Assembly (NCBI GenBank): GCA_942159475.1
Contig: OW804102.1
Span: forward strand, 36,028,873 to 36,092,872
DNA length: 64,000 bases
Direction of reading: 5' to 3'
Origin: Sthenelais limicola
Taxonomy: Eukaryota; Annelida; Polychaeta; Phyllodocida; Sigalionidae
Shown piece by piece: positions 1 through 64,000 of the stretch (the first letter of the stretch is position 1; each line of letters opens with the position of its first letter). A model generated the notes under the pieces. It was not told the DNA's origin, did not search any database, and saw only the letters and a program-made list of their open reading frames with translations. The translations under genes and the position numbers were made by a program.

Positions 1-540
1 TATTTATATTCAGCCGATGTTTAATCATTACAGGCTTTCTGAGCGCTTTGAATGATTTTACACAATAATCCTGGCATATGAGGTTGAAAACAAGGTTAGA
101 TTATAGCATGCTATAAATCAACTACGTAATTCTGTTAGGAACATTAACATGTTAAAAAATGAACAGATATGGTTGGAATCGTTAGAAATCTGCTAATATA
201 TAGTATCACTCAATATAAACTCTTATGAGCCTCGTTGAATGATATGTCATGTTGATTTGTCTATACATGAACTTAGAATCTGTAATATTGTGTAATTATT
301 GAAAGGTTCGATTCACATAGGCCTAGGGCTAGGCTATAGCGACGATTCAAAATTATGTGTGGGTCAGATCGTCAGAAAATGTACAATTCAATTCAAAAAT
401 TTGTTACAATTGCGACTACACCCCAGAGTGTTATATTTCATTTTAGGTAAAAACTGGAAAATATGTTTTACATCCACATTAGATATAGGATTCATTTTGA
501 CTACAATGACCTGCAAGCTTCATATTACAAAATTATTACT

Positions 541-615
541 TTCCATTGATTTCATGTTTCTAGACCTAGTCCAAGCTTTGTAATAATGTCTTGAGAATAT
601 GTGGTAAAACTGCCA
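541..615 (+). repeat. Dispersed direct repeat, copy 1
   Basis: About 75 bp starting 'TTCCATTGATTTCATG' recurs with few changes at 1215-1286. Both copies share 'CTAGACCTAGTCCAAG' and end in 'CTGCCA'. Identity of the family is unknown. Confidence 0.75.
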
Positions 616-1214
616 GGATCTGTAAAGGGTTTTCTCTATACTTTTTTTTATAGATATTTGTATATTTGACTCAGAAAATGTCCTTTTATTTTTTCACCAT
701 AGGCATAGGCTATAATGACGAACATGACAGAAATGACTCATTACATTTTTCAAAATTAATTATTTCTGTAATATAACCTTGATATTATTGTTAAAGAACT
801 AGTCAGTACGATGCAACAGTATCTTAAGATTGTTTGTCTTAAATATCAAGAGTCAAAAATGTTATTCTCTATGAGAAATTTCGTTCATAAGTTTGGTAGA
901 ATTTGATTATTTTTGGTAGAATTACCAAATTAGTTCTGGTAGAAACAATATAAATAGAAGTAGGTCATCAAAATTATTCACAGATTCCAGATACAGTGTG
1001 TGTGTGTGTGGGGGGGGGATATTTAAAATGGCTTCCATACGATATTGGATCTTATGTGCTGTTTATGAGAATATTATAGTATTTATTTTAATGTTGTCAC
1101 ATTTATATAGCTCAAAGAGGGAAAATAAGTTTTGAAAAGCTGTTTGGTCAGCAAGGAAATATTATTATTCAGGAACTACTTCAAGCATTATCATGAAATT
1201 ATTATTTTAGTATT

Positions 1215-1286
1215 TTCCATTGATTTCATGATTCTAGACCTAGTCCAAGTGTTGTAATAATATCTTGAGAATATACAGAACTGCCA
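1215..1286 (+). repeat. Dispersed direct repeat, copy 2
   Basis: Second copy of the repeat at 541-615, same orientation, about 670 bp away. Confidence 0.75.
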
Positions 1287-1724
1287 TTTTTCATTTTTAA
1301 CTTGTTTCTGATCAGAGATTTTCTGCAAAAAATATTCCAAATTATTATAATTGTTACTTGTTCCTGACATGTAATTTTAAATGGCCATATCCCTACCTAT
1401 ATTTGGCGAGCTAACATCATCTTTCGTCAGAAGATCATTACTTGTTTAATTAAAGGCCAATACATATTCATATAAATTCATATACTTATAAAGGCGCTAC
1501 GTCCGTCATGGACATTCTCAAGCGTTGCCTGATGCTGTTAAGGATGCGAGACTATAGGCTTGATATATAAATAATAGAGTGTTAATCGATAATTAATATA
1601 AATATAATGAGGTTACACAATGTTACGTAATATTACATAACAAATAGTATATCGAGTATCCTTACTCTCATCACTTATCACTACATATCTGATGTGTCTA
1701 TTGGTCAAGACTTGTTTTATGAAA

Positions 1725-1935
1725 CCTTTGACTGACTTTTATGATTTGACTGTTGACTTTTACAAAACTTTGGAAAATTTCGACTTTTAAGGAACTTTGG
1801 AAACATTCAATTTCAACTTTTACCAAACTTTCGACTTGCATAGAAGTTTGGACTGGAGACTAGACTGCTGAGACAACTTTGGACTGACTTACGTACTAAC
1901 TTTAACAGAACTTTGGATTTTGATTCTTATGTCAC
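1725..1935 (+). repeat. Degenerate tandem array
   Basis: Loose repetition of 'GACTTTTACAAAACTTTGGA'-like units of about 20-35 bp. Copies are diverged and of uneven length. No coding signal. Confidence 0.5.
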
Positions 1936-2502
1936 TAGGGGCTTCTTATATTATTTATGGAGAACTTTGACAATTTGAGTCCGGTCTCGCATCAACACGC
2001 AAAACACGCAAAAACAAATTCCGACTATCAAACAGAGACCTAATTTACTAATCAACTTCTTGCTAATTTCTTGCATTTGAAAGACTGGCTATTGTTTTTA
2101 TTGATTTGTCTGCAGTAAGGCACATGAAAAAGGAGACATTACATTTCCTATTCATTGGTGTTTTATTCAAAATTCTATACACATGGTGACTAGAAGATGG
2201 TATAATATTATATCGTGAAGCATACTAATTATACATAAGTACAGATAAGAATGGAAGGGGTCATGGAAGGGGCCTTTGAAATGGAAATACGCATATACCT
2301 TGTGTTTCCATTTCGGCTATTTGAACGCCACATCTAAATGACCATGACCAAGTACGAAGTGGGCCACATAGCTCATTCCCCAACATTGGAAAACTACATT
2401 TTATATATTTCTGCTTATACCCAGCCCCACACCCAGTTTTATAGTCCAGCATGTATTGCAGACATATATATTTATATTCTACTTTCTCTTTGACCCCTGT
2501 AG

Positions 2503-2619
2503 GAACTGATACAAAATGCTGATGATGCTGGGGCACATACTATCAAGTTCTTGCTGGATGAGAGAACAGACGCTTTCCCCACAACCAAGTTGTCACACCC
2601 AGACCTAGCCCAATTCCAG
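2503..2619 (+). CDS. Sacsin-like gene, exon with N-box of HATPase repeat 1
   Basis: The exon encodes 39 residues starting 'ELIQNADDAGAHTIKFLLDE', the N-box of the Hsp90-type ATPase fold (Asn and Asp that hold Mg-ATP) as found in sacsin repeats. It lies between a pyrimidine-rich acceptor ending 'CCCCTGTAG' and a 'CAG|GTATTT' donor, both in phase 0. It matches repeat 2 ('EMIQNADDAGALEVKLIYD') and repeat 3 ('EFAQNADDAGATELHFILD') in the giant exon. Confidence 0.9.
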
Positions 2620-2892
2620 GTATTTCCGACTTCAAATACTTGTATACATATATATAAACATTTATAAGAGTAGCAAGATATTTATCAAAACAATATGTAA
2701 ATTTTGTTAGATTCCGTTTGTCGTAATAGCTGAGATTAACTTTAATAAAACAGTGACACAGATCATTGGAAGCTGTGGGTATTTAAGATAAAGAAAATAT
2801 TGTTAGAAATTGTAACAGTTTATTGGTAAGACCAGTACAGACTACAGACAACGACATGGACATTGCTGTAATTCACAATTGACCTTTTCTAG

Positions 2893-3040
2893 GGCCCTGC
2901 ACTGTACGTGTATAATGATGGGGTATTCTCTGACGATGACTGGAGGGGTCTCCGAATGATGCACCAGAGCATCAAGAGCAAGGATCCAATTAAGACTGGT
3001 CGCTTTGGTCTTGGATTCAAGTCTATATTCCATATCACAG
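2893..3040 (+). CDS. Sacsin-like gene, exon with glycine-rich ATP lid of repeat 1
   Basis: The exon encodes 49 residues from 'GPALYVYNDGVFSDDDW' to 'GRFGLGFKSIFHIT', the G1 and G2 glycine-rich boxes that close over ATP in this fold. The acceptor is 'TTTTCTAG' and the donor is 'CACAG|GTACAT', phase 1, which fits the next exon exactly: the split codon gives Asp in 'HITDLPMILF'. Repeat 2 shows the same layout with 'GTFGLGFNVVYNITD'. Confidence 0.9.
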
Positions 3041-3072
3041 GTACATTTTGGACGAGGACCCAAACTGTACAT

Positions 3073-3302
3073 GGGTCAGATTTTCAGAAAATTGGCAGTT
3101 CTATACATTTAGCAAATTCTGCTCAATTAGGCTGAGAAATAAAGAATACCAGGTATATCTGAGTATATTTGGTATCGCATTGAGTTAACGTATCAGTTCT
3201 GCTATGTTAAACTGCATTTTGAAGCTTAAATTTTTGTCTTAAATGTGTGTTATTTGGGAGGATTGGTGAAGGCGAATTGTGCATTTTCTGAAGATTTGAC
3301 CC
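3073..3302. mobile_element. MITE, 'GGGTCAG' family, copy a1
   Basis: About 230 bp bounded by 'GGGTCAGATTTTCAGAAAAT' on the left and 'CATTTTCTGAAGATTTGACC' on the right, which are inverted complements. Related copies lie near 3311, 21292, 50698, 53203 and 56919. Confidence 0.75.
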
Positions 3303-3310
3303 ACATAAAT

Positions 3311-3506
3311 GTTAAAAGTTATCGGAAAATTTACAATTTGCCTTCACTATTCCTTTCAAATGACTTTAATTTAAGACAAAACTGTTGTTCAAGATAGTAA
3401 CTGTCCAACCTAACATACTCAGATATACCTCAGTTTATATAATTTCTGAGCCTAATTTAGCAGAATTTAACAAGTGTTGATTGTACATTTTCTGACGCCA
3501 TGAACT
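3311..3506. mobile_element. MITE, 'GGGTCAG' family, decayed copy a2
   Basis: A more decayed copy directly after a1, in the opposite orientation, ending 'TTGTACATTTTCTGA'. It shares internal 'GCCTAATTTAGCAGAATTTA' with the copies at 50.8 and 53.6 kb. Confidence 0.65.
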
Positions 3507-5120
3507 ATGTATATATATCGTAATTATCATTAAAGTAATTATAATTAAATGTTCCCCTATAGGGAATCCACATACCATATACTTACTTGTCCGCTGCCTA
3601 CCTGTTTCCTTCCCTCCCTAATGCCCTATAGATCATCCTCCCTCCTTCCCTATTGCACTTCCATTTATGCCCTCCCACCCTCCCTCCCAAAATAATGAAA
3701 GTCTATTTGGAAAAGGTGGGTTTCGGAGTGGTATATCATGGTCAAGTCACTTGACCACTAGCGACCACCCCACCCTCTGAGAAGAGGCGGATTGCCACGG
3801 AACTAAAAATTGAAGCTGTCGCAGGATATCTCGGTCATTTCCCAGTTATGTCTAGGTCATATGTCTCGACCAGTTATCACACTTAAACACTACGTACAGC
3901 AGCCTATTTAGTCTTAATCAAAAGCTATATTCGTAGGCTACATTATTGATTGGAGGAATACATACATTTATGGTAGACCAACATCAGGATAAGCACTTCT
4001 TTTGGTCCTATGGCTATTCCATTCAAACTTTTGCACACGACACCACTCGCCACTATGCATGGGTAGTAGGCTCAAGCTTCCCTCCCTGCTTCCCCAAGGT
4101 CGTGGCATCGGCCATTACCGTGAGGAGAAGGTATTATACACACTAGCACTAACAAGGAAGAGAGAGTGGAGGAAGCAGGGCGGGGTGGTGGGCAGTCATT
4201 AAAATTGAGAAAAACGACAACTATAAGAACAAAAACAGAAAATAAAATAATATCCTGTATAGGCCTCTAGCGGACTAAATTTCTGGACACGAAAACAAAG
4301 AGGTTCTTGTGAGTCCTGGATCTGAATCCAGTAGCGGTATACCAACATATCATTTCACCTCCCACCCAGTCCACGCCAACTGGGATAGCTGCCTATGGTT
4401 ATGCATCTGTAAAAGAACAATTCTATATGAATATTAAAATTGAGCAGCGTATACATACAAAAGTATATGGTGTCAAAACAGGGAGCAGATTCCTCACCCA
4501 CCCTTAAAAATATGTGTGTACTATGACTAACCAAGTCCAAGTTATTAAATAATGAAATCTTTATATTATACTGCTGGTCGCAGAATGACTAATATAAATA
4601 TACTTAGATGGAAGGCAATGATAAGTTTAGTTGGTTTGTGAGTGTGATATCATTCAAACGAATAATGGAGATGTGCGTATTGATCATCATAAGTGACAGA
4701 GCCACAAGCTATGAAGCACTAAAAGTGTGAACGACAACCACAAGCGAACCAACTTTGAGTTTTGATTCCATATTTATATCACTTCTGAAATTTCATGTTT
4801 AAATAGTGAAAATCCCTTGTTCTATTCCCACCCCCCACCCCCAACATTGTTTACATCCAGTTTACATGCATCTGATTTGTCTGTCTGAAATTTTCGAAAA
4901 ACAGAAAAGTTATGTTCTCACAAACACTTACAATGTGACCAGTAAGTAAATTTAAGTGGTCGGTAAAGTGGTTGGTAAACCCTTTCTTTGGCATTTTGTT
5001 TTTACGCAACCATGTTCTTTCGCAAGTCAAAGTTTTAAAACATTTTTAAAAAAACCTCCATTAGTGTCTATGGTATGGGTTTATGCCGTTAAAAGTGTCA
5101 TTTCATTTTTCCTTCCACAG

Positions 5121-6689
5121 ATTTGCCAATGATTCTCTTTGGCAAATGTATTGGTTTCATAGACCCTCACCAGATTTATCTCCCAGAAAGAACTTCAGCT
5201 TACCCCTGGCATATTGCAAATGATGCTGAGGCGATGAAACGATGTTGGGATCAGTTTGAACCATTATTCCTCGATGTATTTGGATCCTCGTCCATTCAAG
5301 AAGACAAACACTTTCCACACACTCTCTTTCGCTTCCCTCTACGATCCAAACCCAGTCAGTTGTCTCAGAAAGTGTGTCCTACTGAACACATCAATGACTT
5401 ATTCAAGTCCCTAGTTATTGATGATGGACAATGTTTGCTCTTTCTCAAAAGTGTAATGTGCATTGAACTATACAAACACGTGGAGGGTACCCTTAGGCCA
5501 ACTCTCTTCCACCGGGCTTCCATTGTCAAACCGCATATATCTGAGGTAATCAAAGAACGAGCTCAATTTTTGGAGCAGTTGAAAGCTGGCCATTTTTGGA
5601 CAGGGGATCCCTTGGTATCAATTCAGAAGATAGATATTGGTATAAAAACACACCTTGATACTGGCAAGGTAGAAGAAAGAAATCATGAATGGACTGTATT
5701 CCATTGGTGTGGAACAAATGGAATGAGTATGGTTGAAGTTGTAGCTAGATCAGAGCAGGTCATTCCATGTGTAGGAATTGCTATGCCTCTTTCGACCCCA
5801 GCTAACGGCCACTATTCCCCAGCAAGAGGTCGAGTCTTTGTTTCCCTTCCCTTACCTTTTGATGGGAGTGAGGATACTGGCTTACCATTCCACATCAATG
5901 GATCCTTTGTTCTTGAACAGAATCGGCGCCATTTAAAGTGGCCCACCAAAGACCAAGAAATCCAGAAAATCAGTGACTTATCTCTCCGCTGGAATCGGTT
6001 ACTGATTTCCACGCTAGTGCCATTGGTTGCTTACGAATTCCTCAATAACATTCTCCAGCATTGTGGTGAAAGTGACAGGTTTATGTCTCATCAGAAGGTA
6101 TATGCAGCCATGCCCAATGAAAGCCAAGTGGATGATAAATGGAAGGAGGTCTTACAGCAGATGTACCCAAAACTTCTTCACAAATGTTGTCTGTTCTCTC
6201 CCAATTCAAAGGAACAGATGTGGCTGGCTCCTAATAAAAGCTTCATCATCAGCAAGAAGATAAGTCTATCACAGAGGGAAATTTTAGAGGATATTTTGTT
6301 GAAGGAAGGATTTCCATTAGTGCTACCGCCAGAGCATGTTTTGGATGCAATCACTTCCTATTGTGACCTTCCCCTGAAGGAAGTGACAGTCCAGCATGTG
6401 AAAGATGCTCTACTCAAGTACCAAGCCAAAGAGAACATTCCAATGGCTGCTCGAATGGAGCTACTGCGCTACTTCTGGGATGAGGGTGATGTAGATGATC
6501 TTTGTGGACTCATGCTTATTCTGCTAGCCAACGGTCAAATTGAGAGCTTTGAGTCTTCATGGGAAAAGGCTATCTATGTTACGTCCAAGGAGCATCCTCA
6601 CACACTACTTCCATCACTGGGAAATAGGTTGCTTCTGAATGACCTGGATGAAGTAGTTCACAAAATGTTCATGGAAATCTCAAAAACTG
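5121..6689 (+). CDS. Sacsin-like gene, exon completing repeat 1
   Basis: The exon is 1569 bp and encodes 522 whole codons. It continues the HATPase fold ('FIDPHQIYLP', matching 'FDPHSIYL' in repeat 2) and includes the sacsin-repeat signature 'LPFHINGSFVLEQNRRHL', which recurs as 'FHVNGSFCLDNSRRQ' and 'LHLNGHFALDHESRQH' in repeats 2 and 3. The acceptor is 'CCTTCCACAG'. The donor is 'AAACTG|GTGAGT' at 6690, phase 1, and fits the giant exon. A methionine occurs three bases in, but the frame continues from the previous exon, so translation does not start here. Confidence 0.92.
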
Positions 6690-6924
6690 GTGAGTATAGC
6701 ATTTTACAGCCCATTTAATACTGCTCCTAATATTAGCATATTTCACTTTTGTATTTCACTTAAATATGCACCTACTGTAGATTACTACATAATAAGCTGA
6801 AATACAAATATTTAGATACAAAATTAGTTTCTGTATGAAAAATATTGAACAAGTTGAATACCAAAACTAAAGTGTGCAGCATTATTAGAATTCATTGGGT
6901 CTAAAAGTTGTCATGTTTTCCCAG

Positions 6925-9900
6925 GTAAAACCCAAGTTAAGATGTTGGACCCCATGGCAATGATCACCTTGCTGCAAGATCTATCCATCGATTCACCAGA
7001 AGAAAGGATCCAGTTTGGGACTGGTATCTATACTCAAGATTGGGTTGAAGGAATCTGGAAATATATTCAAAGAAATGAGTGTGTCGCTGAGGCATTGACT
7101 AGCCTCCCACATTTATACCTACTCCCTGTCAACGAAAGTGAATTGTGTAAATTGAGTAGTGGGAAGAAAATGCTGGTAAAAGGGGAGGGGGCATCAATTC
7201 CTGGTACTGTTTTGGAGGCATTAGCCATGTTGGGTATCACTGTTATTTCAGATTTACCAAAGTACATCAAACCTTCAGCTGAGTTCCTTCATCAATGCAC
7301 CCTTGAAGGTGTGATGGAGGTCTTGTCAATCCATGAAAGGGATTTAGAGTCAAATTTTGCCCAAAACATGATCTCTCTCTGGAGGGACAGGAAAGAGTTA
7401 CATCAAAGCTTTGTTGGTTATCTCAGTGGTTCAGCTATAGCACAGCTCGGATCTAGGCACAGAGATCTCTTACGACGGCTCCCAATATTTTTAACTAAAA
7501 AAGGCAGTGGTGCATGCCCGCAAGAAGCAGTTCCTCTTTCCCAAGTGCAAGTGTCAGCATGGCATAGAGAGTTGCCCTGTTTGTATCCAGAGCAGGTCAT
7601 TGACATCAATATCCCTGGTACCTGTCATCTCCTTGACACACTTGGTGTGCAAAACTTCCATCGATCCCCGATTTCACACATTTTTAAGCATGTGCTACTC
7701 CCTCAGTATAAATCGTCAAGGGTTACTAGTCCCGAGCTCTCATCCATAACATTGTTTTATCTGGACCATTTCCAATCCCTATCCAAGGAAGATGAAGGGC
7801 TGAAGGACTGCATTAAGACAATAAAGAGTATATCCAATGCTGAAGGTCAAATGTCCTATGTAAGTGACTTCTTTGATCCATCTGAGGGTTTGCTTGCAGG
7901 TCTCTTGCCAGAAAGTTACTTTCTGCCAGAAGAATACTGTAATCCTCACCGATTAGAAGCTCTCCGTAACATAGGCTTTAGGAAATTGGAATCATTCAGA
8001 GAAGAAGAGCTCCTATCCATTGCAAAGTCAGTATCAGATGCTCCTGTCAAAGCACAATCATTCTTGAACCTTTTGACAGTACTATGTGAGAGAAACTTCC
8101 TTAGAGGCAGTTCCAAATTCTGGGTCGAAATGTCAGAAATCCCCTTCATTCAAATAGAACAGGTCAAGCCTAAGAACTATCCACTCTCACTTCCATGGTT
8201 TGGGGAGACAATGGAACTCATACAAGCAGGCTCTGGGATAAGACACATATCTAACTCAAAGCTAGTAGGAGCTGTTTATTCACTTGCAGACACATCAGAA
8301 GAACTTCTGGAAAAGCTGCACCCAAAGTCTCACAAGGATGAGTTACAGAGTTTAGTATCTCAACTGAAATTGGTTGTAAGATACTATTCACCAAAAGAAA
8401 AAGCACAATACATCCCACTTATAGATGAACTGTATGATGAAATATTCAAACATGACAGTGTTGCAATCACCGATGAACTGGAATATCAGTCTCTATGCCA
8501 GTGGATTTGGTCTGGAAAAGAGTTCAAATCGCTTGAGCGCATGCTCCTAAATAAGACCTATGACATTGACTTTGAGCCCCATGTCAGGTTGCTGTCACCA
8601 GAGATGGCCAAGCATAAAGATGCATTGCAAATGTGTGGAATGAAAGATAAAATAGATCCCAACATGATTTTGGAATGGATAGCTGAGGCAAATCAAGACG
8701 ACCTGATCAGAACATTAGATGAAGTGCAGAAAGACCTTGCCCTATCAGTTAAAATTCTGGAAACAATGTTTGAAATCTACTCACCAGATATTCTAGTTCC
8801 AACTGAAAACGACAACCCTCTTAAACTTAAGTTATGCCAAGCATACATCTGCACCAGACCAACATCTAGCAATTCATATGACGAAGACGAGTCAACTTAT
8901 GTCCACCATTCAGTGCCCAAGGACATCTGTGATGCCCTGCACATAAGGTCAGCAACATCTCTCAATGTAGGTACAGAAGCTCTGGAAGTTGAAGAGTGTG
9001 GGCAGTCAGAACCACTTACTAGCCGTCTTAGATCCATTATAGATGGTTATACTGATGGACTGGCTTTAGTAACTGAAATGATACAAAATGCTGATGATGC
9101 TGGAGCCTTAGAAGTCAAACTGATTTATGACATGAGGACGAATGAAAAGTTCTGTGCCAAGCTTTTAGATCCTGGTATGAAGGCCTGGCAGGGGCCTGCA
9201 TTCTGGGTCTTTAACGATGCAAAGTTTTCTGACAGAGATTTTGTCAACATCGCAAAATTGAACGGGGCAACAAAACAAGAATCAACAGATCTTATAGGAA
9301 CATTTGGCCTTGGGTTCAATGTTGTCTACAATATTACTGATGTTCCTAGCATTCTAAGTGGACAACATATGGTCATATTTGATCCACATTCAATTTACCT
9401 GAATGATGCATTAAGAACAAAAACATCTCCTGGAATCAAATTCAAAGTTACAAACAAAGTGGTGAATCGATTAAATGACCAGTTTGCCCCTTGGCAGGGT
9501 GTTTGTGGCTGCAAAATGAATGCTGAATCAGAGGCTTACTTCAATGGAACATTGTTCAGATTGCCTATTCGTGGCTACTCTGAAAGCTGCCAAAGTGAAA
9601 TAAGCAAAACAATGTACTCAATTGAATCTGCAAAAGACCTGTTCAAGATGTTAAAGGATCAGGCCCACAAGTTGCTTCTATTTACACAAAGTGTTACTAC
9701 GTTTTCAGTCACAGTCATTTCAAACACTCAGATGGTTCTTCCAGAGGAAGATTTACTGTTCATGGTTGAGAAAACCCCAACTTCATATCTCCACAAACAT
9801 GGTGTGAATTTTGAGCCGCTATCAAAAGAGCAAGAAGAATTTCGGACAGAAACCTCTTTTCTGAAAGCAGCAAAAAATTGCCTCTCACCAACTTCACAAT

Positions 9901-12900
9901 CAAGTTACACCATGGCAGTCAAGGTAGTAGCCACAAAAAAGTGGCAAGGTTTTCTGGATGGAGAAGCCCTTGCAGAGACAATAGACCAACATTGGCTTGT
10001 ATCTCACTACTATGAAAAGAAACATTGTCAACCTAGATTTCCTTTACCTGTATCAGGCATAGCAATACAAATGGAAAGCGATCAACTCAGTCTGAATGTG
10101 AAGCCATTACTTGAGGATGGCAACAGACCGTGTGGATATTTTTTTACATTTCTCCCCTTGCCACAAAAGTGTAAGCAATCTTTTCATGTGAATGGGTCAT
10201 TCTGCCTTGACAACTCAAGAAGGCAAATTTTAGAAAAATGTGATCATGATAGAGTATCTGCTAAAGGTGATTGGAACACACTGTTAATGGACAACATAGT
10301 ATCTACAAATATCTATCTTGCCTTGAAGCAATTAGCCCCGCTGGTATGCAAAGGAACAGATCTATTTCCACTTCTTCCTGTGGAGACTGTAGATGAAACA
10401 CTTCGCTCCTTAACTGAGCATTTCTGGACAAAGGTGTTTCAACATTCTGGAGACCTACAAATCTTCAAATGCTTCGAAGGATGGGTTACACTTGACAACT
10501 CACTTTTCCTGGAAGCAGGTCTCAAAGTGGATGGTGCTATGAAATCAGTCGCTCTGAAAATAATGGAACATCATCTCAAGGATGTAGAGCAAAGTGTAGT
10601 GGATATTCCCTCTGATATTGAAAATGTTATGAGGAGGGTGAACGCTGAGTTCATGCAGAAAAATACTCTCACAACTGAGAGGTTTTTCACAGAAGTATAT
10701 TTACCACATTTAAATGAATTTCTGATACCATCCAAAGACAGAAATCTTTTGCTATTCCATGGAATGACCTTGGGTTCCCAAAAAGTTGATTGGGCTTTCT
10801 CCAATAACCAATGTATTCCTGTTTGTGGTGATGCCTCATATTTTCTTCCCCCATGTGAACTCATCCATCCTATGGGAAGGGTTGCTCCACTTTATGATTT
10901 GGATGATCAACGGTTCCCCCTCTTCACTGGTTTGGACGAGTCACAAATTTTGCTGTTACTATCCAAGTTATGCTCCCTTGGGATGACTAAGGATAATATC
11001 AGAATGAAAGACTTATCAGAGCGGGCAAAAACAATTGCACAGAAAGAGAACTCTGTAAGAATTGAAAAGCTGAAAAAGCTCATGTGCTATCTTGGGTGGA
11101 TGCAAGATAATAATATTGCTGATGCTGACATTGGGAATACTCTTTATCACATCAGATATATTCCTGGCGAAGGGATCCCACAAGAGTCAAAGATGCAATG
11201 GAAAGGTGATCCATCAAGGGTTTACTGTGCAAATGAACTTTTATACCATGAAAATGCCCTGGCAGTGTGCTTGCAATATCCACACCCAAGAAAATCATTG
11301 GGAATAACTCCAGGCATTGCTGCGTTGCTTGGTATGAAGACCACAATTGATCTTACCGATATTGAAGAACAATTGAAAAAACTCTCTAATCAAACAAATT
11401 CTCCAAGGTCTGGATTTGAGAGAGATGTCATTAAGAGCTCTATGACCTACCTGGACATGGTATGCAGAGGCAATGAAAATAGTGAGGTAGTGCGAAGGAT
11501 GGTGTCAAGTCACAAAATTTTGTACTTGGAAACAGATGATGCATTTGTTTCTTCTTCACAATGCTCAACAAATTTGAACTTCAATGCTTCCCCCTATTTC
11601 TTCCGATTTACCAAACACATATTTGATGCTTTGCACAGAACCCTTCAAATAAAAGAGCAGCTTCAGCCAGAAGACTGCCTGAAACTCCTTCAACAAATCA
11701 AGAATGAAGCTGGAGAGAAACCTGTAAATGAAACCCAGGTCGTTTTGATCACAAATGTTCTACAGGAGTTGCAGAGACTCATATCTGACCAGAAGATTCC
11801 ATCACAAAAGCTTAGACAACGAGGGGACATCTATATGCTTGACACAAAATGTGTCTTATATCCTGTAGGAAAACTGGCTTACAATGACTGTCCATGGATG
11901 AAGAATGCGCTGCCCTATTTGTTGACACACCCAAATATTAACTATTCTGTGGCAAAGGATCTTGGGGCCAAAGACATTAGAACACAAATGCTATCACAGA
12001 TGAGTAAATCCCTTGGCAGACCATTTGGGCAAAAGGAAAGATTGGAGGACCGGATCAAATCAGTGCTCAATGCCTATCCATTTGGGGGGCAAATACTGTT
12101 GGAATTTGCACAGAATGCAGATGATGCAGGTGCTACAGAGTTGCATTTTATTCTGGACAAACAGACTCACAAGAAGAAATCATTGTTTGCTGATACATGG
12201 GAACACATGCAAGGACCATCTCTGTGTGTTTATAACAATGCTCCATTCTCTGATGATGATCTTGAGGGTATCATAGCTTTTGGATGTGGAAGTAAAAAGA
12301 ATAACCCAGCAAAGATTGGTCATTTTGGTGTTGGGCTCAACTGTATTTACCATCTAACTGATGTACAGCTAATTCATATCCATATGGAGAACGGAACAGA
12401 AAAGCTTCTTGCACTTGACCCAACATGTCAATTTGTTCCAGGGGTGACTACAGCTGAACCAGGAATGCTTTATGAAGAAGTAAACTTTCTCCGAGAATGT
12501 TACCCAGACATGTTCTCTGGCTTACATGAGAAGACATACAAAGGAGGCACCTTCTTCAGGTTTCCCCTCAGACAGAACATCACGAACCAAAGTCTGTCAA
12601 CAAGATATAGAAGTGTGAACGATGTTTCCAAGTTGATGCAAGATGTTCAAAATGATGGTCTAGAAGCTTTACTATTTCTCACAAGCCTGAGAAAAATTTA
12701 CTTTACAACAATCAATCAAAATGGAACACATTCCACTGAGATTATCACAGCAAATATGACAGAAGAAGCACAGAATGACATAAAAAGATTCAGGCAGAAT
12801 CTTAAGCTGGCAGCTGAAACACTTGAATCATCTCACCGTAATTTGGCACTAATACCTACACTGACAATTGCATACACAGTTAATATGCAAGGCAAGAACA

Positions 12901-15900
12901 AGTCACAATCTTGGAATGTAGTCCAAACATGTGGTGCAGATCAACCTGTGTCTGATGGTATCAGTCAAATGTATCGTAAGAACAACCTGCCACTCTTACC
13001 AGTGGGAGGAGCTGCATCAATGGACATCACAGAAGGAATATCTGGTATGAATGCAGGACAAAAAAGAAAAGTCCACACATCCTTGCCACTGCCACTTGAA
13101 ACGAATTTGCCACTTCATCTCAATGGCCACTTTGCCCTTGACCATGAGAGCAGGCAGCATCTTTGGGGAGGAAATGGCGATGAATTTAAAAAGGAATGGA
13201 ACCGATTTCTCTGCACAGATGTGATAGCTCAATGCTACGTTATGTGTCTTCAAAGAAGCAAGGAAAGATTAGCAGCATGTATGAATTTGAAGGAATCTGA
13301 AATATCCAGATACTGGGAACTTTTCCCGCACGTGTTGGAGACTAAAAATTGCTATGAAGCTGATATCACTCAGAGAGTATGTGCCTTGATAGCTAACATG
13401 GATTTACTTCCTGGTATTGCAGGACTCAATGAAACATCAAAATGGTTGTCAGTGCAAGGGGAAACCAAAGGGTATTTTGTGGATGAAGATCCTAATACTT
13501 TAAGGATGGGTCTGATGTGTCAAATGGATATTATCAAATGCCCTGTTGAAGTTAAGAATGTGTTCAAACATCACTTGGACATACAGTTCATAAACCCATC
13601 TTTGGTCATGGCAGATTTATCAAAGAACCCTGCAAACTCTGTTCAATTTCTGCAGCTATATTCCATCACCCAACTAAAGTCCATTCTTACTTTTTGTAAA
13701 AAGGATGAAAACTTTAAGAACAAACTAAACGGTCTGCCCCTGTTGAAGACAGCTAGTGGAAAGGTTACGACATTCAGCCATCAACACCCTGTATTTAAAA
13801 GCAGGGACACTGACCTGGTCAAACCTCAATCAGATGAGTTCCTCCACCGAGAATTCATACAAACATTTCAAAATGACAATGCAGCAGTATTCATACAAAC
13901 ATTTCAAAATGACAATGCAGCAGTATTTAAGGAATTCGGCCCACATGCATTTGCAAAGCACTTTGCCATTAGATACCCTAGTTTGGTCAGTAGTGAACCT
14001 ATCCCATGGGAGGAAAACATCATTGATAGGGAAACTTTAGATCAAGTGTGGACATTCATAATGTCTAAAAATGTTGATTTGCCATCATATATGGGCAATA
14101 TCTGCATATGTAGAGTATCAATGGGTGACGGCGGCAATAAGCTACTTTATCCAGGGAGATTACTCTACACCCTCATTACAGGGTCATTTTCAGGTTCATT
14201 AAGATCATACCAAAGTAGCCACCATCTATACCACCGCTCGTTATGTGAATCCTCCTATGTCATTCAATGGTTGAATGACAGACATCTTATTGCCTCATCG
14301 GAAAACCCTGCGTCCATAGCCAGAGCATTTGTGTACTACAAGAACCAAGGGGACAACCCAGATCCCTCTGTTGCTAGGAAGTTATTGGACTACTTCATAA
14401 CACAGAAAAAGAAAAAATTTGAGAGAAGAATAAATAAGAGGAGGGTTATCTGGGAAGAGCGAGATTTTCCATTGGAAACAATTTCTTTGATTAAGGAGCT
14501 AGTCATATTCCCCACAATGAGTGGCAAGTTAGCATCAGGAATGGGAGAACTATATGTTATACCTGAGGGCATTCCAAATGCAAACATGGACACATGGAAC
14601 AAATCAGAGAATTTCACTTTCCTCATTGTAAATGAACACAATAAAGAGCTATATTCATGTCTGAAGCTCTATTCCATGAGTGCCCCACAGATCTACAAGG
14701 ACTTCATCATCCCTCAGATTGAAGATAGATATATTGACACTGGATACTGGCCGCACATGCTTTACATTGTTAAACTTTTTAACAACACTTCATTTATTGA
14801 ATATCTGAAAGGACGCAAAATTGTGCGGTCAAGAGATGGCTGTCTCCATCAAGTTGAAGATCTCTATTCACCACGAGTTAAAATATTCAACATCATGGAA
14901 GAGAAAGAAAAGTTCCCCGAGTTGCCCCCAGTGGGAACCCTGGTGGACTACCATCTCTTCCTTGTGAAGATAGGCCTGATTCATGAAATCACTCCTGATA
15001 TCATTGCAAGATATGCTAGAAGACTCTCAAAAGCAACAGTTAGTGACAACTCGATCCGAAAAGCAGTAGAGTCTATTTTTGAACGTATCAACAGTATGAA
15101 CAATGTTTTGCAAGCAACATCTATTTTGGAGAAAATCATGGACATACCATTCATACCTTGTTTCTCTGTCACTGAAATATCCCATATCTGTCCCTCTTTC
15201 ACAAGAAATGAACTAGTTGCTTTAAGTGGGAGTTATGTTTCTGATCACTACAACTTGGTGTGGTCAGTTGCACCTGTAATAACCAATTGGTTTGGTTCGG
15301 CAAAATGGATAGATTCCAATAGCCTAGGGCTCCTCCCTGAACCTGATGGCAACATTGTGATAAAGCATCTAAAATGCATTTCCAATCATCAAAGATCAAA
15401 TCCCAGCCTTGAATATGAGGAATCGGAACAAGTAAAAGAAGTGCTGACAAAGTGTTTCTTATTTCTTGAAAGTAACAGCACCCAATACGAGGCCTTGATT
15501 ACCAAAGAGCTAGAGAACTACCCATGTATATATATACAGGACAAAGGAAAATTCATTGAGACAGGCGCTGTCTTTATCAAAGGGGATGACGACGAAGAAA
15601 TCCGACCATATCTTTGGACAGTTCCCTCCTTCATGAAAAAATTTCCTAAAGTCCTGAAACTCATTGGCTGTGAACAAACCCCGTCTGCCAAACAGTATCA
15701 AAGAGTGCTTCAAGAGATACACAATGAGATGGAGGATAGAAAGCTTGATGTGGTGACACAAGCATCAGCAGAAAAGGCCATCTTTCGACTGTTTTGGAGG
15801 AAAGATGAAGTGGATTTAGATCTGTCAACACCTCTCTATCTATTATCAGCGGATGGGGTGCTACTGTCATCCACAAGTTTAGTTCTGAACAACAATCCTT

Positions 15901-16522
15901 CCCTGCACAAAAGAATCACTGGTGATGATGTCAAATTGCTCGATCGTCCCCTTGTTTACCTACTGGAAAAGATCCCTGAGAGCCTCAGACCAACAAATCT
16001 GACCTCACTGTACAAGGAAGTGATAAGTAAATATATTCATACCTCTCGAACAGGTGTTCAGGTTGTTGATCAGGTTGATGAGAAACTTCGTTCTCGTAGC
16101 TTTGTGCAAGGTTTTCATAGGCTTGCAAGACACATAGAATCGCGCCACTTTCAGCATAAGGCACTGCTACCACAAGAATTCGAAGAACTGTGCAAAAAAT
16201 ATTCCTCTACTTTAGAAAAGGTTAAAATCATTCCAGTTGAGCGAATGACAACAATAGTCACAGACACCAGTGGGCGGGAGTGTAGTGAAGACAAGGAGGA
16301 GATTTTGTACCTAGAACGGGAGAGGTCTATGCTTTATGTTAAAGATGATATATGTGAGAGCGAAGCAGCAGCTGATCGTACATGGCTTTGGTACTGGGTT
16401 GCAGAAATGCTGGATCAGTTGACTGATGGCTTATTCAAAAGTGATAAACAACGGTTGATGGTTATCCTCTCTATGGATATAGATGATATTGACAAAATGC
16501 TCGACAAGATGGGCATAAGTAT
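6925..16522 (+). CDS. Sacsin-like gene, giant exon with HATPase repeats 2 and 3
   Basis: One uninterrupted reading frame of about 3200 codons. Repeat 2 has the N-box at about 9079-9104 ('MIQNADDAG'), lid 'GTFGLGF' at about 9297-9317 and 'FHVNGSFCLDNSRRQ' near 10180. Repeat 3 has the N-box at about 12105-12132 ('FAQNADDAG'), a lid changed to 'GHFGVGLN' near 12318 and 'LHLNGHFALDHESRQH' near 13108. Long helical regions follow each repeat, as in sacsin, whose vertebrate gene also has a giant exon. No DnaJ or HEPN domain was seen. The frame meets TAA at 16524-16526, but a phase-2 donor 'AGTAT|GTAATT' at 16523 would splice to the CARD exon. A nearby 'GTATGT' donor would give a premature stop. A perfect 36-bp in-frame tandem duplication sits at 13854-13925. 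Shorter open frames inside it are shadows. Confidence 0.95.
13854..13925 (+). repeat. Perfect 36-bp tandem duplication within coding sequence
   Basis: Two identical 36-bp units (13854-13889, 13890-13925) each encode 'FIQTFQNDNAAV'. The duplication keeps frame and lies in the helical region after HATPase repeat 3. Identical units suggest a recent event, or possibly an assembly artefact. Confidence 0.95.
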
Positions 16523-16526
16523 GTAA

Positions 16527-18131
16527 TTGTCTCAAGTTGTGTGGGCGCCATAGAAAATGCTATGGAAATGTTAGGCATTATGTTGAATCTTCATAAATAT
16601 AATGATAATGGTTTGCAACAACTGTCTATTTCTACCTACACATGCATACGTTTCCTACAAGATCAGCTGGAGAGCGAGGGGGTAAATATATAATGTACTG
16701 TTTTGTTACTTGCAGATTACTGTTGAAAAATTGAATTTTGTAGCCTCATCTAAAGTTTCAATGGGTAGATTTTCTATCCAACCCACTTATGTATGTACAT
16801 TATGTATTCATGCATATTCTAACCCAGTTAGACAGTGATAGGAGAGGAGTTGTGCATACATGTATAACCTACTGTTGTAATACTATAAAGTTATAACAAA
16901 GTTCTCTGGGTGTAATTTATAAAATACACCATTGTGCCTCCTTATATATGTAGCCTGTGTGAGGCTTATTGGCTGGTTCTATTTACAGAAGTGTTGAGCC
17001 CTTTGTAACAGAAGGCTTGATAACTTGTATTTGGCTATTATTGTTTAACCGCAATTTTATATATTCTGCTTGATGATTATAAATATAGACCCTGCTTTGA
17101 AATGTAAAATCTAGTTAATAATTATTTTTCTAAGAAATATAAGGATCGTAATGTACGTACTACAGATAATAAAAAATTGATAACTGATTTCTCTTTTGAA
17201 TTCTCTCCAATCTTGAATGTTCCCCAAAATAAGATCCTTGGAGTTCGTCGTTGGTGTCAAATGGACGAGAAACCTAAAGCAAATGTACCGTGACTCCGCC
17301 ACCAAGATTCAAAACATTAAGCAGTCTTAAAACGTAGTGTATGTGAAGGGTATGAAATCCTCCAAACTTGGCCGGGGCCAAAAATTACTTTTACTTTCAT
17401 TTGCGAATTCATTAAAGGTACTATATTCATTGCACGCAACCACTAAATACCAGCTGAAATAGACCTTTGAAAAGTTCTAGAGGCAACTTAAAATTTGTAG
17501 TTTCATACCAAGTCAGATATATGCGGAATTGCAATGTTGGCCACTTCATAACGACACAAAATATGAACATCTAATTCACCTATTTTGGAAAAGAAATTGC
17601 CACTATTTCCTGACAATACCTAAGCAATTATCGTCTTCTGTCTATTTTCAATCGCCATCTTTTAAACGAACTGCAAATCCATGCTACGGCTCAGTTTACT
17701 ACTCCACCACAAACACTATTTAGCACAGGAGGGCTCCAAGATGGGGGATGAAAGACAAGCCAAAGAATGCAGGAAAGGATGTTCAAGAGGCCTATACAAG
17801 AAATGGAAAACTCGTCCGTGGAACATAGAAATGAGGACTAAAATGGCGAGGCACAAAATTGGCGAATTATGTCGGTAGACGTAATGAGAAATAAATGATT
17901 CAACGAGCATTTTAGTAGTTTGGTGGAAGACTGGACTAAGACTTTATTAATTAATCGATATAGAGTTGTCATATTTAAAAAGATGAGACCAAGCAGACTC
18001 CAGTGATGCTTAACATTTAGCAAATCTAGAAATATAATTCATATATTTTTTTTTTTAATAATTGCAATATTAATAGTTCTGGGTGTACAATTACATGTAA
18101 AGTAAAGTAAAGTGTAAAGTAGCTAAGGTAT
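16527..18131 (+). other. Start of long intron, or 3' flank if the giant ORF stops at 16526
   Basis: AT-rich sequence without a recognised exon. If the giant exon is also used as a terminal exon, the 3' UTR would lie here. An 'AATAAA' is present near 17168 but no firm polyadenylation context was established. Confidence 0.5.
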
Positions 18132-18392
18132 ACAATCAGGGGCGGATTCAGGAGGTGGAATCTAGGGGGGGGGGCACAGGCAGTCCTCATTCAGGTCATT
18201 TATGTGGGGTGGGAGGGGATTAATTAGGATAATTTTTACAAAATTAATAAAGTTGTTAGCATGCCAAAAAATGTCTTTAAAATACATAAGAGCTCTTCAT
18301 TTTAAAGGACTAATTCTGGCAAAATTTTGCTTGTTAAAATTAAAGAGTACAAATCTTAAGTTGCCTGAGATCAGATGAATGTTACTGGTTGT

Positions 18393-18414
18393 AAAAAAAA
18401 AAAAAAAAAAAAAA
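18393..18414 (+). repeat. Poly(A) tract, 22 nt
   Basis: A run of 22 A within the 3.5-kb hAT-like element. No clear retrosequence boundary was found. Confidence 0.9.
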
Positions 18415-19387
18415 GGTGGTTTAAAATAATGACCCAATATATATGGGTCTGGCCATGGTCATCCAGGAAATATTTTAGAAAATGAGTACCACTTGAGCAC
18501 ATTCTACAGGACTTTGAGCCTCAGATCTAGAATTACTGATGGACTTTGAAAATTACTGATTTTTAAGGCCCTTAAAAACCCACAATCAAAATTACTGATT
18601 ATGAGAACCCTGCCTTGAACTCTCCTTAATTGAGTAGGAGAGATCTCCATTTTGGGTTCTCCTCAGGAATATAAGAGAGTAAATCTAACATCTAGGGGCC
18701 TCCAGGGGACATGATCCTCCAGGATTATTTTTAGTATATTGATTACTGTTTTAAAGAGATAAACCAGAGTTCAACTGGGAAAAAAACTGAAAATAATATT
18801 TTGTTTAAACTTTGCCTCGTGAAAGAACAAGGTTATGTGAATTCAAAAAGCCAATAAAAACAATATGTCACCGGGTTAGTTTTCATTTCAGGGAGCCCTG
18901 AAATTTATGGTTGATTACTATATAGAAGTCTATGAGAAAAGGATAATTTTTTTCGTTTTTTCAGTAAAAACAAAAATTGAAAATAACTTTTTCCTAAAAA
19001 TCTCTATAGACATAGTGAGACATGTCAGGTTTTACGTGAATTGCACTGCAATGACCACTACCCTGAAACTCGCCACACCCGGACGAAGGGGTGTGGCGTT
19101 CCAGTACAACATTACGCTTACACATAAAAGGCAGCTTCTTGAGGCATGCTCCCAGGGCTCTACTCCTGGTACACCCGGTACACCCAGACTCAGAGGTGCC
19201 AAATAGGAGACAGTAGAAGTCTGGAGATCTCCTGCTTTTGAGTATTATTGAGGACTAATGGTTAGGGGGGTCCGGGGACATGCCCCCCCCCCCCCCCCTG
19301 AAAAATTTTTAAATCTAGGAATGAAATGGCGCACTTTAGGGCCATTTTAACATTATAGGCCTATTCTACAAATCTGAAAGGGTTTAC

Positions 19388-19937
19388 ATGGTTCCCGCGG
19401 GTCATTAAAAATTAGTAAATTCAGATTTTCCTTTTTAATGATCATTAAAAGTCATTAAATTTCGTATGTTGTCCTTTAAAGTCATTAAATTGAACAACCA
19501 ACCCAACTATGTCTTGTTCCAACTCAGTCAAACCCTCTTGCCTGGGCAACCAACGTCACACAATATTTCTTCAGTGCAGCATGTACCATGTTTATTCTAT
19601 AATTTAGAAGTTCGCACAGACAGTTACAAGGGGACATGCAGGTCTTTTCTTTTCTTTCGTTGTCCCTCCTCTCCCTCGTCCTTAAAACTGGACAACCCAG
19701 CGCCTGGTTTGGGAATTAAAACAGGGATGTAAGATTATTGTCTGAATCAGATTCTTTGGAAAATTGGCCATTGGCCATTGCCCCCTACCCCGCCCCCGGC
19801 CCCGGCCCCACACATTAAAAACGAGTGTAATGTCCCTTTACTTAGTCTCTAAGAAGTCATTAAAAAAGTCATTAAAACCATGTAAATAAGTCATTAAAAG
19901 TCCTTAAATTCAATGTGCTCTGTGCCGCGGGAACCAT
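19388..19937. mobile_element. hAT-type MITE with 8-bp target duplication and AGTCATTAAA motifs
   Basis: The body runs from 'ATGGTTCCCGCGG' at 19388 to its inverted form 'CCGCGGGAACCAT' ending at 19937. The 8-bp direct repeat 'GGGTTTAC' flanks it at 19380-19387 and 19938-19945, the duplication length usual for hAT and P superfamilies. Near both ends the 10-mer 'AGTCATTAAA' is repeated several times in the same orientation, as expected of transposase-binding subterminal repeats. It is non-coding. Confidence 0.8.
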
Positions 19938-21291
19938 GGGTTTACCAACGCACATTATGCAACAGTCTTGGTTTGAGGGATGGGGATGTACAGATGGCCC
20001 CTTTCAGATATTAAAAGCTATATTTTATATAAAGATTATGTCACTTACTTGGTTGCTTTAAAGACGCTCAATATCTCTGATGTGTAAAATAATAATTTCA
20101 TACACGAGAAGAGACCTCACTTAAATTATTTATTTAAATTTGTGAAATATTGTGCAATATAATATAATCCATAATGCAGGGATCGTAGTATAAGGGCTTT
20201 GTACTCGTAAATAACGAGTACATTTTGCTGTGGACGAGTACCATTGCTGGTGCACTCGTCCACACTTACGAGTACCAACACAGGGCAGATTAAGAGAGGG
20301 AGGGAGAGAGAGAGAGATCTGCTAATATGCATTCTACAATGAATACAATAATTATGTTGTTGAGGAGATCTACCAACTGCCCCTTTACTCTAATTCTAAA
20401 TTTTAAGAGGTTGATTCGAAGGATTGACAAAGTAGGAGAATGCGATTTTTTTCTTTAATTGGACCTTCCTGCCTACAGTTTTGGACATACTTTGGTCCTT
20501 CATCTGGGCTGGTCACTGGTCTGAATTTTCAATTGTGTTTCAAATATTTTTCAAAAACTCTTCTAACCAACCTCGCTCTCCCTCCCAGGGTTCTTGTCAG
20601 CCTTTTGACTAAAAAATACTAATCTTATCTAAGGAAATATCCTCCTCCTGTCTCATCTTGCTAAATTGCATATTAAATCGCCGATATTCAGACTATTCAG
20701 ATATACATTTGGGTGTATATTTTCCATACCAAATTAATTGTGTGGGAGCTGCGGCGCACAGGCGAGCGAGTGTGGTGAAAGCGTGGCGTATTACTTGACA
20801 TACATGGACATAGCTATAAAAAATGGGGGTCACCGACTTTTTTAAAAAGTTATTCAACTGAACCTGCATCCCGATGAGTTAAAAACAGGAATATTGAAGA
20901 TTTTCAATGCTAAATAATATCTTTCAAAATATTCTTTTCTTTCATGCATGAGGGTAAACCTGTATAGTGGCTATGTTTAGAAGACATTTCAACTGAAAAA
21001 TATTATTTGTCTGTCTGAAATCTTGGAAAAACTGAGAAAATATCCATTTTCCCCACATACTTCAATACTAAACTTTGGTGGTCTCTAGAATGAAAAAAAA
21101 TATGCTGAGATCTATTTATTTTTGCTTTTTGTTATCCCCCAACCATGTTCTTTCTCAAGACGAAGTTTGAACAAATTATTGTCACTCCTTATTTTGCATG
21201 GATTAGTTCCTTGAACTCCCGCCTGCAGCATTTAACATATCATTTTAATTCATGGGGATGCTGTGGCAAAGTAATGAGTCTTTGTATATAT

Positions 21292-21509
21292 GGGTCAGTT
21301 CTTCTGAAAATGTTCACTAGTCAGATCTACACATTTAGTAAATTCTGCTATATTAGGGTGAAAAATGGCCAATACTAGGTATATCCGAGTACATTTGATA
21401 TCGCCTTGACTCAAACTATCTGTTTGATCATGTTGAACTGAATTTTGAACCTCACTTTTGTCTTAAGGATTGGTGAAGGCAAATTGTTCATTTTTTGGCG
21501 ATTTCACCC
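21292..21509. mobile_element. MITE, 'GGGTCAG' family, copy b
   Basis: Starts 'GGGTCAGTTCTTCTGAAAAT' and ends 'TTTTTTGGCGATTTCACCC' as inverted ends, flanked by 'TATAT' on both sides. The internal 'AGTAAATTCTGCTATATTAG' matches the family. Confidence 0.7.
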
Positions 21510-22147
21510 ATATATGAGGGATATTTTGATTTGTTTTTCATTGTTTTGCATTGGAACTATCAAAGTTTTGCCTAAATTATTTTTTATGAGGTGGGGTCTA
21601 GGGGGGGGGGCACGTGCCTCCAGCCCCCCCCCCTGATCCGCCCCTGACAATAATATACTGGACAACCATTTGTACCACGGTAATTTTATAAGGACAAATA
21701 GACAATACTATTAAATTATATTAGTATTATCAGCCAGTCAGCTCCCAGGGGAGGTATAATGATCTATCCTACTGAACCTACTATCATATATAGTTCCAGT
21801 TGGGACGAAAACAAGTGGGCCTACAACAATAAAGTAATACAGGAGTAGCCTAACTATGCATAATAGGGCCTACTTCAGAACATATTGGCGCAAACGTTAG
21901 AAGAGAATCGAAGGTACGGTAATTAAAATAACAGGAGAACGCCTAGATGAATAGCATAGCAGGTTAATTGAATGGGGCGGGGGTCCTCTTATATAGAAAA
22001 TACAATGATTCATATCTAATGGGAGTCGAAAAGCTAGATCTGACTTAGGTAGGGGGTGTTATTTCCATGGATTATAACCACAGACATGAGGGCGGGAGAA
22101 AAAATTTAATCCTGCTACCTAGTGATGACTCCCTTACTTAAATCTTT

Positions 22148-22183
22148 CTCCCGGGGATTCCCCAGCTCCCGGGGATTCCCCAG
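22148..22183 (+). repeat. Tandem 18-bp unit containing GGGGATTCCCC twice
   Basis: Two exact copies of 'CTCCCGGGGATTCCCCAG'. Each contains the palindrome 'GGGGATTCCCC' (22153-22163 and 22171-22181), a perfect match to the NF-kappaB consensus. Function here is unknown. Confidence 0.85.
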
Positions 22184-22967
22184 CTCTGTGGCCCATACTC
22201 GCAGAAACACGGAGCACGAGAACTCATGCGAGACTTACTGCGGTTCGGTTCCCCATGCACTCGCACAGCCAGGTGTAACGGGGTACCTGTGGGAAAAGCC
22301 GGGCGTCAGATTTTTTTCCCGTTTTTTTTTTTTATTACTTCCTCCGTTGTGAAATGTTGTCGAAACCTATTCTCTGACCTACAGTTATATCCCGTAAATT
22401 TCCGTCGTCGCATTGTTTACCCTGTTGTGCAATGCATGCACTGGGAACCCTGGAAAACCCCTCAATTGTCTATGACGTCATTGATATCTAGGCTTATCGC
22501 TCCACTGCACCCAAAGCGAATGGTTATGTAATACTCATAGGTATAGTGGGGAGGTGGAGGAAGAGTAGCGGGTGGAAGAAGATGAAGGGGATGTAGCAGT
22601 TATTCGGGGAGGGGGACGAAGAGTAAAAAAATGATTAATGTGATTAATCAATGATTATATTATTCGTCTGTTTATGATCGAATTTAGGGGGGAAAATATT
22701 CAACTATTAAAAGATAATAGATTTTTGTGGATGGGTAGAATAAATATGGTGTCGAAGGTATAGTGAAAACAATGTGTATAATACGCTCAATTCTCACGAA
22801 ATGGGGGCAATGGGTGATTTCAGAAGTCATTTTTTCAAACCTAACACTATGAGAAAATAATGCCCAACAAGAAATTGCTTTTGCCATTAAACCGTTCCCC
22901 ACATATTGGATATTATATCCAATGCGTTTTGAGAGGATCTGTAATGTGTAGCTCTAGGTTTGAAAAT

Positions 22968-23071
22968 GCCCGACATTGGCACCCCACCCCAACGCAGGCA
23001 GCCCACCCCCGATGTAGGCACCCCACACCTGACATAGGCACCCTATCGCCGACGTAGGCACCTATCTCAAT
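22968..23071 (+). repeat. Degenerate tandem repeat, GACATAGGCACCC unit
   Basis: Four to five imperfect copies of a unit of about 22-24 bp, 'CCGACGTAGGCACCC', with C-rich spacers. Isolated copies follow at 23338 and 23530. Confidence 0.75.
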
Positions 23072-23364
23072 CATTCACAAAAACGGCTGGAAAACCTTTA
23101 GGTATTTGTCTATACATCTTGAAGTCATCCCACTGAGAATCATATGTATCTTATTAGGACTAATTAGAGTATATAAAGCCTACTTGCTGGGTAAAGTTTT
23201 CTGGCCTTTCAGTAAAAGCTTTCCTACACATATCGTTCATTATGCTCAGAATTTGAAGTCAATAATAGTACACATTGCTCAAAAGGCACTAAGAGTTTGA
23301 AAGATTAATAATGATAGAATAGTTAAATAAATTGTGCCCCGACGTAGGCACATGCAGATTTTAG

Positions 23365-23660
23365 CCAAATTCATTTCTTTTCAAAAGAATTACCCTACCA
23401 TGAAAAATTAAAGGGTCTGCCACACAACTTTGATTTTTTTCTTTCATGAATATTATTGGCTTTATATGCATGTCATAGTTACTCCTGTTGGGGATTGATA
23501 TTATATATCTTTTTACAGACTTTACTGCCCCGACATCGGCACCCTGTGGTTTTAGCCATTTTTTAAAGCCAAAAAGTGGAAATATAATATCTCCAGAATT
23601 TAACAAAAAAATTTTAATAAATGGTCGGACTGCTGTTATGAAGTAAAGTGCTTTGACATT
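23365..23660 (+). repeat. Dispersed repeat, copy 1 (second copy at 55470)
   Basis: Shares long similarity with 55470-55745, including 'TTTCTTTTCAAAAGAATT', 'ACCATGAAAAATTAAAG' and 'ATTGGCTTTATATGCAT'. A shorter related piece lies at about 23970-24050. Non-coding. Confidence 0.75.
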
Positions 23661-24259
23661 TCGAATTGAGTGCTTACATTCCCATTGTATTTATTTAAGG
23701 TATCAAAAAATGCATATTTTCACCTATATTTGATCATTTTATGTACAAAACGCACATTTTCAGATTAATAAAACATATATCGCCCGACAGCTCGAAGTGG
23801 GATCTAAATGATGGGAATAAAAGAAAAATTAGAAAAATAAAAATGTAGGCTTAGTGAACCTTGGAATAAAAAAACCTTGACTGCCCCTATTTCGTGAGAA
23901 TTGACCATACAAATATTATAAATATGCTCAGGCACTAAGAGTTTGAAAGATGAATAACCTAGATCTAGGCACCTACAGATGCTACCATGACAAATTAAGG
24001 GGGAACTACAAACAAGTATCATTTTGTTCTTTCATGAATATTATTTGAAATGTAATATTTGTTAAGATATCATTCGGGTACAAACGAAAAACAGGATTGA
24101 TTTTTTAATAATGCAAAACTATTTTATAAATAATCCAATTGGATATTATGAAAACAATTTTGAAATAAGGATTCTCTTTCATATTGTTTTCTTGATACAA
24201 AAATAACTATGGAATCCGACCAAGAAATAATTCTTAGCAACAACGGCACCCTTGAAAAT

Positions 24260-25900
24260 GTTAACGTATGGTGCCCTTATTCCGTCAGGTGTCCTAATTC
24301 CGTCATTTTTTTCCAACTGCTCCCACTCTTCCTACACTAAGGGCGGACATAGTAGGTGGATGTGTTTATAGAATATAGCATAAATTCTTTAATTTGGTTC
24401 ATTTGCGAGGAATCTAACAATGAAATATCATTAAGAACAAACCCTTGAAAGATAGGTGATCACAAAACAAGAGAGGTTGCTGTCCCTCTGACATGGGAAT
24501 ACCCCATTTACCAAACGAATTTTGATGGCAAGGGAATGTGTCAGCCTCTTTCTTCTTATGTTTTACTGTTCGAAATCTTCCATATCATCACTCAATAATG
24601 TAGATCAATGAGAGGAGCATTTATTCATTTTAATTATAAGCCTAGAAAAAAGTGACGGAATAAGGACCAGAAAAAGGGGGTCTTTGACGGCATTAGGACA
24701 CCCAGTTCTTGGATTGGCCCTTATTCCGTCAGGGGTGCCCTTTTCCCGTCAGGGGGTGTCCTATTTCCGTCACCGAGGACAATTGCAAATTTTAGTTGCA
24801 ATAAACGCTAAGTTCTGTGAAATACAATGTGAGGGGATTCTTATTCCATTCGCTTCTAATTAAGATAAACATTGACTAATATGCTCTATATATTATCAAT
24901 AGCCTAAGTGCCTTATTCATGTTAATTAACAACATATGAGTGGAGGGACATGTAAAAAGAACTGTTCCACTTTTATCATGCAGAAGAATGTGAATAAGCA
25001 CACATATATTTTCACTAGCATTACAGTTTTCATGAATTCAGTTGTTATTTTTCTTATTTCCTCTCCTTAGGCCTATAGGTCTGCGGAAATATCTTTCTCG
25101 TTCTATGTCTCCATTAGCCTACTTTTCCAGTCCCTGCCCTCACCCCAGTCTCAATATTCGACGTTCTCTATCTGATGACACTCAATCTCAGTCTCCCTCC
25201 CTGTCCCCCTCTATCTACACTTTCTCCCTCCCTGTCTCCTTCTATCTACACTTTATCCCTCCCTGTCTCTCGCTATCTGAGACTCTGTCGCCTCTCTGTC
25301 GCCCACCATCTCTCTCTTTTTCTGATACACTCAATTGCTCTCCCTGTCTCTATATTGCTGACACTCTCTGTCTCTCTATATTTACATACTTTATTATCCC
25401 CCTATCTCTGACACACTATCTCCCTCCCTATTTCTCTATCTCTGACACTCCCTATCTCTCTATCTCTGACGCCCTCTATCTCTTTCCCTTTTCTCTATCT
25501 CAGACACACTATCTCCCTCCTTGTCTCTCTGTATCCCTGACACTCTCTATATATATTTCACACACTCTATCTTCCTGACTATCTCTCTGTATAGTGAGAA
25601 AATAGCCATGACGGAAATAGGGTACCCCATGACGGTTTAAGGACACCCTGACGGAATATGGACACCCCAGGTGATGGAATAAGGACACCGGTGTCCTTAT
25701 TCCGTCATTTTGACTTTGCTGAAGAAAACATTGATTCTTGAAGCTACAAATCAATGAACAATGCTGGAAATTTGCATTTTGATAGCAAAGAAGTATATTT
25801 CGATAATGGAGACGAGAACACATGCTAAAATTCAGTAGTTTCTGAGCAATCTATGAGTGATTCAAGGGGGTGACGGAATAAGGGCACCATACGTTATAAC
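24260..25900. mobile_element. Non-autonomous DNA transposon with TGACGGAATAAGGACACC iterons
   Basis: The left end around 24262-24287 ('ACGTATGGTGCCCTTATTCC' then 'GTCA') is repeated inverted at 25871-25896, giving terminal inverted repeats of about 26 bp. About a dozen copies of an 18-bp motif, 'TGACGGAATAAGGACACC' or its complement, sit near both ends and inside (24270, 24288, 24653, 24685, 24716-24771, 25609, 25630, 25649, 25672, 25690, 25871). At 25672-25707 two copies abut head-on as a near-perfect palindrome. The centre holds a C/T-rich microsatellite. No transposase frame was seen. Confidence 0.7.
25173..25590 (+). repeat. C/T-rich simple repeat (CTCTCTATCTCTGACAC-like)
   Basis: Long low-complexity pyrimidine tract with imperfect 'TCTCTATCTCTGACACTC' units. 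Open frames across it are composition artefacts. Confidence 0.9.
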
Positions 25901-26290
25901 AACATCTCCGAGGTAACAAGTGAGGTCATGGTAACCCAAGTATGAGAACATCTAATTACCATATCATAATTACCCCTATCATAGTTAGCCATTTAGCTAT
26001 TTTTGGTCGTCCCCTTCAACATTTGTTCCCTTACTATATACCAATATACAATAATTCAACTGTGGATATTTATGCTTGACTCTCCTTTATATAATTCTCT
26101 CTCATTTAAAAACCAAAAATACGACATTAACAAGTTCGGAAATGAACAGCACCATTTTGGTTTTAATTCTGTGTTAACGACTGCATGGTAGTGGTCGAAA
26201 TATGTCTCGTCCCTATCTCCCGCTCTCAAAAAGTGTCAATCAAAATGATATCTCCTATATTTAATATTAAGTAGAAAAAACTGCCTCTAC

Positions 26291-26315
26291 AATCCAAGTG
26301 CCGAAGGCACTTGTT
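26291..26315. repeat. Hairpin CAAGTGCCGAAGGCACTTG
   Basis: Palindrome 'CAAGTGCC-GAA-GGCACTTG' preceded by 'ACAATC'. The same core occurs at about 55758-55775 at the end of a dispersed repeat, so it probably marks a repeat terminus. Confidence 0.7.
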
Positions 26316-27075
26316 TAAAAGAGAACACGATCTCCACCCCTACGCCCCCTCTTGTTAATCACTTAAACCAGCTGGGGATCTAATATCGCTCACGGAGGCG
26401 CGGTAAAACCTCTACCAGTGCGAACTGCGTTCTGTGTTGGAAATCGAAGAGATTTCGTTGGTATCTCGTATTCTGAATGAGAATACCCATTTTCATTTTG
26501 GTCGATGTACAATTGGATACAGCCGATGACCAGTGACATCTTACATGAACTCTGGGAGCCCTTGTGAAATATCCGGAAATAGTGAGGCTGTACGGGGTTG
26601 TAGGCCTACGGTGCTAGCCTATCGGACAGGATCACTTAAGCGCCGCGCTAACTTTTATTGTTCAACGGGCCATTTATACTGCTTCTACATTTCCTACAGA
26701 GAAGGCCAGTTATGGAAAAGTAAGTAGACCTACCGAGTGCTTTGGTTACTAGCTCAAGCTGTGCCTTAAAGTTGTAAAAAAAACTTTTGAATCTCGTACG
26801 GTACGACCGTACATCCCATATCTCGAGATTAGCGCTTCGATGTACTGCGTTGCTAGAAAACGTTAGCTCAACGCGGGATAGAAATTTAGGGGATTCCCCT
26901 CCGTAGATAGCGGAGGTTTGCCACCGCGTCCAGAAAGTATCCGCACAAGGTATTTATTTGTAGGAAGTAAATGGGTTATATTTCGGAATGTTAGATTGTT
27001 TTTATATTTAAATTTCCGACGAACTACCCTCCACCCACCCGTCGCGTTGTCCACCCCACGTCCCACCCGGGCCTC

Positions 27076-27106
27076 GGCGCTGTTTATTCAGTGAATAAAC
27101 AACGCT
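27076..27106. repeat. Hairpin H1 (GCGCTG base, TTTATTCA stem)
   Basis: Arms 'GCGCTGTTTATTCA' and 'TGAATAAACAACGC' pair with one mismatch around a 1-nt centre. It follows a CCACCC-rich tract, the same setting as hairpins H2 (27649) and H3 (58190). Confidence 0.8.
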
Positions 27107-27510
27107 ATCCATTTCGAATCCCATTTGCCGGTTACGTTGATTAGCGTGAACGTGACTTCCGGCTCGTACGGAACGGAACAAGGGATCGGAATGGTCAACG
27201 CGATATTGCCGATCGTGATGGCGTGGATCTAGGTGTGTTGGTTGAGTGTGGAGGTTGAAACGAAAACCGATTGTGGAAGCGTGAGTACCTGAATCAACAA
27301 TCTAAGTACGCTAGGCTGTAGGCAAAAACCTAAACTAAGTATTCCATGCGTCAATAGACATTCTCAGAGGGGAAATTATTGAATGCAGGCAGAGAAGTAA
27401 CCACATGGAGTAAGAGGAAATTCGTTGGACACTAGTAGTCTGTGCACCGTTCGAAATTGTAAATAGAGTCATTCTGACTTCTTCCAAGGAAGAAGCGAAG
27501 GGTGCCGACC

Positions 27511-28038
27511 GTCCAGAAAGCATACCGCTGGATTGGGTTGTGTTGGGATCTGACTTTTAGGCTAGTTGCTTGTATAAATAAAGAAAAACAGTTGCCGACG
27601 AGGTCCCGTCCACGCACCCTACCACCTCCACCCCACCCCCACCCCTAGCGCTGCTAAGTGCGTAGGCACTTAGCAGCGGCCTATGCAGTGGCGCTAGCGG
27701 CGGTATTGGGAGACACCATTTTCGGCGCTTGTTGATATATTTCGCGGCAATGGCCTTCCATTTGAATCTTCCCGACGGGATCTTTCGAGCTATACCTGAC
27801 CCTAGCATTGTATATAGACAATATTGCTCTAGTAATCACTAGCTAATATCGTACTAATATACGGTATGAGTGAGCGTGGATACTAAGCTGAATAAGCATG
27901 TATTTGTTCGGCAGAGACAGCTATAAATGTCGTTCTCGGTATATAGGCGTTTGACCGTGATAACCGGTACGACTGCTTTCGGCCTTTTGATTCTGCCGTT
28001 GGCAGCTTCTGTCTTACAGAAGCGGTGGGTCGCGGGAA
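27511..28038 (+). repeat. Tandem unit U1 (about 528 bp)
   Basis: Starts 'GTCCAGAAAGCATACCGCTG' and is followed immediately by a second copy from about 28039. It contains 'TTGTATAAATAAAG', a CCACCCC tract, hairpin H2 and 'GGCGGTATTGGGAGACACC'. Open frames shared between copies on both strands are low-confidence and not called as genes. Confidence 0.85.
27649..27678. repeat. Hairpin H2 (13-bp perfect arms)
   Basis: Arms 'CGCTGCTAAGTGC' and 'GCACTTAGCAGCG' around the loop 'GTAG'. The base is like H1 and H3 but the distal stem differs. Confidence 0.9.
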
Positions 28039-28556
28039 GTCCAGAAAGCACCGCTGGATTGGGTTGTGTTGGGATCTGACTTTTAGGCTAGTTGCTTGTA
28101 TAAATAAAGAAAAACAGTTGCCGACGAGGTCCCGTCCACGCACCCTACCACTTCCACCCCACCCCCACCCCTACGCACTGAGCAGCGGCCTATGCAGTGG
28201 CGCTAGCGGCGGTATTGGGAGACACCATTTTCGGCGTTTGTTGATAAATTTCGCGGCAATGGCCGTCCATTAGAATCTTCCCAACGGGATCTTTCGAGCT
28301 ATACCTGACCCTAGCTTTGTATATAGACAATATTGCTCTAGTAATCACTAGCTAATATCGTTGCTTACTAATATATGGTATGAGTGAGCGTGGATACTAA
28401 GCTGAATAAGCATGTATTTGTTTGGCAGAGACAGCTATAAATGTCGTTCTCGTTATATAGGCGTTTGACCGTGATAACCGGTACGACTGCTTTCGGCCTT
28501 TTGATTCTGCCGTTGGCAGCTTCTGTCTTACAGAAGCGGTGGGTCGCGGGAAGTCC
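28039..28556 (+). repeat. Tandem unit U2
   Basis: Near-identical tandem copy of U1, starting 'TCCAGAAAGCACCGCTGG' and ending 'GGTGGGTCGCGGGAAG'. The left arm of the hairpin is missing here (about 28171), leaving only 'CACTGAGCAGCGG'. Confidence 0.85.
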
Positions 28557-29487
28557 AGTATGCAGAAAGACCCTTCGATGGAGGGTAACTAGAGGGAGAC
28601 GCGGGAATACACTGTACTCTGTTCTGTTGAAAACAGACAGATAAAGTTTTGAGAGATATAAATTTACACCTAAAACATCCTCCATACTGTCTTAGCATGT
28701 ATTGGAGACAATAATTTTGATTGGTCAAGATGTGTAGCCTACCAGGAGGAAGGTTTTTACTCTGTGATTTCTGTTACTTACAGATGTGTAAAAGCAGCCT
28801 CCATGACCCAACACACACTATCACAACCCTCCAGTAAGAAACCTCTCAAAACATAACTTTCCAATTAAGATATCAACTCTTTGGACTTAGCACACATGGA
28901 AAAATGGTTTATCTTTGTTATTCAAGTTGATTCCGGGTAAATAAAGCATTCCAAATGAAGATATATGCTAGCGTAATTAGGCAACGTAGGACACACCAAG
29001 TTGGCGTTGTCAACGTCCGTAAGAACTGACTTACAACGTAGACGCAAGGAGATGTGATGACTCATCAGGGGATTCCCCCTAACCACAGCCCGCGTTTTGG
29101 CTAGCGTTCACTGAGACGCGGTACATCGAAGCCTCCCTAATATACGTTGGGCCCCGGGATCATTGGACATCGGCCTTGGACGTTTGGGTCCGGGGCAGCT
29201 CGCAGAATTCAACATCCCTCACTCAGTGTCCTCAGCATCCCACATCCCCAACATAACAATTAACATTCTTTTCATTAAGTTATGATTATTTTTTAATGAA
29301 CATTTAGATTGAATGATCATAGGCCTGCCTACACTTAGGCCTAGACTTGAGGCAATTGACAATTAAATAGAAAGACATCCATTTGTTTGAGTGCATGTGT
29401 CTTGTCATTCTCCCCTATGCAATGAAGGTATAGTGGGTTAACTGTGGAGTTAGCAGACCCGCAGACGCCAGAGATAGATTGTATGAC

Positions 29488-29877
29488 TTTAGCTCCCAGG
29501 GACTGTAGCGTCCCGAGATTGGCCCAAGATCCTAGTGCCACGGCCTCAACGCTAACGCCCCGGCGTTGGATCGAAGCGCCCACGGCTTGGATTGAAGTGC
29601 CCAGACCGTCAACACTAAACAATACCGAAAATAACCCTAAACCTAACCTTAAATTGGTGGTCCTAAGTCAGTAAACGGGGTAGTGAAAATGTGAAATACC
29701 GTCCCGAGTAAAAATAGGCTAATAAAAATAATTAATTGACTAGTAAACGGTCCTGGCGCTTCGATGCAAGCCCTGGGCGCTTCAATCCTAGACTGGAGCG
29801 CTTGAGTCTGGGCACTAGACGCTATAGGGTCTGGGCGCTAGGATCCTGGGGCGCTTGGGTCCTGGCACCTAGAGATA
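29488..29877. repeat. Inverted minisatellite pair, GGGCGCT unit
   Basis: At 29751-29877 several units of about 22 bp such as 'CTGGGCGCTTCAATCC' and 'CTGGGCGCTAGGATCC' run in one direction. At about 29495-29610 similar units run in the opposite direction ('GGATCGAAGCGCCCACGG'). The outer ends are weakly inverted ('TTTAGCTCCCAGG' and 'CCTGGCACCTAGAG'). A small non-autonomous DNA transposon is possible. Confidence 0.6.
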
Positions 29878-29991
29878 CAGTACAAATATACTGATAGGAT
29901 GTATAATTCATAATCATTTATATTGATTTTTAAATATTTGTAGTACCCTAGAGTATGGAATCTGGTTACAGTGGGGGCCTTTGAGAATCAG

Positions 29992-30066
29992 TCAACCTCG
30001 GTGGTGTAATGGTTAGCATAACCACGCGCATAGTGGGAGATCCGTGGTTCGATTACCGGTTGAGGA
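29992..30066 (+). repeat. tRNA-like sequence in left LTR
   Basis: 'TCAACC' pairs with 'GGTTGA' as an acceptor-like stem, 'TGGTGTAATGG' resembles an A box and 'GGTTCGATTACC' resembles a B box. The would-be anticodon loop lacks the normal U33, so it is not called as a working tRNA gene. Confidence 0.65.
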
Positions 30067-30168
30067 AAACAGGTTTTCGGGGGTCATTACAATTTGGTGC
30101 CGTGACCAGGATTAATGTAGTACCCTAGAGTGTGGAATCTGGTTACAGTGGTGGCCTTTGAGAATCAG

Positions 30169-30242
30169 TCAACCTCGGTGGTGTAATGGTAGCATGTCCA
30201 TGCGCATAGCGGGAGATCCGTGGTTCAATTCCCAGTTGAGGA
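30169..30242 (+). repeat. tRNA-like sequence in right LTR
   Basis: Second copy with 'TGGTGTAATGG' and 'GGTTCAATTCCC', closer to the canonical B box. The anticodon arm differs by a few bases from the left copy. Confidence 0.65.
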
Positions 30243-30465
30243 AGACAGTTTTTCGGGGGTCATTACATATTGCTCATCATTGGCTTGAATATCCACCTAC
30301 CTTTTTCAGTCTTTGTATTCAATGTTTTTCAAGTCATTTATTAAATATTTAGGGTGTATAGATACCTCCCCTTGGGCCTAAGAAAATCTTCAGATTTTTT
30401 TGCCATACCCAACTTGTATCCCTGATATTAGACTCATTTCTTATGTCTTATTTCAACCACTATAG

Positions 30466-30670
30466 GTCTGGTAGCGATTCGGAGAAGCTCAAGCCATGGG
30501 ACTCATTGCATCCAGATGGTGGGAAATTAGTCAGCAAGGTTCCCACATACCATGATATCATTTTTAATAATATTTCAACATTATTGACCTCCATGGAGTT
30601 TTCAAATATTTTCTGGGATTTGCTGGAAGATCGATCTGTTATCAATCCAAAGTTGAAGGCCAGTATACTT
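30466..30670 (+). CDS. Exon with first half of a CARD-like domain
   Basis: Encodes 68 codons plus one base, from 'SGSDSEKLKPWD' to 'PKLKASIL'. The pattern 'IIFNNISTLLTSMEF', 'IFWDLLEDRSVINPKLKASI' follows helices 1-3 of a caspase-recruitment domain (two helices, then a short 'L-acidic-x-x-V-I/L' turn, then helix 3). The acceptor is 'CAACCACTATAG'. The donor 'CTT|GTAAGT' is strong and in phase 0. The exon needs two bases from upstream, which the 'AT' at 16521-16522 of the giant exon supplies. An in-frame ATG at 30443, upstream of the acceptor, could instead start a separate CARD-RING gene. Confidence 0.65.
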
Positions 30671-30790
30671 GTAAGTAGATCTATGCTGTTTTCCATTGAC
30701 TATTTAGAAACAATGTATTTGTATTTCTTATTGCAGATGTTGTAATTGATGTGATGTATTAATCAATGTCTATCGTTATTAGTGACCTTT

Positions 30791-31084
30791 CAAGGCTCGA
30801 AAAAACCTATGTTTACTTGCCCGGGGCAAGTAAAAAATGGCTCTGGGCAAGTAAAATTTAATGTTATTTGCCTGAGTGGGCAAGTGGAAATCTCTACGGC
30901 CCCGATTTCAAACCCCTGTTGTGATGTCTACTTACAATGAAACAAGATAATACAGATCAGTGTGATTTCGTTTTATAATTCTGATAATAAACTTGGGCAA
31001 GTGAAAAAGGATGTCGGGCAAGTAAATCTTGGCTGCCGCTTGCCCAATTGGCAAGTGAAGTTGGTAGGTTATTTTCGAGCCCTG
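30791..31084. mobile_element. hAT-like MITE with GGGCAAGTAA motifs
   Basis: Ends 'CAAGGCTCGAAAA' and 'TTTTCGAGCCCTG' are inverted. The 5-bp 'CCTTT' flanks it on both sides (30786-30790 and 31085-31089). Inside, 'GGGCAAGTAA' or its complement occurs about seven times near the two ends. Confidence 0.75.
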
Positions 31085-31680
31085 CCTTTGTTCTGATCTA
31101 AACGTGTTTGTATTCTATGTAGTTCTAAAAGTGTATACAGATCTATTCATTGTTGATTCTGTTGTTATATATTATTGTTGTATATTATAATATGCGGGGC
31201 AAGAGATAGTAGTCAATATATGATTTAACCCCCAAAAAATGTGTACTAAATAACATATCAAAAGTAGAAACAAATTTGAGCGTGGGAAAGTACAAAAACA
31301 AATGCAAAAATAAAAATGGTCGCCACTGTTGATTTTAGACACCATAAGTTGGGGTTAAATCTACATGTAATGTCATATCTCAGCACCTGTATGATGATAC
31401 TTTTTCTAGATTTTGAGGCACAAGGAATCTTTCTGAAATAGTTTTTCTATTTCAAGGTCTGCCAAGATTTTGATTTCTTGCTAATATATGAACAAATAGT
31501 GTCGGAATCATGAGATATTTGCTGATTTGGAATGATTGAATTGTATGGTTCCATTTCATTCGATCTGCAAGGCAAATGGCTTCCTCGTGTATAGCTCCAG
31601 TCCCCCTATTACCGCTAATAATTGCCTTAGTTCTGAGCAAATCTATCCTTGCGATGGTTAATTCTAAGCCTAATAGCAGA

Positions 31681-31885
31681 ACTCCATTAGAGGAAAAACG
31701 GCGGCGACAAATTTTCTTGTTGCCCACTAACAACAGTTCATTTCATGTTTGCAATGAAAACACAAATGGAGGAATGTCAAATGTGTTGCCACAGTCTCTG
31801 GGAACTTGTTTCTGTACAACTATTTGTTGCAACAAATTAGTGGGCAACAACAAAATTTGTAGGCGCCGTTTTTCTCTAGTGGAGT
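31681..31885. mobile_element. MITE with about 48-bp inverted ends
   Basis: The left end starts 'ACTCCATTAGAGGAAAAACG' and the right end finishes 'CGTTTTTCTCTAGTGGAGT'. The inverted match runs to 'TTGCCCACTAA' with few mismatches. The interior is only about 110 bp and the target duplication is unclear. Confidence 0.75.
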
Positions 31886-32229
31886 CGCCCCATTATACAT
31901 GTTTTTTTCACCCATGCTGTATCAAATGAAATCAACATTGACTCACTTTTTGTCCCGATCGACCCAGCAATTTTTTTCCTGGTCGACAGCAAGTCAAGTC
32001 AACATTTCTCGGTTATTTTTCATAAAAATTTCAAATAATTGTTAAGGTAGGGTCTTAACAGCTCAATGGCAGAATCAATTTATATCCTACCAGCTGTTTT
32101 TGATAACAAATATAAATTTTACAGTTAACCGATACTTACCTGTAAGTTGAGGATTAAACCTGTAATTATGTTGAGGACATCACGGTGTGATCTGAAATAC
32201 AACACATCTTAAACCTAGGCTATGGGAGA

Positions 32230-32623
32230 TTTTACGATTGACTTTTTTAGAGTTTATGTTGGATTTTTCTGACATTACAATTGCAGACATGGCGAAACCT
32301 GCCGGACCACGGTCCGTGACCGTTGAAAGACAAGTCGGACCGGTGAAAGTAAAGTTTCTCCGGTCCGATTGTCCGGTGAAAAATGTGTATGAAACGTTAG
32401 AGAAACCTTTGGAGGACCAGTGAAACCTTTGGAGGACCGGTGAAAGTTCCTTTTCACCGGTCCGACTGTCCGGTGAAAGTTGTAAAGTTTTCGCCATGTC
32501 TGCAATTGACTTTTCCAACTTTACAATTGACTATTTTGACTTAACGATCAACTGTTCTGACATTACGATCAACTTTTCTGACATACAAACAACAATTTTT
32601 ACTTTACAAATGACTTTTTAAAA
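32230..32623 (+). repeat. 21-bp satellite array interrupted by a transposon
   Basis: Units such as 'CGATCAACTTTTCTGACATA' (21 bp with the last base) occur about two times before and five to six times after an inserted element at 32284-32502. Removing the element and one duplicated 'CAATTG' restores the array rhythm. Confidence 0.75.
32284..32502. mobile_element. hAT-like MITE with GGACCGGTGAAAG motifs
   Basis: Ends 'CAGACATGGCGAAA' and 'TTTCGCCATGTCTG' are inverted, flanked by 'CAATTG' on each side (32278-32283 and 32503-32508). The interior repeats 'GGACCGGTGAAAG'-like motifs about six times in both orientations. Confidence 0.75.
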
Positions 32624-33379
32624 AAATATTCTAAAGTCTAATATGTCCTCATCCTATTGCCGTTCACATTTAAACAAATTAACTACAATAAAACTTTAAA
32701 TCGATGGTTGTTAAACTTCAATTTACCATGGACCCATCCATTCTTTCAGGCTATTCTTGTATATAATGGTTATTTCTAGTACGATTAGGAGCTGAGATAT
32801 GACATTCTATGTTGATTTTACCCTGAATTACGGTAATTAAAATTGGAGGTGGCAGCTATTTTTTTTTTTTGGTACTTTCCTGTGTCCCGATTTTGTTTTA
32901 CTTTTGATATGTTATTCAGTACATTTGGAAGTACAAGAAACACTCATAAAACGTTTTGTTGCAATTGTTTTTAGGTTGGCCTATTTTTGAGCTTAGATTG
33001 ACTCTACTGAGGATGTGTTCCTAGTCCAATAGACCAGCCGAAGCAACACGACCAAATGATCTAATTTAATGCCTTTAGTCGCTATTTGTTGGGTTGTTAC
33101 TGTCATTAACAACAAATTATAAATCATTTCGAAGCAAAATGAACCAGTGGAAAGCAGTTTTGAGCAGTAAATATTGTTTTTTATTTTCGTTGATGTAAGC
33201 GGTCCAACACTAGTAGGCATGATCTGTAGGCCTACAACTGCCCCCGCCATCCCAACAAATGGCACCCAATAGTAGATAGACCACGTTAGTAGCCTGGCGC
33301 CTAGTATTTAGTCAGTTCCATTTCAGTGTAAATCCTCAAGATAAATTATTTATGACTTTTACTTCTTTCCCTTATCCAG

Positions 33380-33555
33380 GAGGCCCAAACAAAGCAGACT
33401 CAAGTTATGAAACTCCTTAATGATTGCATTGTCAATGCAGAAGTCTACAAGTTCCATGGATTTGCCTGGGCATTGGTCAATTCGAAGCAGTATAGAGTGG
33501 CAAAGAAGTTAGGATTCAGTCTAAGCGTCTATCTGGATGAAACTCTATTCATACA
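33380..33555 (+). CDS. Exon with second half of the CARD-like domain
   Basis: Encodes 'EAQTKQTQVMKLLNDCIV' (helix 4 pattern), 'EVYKFHGFAWALVNS' (helix 5) and 'QYRVAKKLGF' (helix 6), in line with CARD C-terminal halves ('T-x-Q-x-x-K-L-L', then 'F-x-x-F-x-x-A-L'). The acceptor 'CTTATCCAG' is strong and in phase 0. The 3' end is uncertain: the next exon needs phase 2, available at 33555 ('ATACA|GTTTGT') or 33507 ('AAGAA|GTTAGG'). CARDs are often split by an intron near this point. Confidence 0.6.
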
Positions 33556-34239
33556 GTTTGTTTCTTTTACTTACCTCTATTTTAATGAATATCTAAATCT
33601 CCCAAAAAGTGTACAATGACCTTGAAAAGCCTTAATAATCAAACCCCATGCTTATATTTCAAAACCGGCTGTTCACAGAAACCATTTCATCTGGGAAATC
33701 AGAAATAATTGTTGTGTGTGTGTTTTGTGTTTCTTAGGTCCTTGAAAAGCGGCATCCCTCTGCTTGAAAGTCCTTTAACAGTCCTTGAGTTTATTTCACT
33801 TCCATCTAGTGAGCAGCAATATTTGAGATGTGGGTCACTAGAGCGGACAGTTTACTTTTGTCGCTTAGAAAGGACAGTAATTTTAAGCAGTGTGCTCTCA
33901 TGATCATCTTCATACATATTTCTACGATTTTGGATCTGGAGAAAACTCATCAGGAGACCTAGAGGATATCAGAATGATAGCATGGTGGTTCTAAAAGCTC
34001 ACTGGCTGCAACAAGGCAAATCTCCTGTAAAAACCAACAGTCGAGTTATTAACAAGTATGTACGTTGTACAATGAAGGTATTATAATCAATTGAAGACTG
34101 ACATTAACATTGAGTTATGGGCTCACAGGTGATAATCTGTTACAGACTAACTATGGTCTTCTGCCCACTGATGCGACTATCTAGACCTAACTCTACAGAA
34201 CAAAGTCTAACCTAAGACCATAAGGTCATGAACAAATAT
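33556..34239 (+). other. Intron sequence, no recognised feature
   Basis: A pyrimidine-rich 'TTCTTAG' followed by a short open frame at about 33739-33903 could be mistaken for an exon. Its frame closes at a TGA with no donor consistent with the gene. Nothing else was recognised. Confidence 0.5.
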
Positions 34240-34479
34240 GAAAATTAGTTTGTGCAACTGAAGCCTCAGTGGTTATATCGACCACGCCCCTTTGCTAGGG
34301 GATTAACTATGACGTCACCGGCGCCTCAGCCAATCACAGGCGGGCTAGGGTTGCCACGCCCCCCTTCCATTCTCCCAACCGTCATTCAAGTTCATTCACC
34401 GAGTCGGTGTAGACGTTGGGTCCCTCATCGCCGAAAAATTTTAATTTTTGGTCGATTTTTGTTGGATTTTTCTCCAAAT

Positions 34480-35427
34480 ATGGGAAAACCAAAGCAGTGT
34501 GCCCCGTGTGGCTATGCGCATGAACCGCCTACTGGTCAACTTTGTAATAGAAGATTAATCGCCGAGGTAAAGGCTGTAGACGGGGAAAAGACTACCCATC
34601 TCACCGATCGTGTGACGGGAATCGAAGGTATGATGGAAAAAATCATGACTGCCGTAGTTGGACTTGAGAAACGTGCTAATGACAAAGGTATTTTACCTGA
34701 AAATTCTGAAATTTCTTCTAATGATTCGGAAGTGAAGTTTGACAAGCCAAGATTCTCTCGTCGTGATGAGATGGGAGTTCCCGGAGGTGCCGAGGGAGGT
34801 AACCGTCAACAGTCCGATGAATCGTTCTATCGTCGTCGCTCGAGGAGCCCGAGTGTTGTCAGCTCGATCTACGATGTACAAGGCAGTGATCACCGTCGTA
34901 GGAGGGCTAGATCGGCTTCAAGAACAAGGTCGAAGCCTTTTGATCATTCTAACGAATTAGAAAAAGGTGAAGAGATTGAGAATTTTGAAACATTACTTTT
35001 ACTAAATCTTAAACTGGTTGCAAAGCTGTTGACTGATGAACGGCCGCATGGCGAGATCACCGGAGTAGTAAATCATGCCATCACGATGTGTGAAAAATCT
35101 AAATCTCAAATCTATTTGCTGAAGGCTAGCATAGCCTATGATAAAGCTGTACGTGTGAGAGCTAATAAGTTAGGCTTAGAGGCTTTCAATGATGTTAAGC
35201 AAGAAGAAGTGCTTCGTACGTACTCGTATGAGAATTCGAAGAGGGCTTCGGGGACGTCATCGTCGATGGACAAAAAATCGTCAGCAAAGAGGAAAGAAAA
35301 AGTCTGTTTCAAGTTTAATTCCGCTGCTGGGTGTGCAAAATCATCGTGTGAATTTCCCCACAAATGTTCTATTTGCTTTGCTAGTGACCATTCTGCTCGG
35401 TCATGTTCATTGAAGGTTAGCAAATAG
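34480..35427 (+). CDS. DIRS-type gag-like protein
   Basis: About 315 residues from 'MGKPKQCAPCGYAHEPP'. The open frame extends upstream to 34252, but this ATG starts the first plausible gag sequence. The middle is charged and serine/arginine-rich. The C-terminus has Cys/His clusters: 'CFKFNSAAGC...CEFPH' (CCCH-like) and 'CSICFASDHSARSC', a CX2CX4HX4C zinc knuckle typical of retroelement nucleocapsid proteins. The stop at 35427 lies 115 bp before the RT frame. Confidence 0.65.
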   Translation: MGKPKQCAPCGYAHEPPTGQLCNRRLIAEVKAVDGEKTTHLTDRVTGIEGMMEKIMTAVVGLEKRANDKGILPENSEISSNDSEVKFDKPRFSRRDEMGVPGGAEGGNRQQSDESFYRRRSRSPSVVSSIYDVQGSDHRRRRARSASRTRSKPFDHSNELEKGEEIENFETLLLLNLKLVAKLLTDERPHGEITGVVNHAITMCEKSKSQIYLLKASIAYDKAVRVRANKLGLEAFNDVKQEEVLRTYSYENSKRASGTSSSMDKKSSAKRKEKVCFKFNSAAGCAKSSCEFPHKCSICFASDHSARSCSLKVSK

Positions 35428-35541
35428 GATACGGACAGCGAACAAGAGTTCTCAAGGGTCAAGGTTGATTCTAGTTGTTATGGTGATTTCAATGTAGGTC
35501 GGGGAAGCCCTTCCGCTGGTTGGGAAAGTCCTTCCGGTAAA

Positions 35542-37488
35542 ATGGCGGCCATGGATGGAAAGACTGAACATTTGGACACTCATGCAGCTAAGTTTTCTCC
35601 CGATTTAACTCTTTTCGCTAATGTCGAGCCCGTTTTTGACCCTGATGATGTGTGTTATGACATTTTTCATAATATTGCAAATTTTGTGAATGGTAATCCA
35701 TGTGATAGCGGTGATAATGTTATTTTTGTAGCGCCGAAATCTCCGGCGGGTAATGATATTATAGTTTACACCGAATGTGCCAAGGGCATTTGTACATGTA
35801 TTCACTCTTTGGGAGATCTCCCTGTTCAATTGAAACCCTGTAGGTTCGCATATGCCATTTTTTGTCAAGGTAGAAAATTTGTTGACGAATATATCAATGT
35901 TTTCTTCAATGTGTGTGATGGTGTAAACATCGTAGATACGGTCCCTGAACCTTACGAGTGTGAGAATTATCGTTCGATCCTAGAGGATGGTCCTCGTCTA
36001 AAAATGGATAAAATCATTGCTAACGAACTTAAGGAAGGTTATATTTCTGTTACAAACGAAAAACCCCATTGTGTCCATGCTTTAGGTGCCGTTAACAAGC
36101 CTGATGGTGGTATACGTCCCATCACGGACTGTAGTCGTCCTTTTGGATTATCTGTTAATGATCATTGTGCCAGTTTGGTAAGGGAATTTTCATATAATTC
36201 AGTCGAAGATGCTGTTGATCTTATCGGTAATGATTATTATATGTCTGTTATTGACATTAAATCTGCTTATAGAGCAGTTGCTGTTAATCCCAACCATTGT
36301 AAATACTGTGGCTTTGCTTGGAATTTCAATGGGGTAAATACTTATTTCATTGACAACCGTATGTGTTTTGGATTAAAAACTGGTCCATGCTATTTTGACT
36401 CTATCTCAAATATCATAGCCGATATCTTAAAGAACACTTGTGATGTAGAAATCGTAAATTATTTAGACGATTTTTTCGTGTGTGGTGGTACTTATGAGGA
36501 ATGTTTATCAGCCAGAGATGCAGTAGTACAAGTATTGAGGTATCTGGGTTTTTATGTCGCCTGGCATAAAGTTACTGCTCCTTCAAAACAATGCAAATAC
36601 CTAGGATTTGATATAAATTCAAATGATATGTCCATTTCTCTGCCTGTAGAAAAGGTGAAAAAGTTAAATGATCTAACAGGTATGTTGGAATCAAAAGATT
36701 TCATCACAAAAAAGGAGCTAGAAAAGGCGTGTGGTTATGTCAGCCATTGCTCAGTTGTCTATCCTGGGGGTAGGACCTTCTGTCGTAAATTTTTTGATCT
36801 GTATAAGGTTATGATTAACAAACATATAACCAGGATACGAATTTCTGATGAATTTCGAAGGGATTTAAAATGGTGGAAAGCTTTCACTAATTTTTTCAAT
36901 GGCAGACGGTTATTGCATAAAGATGTATACACATATCCCATGATTTCTGATTCTTCCAGCAAAGGATTCGGGGTGTATTTAAATTGTGACTGGATGGCTG
37001 GAGTTTGGGATGATATTTCTCAACCTTTTGTCGATTCTGAATGTGGTCATTTGGCTCTGAGCCCCACTGATGGTGTACAAGCTACCAATATTAATATACA
37101 AGAACTATATCCTGTGATGCTTGGTGTTAAACGATGGAAACACTATTTCAAAGGTTTTAAAGTTAAATGTTTCATAGATAATACACAGGTTATTGCTATG
37201 CTAAAAAATGGTGTGAGTTCTAGCAGTCAGGCTATGGAATGGCTATACGAACTATACTGGGTCTGCTTTATTTATGACATTGAGTTGGAGCCCATATATA
37301 TTAACACAAAAAACAATTTCATTGCTGACACTTTATCTCGACTTGCATATTTTTCTACTGACTCGCCTGAAATTGGCTATTTATCAGCAGCAAGTTTGTG
37401 TTGTAGTGAATATTTATTATTCTCTTCTGACAGGACCAACAAGGTTGATGAACATGGTGTTAAATCTCAGGAAAATGTCAGTTTGTAA
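35542..37488 (+). CDS. DIRS-type reverse transcriptase and RNase H
   Basis: 648 residues, intact. The RT palm shows 'SVIDIKSAYRAV' (first catalytic Asp) and 'VNYLDDFF' (YLDD box). The connection is followed by an RNase H domain with 'SDSSSKGFGVYL', 'NINIQELYPVM', 'CFIDNTQVIAML' and 'NNFIADTLSRL', which carry the four acidic residues. This RT-RNase H arrangement before a tyrosine recombinase is characteristic of DIRS elements. No frameshift was seen, which suggests recent activity. The first ATG in the frame (35542) was taken as start. Confidence 0.9.
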   Translation: MAAMDGKTEHLDTHAAKFSPDLTLFANVEPVFDPDDVCYDIFHNIANFVNGNPCDSGDNVIFVAPKSPAGNDIIVYTECAKGICTCIHSLGDLPVQLKPCRFAYAIFCQGRKFVDEYINVFFNVCDGVNIVDTVPEPYECENYRSILEDGPRLKMDKIIANELKEGYISVTNEKPHCVHALGAVNKPDGGIRPITDCSRPFGLSVNDHCASLVREFSYNSVEDAVDLIGNDYYMSVIDIKSAYRAVAVNPNHCKYCGFAWNFNGVNTYFIDNRMCFGLKTGPCYFDSISNIIADILKNTCDVEIVNYLDDFFVCGGTYEECLSARDAVVQVLRYLGFYVAWHKVTAPSKQCKYLGFDINSNDMSISLPVEKVKKLNDLTGMLESKDFITKKELEKACGYVSHCSVVYPGGRTFCRKFFDLYKVMINKHITRIRISDEFRRDLKWWKAFTNFFNGRRLLHKDVYTYPMISDSSSKGFGVYLNCDWMAGVWDDISQPFVDSECGHLALSPTDGVQATNINIQELYPVMLGVKRWKHYFKGFKVKCFIDNTQVIAMLKNGVSSSSQAMEWLYELYWVCFIYDIELEPIYINTKNNFIADTLSRLAYFSTDSPEIGYLSAASLCCSEYLLFSSDRTNKVDEHGVKSQENVSL

Positions 37489-38062
37489 TTCTACACAAAC
37501 TCAACGATCAAGACAGTGGATGTGTTTCTCCAAGTTCTTAGCTGATCATCATCTTCCTTCTCACCATGTTACTGTGGATATTATGTGTATGTATTCTGCC
37601 TGCCTGTCAAGTTATATGAAACACTCATCAATTATTACATATCTGAATGCGGTGGTGTTTGGGGCTAGACTCAGGAATATTCCTTATGTTTCCCTTGCTC
37701 ATCCAGATATTAAATGTACTTTAAAAGGCATTTCTAAGCTGCCTGGAGCTGCTTTATCTCCATCAGCCCCCATCCTGCCTATACATCTACAAAAAATGAG
37801 GAAATTCGTCGACTGTGGATGTGAGCAAGAGTATCTTGCCTGGTCTATTTTTATTTTTTTATTCAGGACACTTTTAAGGGTTGGACATGTCATTATTTCT
37901 CCCCATACGATTTGCAGGAGAGACATTACAATTACCCCTTGGGGTATGGAAGTGGTGGTGAATTCTTCAAAGACGTCTTCATCTCCATTTATTATTCCTG
38001 TTGCAAAAAGCAAATCTAAAGACTTGTGTGCTGTTCATGCACTATGTTTGTATATGGCTTAG
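37448..38062 (+). pseudogene. DIRS tyrosine recombinase, C-terminally truncated
   Basis: About 204 codons overlapping the RT frame. The N-terminal SAM-like region ('HHVTVDIMCMYSACLSSYMK') and the first catalytic Arg region ('FLFRTLLRVGHVIISP') are present. The frame ends at TAG after 'CAVHALCLYMA', before the His-x-x-Arg and nucleophilic Tyr that family members need. A fixed deletion or nonsense change at the 3' end of the element is inferred. Confidence 0.7.
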
Positions 38063-38130
38063 GTATCTAGTGGCAGCGTGAAGCTACAGCATGCACTTTG
38101 TGCTTTGGGTATTTAGTGGCAGCGTGAAGG
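38063..38130 (+). repeat. Imperfect direct repeat after the DIRS element
   Basis: 'TATCTAGTGGCAGCGTGAAG' occurs just after the truncated recombinase and again 44 bp later with one change. It may be part of the element's terminal or split repeats. Confidence 0.55.
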
Positions 38131-38689
38131 TCAAATCTTCAAATCTTTGTGTTTGGCTAGATTGCTTGGGGATCTAGTAGTATTTTGTTGTGCTTGAGGT
38201 TTCTGAACTGTTTGTAAGAGGCTTGTGTATTTTTCTGTTGATGTGAGTGAATTCCATCCCTGTGCGCTGTTGTGGCAGGGTGTATTTTTCATTTTTGAGA
38301 GATTTGTTTTTTGTTATGGGTAGTACTTATGTTGTGAGCGGGTGGTGTTTCTTTTGTATGAGTCATTGCTGGAGGGTGCCTCACAGGATCACCGCAAGGC
38401 ATAACAGGTGTCTTGCCCTCCTCCATTCCAGTGGTTCTAGCCCTAGGGATGGAAGTATGCTTGATACAGATTTGTGTTTATGTGTAAGTGTAATGATTCT
38501 AGTGGCCCTTGTTTAGATGTGTTCAAGTTTGCTTGTGTTAGATTGTTTTGCGAAATTGAGTGGATGACTTATAGTCAAGAAGAGGGAGTATCATTACTTT
38601 GTAGATTTTTAGTGTTGATTGTTTGGTCAGCATGTGTCTGATGCGTTCAGCTGTGGGTACAGCTAGGTGTGCATTATCTGTATTTCTTT

Positions 38690-39950
38690 CATTAACAAAT
38701 GATCAATCAGAGATGCTGGGAAATCATACTTGCATAGGAAGACTCATTAGAGGTTGCTGTGAGGCAAACCCACCAAAAACTAAATATAAAGAAATGTGGG
38801 ATGTGAACCAAGTGCTTCAAGAGATGGTTTAAAATTCTAAACTTTTATTGAAATACTTTGGAAGGTGGTTACCCTTATCGCTTTAGTTTCAGCTCAAAGA
38901 AGCCAAGTTATTCATGCGTTAACAGTTTTGGGTATTACTTGGGAAGATGACCAAGTTATTTTTTCAATAGATTCTCTGTTGAAACATAATAGAGAAGGAA
39001 GGAAAACCTCCTAACAACAATTAAAATTTTGATATTCAAAGAAGATGCTCGGTTATGGCCTTGTATGTGCTTATCTATGTACTTAGCTATATCTAAGGAA
39101 CTCAGATGGTCAGAGGACCAGCTTTTCATATCTTATAGTGGAAAACACAATAAAGTGGCTAAAGACACTATATCCAGATGGATTCATTACACACTCCAGT
39201 AGAATTGATATTTCTCTTTTTTCTCCCCCTGTTCAACAGGTCTTATTTCTGTTGTCATGTTTCTTGTTCTCTTCCATCTCGTGTCTGTTCCAAGTTTTTT
39301 CAATCTTTACACCTTATGTATCTTGTCTTGTATCTGCTCATCTCCTTCTATATATTCATACTTCACTTTCACTGTTGGTCCTCTCTTCTCTCTTCTTCAT
39401 ATGTGACTGTAGTAGGTGCATTTCGGTTTGGGACATATCTTACCAGCTGCCAGCCTCCATGCTCGCTATCACAGTCACAGGCCAGTGGGTGGTCACCCAT
39501 TCCCTGACCTGTAATTATCCTGATTAACCAGGCCCAGGAACACTGATAACTGTGGAGGACGTGACTTAAGTGTCAGGGCCTTCCCCAAAGTCGCGCTTAT
39601 AAATGCAGTAAGTGACCCTCCACTTGTTAGACAGTCTCCCCAATGAGCCTTCAGCCAGCAATCTCCCCAGGGTTGGGGGCAACATTGGTATAAATTCCTG
39701 CCAGCTAATGGATGCAAAACCCTCAACCTCCCGACCTAAAGGACAGCTCCTACCACCTGAACCACAGAGGACAGTAGGAATTGATATTTCAATTTACAAG
39801 GTGCATAGTACTAGATCTCCTAGTACAGCAAATGCTGCAGATGCCAGTCGCCAGTATTTTGCCAAGGCAGGATGGACGAAATCTGTGATATTTGGGAAAT
39901 TCTACAAAAAGACAATCCCAGAAAATGCTGACATGAGAAACGCGATCTGG
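38690..39950 (+). pseudogene. Second, decayed tyrosine-recombinase copy split by an insertion
   Basis: Recombinase motifs appear in several frames with stops: 'PPKTKYKEMWDVNQVLQ' (about 38771), 'ALVSAQRSQVIHALTVLG' (38880, first catalytic Arg region), 'QLFISYSGKHNKVAKDTISR' (about 39120) and, after a gap, 'HSTRSPSTANAADAS' plus 'AGWTKSVIFGKFYKK' (about 39800-39920, His-x-x-Arg and Tyr). The gap at 39215-39773 is an insertion. This copy differs from the DIRS recombinase at 37448 and is from another lineage. Confidence 0.75.
39215..39773 (-). mobile_element. SINE-like insertion with about 16-bp target duplication
   Basis: About 560 bp sits inside the decayed recombinase and is flanked by 'GTAGAATTGATATTTC' (39199-39214) and 'GTAGGAATTGATATTTC' (39774-39790). 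Read on the - strand, the start resembles a tRNA-derived head with an A-box-like 'TGGTTCAGGTGGTAGG' and a B-box-like 'GGTTGAGGGTTTTGC'. The - strand end is purine-rich ('GGGGGAGAAAAAAGAGAAA'). A tRNA-derived SINE is the best reading. Pyrimidine-rich + strand open frames here are not genes. Confidence 0.65.
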
Positions 39951-40513
39951 ATGGATGACTTTACTTACCCCCCCTCCCCCCCCCCCCCCTGCCACTTCTA
40001 GTGGGATACCTCCGTCCCACCCTTTATTATCAGTTTAATTCATTTTAGTTAAGATTTATCAGGAGATTTTAAGATATGAAAACTGTCCGCTCTAGTTGCC
40101 TACATCTCAAATGTTGTTTTGTTTTTACAGTATACATATATATAAGGCGAATATGCAAGCATTATATGCACCATAAAGTGAGCTATCCACTCTATAATGT
40201 ATTGCCTAGTTGTTGATGATAACACTTTGTTACCTGGGTATCCTTGTAATCATGTCTGAAGTCATAAAATGCAACTGTCACTCATACTTAAGCAGAGAAG
40301 TGTATTAGATTATTATTTTTATTAAAAAGTGTATTTAATTGGTACCCCCAAATAGGACATGTAGAAGATCCTAACCTGTGCAGTGACTGTGCCACTGATG
40401 CAACTCGATCTATCAATCTGACCACTAGCATGTGTAGTACCAAATACTCTTAAAGCCTAAGCCTGATTTGAAACCATGACTATTGGCATCTTTCTATCTT
40501 TCTTGTAATTCAG

Positions 40514-41021
40514 ACACTCTCACTTCCTCTGCCCGGCTTGCCATGAGTATTATGTTAAGGCATATATCATGTCTGAATGTGGACATTACGTATGTTCCCC
40601 CTGTGCCAAAGGTGCACAGTTCCTATGCAAAGATAATGGCATAGAAGAAATCACCTGTCCTGTTCCAGAGTGTGGCAAGTCCACTGAGACAATCAGCAAA
40701 TCTGATGAGGGAGCCATTGGTCTACCAGAGGATGATGGGTATGCCTTGGTTTGTAATCTGGTGAAAAGAACTGCAAAACAGATTCTTGATGGTGATACAA
40801 AGAGAACGGATGGTAAAACAACTGTACCTAATAAATCCCTTGAGGAAAGAGCATCTGCCATGAGAATTAAAGAGGAGACCTATCAGAAACACCTTGATAC
40901 AATTGCTACCAACATCACAAGGCTTGAAGGATACTGTGCAGGCTCAAGATTTAAATTGGTCAAGTGGGTGGAGCAATGGTACCAAGAAAAGAAGGAATTT
41001 CTACATAATGTGTCAAAAGAG
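40514..41021 (+). CDS. Exon with C3HC4 RING finger and helical region
   Basis: Encodes 169 codons. The RING has the pairs 'CPAC' and 'SEC-GH-YVCSPC', then 'CPVPEC', giving C-x2-C, C-x-H-x2-C-x2-C and a final C-x4-C. These are the zinc ligands of a C3HC4 RING E3 ubiquitin ligase that binds an E2. A helical, charged segment follows ('MRIKEETYQKHLDTIA...', 'WVEQWYQEKKEFLHNVSKE'), coiled-coil-like as in TRIM proteins, but no B-box was seen. The acceptor is 'TTGTAATTCAG' and the donor 'AAAGAG|GTATAC', phase 0. The ATG at 40569 lies within the RING after its first two cysteines, so translation should start upstream. Confidence 0.85.
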
Positions 41022-41232
41022 GTATACAGTCCTGAATGAAATTTTAAGATTAATGATTTACAATATAAAACGAAATCAGTGTCAATTATTTTGTTTTATC
41101 ACATATCCCATGCACTTGCTACATGTGTCTATTTTCTTACAACTCATGACCAAATGCTCAGATAGAGGATATTTGATCAATGGACAGCAATTAATGTTGT
41201 CTAAAGTCAATCTTCTTTGCACTTATCTCCAG

Positions 41233-41470
41233 GTAAAAACCATCCATGCTGAGGCCCTCCAGTGGATAAAGTTACATGAAGACTTGGCTATTCTCACTGG
41301 TACATACCAGCTAGATTTGACTCCTGAGATTACAAAACTAAAGTCTCCATCTGAGCGTAAGGGTGCATCTCCTGAAGTGCTTTCATTTTTACAACAACTC
41401 AATTCTGGGGTCAATGTACCAAAGGAAATCTGTTTACCGAGGGAGCTGGACTTACTGGCCATAACTGGAG
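41233..41470 (+). CDS. Exon with helical linker after the RING
   Basis: Encodes 79 codons from 'VKTIHAEALQWIKLHEDLA' to 'LPRELDLLAITG', a helical stretch followed by a serine/proline-containing linker. The acceptor is 'TTATCTCCAG' (phase 0) and the donor 'GGAG|GTACTA' (phase 1), matching the neighbours on both sides. No known domain was recognised in it. Confidence 0.8.
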
Positions 41471-41708
41471 GTACTATATTACCTGGTAGGTGTTGTTTTT
41501 AACTAGAATATGACAATGGCTCCGCTTCTGGGTCGCCACATTCTATAAGTTGTGCATAACCTTGTAATTGTATTAAGATATATTCCAAATTGGTTGCACA
41601 ACTGTTTATATTAATACATTAATTTGCATCTCTCAGTTCTTCATCACATGGCTTATAACCTGCTTTTGGAGACATTATTATTGCGAGCTTATTGAAAGAA
41701 TTAGAGCT

Positions 41709-41990
41709 TTTCATGAGAGAGAGAGAGATGGAGAGAGAGAGAGACATCCCCTCTCTCTCCCTCCTCCCCCTCCCTCTCTATCACTTTCCTGTTCTCCTTT
41801 CGGGGGAGAGTAGGGGGGGGAGGGGAAGGGAGCTGTATGTCGAAAAGAGAACAGGAAAGTGATAAGAGAGCGAGGGGGAGGAGGGAGAGAGAGGGGATGT
41901 ACAACGGGATGGAGAGAGAGGGGATGTACAACGGGAGTTAGAGGTGAGAAAGACAGAGATAGAGAGAGAAATGATAGAGACAGAGCGCGA
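41709..41990. repeat. GA/CT-rich low-complexity block
   Basis: 'GAGAGAGAGA' and 'CTCTCTCCCTCC' runs face each other, so the strand could fold. It also contains a tandem 'GGGATGTACAACGGGA' (about 41896 and 41920). Confidence 0.85.
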
Positions 41991-42129
41991 ATACAGAATT
42001 TAAAGAGAAAATTTCACATATTTCTCACGAAAAGCATATCTGTTTCTATACAGTAATAATACCACCTCAATACACATAAATATATTAAATATTTGGTATC
42101 TGATATATATATCAGGAATATTTTGTAAG

Positions 42130-42230
42130 ACGCCAGGGCCCACCCACCTTCAGACGCTAGGACTCTGGGCCCTAGCACCTAAGGTTTCTGGGCCCTAGCA
42201 TTGTTGGGCCCTAATATCTGGGGCCCTTCT
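42130..42230 (+). repeat. GGGCCCTAG minisatellite
   Basis: Four imperfect units of about 22-25 bp around 'CTGGGCCCTAGCA'. The style resembles the 'CTGGGCGCTAGGATCC' units at 29.8 kb, so the two arrays may be one family. Confidence 0.65.
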
Positions 42231-42382
42231 ATCAGTACCAGAATGCACTAAAAGGTGGATGTCATTACGTTGAGGAGGCGCAGGATACTGATCAAATTAT
42301 GTTAAATCGTTCTTGTTTGATTACAATTTCAATCCAAATCTTAGAGGTCTGATATGTGATAGTTTCTATTAATTCTTTTCAG

Positions 42383-43182
42383 ATAAAATGGTTGAATTAT
42401 TAGAATGGAGGAATATGCCTACAGATGGGACCTTAGTGGATATAGACTGGACGACTGATGGAGATCTAATTGTGCTGTCAAACAAAAGGCTTAAAAGGCT
42501 TGAACTGAATCTGAAGAGAGAAAATCCTGCACCAGTGGTCAGATATGATGTTCAATGTAAAGGGGATACATCAATTTTGTGTGCTCCTGATGGTTTGATC
42601 TATGTAAAAACCACTAGTTATTCATATACTCAATGTACTTATACACAGACACTTCGATGGGTTGGTACTTGGGAACCGCCTAAAATGTCACATTATTGCA
42701 TTCACACTATGCTTTGGAATAATCAACACCTTGTTCTCTTACGTCGGCCAGGCAATCCGCATGTCTACCTTTATGATATGCAGAGAAACTACAGGCAGTC
42801 TCAACCTTTTCAGCATGATGGGCCCCGAAAACTTTGCATGATTGGAGACACTGCAATAGGCATGATGAACGATCAATTTTCAATGCTAAACCTTAGAACG
42901 CTTCAATCAATAACCAAAGCGGGGGACTATGGTAAAGGATTTGTTACAAATCCTGTCTCTATTGTTCCCTTTGGTGATGAGCATCTCCTGCTTTATGGAT
43001 CAAACCCATCAACATTCAAAGTTTACACAGCTGACTGTGAATATTCCCACACTGTGAAGGCACTGAATGGTGTTGATCCAAATGAAACACTGCTGTGTCT
43101 GGCTGCCTATCCTAAGGTAGGACCACCCAAGTATTTAGCCACAGCTGCAAACAATACTATCAAAATATATGCACTTTTGTGA
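42383..43182 (+). CDS. Terminal exon: C-terminal beta-propeller-like domain
   Basis: Encodes 265 residues and a TGA (43180-43182). The sequence shows five to six repeating blocks of 'G-x-L-hydrophobic-turn' strands: 'GTLVDIDWTTDGDLIVLSNK', 'TSILCAPDGLIYVKT', 'HLVLLRRPGNPHVYLYD', 'LCMIGDTAIGMMNDQ', 'HLLLYGSNPSTFKVYT' and 'KYLATAANNTIKIYALL'. This is the look of an NHL- or WD-type propeller, as at the C-terminus of TRIM-NHL ligases, where it recruits substrate. The acceptor 'TTCTTTTCAG' is in phase 1. Exact blade family and count are not certain. Confidence 0.85.
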
Positions 43183-44320
43183 GAAAGAAAAAAGGATGTA
43201 AAGAGATATTCTGTAGGGTAGATATAAGTTGACTAACATCTTGTGGGTTGCAGGGGGTGGTGCCTGTGCATTAATCCAGGCTTCTGAATTTCTTGATGTC
43301 CAAAGCAAATTACTAGGGAACCAACATGCTTAGATTAACAACTTCCCATTGTAAATTGCTTACCAGTCTACCAATAGATAGACTGGTAGCACTGAACTTG
43401 ATGTGCTCTATGCTAGGTTCTGTTTCATCTGCAGTATAGGAAGTATGATCATGATTTGTAAACAATGTTTGTTATCAAAATTCATGCCATCCATTCTTAA
43501 ACGAGGAATGATGGAAAAACTTATAAAAAAAAATGTTCACTCAACTTAATCCATGTAAGTAGATGCTATAAATGTGTGAGTCCAGCAAAACAAGGAATTT
43601 CAGGCTGGATATGACAAAGTATTTTGATGATGCGTATGTGAATAACTAAGGCCTGAAGTATTAGTATGTGAAGTTACATATTTGCAAATATGTGCAGTAA
43701 TTGCCTCAAAGGTCCATAACATGCTTGTGTATCTTGTGTCATTTCCATTCTGAGCAGCGCATCTTTTAAACCTTGCCTTGAGTTAATGAGACTGCTTGCA
43801 CAAGAGGCTTTTACATTTGTAGATTAGCTCATTTCCGTCTATTTTATATCTAGATAAAAATTATTTCTTTGCTCAAATGCAAAAGCCTCTCCCCACCCTT
43901 GATAGTTTTGACTGGAGGTTTGTTGTGAGGTTGAGCATGGTTGGGCATAGTAGTACCTTGATGTTATCATGCTTAACAGTACCATCAAGCATCACATTTC
44001 TTGGAAATATTTTGAACACTAATTATCCCACCTGGTTTATGTTGAAAATAGTTAAAGTATATTTAAATGCAGACTTGTGTTTTATACAATAAGTGTGCAA
44101 GTCAAACCGTGATCTAGAGTTATAAATAAAATTTATCCACATATGACACTTTATCCATTGAAGAAGATTCCTGATCGGATTAGAACAAGTATAATATATA
44201 AAGTTTAATCACCAGATGGAAATTTCTTATCATTACACACATCAGCTTCATGTATATCTATATGTATATGTTATATCCAAGAATAAAGTCTGGCCTACTG
44301 CCTTATTGAATAAACTCTGT
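43183..44320 (+). terminator. 3' UTR and candidate polyadenylation signals
   Basis: About 1.1 kb of AT-rich sequence after the stop. Canonical 'AATAAA' hexamers occur at 44125-44130, 44282-44287 and 44309-44314. The clustered last two are the likeliest 3' end. Confidence 0.5.
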
Positions 44321-44689
44321 ATTGTTTGATATTTCTATGACTTTACCAACTCATTTGTTTCTACTCATTAGTTGTCACGGGTATAATATTGTTTGTAAAT
44401 CAAAAACTGTCACAAATTTTCTACAACTTATGAATGTTCGATTCAGGATCCATCCATAGTGTTTTAATGAAGCTAATATAAAGGCACTAGAAGGAGCATC
44501 AATCAAGGATCACCAACATTCCTAAACAGACGAAAGTATTTTTAAAGCTGCATTTGTTGCTATTACAACAAAAAATAATTAAAAAAAGAAATCTTAATTT
44601 TGCTAGAAGTACCTGTCCTTCGGATGGTTAAGAACAGGTTGGTTCTGGATGTTATGGTCAAGAACGGGTAATGTTAGATGTTCGATAGA

Positions 44690-45015
44690 AATCTCTCCCC
44701 TTCTCTCTCCCTCTCATCCTTTCTCTTCTCCCTGCCCAACCTGTCTCCCCTTCCTCTCCCTCCCCTCTCCGATTCCCCCACCCTCTGCCTTGCCCTCTTC
44801 TCTTTTCCTTGTACCCTCTCTCTTCTCCCTCCACTCTCCCTCTCTTATTCCTCCCCCCCCCCCCGCCCCATCTTTTCTCCTACTCTGCTCTGTCACTCTT
44901 ATCCCCCACCTCACACACACAAACATCATCCTCTTCTTATCCCCTCTGCTCTCTCCCTTCTCTCTTCCCTCTGTCACTCCTCGTCTCTCCCCCTCCCCCT
45001 CTGCTCTCCCCCTAA
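44690..45015 (+). repeat. C/T-rich low-complexity tract
   Basis: Over 300 bp of 'CTCTCCCTCC'-type sequence. It opens long frames on both strands that are composition artefacts. Confidence 0.9.
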
Positions 45016-48000
45016 ACCTTTCCACCATTGTCAGGAATGTGGGACGTGTTGCCAGGGACATCCGGGTTGCTGCAGACGGTGGGACATATACCAGGCTTCA
45101 AAAGCACATTTTAACTGCAGATACCTTCACAAACCCCAATATATTCTAGTAAATAAAGCGTCAGCGGAACTGTACAAAGCAGAAAAACAGTTGGAAACTA
45201 ACAGTTTTAAGAGGCGTCACTTCCGTAGATAGCCACAGACATTGAGTGGGACTGGGAGATGCCACTCTTGAGAGGTGCAATAAATGGGATGCAATACACA
45301 TTTTCATATGCTTACAATAAAAATAGAGCGTACAAGTCATGTGTAAGATTTGAAGAGCCCTAATTGAGGCTACACACATGTCCCACTGCTACCGCCACTG
45401 CCAATTTATTACCGAGTCTATAACATTGACAAAATTTGACTCCATCCAGTCAAAAGTTCTGCCAATTGAGTGTGGCAAAAATACTTGCATGATTGTGAGT
45501 AAATAGTAGATGTTATAAATGATCTTGAGGACGAAGTTACCCTATTTATTCATTTTGGTTGGCACCCACTGATTCTTCTTGTTTGCATATATTTCTGGGA
45601 CATGATACACATGGCTTGGCTAATGAAAATCGTCTATAATATTATTATTATACGTTACAGTTTCCATGCATGAGAGTCATGACACCAACTGAGAAAAGTT
45701 ATATATAATGGGATGGCACCAAATATTTATTTTTAACTTCATTAGTACACTTTGTATCCATTAAGACATTAATTGTATATATATCGCAAAATGTATAATC
45801 ATATGTAAAGTTTATGGAGTGGATAGACAGTTCTCATTGCCAACATTATATATTATTTGAAATTGTAAAAAAAATAAGGACCTTGTGGCAATTAAATATC
45901 TTCCATTTCATGAGAAATTGATGAAAACTAATTTTATATCTGCAAGTTATAGTAAACAAATTTCCACATCTGTTGATGTCACAAGTGTGATTCTAATATT
46001 GTAACGTAATAATTCAAATAAACTAAAACGTGCGAAACCAGCCTTGTCATAACGGTAACCAACTATCCATTTAAGCTCTCGAAAATTCAGCTTTCAAAAT
46101 TATTTTAGGTTTCCCTAAATTAACTAGCATTGAAGAAATCCATTCCCAACTAAATTGACCTGTTTTATCCAGGAGGAATTACTCACCCCCTGGACAGAGC
46201 CTTCCTCATGTCGACAGTTGAGGAGAATGTCGATAATAGAAGAATTGGTTAAGGAGTTTAAAGGGAGGAAACACATTAATTGTTCCTCATCCTAAAAACG
46301 AAATGTTCAAAAAGTCTTATTTATACACAATGCCAATGTTATGGAACCATCTACCTAATGAACACCAAATTTACAAGACCAGGAAGGATTTCAGATAATT
46401 TTTTAAAAATTCCTACCACTCATTTTTTTTATCCACTTTTATAAGTAATTCAAATTGGCAACTTCAGTATTGTAGTTGACATGTCCAATATATATATATT
46501 GTTTGAGACGGCCTCCGCGCTCCAGTCATGTGACACAGGTAGCAACGACGCCCGCCATCTTTCTTTGGTGACGCCATGCAGCTAGCAACGTGTACTGCCC
46601 GTGTATATCAACCACAAATTCTCAGGAACTATGGTGAAGAATGCGCTGTTGGACAGTGCAAAAGTGTCACCCCACATGCCCTGGATTTTAAAAAAATAGG
46701 GGTCAAACGTTACACTCTGGGGGTAATTTGACCTCATAATTAACTTTCAGAAATGTGAGGATTTCTTGAGTCACGCCACATATATAAAGTTAAATCAATT
46801 TTTGGCTATAGTGATGGGTAACTGAACCTCAATTTCCAGATAGGCCTATATATAGGTCTATAGAGCCGGAATATTAAGTCCAATTTCAATGAATGATATT
46901 CTCATGGAGCACATAATTAATATGGATGTAGATAAAACTGAGAAATATAAAAATGTTGAAGTTGTATAAGACATTGACTTAGCAGATATTATCAAAATTA
47001 GGAATGAGGAAAACTCCCTTCACACTTGGAGGCGAGGCAACATCACCTCATGACTAGATTTTGTTTTTGTTGATAGAGGTGCAAGTAGCCTAATGGTGTA
47101 ATGCATACGAATAATGAGGTCTGTGATCACTCTGATCATAAAATGTTGGTAGTTAACGTTAATAACCCATCTCGGGAAAGGGGTAGAGGTTTATGGAAAA
47201 TTAACAAGAATGTATGTGATGATCCTGCGTATGGAGAAATGGTCATACAAATGGTAGCTGACGTTTCCCTGGGACCCCACCCAGAAAAAAACATTGCAGA
47301 AATAGGTTTGTGAGAGAAACCCTGCCCAGGAAAAATGATCGTTTAAAAACATCGCTGAATTTGTAAAACATCGCACCCAGAAAAATCCTCCCATACTCTG
47401 TGAGGGATTTTCACGGCTGTTTCCCTCGCAAAACTGCGAGCAGAATCATTCCCATCGCACACTTTTAAATAGGCTTATATATGCCTTAATCACTGCATTT
47501 TCTAGTCGTAGGATACAACACCTATACAAAGGTGTAGGCCTAGGCTATATACAGGTGTTGGGCGTCCAAACTATGCATTTTCCTGTTCAATCTTCGTGGG
47601 CATGTAGTTTTCAATATTTCTGATTAGTAGTTCTTCCCTGATTAGGGCCTACTTATTGTAAATCATGCAAAATCATAGGCCCCTATGTATTCATGGAATA
47701 TCATATATATGCATTCACACATCATATAGCCTCACACATAGCCCTACAGGTCGCACAACTCTTACCGGCATTCACACCTTCTACCTTGGTCAATCGGCGA
47801 GCTAAAATAGCGGGGACAGCCCGGGGGGACAGTCATTAATTTGGTGATCAGGGCGGTCAGGGTCCCGTGACCATGGTTTGGGACAAGTCACAAGACATTT
47901 TCTTTTTTCAAAAATCAATGTTAACTTTAAACACAAGCAAAAATGTTTCCGATAATCTGTGCGTTGATGCCCGTGTACACGTTGCGCACAGTACATAACA

Positions 48001-49094
48001 ACCCTAGCAACACCTTTGTATTCACCTACGCTGGAGTTGCTGCTGTCACGACCGCAGCGCCACCTGCAAAGTACCCGGATTCCTGTCTCAAAGAATATAT
48101 ATATTAACAATTTAATATGTTAATTCCATCTTGTAAAAAATCCTGACTGTTCAAGATTGATATAACGATGTTCTGTATTTACTTGTACAACTGAACCGTC
48201 TTTTGTACGCGATGTAGTTGATGAATTTAGGGATTCTTGAGCTTGGTTTTACTCGTCCTAACTGTATTAAATGTATCTGCTGTAAATACTATTAATCATC
48301 AAATTAGCCATTCATTTTATCTGTAACTGATCGTAATTATTCTTTCAATACTTGGTTGAAGGTCGAGCTGGAAGAACTGCACTGCAGAACCTTTTGACCA
48401 TTTCTTGTAGTTTTTACATGAAAAGAAATACTTATATTATATATATAGGCTACCAGGAACTTCATATTTGTGAGTCACGTCTCGGCAATTATGTCCAACT
48501 TCACCTTCCTGTTATCAATGCCTCGTCGAACATATCTGTCTAGGACATACAATAGTGTTTGTCTGGACACTCGACATTCAGCCTACCTTTAGGAGTGACC
48601 GGTGCTTGAGCACACCAATATCTAATGGCTCTAAGTACTTTCAAGAAACACGTCAGTAGTATAGAGAAAGTGGACATTTTCGATGGTATTTCAAATTTAA
48701 AAGAAAAATGGCAGATGAGCACTTCAAATATTTTCTCAAATTTATTCTAAACTTGTATGATGTCCTTATAAGTGATTATTAGTGAATATGAATTATAATC
48801 CATATTTCATTCGCTTACATTCGGAATTAGAGCGACGTCACAGGAAATAATTTGAATGCAGTGATATATACCTATACATATCTTTTTTTACAATTGCACT
48901 AAGGCTTACAGAAACAGTTTCCTTTATCCAATGTACATTTCACGTGTATAATGTTTGGAAATGTCAATTGATCAATTGGATTTAAATCCTATAAAAATTA
49001 CAAAAATAATTAGAGTAGGCCTAATTTTTTTAATTTTCAAAAGACTTGATCATCTTTTCGCTGTTCATCAACTTCTAGATAATACGATCACATT
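45015..49094. other. Intergenic sequence with LINE remnants
   Basis: AT-rich sequence between two convergent genes. Recognisable pieces are a possible LINE ORF2 C-terminal scrap near 46310-46410 ('MLWNHLPNEHQIYKTRKDF') and an endonuclease remnant at about 46990-47260. Nothing else was recognised. Confidence 0.6.
46990..47260 (+). pseudogene. Non-LTR retrotransposon endonuclease remnant
   Basis: The frame with stops at 47053 reads 'LHTWRRGNITS*LDFVFVD', the pattern of APE-type LINE endonuclease ('W-R-x-G-N...L-D-F'). After a frameshift it reads 'VCDHSDHKMLVVNVNNPS' with the catalytic Ser-Asp-His box and 'RGRGLWKINKNV'. It is a decayed fragment of a LINE on the + strand. Confidence 0.7.
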
Positions 49095-49204
49095 TCACTG
49101 ATTGTCTACGTCATAGACCATTCCTATCTGGCGACGAACTTCATCCAGGACAGTTATTATATTAATGGATTCCTGATGTGTAATTAGTGGATGTTCCTTC
49201 TCGC
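49095..49204 (-). CDS. DHDH: DHDH exon 7 (stop)
   Basis: Residues 297-332, 'GEKEHPLITHQESINIITVL' to 'YDVDNQ' and TGA (49097-49095). The 'ESP-like...HxES...ILDEVRxxIG' C-terminus is typical of DHDH. Confidence 0.95.
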
Positions 49205-49817
49205 CTGAAAGGCAATAGAAATATGTCATTGAGCTGGTCAATTACATTTCAACAGGGAGGTATATATACAGAGGGAGTAGAAACGGCTCACTTCCACAAG
49301 CAGCAGATGCATGACAGGTATAGAGTCTAGCCACTGCATGCCAGGTGACGCTGCAATGCTGTTGTTGACACTAGTACCACCTATAGCCCAGGTTGCTTTG
49401 GCTGCCCTTCCAGCAACAGCATACTACTGACACTAATAGTTGGCCCTAGTAGTAGTAGTGGCATTACTACCAAGTATTTGGTAGACACGCATAATCCTCA
49501 TTTCTAATCTCTCTGTATATACCTCCCTGGTGGGTATATTATGTGTTGTATACCTCCTGATTTCAGAAACAACTGCAATAAAATATAACTCGACTTGTTC
49601 AGTATATTTATAAAATGTTCATCAATGGCAGATCCCTCTGAATGATGAATTATAAATGTTATGGAAGTTATAGTCAATAAAACAAAAAGTATATTTGTGA
49701 ACATAGTTTGAGTGAATGCATCAATCACCATTTCATCTGGCAAGATGTATATACTTGGATAATTGCAGAAAAAGAAAATGAGTGGAATACAATTTGATAA
49801 TGACGAATATTTACAAC

Positions 49818-49921
49818 TAAAGGGCCTAGTCCACTAAGCCGATTCTCATGCAATTTTGCGCCGTAGAGGACGTTATTACACTCAATTCTATGAGAATCGG
49901 CTTAGTGGATTAGGCCCTTTA
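49818..49921. mobile_element. 104-bp palindromic mini-MITE in DHDH intron 6
   Basis: Ends of 32 bp, starting 'TAAAGGGCCTAGTCCACTAA' and finishing 'TTAGTGGATTAGGCCCTTTA', are inverted with one mismatch around a 40-bp centre. It would form a long hairpin if transcribed. Confidence 0.85.
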
Positions 49922-49993
49922 CTTAGAATGAGAGACGTGTGCGGGGGGGGGGGGGGAATCTACAACTGTTAGCACCTGCAAAAAGTTACATAC

Positions 49994-50141
49994 CTTTTAG
50001 AAGGGACTCTCGCACAGCATCAGCTTCATAAGTGAAACCTTCACTGTGGAAATGTTTCATTGGCTTTGTTGCGGTGGGAAGGGGCTCCTCATAAGTCTTC
50101 TCTGGGGTGACCAGCTTATCAGGGCACCAGATGGAGGGTAT
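49994..50141 (-). CDS. DHDH: DHDH exon 6
   Basis: Residues 248-297, 'IPSIWCPDKLVTPEKTYEEP' to 'YEADAVRESLLKG'. It matches the family C-terminal region, where 'F-x-Y-E-A-x-x-V-R' is conserved. Confidence 0.95.
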
Positions 50142-50551
50142 CTGAACAAGAAGGTAGGGAAACCAGTTTTCATTTGAAATATTTTCCTAAAAGGTTTAAG
50201 CTTTGTTGTTACTAAACATGTTTTCAACGACCCCCTTAATGATTATCAAATTAGTTTCAATGCTAAACTCAAATTATCAATCGTTACAGTCTTCATGCAA
50301 GGGCTCGCGACACATTACCAAAGAATCAGAACTCAAATAAACGCATTGTCGACTCAAATCACCTTAATTTATGTATTTTGTATACACATAATCAATCTAT
50401 AGTTCTAAAATAAGCCCAATAATACCCGGAGTACCCCTTGTCTCTCCATGAACTAAATTATAAGAAATACAATTCATGTAAAATTACCGTTAATTCTAAC
50501 GTTTATTTTGACAAATATATAATTATTTTTATCAAAGCTCTCAGAGTTTAC

Positions 50552-50676
50552 CTTAAGCATTCCCTTTGAACCATAAACGTGAGCACTGTTGTCCAGCTCT
50601 ACCCCTACATGGTAATTCAGTTGAGCTACTCTATTACCGCTGAAGTGGAGGGTCACAAAACAAGCTTCGTCCACAT
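50552..50676 (-). CDS. DHDH: DHDH exon 5
   Basis: Residues 206-247, 'DVDEACFVTLHFSGNRVAQL' to 'VYGSKGMLK', part of the C-terminal beta-sheet domain used for dimer contacts in the family. Confidence 0.95.
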
Positions 50677-50697
50677 CTAGAGATAAAGTACATATAT

Positions 50698-50920
50698 GGG
50701 TCAGATTTTTAGAAACTGTACAATTCAACTTCGCCAATCTTCTCAAATAACCCAAAGTTCAGACAAAAATAATGACAAAATACAGTTCAACCTAACCAAA
50801 CAGATTGCTAGAATCAATGTAATGCCGAATATACTACAATTTACCTAGTATTGACCTAATTTAGCAGAATTTACTAAATGTGTACAGCTGCCAATTGTAC
50901 ATTTTCTGAAAATCTGACTC
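50698..50920. mobile_element. MITE, 'GGGTCAG' family, copy c (DHDH intron 4)
   Basis: Starts 'GGGTCAGATTTTTAGAAACT' and ends 'CATTTTCTGAAAATCTGACT', flanked by 'ATATAT' on both sides. It is only a few tens of bases from DHDH exon 5. Confidence 0.8.
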
Positions 50921-51270
50921 ATATATAGAGTGTTTGTGGGAACCCACTCTCTAACATACATCCAATGCGTATAAAGATATGTATAGACGACAGGAACGAT
51001 AGGAAAGCTACATATATATCTGGGAGTGTTATAAATTTGAAGACATTCATCCGATTCTTTAATGTTGCTTTAGTTAGGGCAGGTAACATCTGGGCCAGTC
51101 GTCAGTAATAAGATGCTTACCGACTATCTAATTATTATTATGTTCTATATATATAGCTAAAAAGTAATTATGCACATTAGACTTTACATTAATGTCCTTG
51201 TGCAAAACTCAAATCAGTGAAGTTAAAAGGTCATGAGGATAGTCCGATACCACCGTGCACTGATTCTTAC

Positions 51271-51517
51271 CATTAGACATGACACCACTTGCTATTATTT
51301 TCTCTGGCATTTCTCCAAATACCATGAGGGCAAATTGGACAGGGTAACACCCAACATCCATGGTTGAGCCACCCCCCTGTTCCTTCTGCCTTCTACGGTC
51401 CGTCCCAGGCATGGAGAATCCCAAATGGGCACGCACCATTTTGACATCTCCGATCGTGCCGCCTTTAATTTCTTCTCGTATTCTTTGGTAAATCGGGAAA
51501 AATCGGCACCAAAATCC
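51271..51517 (-). CDS. DHDH: DHDH exon 4 (catalytic tyrosine)
   Basis: Residues 124-206, starting 'GFWCRFFPIYQRIREEIKGG', which matches the family 'W-x-R-F-F-P' segment. 'GGGSTMDVGCYPVQFALMVF' holds Tyr181, where DHDH enzymes place their active-site tyrosine. Confidence 0.96.
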
Positions 51518-51800
51518 CTGATTTTACAAAGAAAATCAGAAATGAAAATAATTTGTGTACATAGATTCCTAGTGGTATAACAAATGTGGAAATATTTGTT
51601 CGGATAAGTTGTATTACAGCAATTATAAATATGTGTTCGTATGAATTTGATATTGTGAGGAAAAGATAATTTTAGTTGAGAATGGAGCTTTTAGAGAGCT
51701 GTTGGTAGAGATGGGAAGAGAAAATATTTATGTTTTTTTAATCAAAATGCTATGTGCATATGTGGGTACAATACAGGCATATTTCGAATAGAGCTTTTAC

Positions 51801-51964
51801 CTCCATAAAGAAGACGTTCTTTTCCTTGGCCAGTGAAAGAGTCGACTGGGCTTGCTTCAGGTTCATAGACATTGGCTTTTCGCACAAAACATTTTTCCCA
51901 GCCTCAATCATCATCTTCGACACGTCAAAATGAGTCGGGTGGATGGTACCAATATATACAACAT
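51801..51964 (-). CDS. DHDH: DHDH exon 3 (catalytic lysine)
   Basis: Residues 69-123, 'DVVYIGTIHPTHFDVSKMM' to 'AKEKNVFFME'. It includes 'NVLCEKPMSMN', the conserved EKP motif of Gfo/Idh/MocA oxidoreductases with catalytic Lys98. Confidence 0.96.
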
Positions 51965-52248
51965 CTACAAATCAAAAGTGTGAGTGAGTGAGATCGGTTG
52001 CTTTACTCCCTTATCAACACATTGAAGGTTAAATTATATCAAGGGCAGCTGAGTTTTAAAATATCATTTATATCGTCTATCGAAAAATGTGTCACTTGGA
52101 TAAATAAAACAAATATTTTTTAATCAACCCTGATTTTCATTCGTCAGAATGTATTATTTTGTTAATTCAATATATCTTGCTTTTTAGACCATATTTTACT
52201 TCCATTTCACGTTTTTAAATCAATTTTTATGAACGAACTTGTGTCTAC

Positions 52249-52360
52249 CGATGTCAGGGTCGTCTGCAAGTTCCTTGTACGATCCATATGCTTTCGAGAT
52301 GTTAAACTCTTTGGCAAAGGTTTGGGCACTGGTTAATGCACGAGCTCCAACCGCAACCAC
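52249..52360 (-). CDS. DHDH: DHDH exon 2
   Basis: Residues 32-69 (last codon split), 'VVAVGARALTSAQTFAKEF' to 'KELADDPDI'. It continues the Rossmann fold, and the Arg in 'VGAR' is positioned to contact the NADP phosphate as in the family. Confidence 0.95.
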
Positions 52361-52701
52361 CTAGGATTTAATTGATATGAAAATCTTACACATCGATACT
52401 GGAGATGAATTTAAATCTTCATCTTATTCTCGGTCCAAGATATGTTACTATGTATATTAGGCAAAAACCCGAGGGAATAGAAGGGCTAAGAGAAATAAGA
52501 AAACAATAATAATAATAAAAGGTTGTATGCGTTCAGATGTGGAGTAAAGTCTTTCCGAGAAAATCTGGGAATATTTAGGTTAAAAAAACAATATTGGACT
52601 ATTTATGTTAGATCAACGACACTAAAGATTCGCACTGTTTTTATTACTTGTTATTTTATTAATTGTTTTAGCGTTGTAAGAGCCCTGGTGGCAGAGGAAA
52701 A

Positions 52702-52713
52702 AATAAAGTATTT

Positions 52714-52747
<34 letters not shown>
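52702..52747 (+). repeat. AATAAA plus poly(A)32: retroposed tail in DHDH intron 1
   Basis: 'AATAAA' at 52702-52707 is followed by nine bases and then a run of 32 A (52716-52747). This is the layout of a polyadenylated RNA 3' end copied into DNA, on the strand opposite to DHDH. The source transcript was not recognised. Confidence 0.6.
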
Positions 52748-52751
<4 letters not shown>

Positions 52752-52861
52752 CTCTTTATGATTAGGCATTCTGCTGTCATCATAATAATCATTATTATCA
52801 TACTTTCGTTCGTTCTTTTTTTTATAATTATAATCTCATTATTATTGGAAATGTTAATTAC

Positions 52862-52954
52862 TTGGTGGTTTTCAGGTGGCAACATAGAGAGGGCATTAGT
52901 GAAGTCAAACGAAATCTTGCCAGTGCTGGCAATACCCCATCGTGTTGGAGCCAT
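52862..52954 (-). CDS. DHDH: DHDH exon 1 (start codon, NADP-binding strand)
   Basis: Residues 1-31, 'MAPTRWGIASTGKISFDF' to 'PPENHQ'. The N-terminal beta strand and turn 'WGIASTGKIS' is the dinucleotide-binding start typical of the family ('WGIVSVGLIS' style). ATG at 52954-52952. An in-frame upstream ATG exists, but only this start aligns with the family N-terminus. The donor is 'CACCAA|GTAATT'. Confidence 0.95.
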
Positions 52955-53202
52955 CTCTAAAAAAAGACAAGATATAAACATTTATGAGAATAAGCTACAT
53001 AAGTTTCATCAATTAGTTTAGATAGATAATATATTTACGTTTTTAATTATTTTGTTTGGTTGTTACTTATGAGAATGAATACAAGTTCTTTGTTCAAATG
53101 AATCATAGCGAAGTGTTACTGCTGCATTTTTCTGCCATGTACGAAAATAAAAACGTTCCAAAAAAATCAAGTGCAACCATAGCCCGTATAGCTTAACGAT
53201 AT

Positions 53203-53737
53203 GGGCCAGATTTTCAGAAAATGTACAATTCAACATCGCCAATCTTCTCAAAGAACCCATTTTTTTGACTCTGTGTATGGATGCACGGCGTCAATGATCA
53301 TCTAAATCCAATCACCTTTCTCAAATCATTAATATATTTTACCTTATACCCAAAATGGAAAAAAGTTTACATGTATAATATTTGTGTCGTATTTGAATGA
53401 TTGACTATTTGACTATGATTTAATTGCGTAATTAATTTGACTAGTGATTCTACGATTTCATAAATTAATTTGTATTACTATTATTTAATTATGGTTATAT
53501 AGGCTGAAAAAGTTGTACTTGGTACATGAGCTTATGAATAAAAACAAACAAACAAACAAAATTTCCGACAGAATTAAAGTTCAAAATACAGTTCAACCTA
53601 ACCAAACAGATTGCTAGAATCAATGCTATACGGAATATACTCGAATTTACCTAGTATTGACCAAATTGCAGCCTAATTTAGCAGAATTTACTAAATATGT
53701 ACGGCTGCCAATTGTACATTTTCTGAACATCTGACCC
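53203..53737. mobile_element. MITE, 'GGGTCAG' family, copy d, interrupted
   Basis: The left part (53203-53261) and right part (about 53568-53737) match copy c, with inverted ends 'GGGCCAGATTTTCAGAAAAT' and 'CATTTTCTGAACATCTGACC'. About 300 bp are inserted between them. Confidence 0.8.
53262..53567 (+). mobile_element. LINE-like 3' tail inserted in MITE copy d
   Basis: The inserted piece is AT-rich, non-coding and ends 'GAATAAAAACAAACAAACAA', a short tandem (CAAA)n tail as at the 3' end of some LINEs and SINEs. A 5'-truncated non-LTR insertion is inferred. Confidence 0.55.
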
Positions 53738-55469
53738 ATTATATGTAGCGCTGGTAGGCCCTATAGTCCAGTCGATCACACTACGGCTTTAGGGTCCAGG
53801 TTCATGGACCCTAAACTTGGGTTGGGACGCGTATTGGGACGCGTATCTTTCACTCGTGCCACAAACTGGTGCAGTGGTCGTTCAAAATTACACATTCAAG
53901 CCAATAAATTGCTATCAAGCCACCGTAACACTATAGAAGAGGTTACACGGAGTCAATCCCACGCAACAGAAAGAGATGAAAACCCGAAATAGGACCATTT
54001 GTCGCCATGGAAATATGAGTGAAGGATGGAGGCGTACGTATACCTGCATGCGGTCGTCTGCTAGCTGTGTCTGTGCTCTGCTCTCGTACGTCACTACTCA
54101 TAGATAGCCTGTCTATCTCTCATCACCACTGATTGACCGATCTATTGTTGGATTTATGTTGAGATAAACAGGCCACACGTTGACCTTTGATACTCCAACT
54201 ACAGTGTCCCTATAGTTTATGGTAGGGTAATTATAGTGCGGGGATTTCTCTCTGATGTGGACACTCCATGTCCAAACCCTCAGATCAGATAAGAATGGTA
54301 TGTTAGCCTCGGGTTAGCCTACTTCGCTAATCGGTTTCCCTGCCTAGGAATCAGCGTTTTAATGGGAAATATAATGATATTTTGCGGTCTTAATGGAATT
54401 ATAATGACACTTTGCGGTTTGAGCCAAGATGTTTTCCCTTTGTTTGAAGGGACTGTCTCAACTTTGGACCTGGACTGTGGAGGTGAGGTGTGGAAGAAGG
54501 CATATATATATATATATATTCCATTAGTCCCTGTTAATCAGTTCACATTCCCATGAAAAAACAGCTGGGCTCGCCTCCCTTAACCATTAGTTCCCCCTGT
54601 CCTCTTCCCTCTAAGCCAGGTCATAATAGCACATATCAAGTAGGCGATGTTTAATGGCACTTACAATCATAAAATCGTAATTTAAATCATCAAAGTGATT
54701 TGTGTGATATTTGTTGACATATTTCTTCACACTCATTTTTACTGCTGTTGATAATTCTAATGTTATTCCCTCTACATATAAAACGATCCAGGGCATTGCT
54801 ACCAGAACAAGGATAAACCTCGCACAGTTGAGATCTTGCAGTGTACCATACTTTATTTATTTCAAGTCAATGACTCAAAATAAAGGATAGATGCAGAAAT
54901 TTGCCAATCACTGATAAGATCTGGCTAAACTGCCATCTTTCAGACATCAGATTTGATCCTAATGTGTGTGAAGTCATGGGGCGAAGGTATTGGAAAAGTA
55001 TGAAATAAATAGTTTATTTTAATCTCGTTTTGACAGAGGAACAAATTCTGCTTGGGTGAATTTTTTAGATTATTTAGTGCCATACTTTCTTCAAAGCCGA
55101 TCTTAGGTTAGAACTATTATCATTATGCATACAGTTTTTGTAGAAACACTTTTTAAGTTCAGAACCAGAACCCTAATGTTCAAAAAACTATTTCTGCCAT
55201 ATTCTGCACAGAGTGAAAATTCCTTTTGGGTGAACGCCCACTTCATTAACATCTGTCATTGAGGGGTAATTTGCGGCAGGTAAATTTCTGTGTGTGCGGG
55301 TAAATAAATCTAGCATTCACCCCTAGGCTAGGGTGGCCTGGAAGACCTGTTTTCATTAACAGAAGGTATTTTTTTCATTAGAATGATTTAAACATCCTTT
55401 TCCGCAAATGACACTATATGTTTATGGAATAAAAAGTATTACAGTACAATACTAAAATAGCTACTGGTT

Positions 55470-55775
55470 TGGATTTATTTCTTTTCAAAAGAATTTGTCT
55501 AACGTTACCATGAAAAATTAAAGAGGAAACTACACAAGTGATTTTTGTCTTTTATGAATACTATTGGCTTTATATGCATATATATCATAGTCACCAGATA
55601 TTATATTATTTGACAGATTTTACTTGCCCTGTAGGCACCCTGTGATTTTAGTCCCTATTTTTGCTTAAAGTGACAATACGAATATCTCCTACATTTTTCC
55701 TAAAAGTTGTTTAGTAAGTCGGATTCCAATTATGAATTAGAAAAAATGGCTCTATAATCCAAGTGCCGAAGGCAC
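55470..55775 (+). repeat. Dispersed repeat, copy 2, ending in a hairpin
   Basis: Similar to 23365-23660 ('TTTCTTTTCAAAAGAATT', 'ATTGGCTTTATATGCAT', 'GTAGGCACCCTGTG'). It ends with 'ATAATCCAAGTGCCGAAGGC', the same hairpin as at 26291. Confidence 0.7.
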
Positions 55776-55857
55776 GTGTACTATACGACCCAGGTTTGGT
55801 CACAGCTTCTCGACACATTCTGGTGTAGTTCAATAGTTAGTGTGAAACCTGTCAATA

Positions 55858-56015
55858 TGGATCAGCTATATAATTGGATGACTCTAAAAAGGGAACAGAT
55901 CCGGAAGTCCTTCAAGGGAAACAGAATGAGTGTTGCTCAGACCTTGGCCATGGAAGCCGATCCATACTATATATATCGTATTTTTAAGAAACAAGGACAA
56001 ATGACACTGTTATGA
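55858..56015 (+). CDS. Unrecognised short ORF, doubtful
   Basis: An open frame with a good-context ATG ('CAATATGGATCAG') encodes about 52 residues, 'MDQLYNWMTLKREQIRKSFK' onward. It has a normal amino-acid mix rather than low complexity, but no family was recognised and it follows a repeat end directly. It could be a small protein, an exon, or chance. Confidence 0.15.
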
Positions 56016-56918
56016 ATGAATATATATATTTATTTGGCTCGGTAGACAGGCAATGTATTTTCTTCCTTATAAATTCCATAGAAGAAGGGAAAAAAACAGA
56101 ACCAGGCTTTACCGACTGAATGACAGCTTTAGTGTGAGTCAATGTTTGAGTTTGGCGCGTCTGCTGTTGCCAAGCAGTGGGCACTTCCGGTTGATCGGTC
56201 ATGTTGCGTTCTAGATATAACCGTATATAAACATATACAACACCTATAGTAAATGTTTTATATTACCTAGAGTTGTAAAAGAAAATGGTGCAAGAAGAAA
56301 AACAGTAAAGTTAACGCTGCATTATAGCAAATAAAAAGTATATATATACGGAATTTATTTACTTCTATTATTTCTTATTCTTTTTTAAATGTTTTATTTC
56401 TTCACAATTTTACATTTGCAATACTAAAGATATTTAATAACATTACATCGGAATATGACATATAGGACTAAATGTACCGAATATGTACATATTTTGTTAC
56501 ATTTATCCAACCAGTCTAGACAATACACTGTGCATGTGGTGCATCATCAGAATTATTCTGGCTGTCTGTCCGGTTAAAACCATGACTTAATGTGTCGATT
56601 GTATAGATCTATATTTCATGTCCAAAAACATGTACATCTGTTACACGAAATGCCAGTGTCTGTACTTTGATGTGATATACGTATATTATAAAAATTACAT
56701 TAATTCTCTTTATTCCTGTGTTGCGATTCTTGCATATGTTCTTTCCAGTGGCCAGTGATGTACTACTTTGTTTCTTCTCTGGATCTTAATACTATAGTTG
56801 ATACTTAAATAATAATATGTTTCGTGATGGTATAGTTAATCACTTCTGCAAGAATATATATCTTTACCTATGTCTTAACATATCGGACTATATTTGGCTA
56901 TCACATGATCCTCTACCT

Positions 56919-57152
56919 GGGTCAGATTTTCAGAAAATGTACAATTCATCTTCGCCAATCTTCTCAAATAACCCAAATTTCAGACGAGAATAATGCTCAA
57001 TATACAGTTTAACCAAACCAAACAGATTGTTAGAATCAATACAATGCCGAATATACTCGGATTTACTTAGTATTGACCAAATTTCAGCCTACTTTAGCAG
57101 AATTTACTAAATGTGCCCAGCTGACAATTGTGCATTTTCTGAAAATCTGACC
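56919..57152. mobile_element. MITE, 'GGGTCAG' family, copy e
   Basis: Full-length copy of about 234 bp with ends 'GGGTCAGATTTTCAGAAAAT' and 'CATTTTCTGAAAATCTGACC', nearly perfect inverted complements. Confidence 0.85.
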
Positions 57153-57727
57153 GACCTACGTCATCGTCAGTCGCCATTGCACCCTCAGCTTGAGCAGCTA
57201 GCATGTTTGCTGCAAAGGATTTTTTTAGGCTATGCCTGTCCTGGGGAAATGTCTGACCTGGGGATACTTAAATAATAGTATGTTTTATGATGGTATAGTT
57301 AATTACTTCTGCAAGAATATATATATTATGAATATCGATAGAAAGAGAAGCAGGAAGGGAATTATAAAGTCAAAGGAAGCAGCTCTGATTGAAAACATCA
57401 AGAGATAAATATTTCCTCCATTCTATCTTTATTCCTCCTTATGTGTGTGTGTTGGGGGGGGGGGGGGGGAGATGACCTATGCTCCTCACCCCAACGAGCA
57501 ACCAAATAAATCCAGATAGTGTGAAGTACTTGATTCCCGCAATATTCAACGATATAACACAATATTATGACTGAAATTATTTATTTGAATTACTGGGCAA
57601 TTCAAATATGGTACATAATTTATGCTTCACGGTATGCCTATTAGCCTTTAGAAGCCTAACAGGCCCACCGCACAGTGGCTAGTGAACCAAAATCAGTATA
57701 GTGTTTTCATGCCTGCCTATTCAGTTA

Positions 57728-57800
57728 GGTTCGATCGCTGGCCCAGTGGTAAGGCTTCCAAGTGGAACATTGTGAGATTGAGTCCCAGAGCAGAGAACCT
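57728..57800 (+). repeat. tRNA-derived SINE head, decayed
   Basis: 'TCGCTGGCCCAGTGGTAAGG' resembles an A box region and 'GTGAGATTGAGTCCCAGAG' a B box, with tRNA-like spacing. No complete tRNA fold and no clear tail were found. Confidence 0.45.
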
Positions 57801-58140
57801 TTTTAAATTTGTCTCATTTTCGAGTCATTTTTTCTTTTTTATATTACTTATATCTCCACATCTGGGGCTGGGATTTTAACCTCACACATTTAGTTATTGA
57901 TGTCTTTCCATGTGAAAGAAATAGAGAGGCTAAGATGAGGAAAGTGGGTTAGATGAGGTTTGGGGATACTGTGATTCCTCAGACCTGAGTGTTGGGTGGC
58001 GGAACTAAGCTTGTGTTAATTTTCGGCAAAAATGGTTTTCACACGGAGCCACGATCCAGAGTATTACCGTGAGATTAATTTGGTTGTGGTGTCTTAGGCT
58101 ATATACATGTATCATATAAGTATGGAATCTTTTTCTCATT

Positions 58141-58588
58141 TTCAATGCTGCCCACCACCCCACCCCCCGGCTCCCGCACCCCCACCCTTAGCGCTGTTTA
58201 GCCTCAATGGCTAAACAGCGCTTGATACAGTTGCGCTTGCGGCGGTATTGGGAGACACCATTTTCGGCGCTTGTTGATATATTTCGCGGCAATGGCCGTC
58301 AATTCGAATCTTCCCGACGGGATCTTTCGAGCTATACCTGACCCTATCATTGAATATAGACAATATTGTTCCAGTAATCACTAGCTAATATCGTTGCTTA
58401 CTAATATACGGTCGGAGTGAGCATGGAGATTAAGCTCAATAAGCATGTATTTGGTGGGCAGAGACAGCTATAAATGTCGTTCTCGGTATATAGGCGTTTG
58501 ACCGTGATAACCGGTACGACTGCTTTCGGCCTTTTGATTCTGCCGTTGGCAGCTTCTGCTTACAGAAGCGGTGGGTCGCGGGAAGTCG
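58141..58588 (+). repeat. Isolated copy U3 of the 520-bp unit, with hairpin H3
   Basis: Matches U1 and U2 from the CCACCC tract through 'GGCGGTATTGGGAGACACC' to 'GGTGGGTCGCGGGAAG'. Hairpin H3 (58190-58222) has perfect 14-bp arms 'AGCGCTGTTTAGCC' and 'GGCTAAACAGCGCT' with a 5-nt loop. Confidence 0.85.
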
Positions 58589-58693
58589 AGGTATAAGGCT
58601 CAACAATAACATAAGGTAACATTGTGTTTTAACATTGAAACCCCCAAATGATCTATGATCAAACCATCGGAGATATACAAAACTATATATCAC

Positions 58694-58726
58694 CACAGAA
58701 CTAGATATATATATTCTAGTTCTGTG
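58694..58726. repeat. Palindrome CACAGAACTAGA / TCTAGTTCTGTG
   Basis: 12-bp perfect arms around an AT-only centre 'TATATATAT'. Confidence 0.8.
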
Positions 58727-60599
58727 ATATACAAACACGCTCATGACACATTGCAAGACTTTTCTGAGAAATATGATATAATCCAGGAGTTAATAGACCT
58801 TGAATTTGACATGGGGAAACAAATTACCGTATTCCCTTGAATAACCCACCCACAAGTCAAAACAATCACAGGGTATACACCACAATCATGGTCAATAATC
58901 TTCCCTCTGCAATGCTACAATGAAATAATTTGACTGTCCCAAATTGCAGAAGTTTCAGTACAATATGTGTGTGTGCCAACCAGCACTGGTAGGCACTAAC
59001 CTCTAATACAAGCCATGTACGTATTTATGCGTTTTGTAGGATTTGTATTCAGATTTGTCCAACGATGTGTACATAAGTATGATCAGGCAATACATAGATA
59101 GAACTAACCGCAGTTCTGTCTGTGTGGTCGTTCTTCACCGAGTTGGAGGCAGGAGGAATCCTGAGGTGCGTAGTGCAGCGTAGCACCGAGGGATTCCCAA
59201 AAGTGTTTCTCAAATGTCACCCACAGTTTTTCCAGTTGCAGCTGTGACCAGGCGTTATCCCCCCCAATAACTTTGTTACAATGTGAACATTTTACATTTT
59301 ATTTTCCGAAAAAATAACTCACAGACAATTGTGCAACGTATACAGTGGTAAGACTAATTATAAATCATGAATAAAAAGTCCAGAAAATTCAAACATCATT
59401 CATGTAAAAACTAAGAGAATCAGTAAAAAATTATTGTTCTGGATGACTCTGCCTGAACTGTATTTCTGTATAGCGATCTTCTTTCTCATTGCCCCTCCCT
59501 CTCCCTCTCGCCCTCCTCCCTTTCCCATAATATATTTTTCTCTCCTCTCATTGTCTATTGCCATCTCTCGGAAAATATCCGATGCTAATGCTTTTAAACA
59601 AATGACTGACTAATAACATCTTTACAATGGAAAAGCATACCACTTGTACCAGCTAAATGATTCCCTCCTATATCATTGTAGTTCTGAGTCTGCAAAAAAG
59701 ATGCCCCCCCCCCCACACACACACACACAAACACACACAGTTTGCACAGAGTCTGCACAAAAAAGGTGCCCTCCAGAAAATTCCCCCCTGCCCCCCCCCC
59801 CCCCCAGTGAATAGAAATGAACAGTCAGAAGTGAAATAAATTAGAAGATTTTAGTATAGCATATAATAAGAAGAGTTGAACATATATAGAGATATAGAAT
59901 TGAACAAAAATGATATGCAGGTTATCACTCCTACACTCATGTTCTTTTTTAATAAAGGAACCATTGGGCTCCATTGAATAATAATATTATAACTCACACA
60001 ATCTATCCAGTATTTTGAAGTCCAAGCTGCATCACTTATTCATGTTTAACATGTTATACCAAATTAGGCTTTGCTGCATGAAAAACGCCCTATAGCAATA
60101 TAACATTTAACGATTCATCAACATTTATTACCATTTATCACCTAATTCATATCCTACATCTTAGAGATCTAAAATATTTTTTAACTGTTTAAAAAATGCA
60201 CAAAATGAAGATGAAAAATGATAGTCACCAGATTTGGTTTATAGTATTCTTAAATTGTACCTAAAAGCCTCTCACCAAAATACATGTAAGAAAAAATCAT
60301 GAAACAAAAATAAATGTTGTTTTTTTTTAAATTTTTAGATCCCAACGAGGATACATTTAACACCTAAAATAATGCCTAAAACGTGTTCAAGCCTAAGGGA
60401 AAAACCTCTGGCTTCTGGGGCCTGCCTAGGGCCCACCCCGCCCCATATAGACCCCACCCTATATGGGCTGGGATAAGCTGGGTTATAGCATACCACATTC
60501 AAATTTTAAGATTTATTCAATATTATGGTAGTATAGGCATATTAAGTATGCCTCCTAATGAAAGTATTGGGTATGTGTGAATTATTTCCATTCTATCAT

Positions 60600-60715
60600 A
60601 GTATTGGAGGGTAATGCAAATTCATCCTCTATACCCCCCCCCCCCCCCGCCCACCACCAAAAATAAAGTTTGCCCCCCCCTCCCCAATATGGTATCTGTT
60701 CCGCCGCCCCTGTCT
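60600..60715. repeat. hAT-like end with G/C homopolymers
   Basis: 'CTGTTCCGCCGCCCCTGTC' on the right, with C homopolymer runs inside, resembles the CAGGGGCGG-type ends at 18137 and 21646. The partner end was not located. Confidence 0.4.
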
Positions 60716-61500
60716 TTCTCAAAAAAGCAAAATAATACACATGTCTACCTCACAAATGGCGTCATTGATGCACGACCCAGACCAAACTAACCCACAGAGG
60801 TCAGTAACTAGGACACCAAGCGATTAGAGCATAGCATTCGATTCACAGGAATCAAACAACGATCTGGATGAAATTGTGTCAACAAAAGAAAAAACTTCAA
60901 CTTCGATCCATCAGTATTCAGAATTCAACTGCGGGATAAAGCCAGATCAGATTTTTGTAAGACTTGCATTGCTGGAATCGCTCAAGGACATACGGTAATT
61001 CTTTGGTTCACCATAACTTATCGCTGTTCATTGGCCTCCACAAATCGTTTAGGACTAATTAAAGCACACATCAGTTCACTGACCTCCACAAACCTTTTAC
61101 GACTAAAGTCGAATAATTAGAGGAAACTGAATACAAGTATGATTCAAAGCTGCACAATGTTGAGTGGTAAGTATGGAGATAACCTAAAAACTTTTACTAG
61201 TGATAAGTCTTGATCTCTAAGACTTGATTGTTTAATCCTAATATACTATTAGTCGACTGTTATATGATATGAAATACAAGATAGCTAGGAGCTATAGCTT
61301 GTGCATGTAGTCCTGAATAATATTACCCAAAACTGCAACCGACCCGTGGCACTCATAATTTACATACACCACTGCACGTTGTTGTTTCCCTCTGTCTGCC
61401 AGGGGGCTGAGGCATTACGTAGCATTACGTAACATCTGCATGCAGAGGGAAAGCATCATTTAATAATGCTTTATTGCTGATATATATATATGAGAGTCAC

Positions 61501-61653
61501 ATGGATCTTTTGCAGTCTGTTTTCTTGTCTTTTCATGTTTTAGGTATTGTGTTGATGCTGTGTGTAGATCTAGGGCTTGCTACGCCACAACTGCACAGAA
61601 TATGGACTTTGAGGATAGAATTATATTCCGGGGGAAGATTTGCTTATGTGTGA
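61501..61653 (+). CDS. Possible first exon of a secreted protein (50-residue ORF)
   Basis: ATG at 61501 opens 'MDLLQSVFLSFHVLGIVLML', followed by 'CVDLGLATPQLHR', which looks like a signal peptide with cleavage after the Ala of 'GLA'. The frame closes at TGA 61651, but a strong donor 'TATGT|GTGAGT' precedes the stop, so it may be a first coding exon. 'TATATATATA' lies upstream. No downstream exon was found in the window, and the protein family is unknown. Confidence 0.3.
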   Translation: MDLLQSVFLSFHVLGIVLMLCVDLGLATPQLHRIWTLRIELYSGGRFAYV

Positions 61654-63065
61654 GTATACCCAAACATTGAACACCACCTCCTTTTTTGTAGCTAACTTAA
61701 TTTGAAAGACACCTATGAATATATGATAATAAGCTCATGCAATAATTCAAAAGCCCATCCACCTCCAAATGATATTAAGACAAAAATGACCAAGGGACGG
61801 AGTGGGAATCTGTATCGGCGCACGGTGGAGGTATCCACCCAAGTGCGGGTAGCGCACGCGGGTGGATACCAAAGCAAAGCGAAGGTACGGATTTTTTTTG
61901 ATTTATTTCGCCATTTCTTATTAAAATGTACTCAAGCATGATAGATGTATTGGTAAAATTAAGTTATGTTCGTCTTGGTTGACATCGACAACTTTGTTGA
62001 CATCATGATGGCCGGGGATGATGGCCGTCATGGGGCTTCATGACACATTTGTGTATTTCTACGCACCGTTTTTGCCGACCCACAAGGGTCAGGACTATAT
62101 TTTAGAATGCAAAATTATTTAATTCTGCATTGTTGTTTTACTCATTGTTTTGCAGTAAATTACTATAAAAACATGTTCAATTATTTTTTTTAACTATGCA
62201 ACTTATTTATATGCGATAATACTATTATTGCTAGGGAACTATATTCATTCCATATCAGCCTGAGGCCTGACACGGCCGTCATATTGGCCTCAGGACCGAG
62301 TTGCCCTCTCAGTGCTAACTCAATGGGCCATGCATATTGACCACATTCATAGGTGAAATAAATGACATAACTAAGCACTACCCAGTACATACATGAGAGA
62401 GATGTGGTTTGTCAGCAATCGTATCTTGGTATTGATTGAAAAATACTTTGAGAAGTGATGTTGATGTTGCACTGGTTTAATAATGCTCAAATGATGCAGT
62501 GGCATAATATGAACCCCTTGTCCCACTTGACACTTACCATTCCTGTAGAACTAATTAAGGAGGTCTGGTGTATACATATTAAGGATTTTAGTTATAAATA
62601 TAGCTTTATGGTGTATAACCTGTCTCAGGCTAGGATTTTTAAAAGAAGTAAATGTTCAAGTTATGTGACAACCCTTCCATATGTCACTCACAGAAGCCAA
62701 TGTAATGCTGCCCTAACAAAAGAAATACTTATAAAAGATAATGTTATGTAATATACATTGTTACACAACCTTCAATAATAATTAATTTCATATAAAGAGA
62801 TGAAGTAAACTCTTAATGAGTACAGTACAGTAAGTATTAATAATTAATATTTATAATAGGTAGACATGGCGATATTCACCGAAACCTGTACGCCTAGAGG
62901 TGGGATCTGTACTCTTTTATATCAGCATAGATTCCTGCCAATTTTGAAGATCCTTTGTCCAGTGGTTGATCCATGCTGATCAATGTTTCTATTTCCGTAC
63001 TGCCCTGATTAGATTAGATAAGAGGGTATTTTTGTCACAGGTACCATAGACCTTTCACATACCTT
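61654..63065. other. Non-coding sequence
   Basis: AT-rich sequence with the hairpin at 61830 and a weaker palindrome 'CCTGAGGCC...GGCCTCAGG' near 62261-62293. An open frame at 62455-62751 is not recognised. Confidence 0.5.
61830..61870. repeat. Two-part hairpin GGTATCCACCC / GGGTGGATACC
   Basis: Perfect 11-bp outer arms (61830-61840, 61860-61870) and an inner pair 'GTGCG' / 'CGCAC' (61843-61847, 61853-61857). Likely a repeat terminus or a structured element. Function unknown. Confidence 0.75.
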
Positions 63066-63300
63066 TTACCTTTTTTTTAATTTCTTGAAACTTAGTTGAC
63101 AATCCAACTCAACTCCTAGATATTTGTAGTATTTTACTAAGTCTAGGTTTTGATTATTGATATGGTATGTAGTTTGTTGCTTTTCATTCTTTGTGCTGAT
63201 GGTGAGGGTTTTACACTTGGAAGTATTTAATGAAATTTTGTTAGCATCGTACCATTCCTTGACTCTGCCCAGGCCGGAATGCCCTGAGATTTTTATCCCT
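63066..63300 (-). pseudogene. LINE reverse-transcriptase fragment
   Basis: The - strand frame reads 'VKEWYDANKISLNTSKCKTL', then 'LVKYYKYLGVELDCQLSF'. This matches the RT thumb region of non-LTR retrotransposons, where 'W-x-x-x-N-x-L-x-L-N-x-x-K-(C/T)' is followed by 'Y-K-Y-L-G-V'. Only about 75 residues remain. Confidence 0.75.
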
Positions 63301-63850
63301 GAATAAGGCACCCGCCAATTAGGGATTTTAATTTTAAAATTTGATAATTAATATTTAATCAATAATTAATACCACATAGGTTTGTGTACCACACAAGTTT
63401 GTGTACCACACTAGACCTTGTAATTGAATCACTATGTTGCATTTGTAACCACACATGTAAGTGTTGCTGCCACCTGACACAGCAACAATTGTTGCAGCAG
63501 ACATTCCAGATGTTCACCTCACTTGCAAAACCTCACTTGCAAAAAACACTTGCCATACTGTATACTTGGCATGCTTTCCTCACTGTGCTTCACTTGCTGC
63601 CCCAAATTTAATGAGCCATAAGTACAGGAGGGCACAACGAATTGGATGCTATTATTATTATAGAACTTTTATTCAGTAAACATACATTTCTGATCAAAGA
63701 AGTGCTGAAAAGGAATGGTCCTTCTCCATGTATTCATTTATTAGGAGATGTTCCAGGTATCCCTTTTTAAAATAATAGTGTTAAAGGGACTATAAAGGAT
63801 AGGAGTTCAAAATAGTTTGAATAGTCTTTCATTACTATCCTTTAGTCCCC

Positions 63851-63960
63851 ATTGGTTGGTCTGGCGGGGCTCGTTGTAAATGAGGACACTGGCCAATCTA
63901 TCCCGGAAGGCGACGGACCCTATTGGCCCTCTATGGCACCGAGACTTCCGGTTTGACTTC
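63851..63960 (+). promoter_or_regulatory. CCAAT- and ETS-rich promoter-like sequence
   Basis: Three CCAAT boxes (complement at 63851-63855 and 63922-63926, direct at 63893-63897) and two ETS cores ('CCGGAAG' 63903-63909, 'ACTTCCGG' 63944-63951) occur in 110 bp of locally GC-rich sequence without a TATA box. This is the usual make-up of a housekeeping promoter. The transcription start and gene would lie at or beyond the right edge. Confidence 0.4.
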
Positions 63961-64000
63961 TCTCCCCCCATCCATTGTCTGTACAACAGGTCCCATGTAT

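Follow-up and report, generated by a model that had tools for sequence, protein, structure and literature searches.

A sacsin-type giant in the annelid Sthenelais limicola whose usual tail may have been exchanged for a CARD-like, RING and beta-rich module

A locus of the annelid Sthenelais limicola encodes a three-repeat sacsin-type protein. We propose that it is one gene, a sacsin giant with its usual tail swapped for a CARD-like domain, a RING, a coiled coil and a beta-rich domain that may be a propeller (probability about 0.55). The stretch analysed, here called the window, comprises 64,000 nucleotides of contig OW804102.1 and contains zero N letters. Joining nine plus-strand exons (2503-43182) with AG/GT splice sites and compatible phases yielded a single open frame of 4,457 aa with zero internal stops, and all nine same-strand, phase-compatible exons of an earlier sequence-only reading are present in it. 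The splice junctions proposed there held up in part: AG/GT and phases fit, but the donors at 16522 (1.8 bits) and 33555 (-0.6 bits) are weak. The first exon precedes the window, so the 5' end of the gene and the N terminus of the protein are missing. At the thresholds used, no RNA genes or tRNAs were detected in the window. A minus-strand gene was considered and rejected, as the top antisense score (32.4) came from low-complexity sequence at 44741-45069 and the rest yielded no convincing gene. The features are as follows.

2503-2619, plus strand: exon, start of sacsin repeat 1 (ELIQNADDAGA); PF25794 at 35.6 bits, frame, splice sites and motif
2893-3040, plus strand: exon, glycine-rich nucleotide-binding motif of sacsin repeat 1 (GRFGLGFK); PF25794 at 60.5 bits
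5121-6689, plus strand: exon, remainder of sacsin repeat 1; PF25794, E 1.9e-19
6925-16522, plus strand: giant exon, sacsin repeats 2 and 3, ending at LDKMGI, alternative donor 16518; PF25794, E 5.6e-133, and relatives
16523-30465, plus strand: 13.9 kb intron, or intergenic if there are two genes; repeats and SINE-like units
30466-30670, plus strand: exon, encodes a linker and the N-terminal half of the CARD-like domain, with 30432 as another acceptor; ten-CARD profile and coding score
33380-33555, plus strand: exon, encodes the C-terminal half of the CARD-like domain; donor 33507, in the same phase, is a stronger alternative; ten-CARD profile and coding score
33817-40116, plus strand: DIRS-like retroelement, type inferred, with 37-nt inverted repeats (89%) taken as its ends
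34249-35427, plus strand: retroelement ORF, gag-like by eye, no Pfam match
35428-37488, plus strand: retroelement ORF, reverse transcriptase by Pfam
37217-38062, plus strand: retroelement ORF, no Pfam match
40514-41021, plus strand: exon, C3HC4 RING finger with the beginning of a helical region; PF00097, ligands and a low-confidence model
41233-41485, plus strand: exon, helical, coiled-coil-like linker; heptad scan without control, coding and splice score
42383-43182, plus strand: last exon, with the stop codon and a putative beta-rich C-terminal domain resembling a propeller; weak Beta-prop_EML_2 match and all-beta low-confidence model

The three sacsin repeats of the sequence-only reading were confirmed. 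Against PF25794 (cut-off: 32.8 bits), the giant exon scored 442.7 bits over two stretches (E 5.6e-133) and exon 5121-6689 scored 70.9 bits, while the first two exons, scanned singly, reached 35.6 and 60.5 bits. Three Hsp90-like nucleotide-binding motifs are intact (ELIQNADDA, EMIQNADDA and EFAQNADDA), each with a glycine-rich box, and the giant ORF is intact over 3,222 codons. Sacsin-like giants occur in invertebrates, and vertebrate sacsin has an N-terminal ubiquitin-like domain. Animal sacsin (SACS) likewise has three Hsp90-like repeats, with a single giant exon encoding two, and can be aligned to the exon end; beyond the repeats it carries a conserved tail, which the window locus lacks.

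We aligned 127 sacsin relatives with the 699 C-terminal residues encoded by the giant exon. Its end was reached by 56 of them, of which 54 continue into a conserved tail of 94-439 further residues; the other two (P0025 and P0098) stop 8 and 11 residues past the conserved point. At the window locus an in-frame stop (16526) sits two codons beyond this point, and the giant exon could therefore simply be terminal. A profile of the tail found no counterpart among 2,772 translated fragments covering the window in six frames (best score: 6.0 bits) and no remnant in the 47 kb downstream of the giant exon. In a leave-one-out control the same profile recovered 29/29 left-out relatives when whole and 28/29 from the first 50 residues, and every one recovered outscored all 2,772 window fragments. 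We conclude that the usual post-repeat tail is absent from the window; that it was missed in small exons is rejected at the sensitivity of this control. Sacsin proper also has a J-like region and a HEPN domain, neither of which was found in the window (best match: E 4.9, with a profile that had no leave-one-out control). The CARD exon was tried as a diverged sacsin tail on account of a pattern seen by eye (DS...P.G...P...H) and rejected, scoring -0.2 bits, a value matched or exceeded by 296 of 3,927 scored shuffles.

Between the giant exon and the CARD exons lie 14 kb (16523-30465) that are rich in repeats and SINE-like units and hold a 0.5 kb duplication. Scanning them for internal exons revealed no coding exon above the antisense control (best sense 16.8, best antisense 16.7). 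None of the seven open frames of at least 108 aa in 16500-30500 reached a Pfam cut-off, nor did five further open frames in the flanks and the retroelement. The donor at 16522 (1.8 bits) ranks at the 75th percentile of all GT sites and the acceptor at 30466 scores 6.3 bits; the in-frame alternative donor at 16518 (3.7 bits) requires a weaker acceptor at 30432 (3.9 bits). More than one in-frame splicing is available at this junction, and agreement of phase therefore says little in its favour. The coding score is +8.2 bits from 30467 on and -5.5 bits just upstream, where an in-frame ATG (30443) stands in poor context inside sequence that scores as non-coding; no other in-frame ATG precedes the domains in the CARD and RING exons. 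The predicted splicing across 16522-30466, over a 14 kb intron and with poor splice sites, is the weak point of the gene model.

The strongest alternative, which we regard as distinctly less probable than a single gene with a swapped tail, is that two genes neighbour each other on the same strand, a tail-less sacsin stopping at 16526 and a separate CARD-RING-coiled-coil-beta-domain E3 ligase. The second gene would begin near 30443, or within the 14 kb at a short first exon that may lie hidden there. The in-frame stop, the ATG that precedes the CARD exon at 30443 and the weak donor at 16522 fit this arrangement, and an AATAAA at 17168 could terminate the first gene. In addition, such a tail is missing from every sacsin relative inspected, 128 in all (120 from a list of 794 and another 8): a loose RING pattern with a positive control hit 0/128, the window tail had no match among them (best E 0.85), and neither CARD nor RING is among the Pfam domains listed for relatives. 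However, two genes would require the sacsin part to end precisely where 54 of 56 relatives carry on, and would have to accommodate a possible start in poor context within sequence scoring -5.5 bits and 14 kb that lack a coding-like internal exon. One gene is the better reading because the giant exon stops where relatives enter the conserved tail missing from the window, because the intron has no internal coding exon above the antisense control, and because the CARD and RING exons lack an in-frame ATG before their domains other than that at 30443. The giant chaperone-ligase in one gene envisaged by the sequence-only reading is accordingly favoured, with an exon end at a conserved point in its support, but with weak splice sites at the junction.

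A CARD-like fold encoded by 30466-33555 is supported by a profile built from ten CARDs, under which the spliced stretch scored 13.4 bits. This score was reached by none of 4,599 scored shuffles (5,000 made) and none of 672 scored sacsin fragments; natural CARDs score 33-68 when left out of the profile. The CARD call may still be wrong, and 30466-33555 may be an unrelated helical linker in a sacsin giant with or without the RING tail, which we consider unlikely in view of these controls. Several tests nevertheless point that way and leave the CARD upheld in part. The Pfam CARD family gave no match at E up to 10, the sole Pfam family listed for the stretch being KRIT1_FRMD8_FERM_C (14.9 bits, below its cut-off of 29). 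A four-seed CARD profile failed to separate the stretch from shuffles (187 of 4,474 scored were as high), and phmmer against solved structures matched nothing. Single exons were unremarkable under the ten-CARD profile: among window fragments an antisense fragment came first (10.0 bits) and CARD exon 2 second (6.7 bits), with CARD exon 1 alone not among the matches listed. The donor at 33555 scores -0.6 bits against 3.3 bits for the in-frame alternative at 33507; with the latter, 33380-33507 has a codon and splice score of 19.8, which does not rise above antisense sequence elsewhere in the window (up to 24.6, and 32.4 in the low-complexity stretch).

That the locus is a normal sacsin gene whose tail exons were displaced or lost from the haplotype or assembly, perhaps a rearranged or decaying copy beside an unrelated CARD-RING gene, is improbable: the tail is conserved in 54 of the 56 relatives aligning to the giant-exon end, and the repeats and 0.5 kb duplication in the intron could break a locus, but the giant ORF of 3,222 codons is intact, the window is free of N and the 47 kb downstream hold no tail remnant.

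The sequence-only reading had placed no other gene between the exons. This needs a small correction: most of the 33555-40514 intron is occupied by a same-strand DIRS-like retroelement that carries three ORFs. NCBIfam gave only a weak group-II-intron reverse transcriptase match to this element. Outside its inverted repeats, the CARD and RING exons are separated by about 0.66 kb. The RING exon requires an upstream coding exon of matching phase, and the reading of CARD and RING exons as one unit is supported.

Exon 40514-41021 contains a RING domain, as had been claimed: zf-C3HC4 (PF00097; cut-off: 21.0) scored 21.7 bits with the ORF as query and 21.5 with the exon, and all eight C3HC4 metal ligands are present. 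Neither the RING exon nor 41233-41484 had a B-box family listed at E ≤ 1. Helices are predicted after the RING in a low-confidence model, and coiled-coil-like heptads appear in 41233-41485 by a heptad scan without control; this exon has no Pfam family. The propeller was not confirmed. The last exon was modelled as all-beta by AlphaFold at very low confidence (pLDDT 38), consistent with a beta-rich domain, but its Beta-prop_EML_2 match (18.7 bits) is under the cut-off of 90, blade-length periodicity was not detected (P 0.24), and Foldseek with the low-confidence model returned zero fold matches. The search for proteins related to the CARD-RING-propeller tail was negative, with none at E ≤ 0.001 among 6,641 candidates of ~357-1,137 residues.

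Parts of this architecture have precedents. TRIM-type ligases with NHL or other propellers are ordered RING, coiled coil and beta-rich C-terminal domain. The window tail shares this order and differs in having no B-box listed by Pfam, a CARD-like domain in front and an only putative propeller. Arabidopsis AT5G23110 is probably a sacsin-type giant with a C-terminal RING and, to our knowledge, has no CARD, coiled coil or propeller; the plant giant is likely an independent fusion. In cIAP1/cIAP2 (BIRC2/3), CARD and RING occur in one ligase, a precedent for the CARD beside the RING here, and the cIAP1 CARD is reported to restrain RING dimerisation (PMC3789170). Unlike cIAP1/cIAP2, the window locus has sacsin repeats upstream, no BIR or UBA listed for the exons scanned, and, after the RING, a helical stretch and then a beta domain. 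Some sacsin paralogues, for example in Amphimedon, carry Death domains at the N terminus (PMC3710099), and TRADD-N-sacsin fusions join sacsin repeats to a death-pathway adaptor (PMC8195603). As proposed for the window locus, a death fold is joined to sacsin repeats in the former; there the Death domain is N-terminal and HEPN is present, whereas at the window locus the CARD-like domain comes after the repeats, a RING accompanies it and HEPN was not found. Sacsin joined to a death fold has therefore been published already (PMC3710099), and the CARD-RING tail would be a variant of that theme. A sacsin with CARD and RING was not described in the titles and abstract openings of the open-licence literature searched.

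The biochemical role of sacsin is still debated, and sacsin is reportedly mentioned in immune-challenge studies of oysters and mussels. We infer a mechanism in which the sacsin repeats would hold misfolded or foreign client assemblies, and the CARD would recruit other CARD proteins or hold the adjoining RING inactive, as reported for cIAP1. Upon clustering, the CARD might free the RING, which would dimerise via the coiled coil and ubiquitinate the client, the C-terminal beta domain picking the substrate; control of the ligase by CARD assembly is conjectural. Client hand-off to Hsp70 via the J domain would thereby be exchanged for ubiquitin tagging. That a single animal protein has its Hsp70-directed sacsin tail exchanged for a CARD-RING-coiled-coil-propeller module falls somewhat short of an even chance. 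If true, a giant chaperone would answer the capture of a client with assembly through a death fold and with ubiquitination, and a single molecule would link protein quality control with signalling in innate immunity or cell death. If the repeats drive a CARD-RING module and not a J domain, this would suggest that sacsin repeats are a client-sensing scaffold with exchangeable outputs.

The nine exons that the sequence-only reading had assigned to a single gene lie on one strand and share one frame; when joined, their 13,374 bases contain a single stop, at the end, and encode 4,457 residues. Judged by its introns and relatives, the DNA is animal-like. The 5' end of this gene lies upstream of the window start. 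The features are:

2503-2619, 2893-3040, 5121-6689 and 6925-16522, + strand: first four exons, encoding three sacsin repeats
30466-30670, 33380-33555, 40514-41021, 41233-41485 and 42383-43182, + strand: last five exons, encoding in this order a CARD-like stretch, a RING, a helical coiled-coil-like stretch and a beta-rich end
33817-40116, + strand (that of the gene): retroelement with 37-nt inverted repeats (89%) and three ORFs

From the sequence, we put the probability that the nine exons belong to one gene at roughly 0.55.

The sacsin label is firm. PF25794 (cut-off 32.8 bits) matched two stretches of the giant exon (6925-16522) with 442.7 bits, the preceding exon with 70.9 bits and the first two exons with 35.6 and 60.5 bits, and each of the three repeats keeps the ExxQNADDA motif and the glycine-rich box. 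Within the giant exon, a perfect in-frame 36-bp tandem duplication (13853-13927) repeats 12 residues. The RING, just over the Pfam cut-off (21.7 and 21.5 vs 21.0 bits), is a good assignment; the coiled-coil-like helical stretch follows it, and then the beta-rich end. For the latter, a propeller had been proposed. A sub-threshold Pfam match and an all-beta, low-confidence model (pLDDT 38) are consistent with this, but Foldseek found no match for the model and the segment showed no blade-length periodicity (P 0.24).

The CARD could be kept only as CARD-like. The stretch had no Pfam CARD match and no match among solved structures, but scored 13.4 bits against a profile of ten CARDs (one consensus and nine natural CARDs), a score that no scored shuffle (of 4,599) and no scored sacsin fragment (of 672) reached; natural CARDs left out of the profile score 33-68 bits. 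A four-seed profile did not separate the stretch (187 of 4,474 scored shuffles were as high), and with the CARD consensus alone 7 of 5,000 shuffles made equalled or exceeded it. When single exons were ranked among all window fragments with the ten-CARD profile, an antisense fragment came first (10.0 bits) and the second CARD exon second (6.7 bits), the first CARD exon being absent among the matches listed. Doubt about the CARD label is compatible with either one gene or two, so the probabilities of the readings do not add to one.

We compared the end of the sacsin part with 128 relatives (120 among the matches listed, of 794, to the giant exon and eight to its C-terminal part; 22-31% identity), 127 of which align to the final 699 residues of the giant exon. 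Tails were counted in the 56 alignments reaching the end of that exon at LDKMGI, leaving out 71 that stop short. Fifty-four of these relatives run on for 94-439 residues; a GEYVGY-like motif lies at most 95 residues past this point in 51 of the 54, with close variants in the other three. Of the 40 that extend 274 residues or more, 37 contain an HPD motif, as in J domains. The remaining two of the 56 stop 8 residues (P0025) and 11 residues (P0098) past the exon end. The ORF of P0025 (2,705 aa) seems to begin at an exon boundary similar to that of the giant exon.

A profile was built from the first 95 residues of the tail and controlled by omitting, in turn, each of 29 non-redundant relatives. 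It ranked the left-out whole tail first in 29/29; half tails scored above every window fragment in 28/29 (first 50 residues) and 29/29 (second half). Among the window's 2,772 fragments its best score was 6.0 bits, antisense and within the giant exon. A J/HEPN profile found nothing in the window (best E 4.9), the leave-out control applying to the tail profile only. Since neither profile finds it there, the sacsin-repeat gene lacks its usual tail in the 47 kb downstream. The RING pattern, which detects the window's own RING, occurred in 0/128 relatives, and the window's tail matched none of them (best E 0.85).

Two neighbouring genes, a sacsin-repeat gene followed by a separate CARD-RING gene, are a possible but tentative alternative. 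An in-frame stop at 16526 and an in-frame ATG at 30443 would suit it, but the sacsin part would then have to end, by coincidence, exactly at the conserved boundary. The single gene avoids this coincidence, but its 16522 donor scores a weak 1.8 bits (75th percentile among all GT sites) and the same fused order was found in none of the 128 relatives inspected. A stronger donor at 16518 (3.7 bits) requires the weaker acceptor 30432 (3.9 vs 6.3 bits for 30466); because several pairings are possible, phase agreement at this joint says little. Further downstream, the donor at 33555 is poor (-0.6 bits); a better one of matching phase lies at 33507 (3.3 bits).

Repeats fill the 14 kb stretch from 16522 to 30466. 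They include a head-to-tail duplication of ~0.5 kb (27524-28564), probably recent because its copies are 96-99% identical; two tandem units, tRNA-SINE-like by eye and 87-97% alike, just 5' of the first CARD exon (29939-30272); and a perfect 26-nt inverted repeat whose arms (24262-24287 and 25871-25896), 1.6 kb apart, may be the termini of a small DNA element. The window as a whole yielded neither a tRNA nor a match to Rfam. Scoring internal exons only, by codons and splice sites with the sacsin exons as training set, we found none in the 14 kb better than the antisense strand (16.8 vs 16.7). The coding score was +8.2 bits from 30467 on and -5.5 bits before it. The second CARD exon totalled 19.8; exon scores are not strong by themselves, because elsewhere in the window candidates on the antisense strand score up to 24.6, and up to 32.4 where the sequence is of low complexity.

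Most of the 7 kb CARD-RING intron is occupied by the retroelement, putatively DIRS-like from its layout of inverted repeats and three ORFs. One ORF, open for 686 codons, encodes a reverse transcriptase (PF00078, E 1.3e-16); a Pfam scan of the ORFs identified no tyrosine recombinase. The intron sequence beyond the element's repeats amounts to just 261 + 397 bases. In the RING exon no ATG precedes the first cysteine, and the exon requires an upstream exon ending with two codon bases, which the CARD exon supplies. We therefore treat the CARD-like and RING parts as a single unit.

A sacsin with a death-fold domain joined to its repeat array is known in kind; the domain in the window differs in being CARD-like and in following the repeats. 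PMC3710099 describes sacsin as a chaperone in which three Hsp90-like modules are combined with a DnaJ domain and a HEPN domain, and mentions paralogues with N-terminal Death domains in some animals, several of them in a sponge; TRADD-N-sacsin fusions are named in PMC8195603. The CARD of cIAP1 reportedly prevents the RING from dimerising, although reports on this conflict (PMC3789170). The titles and abstract openings listed from the open-licence literature gave no description of a CARD and RING replacing the J/HEPN tail after sacsin repeats. By analogy with the chaperone description, these fusions and the cIAP1 report, the parts of a single fused protein would most likely work in sequence: the repeats would capture a client, the CARD would govern RING activity, and the RING would ubiquitinate the captured client.
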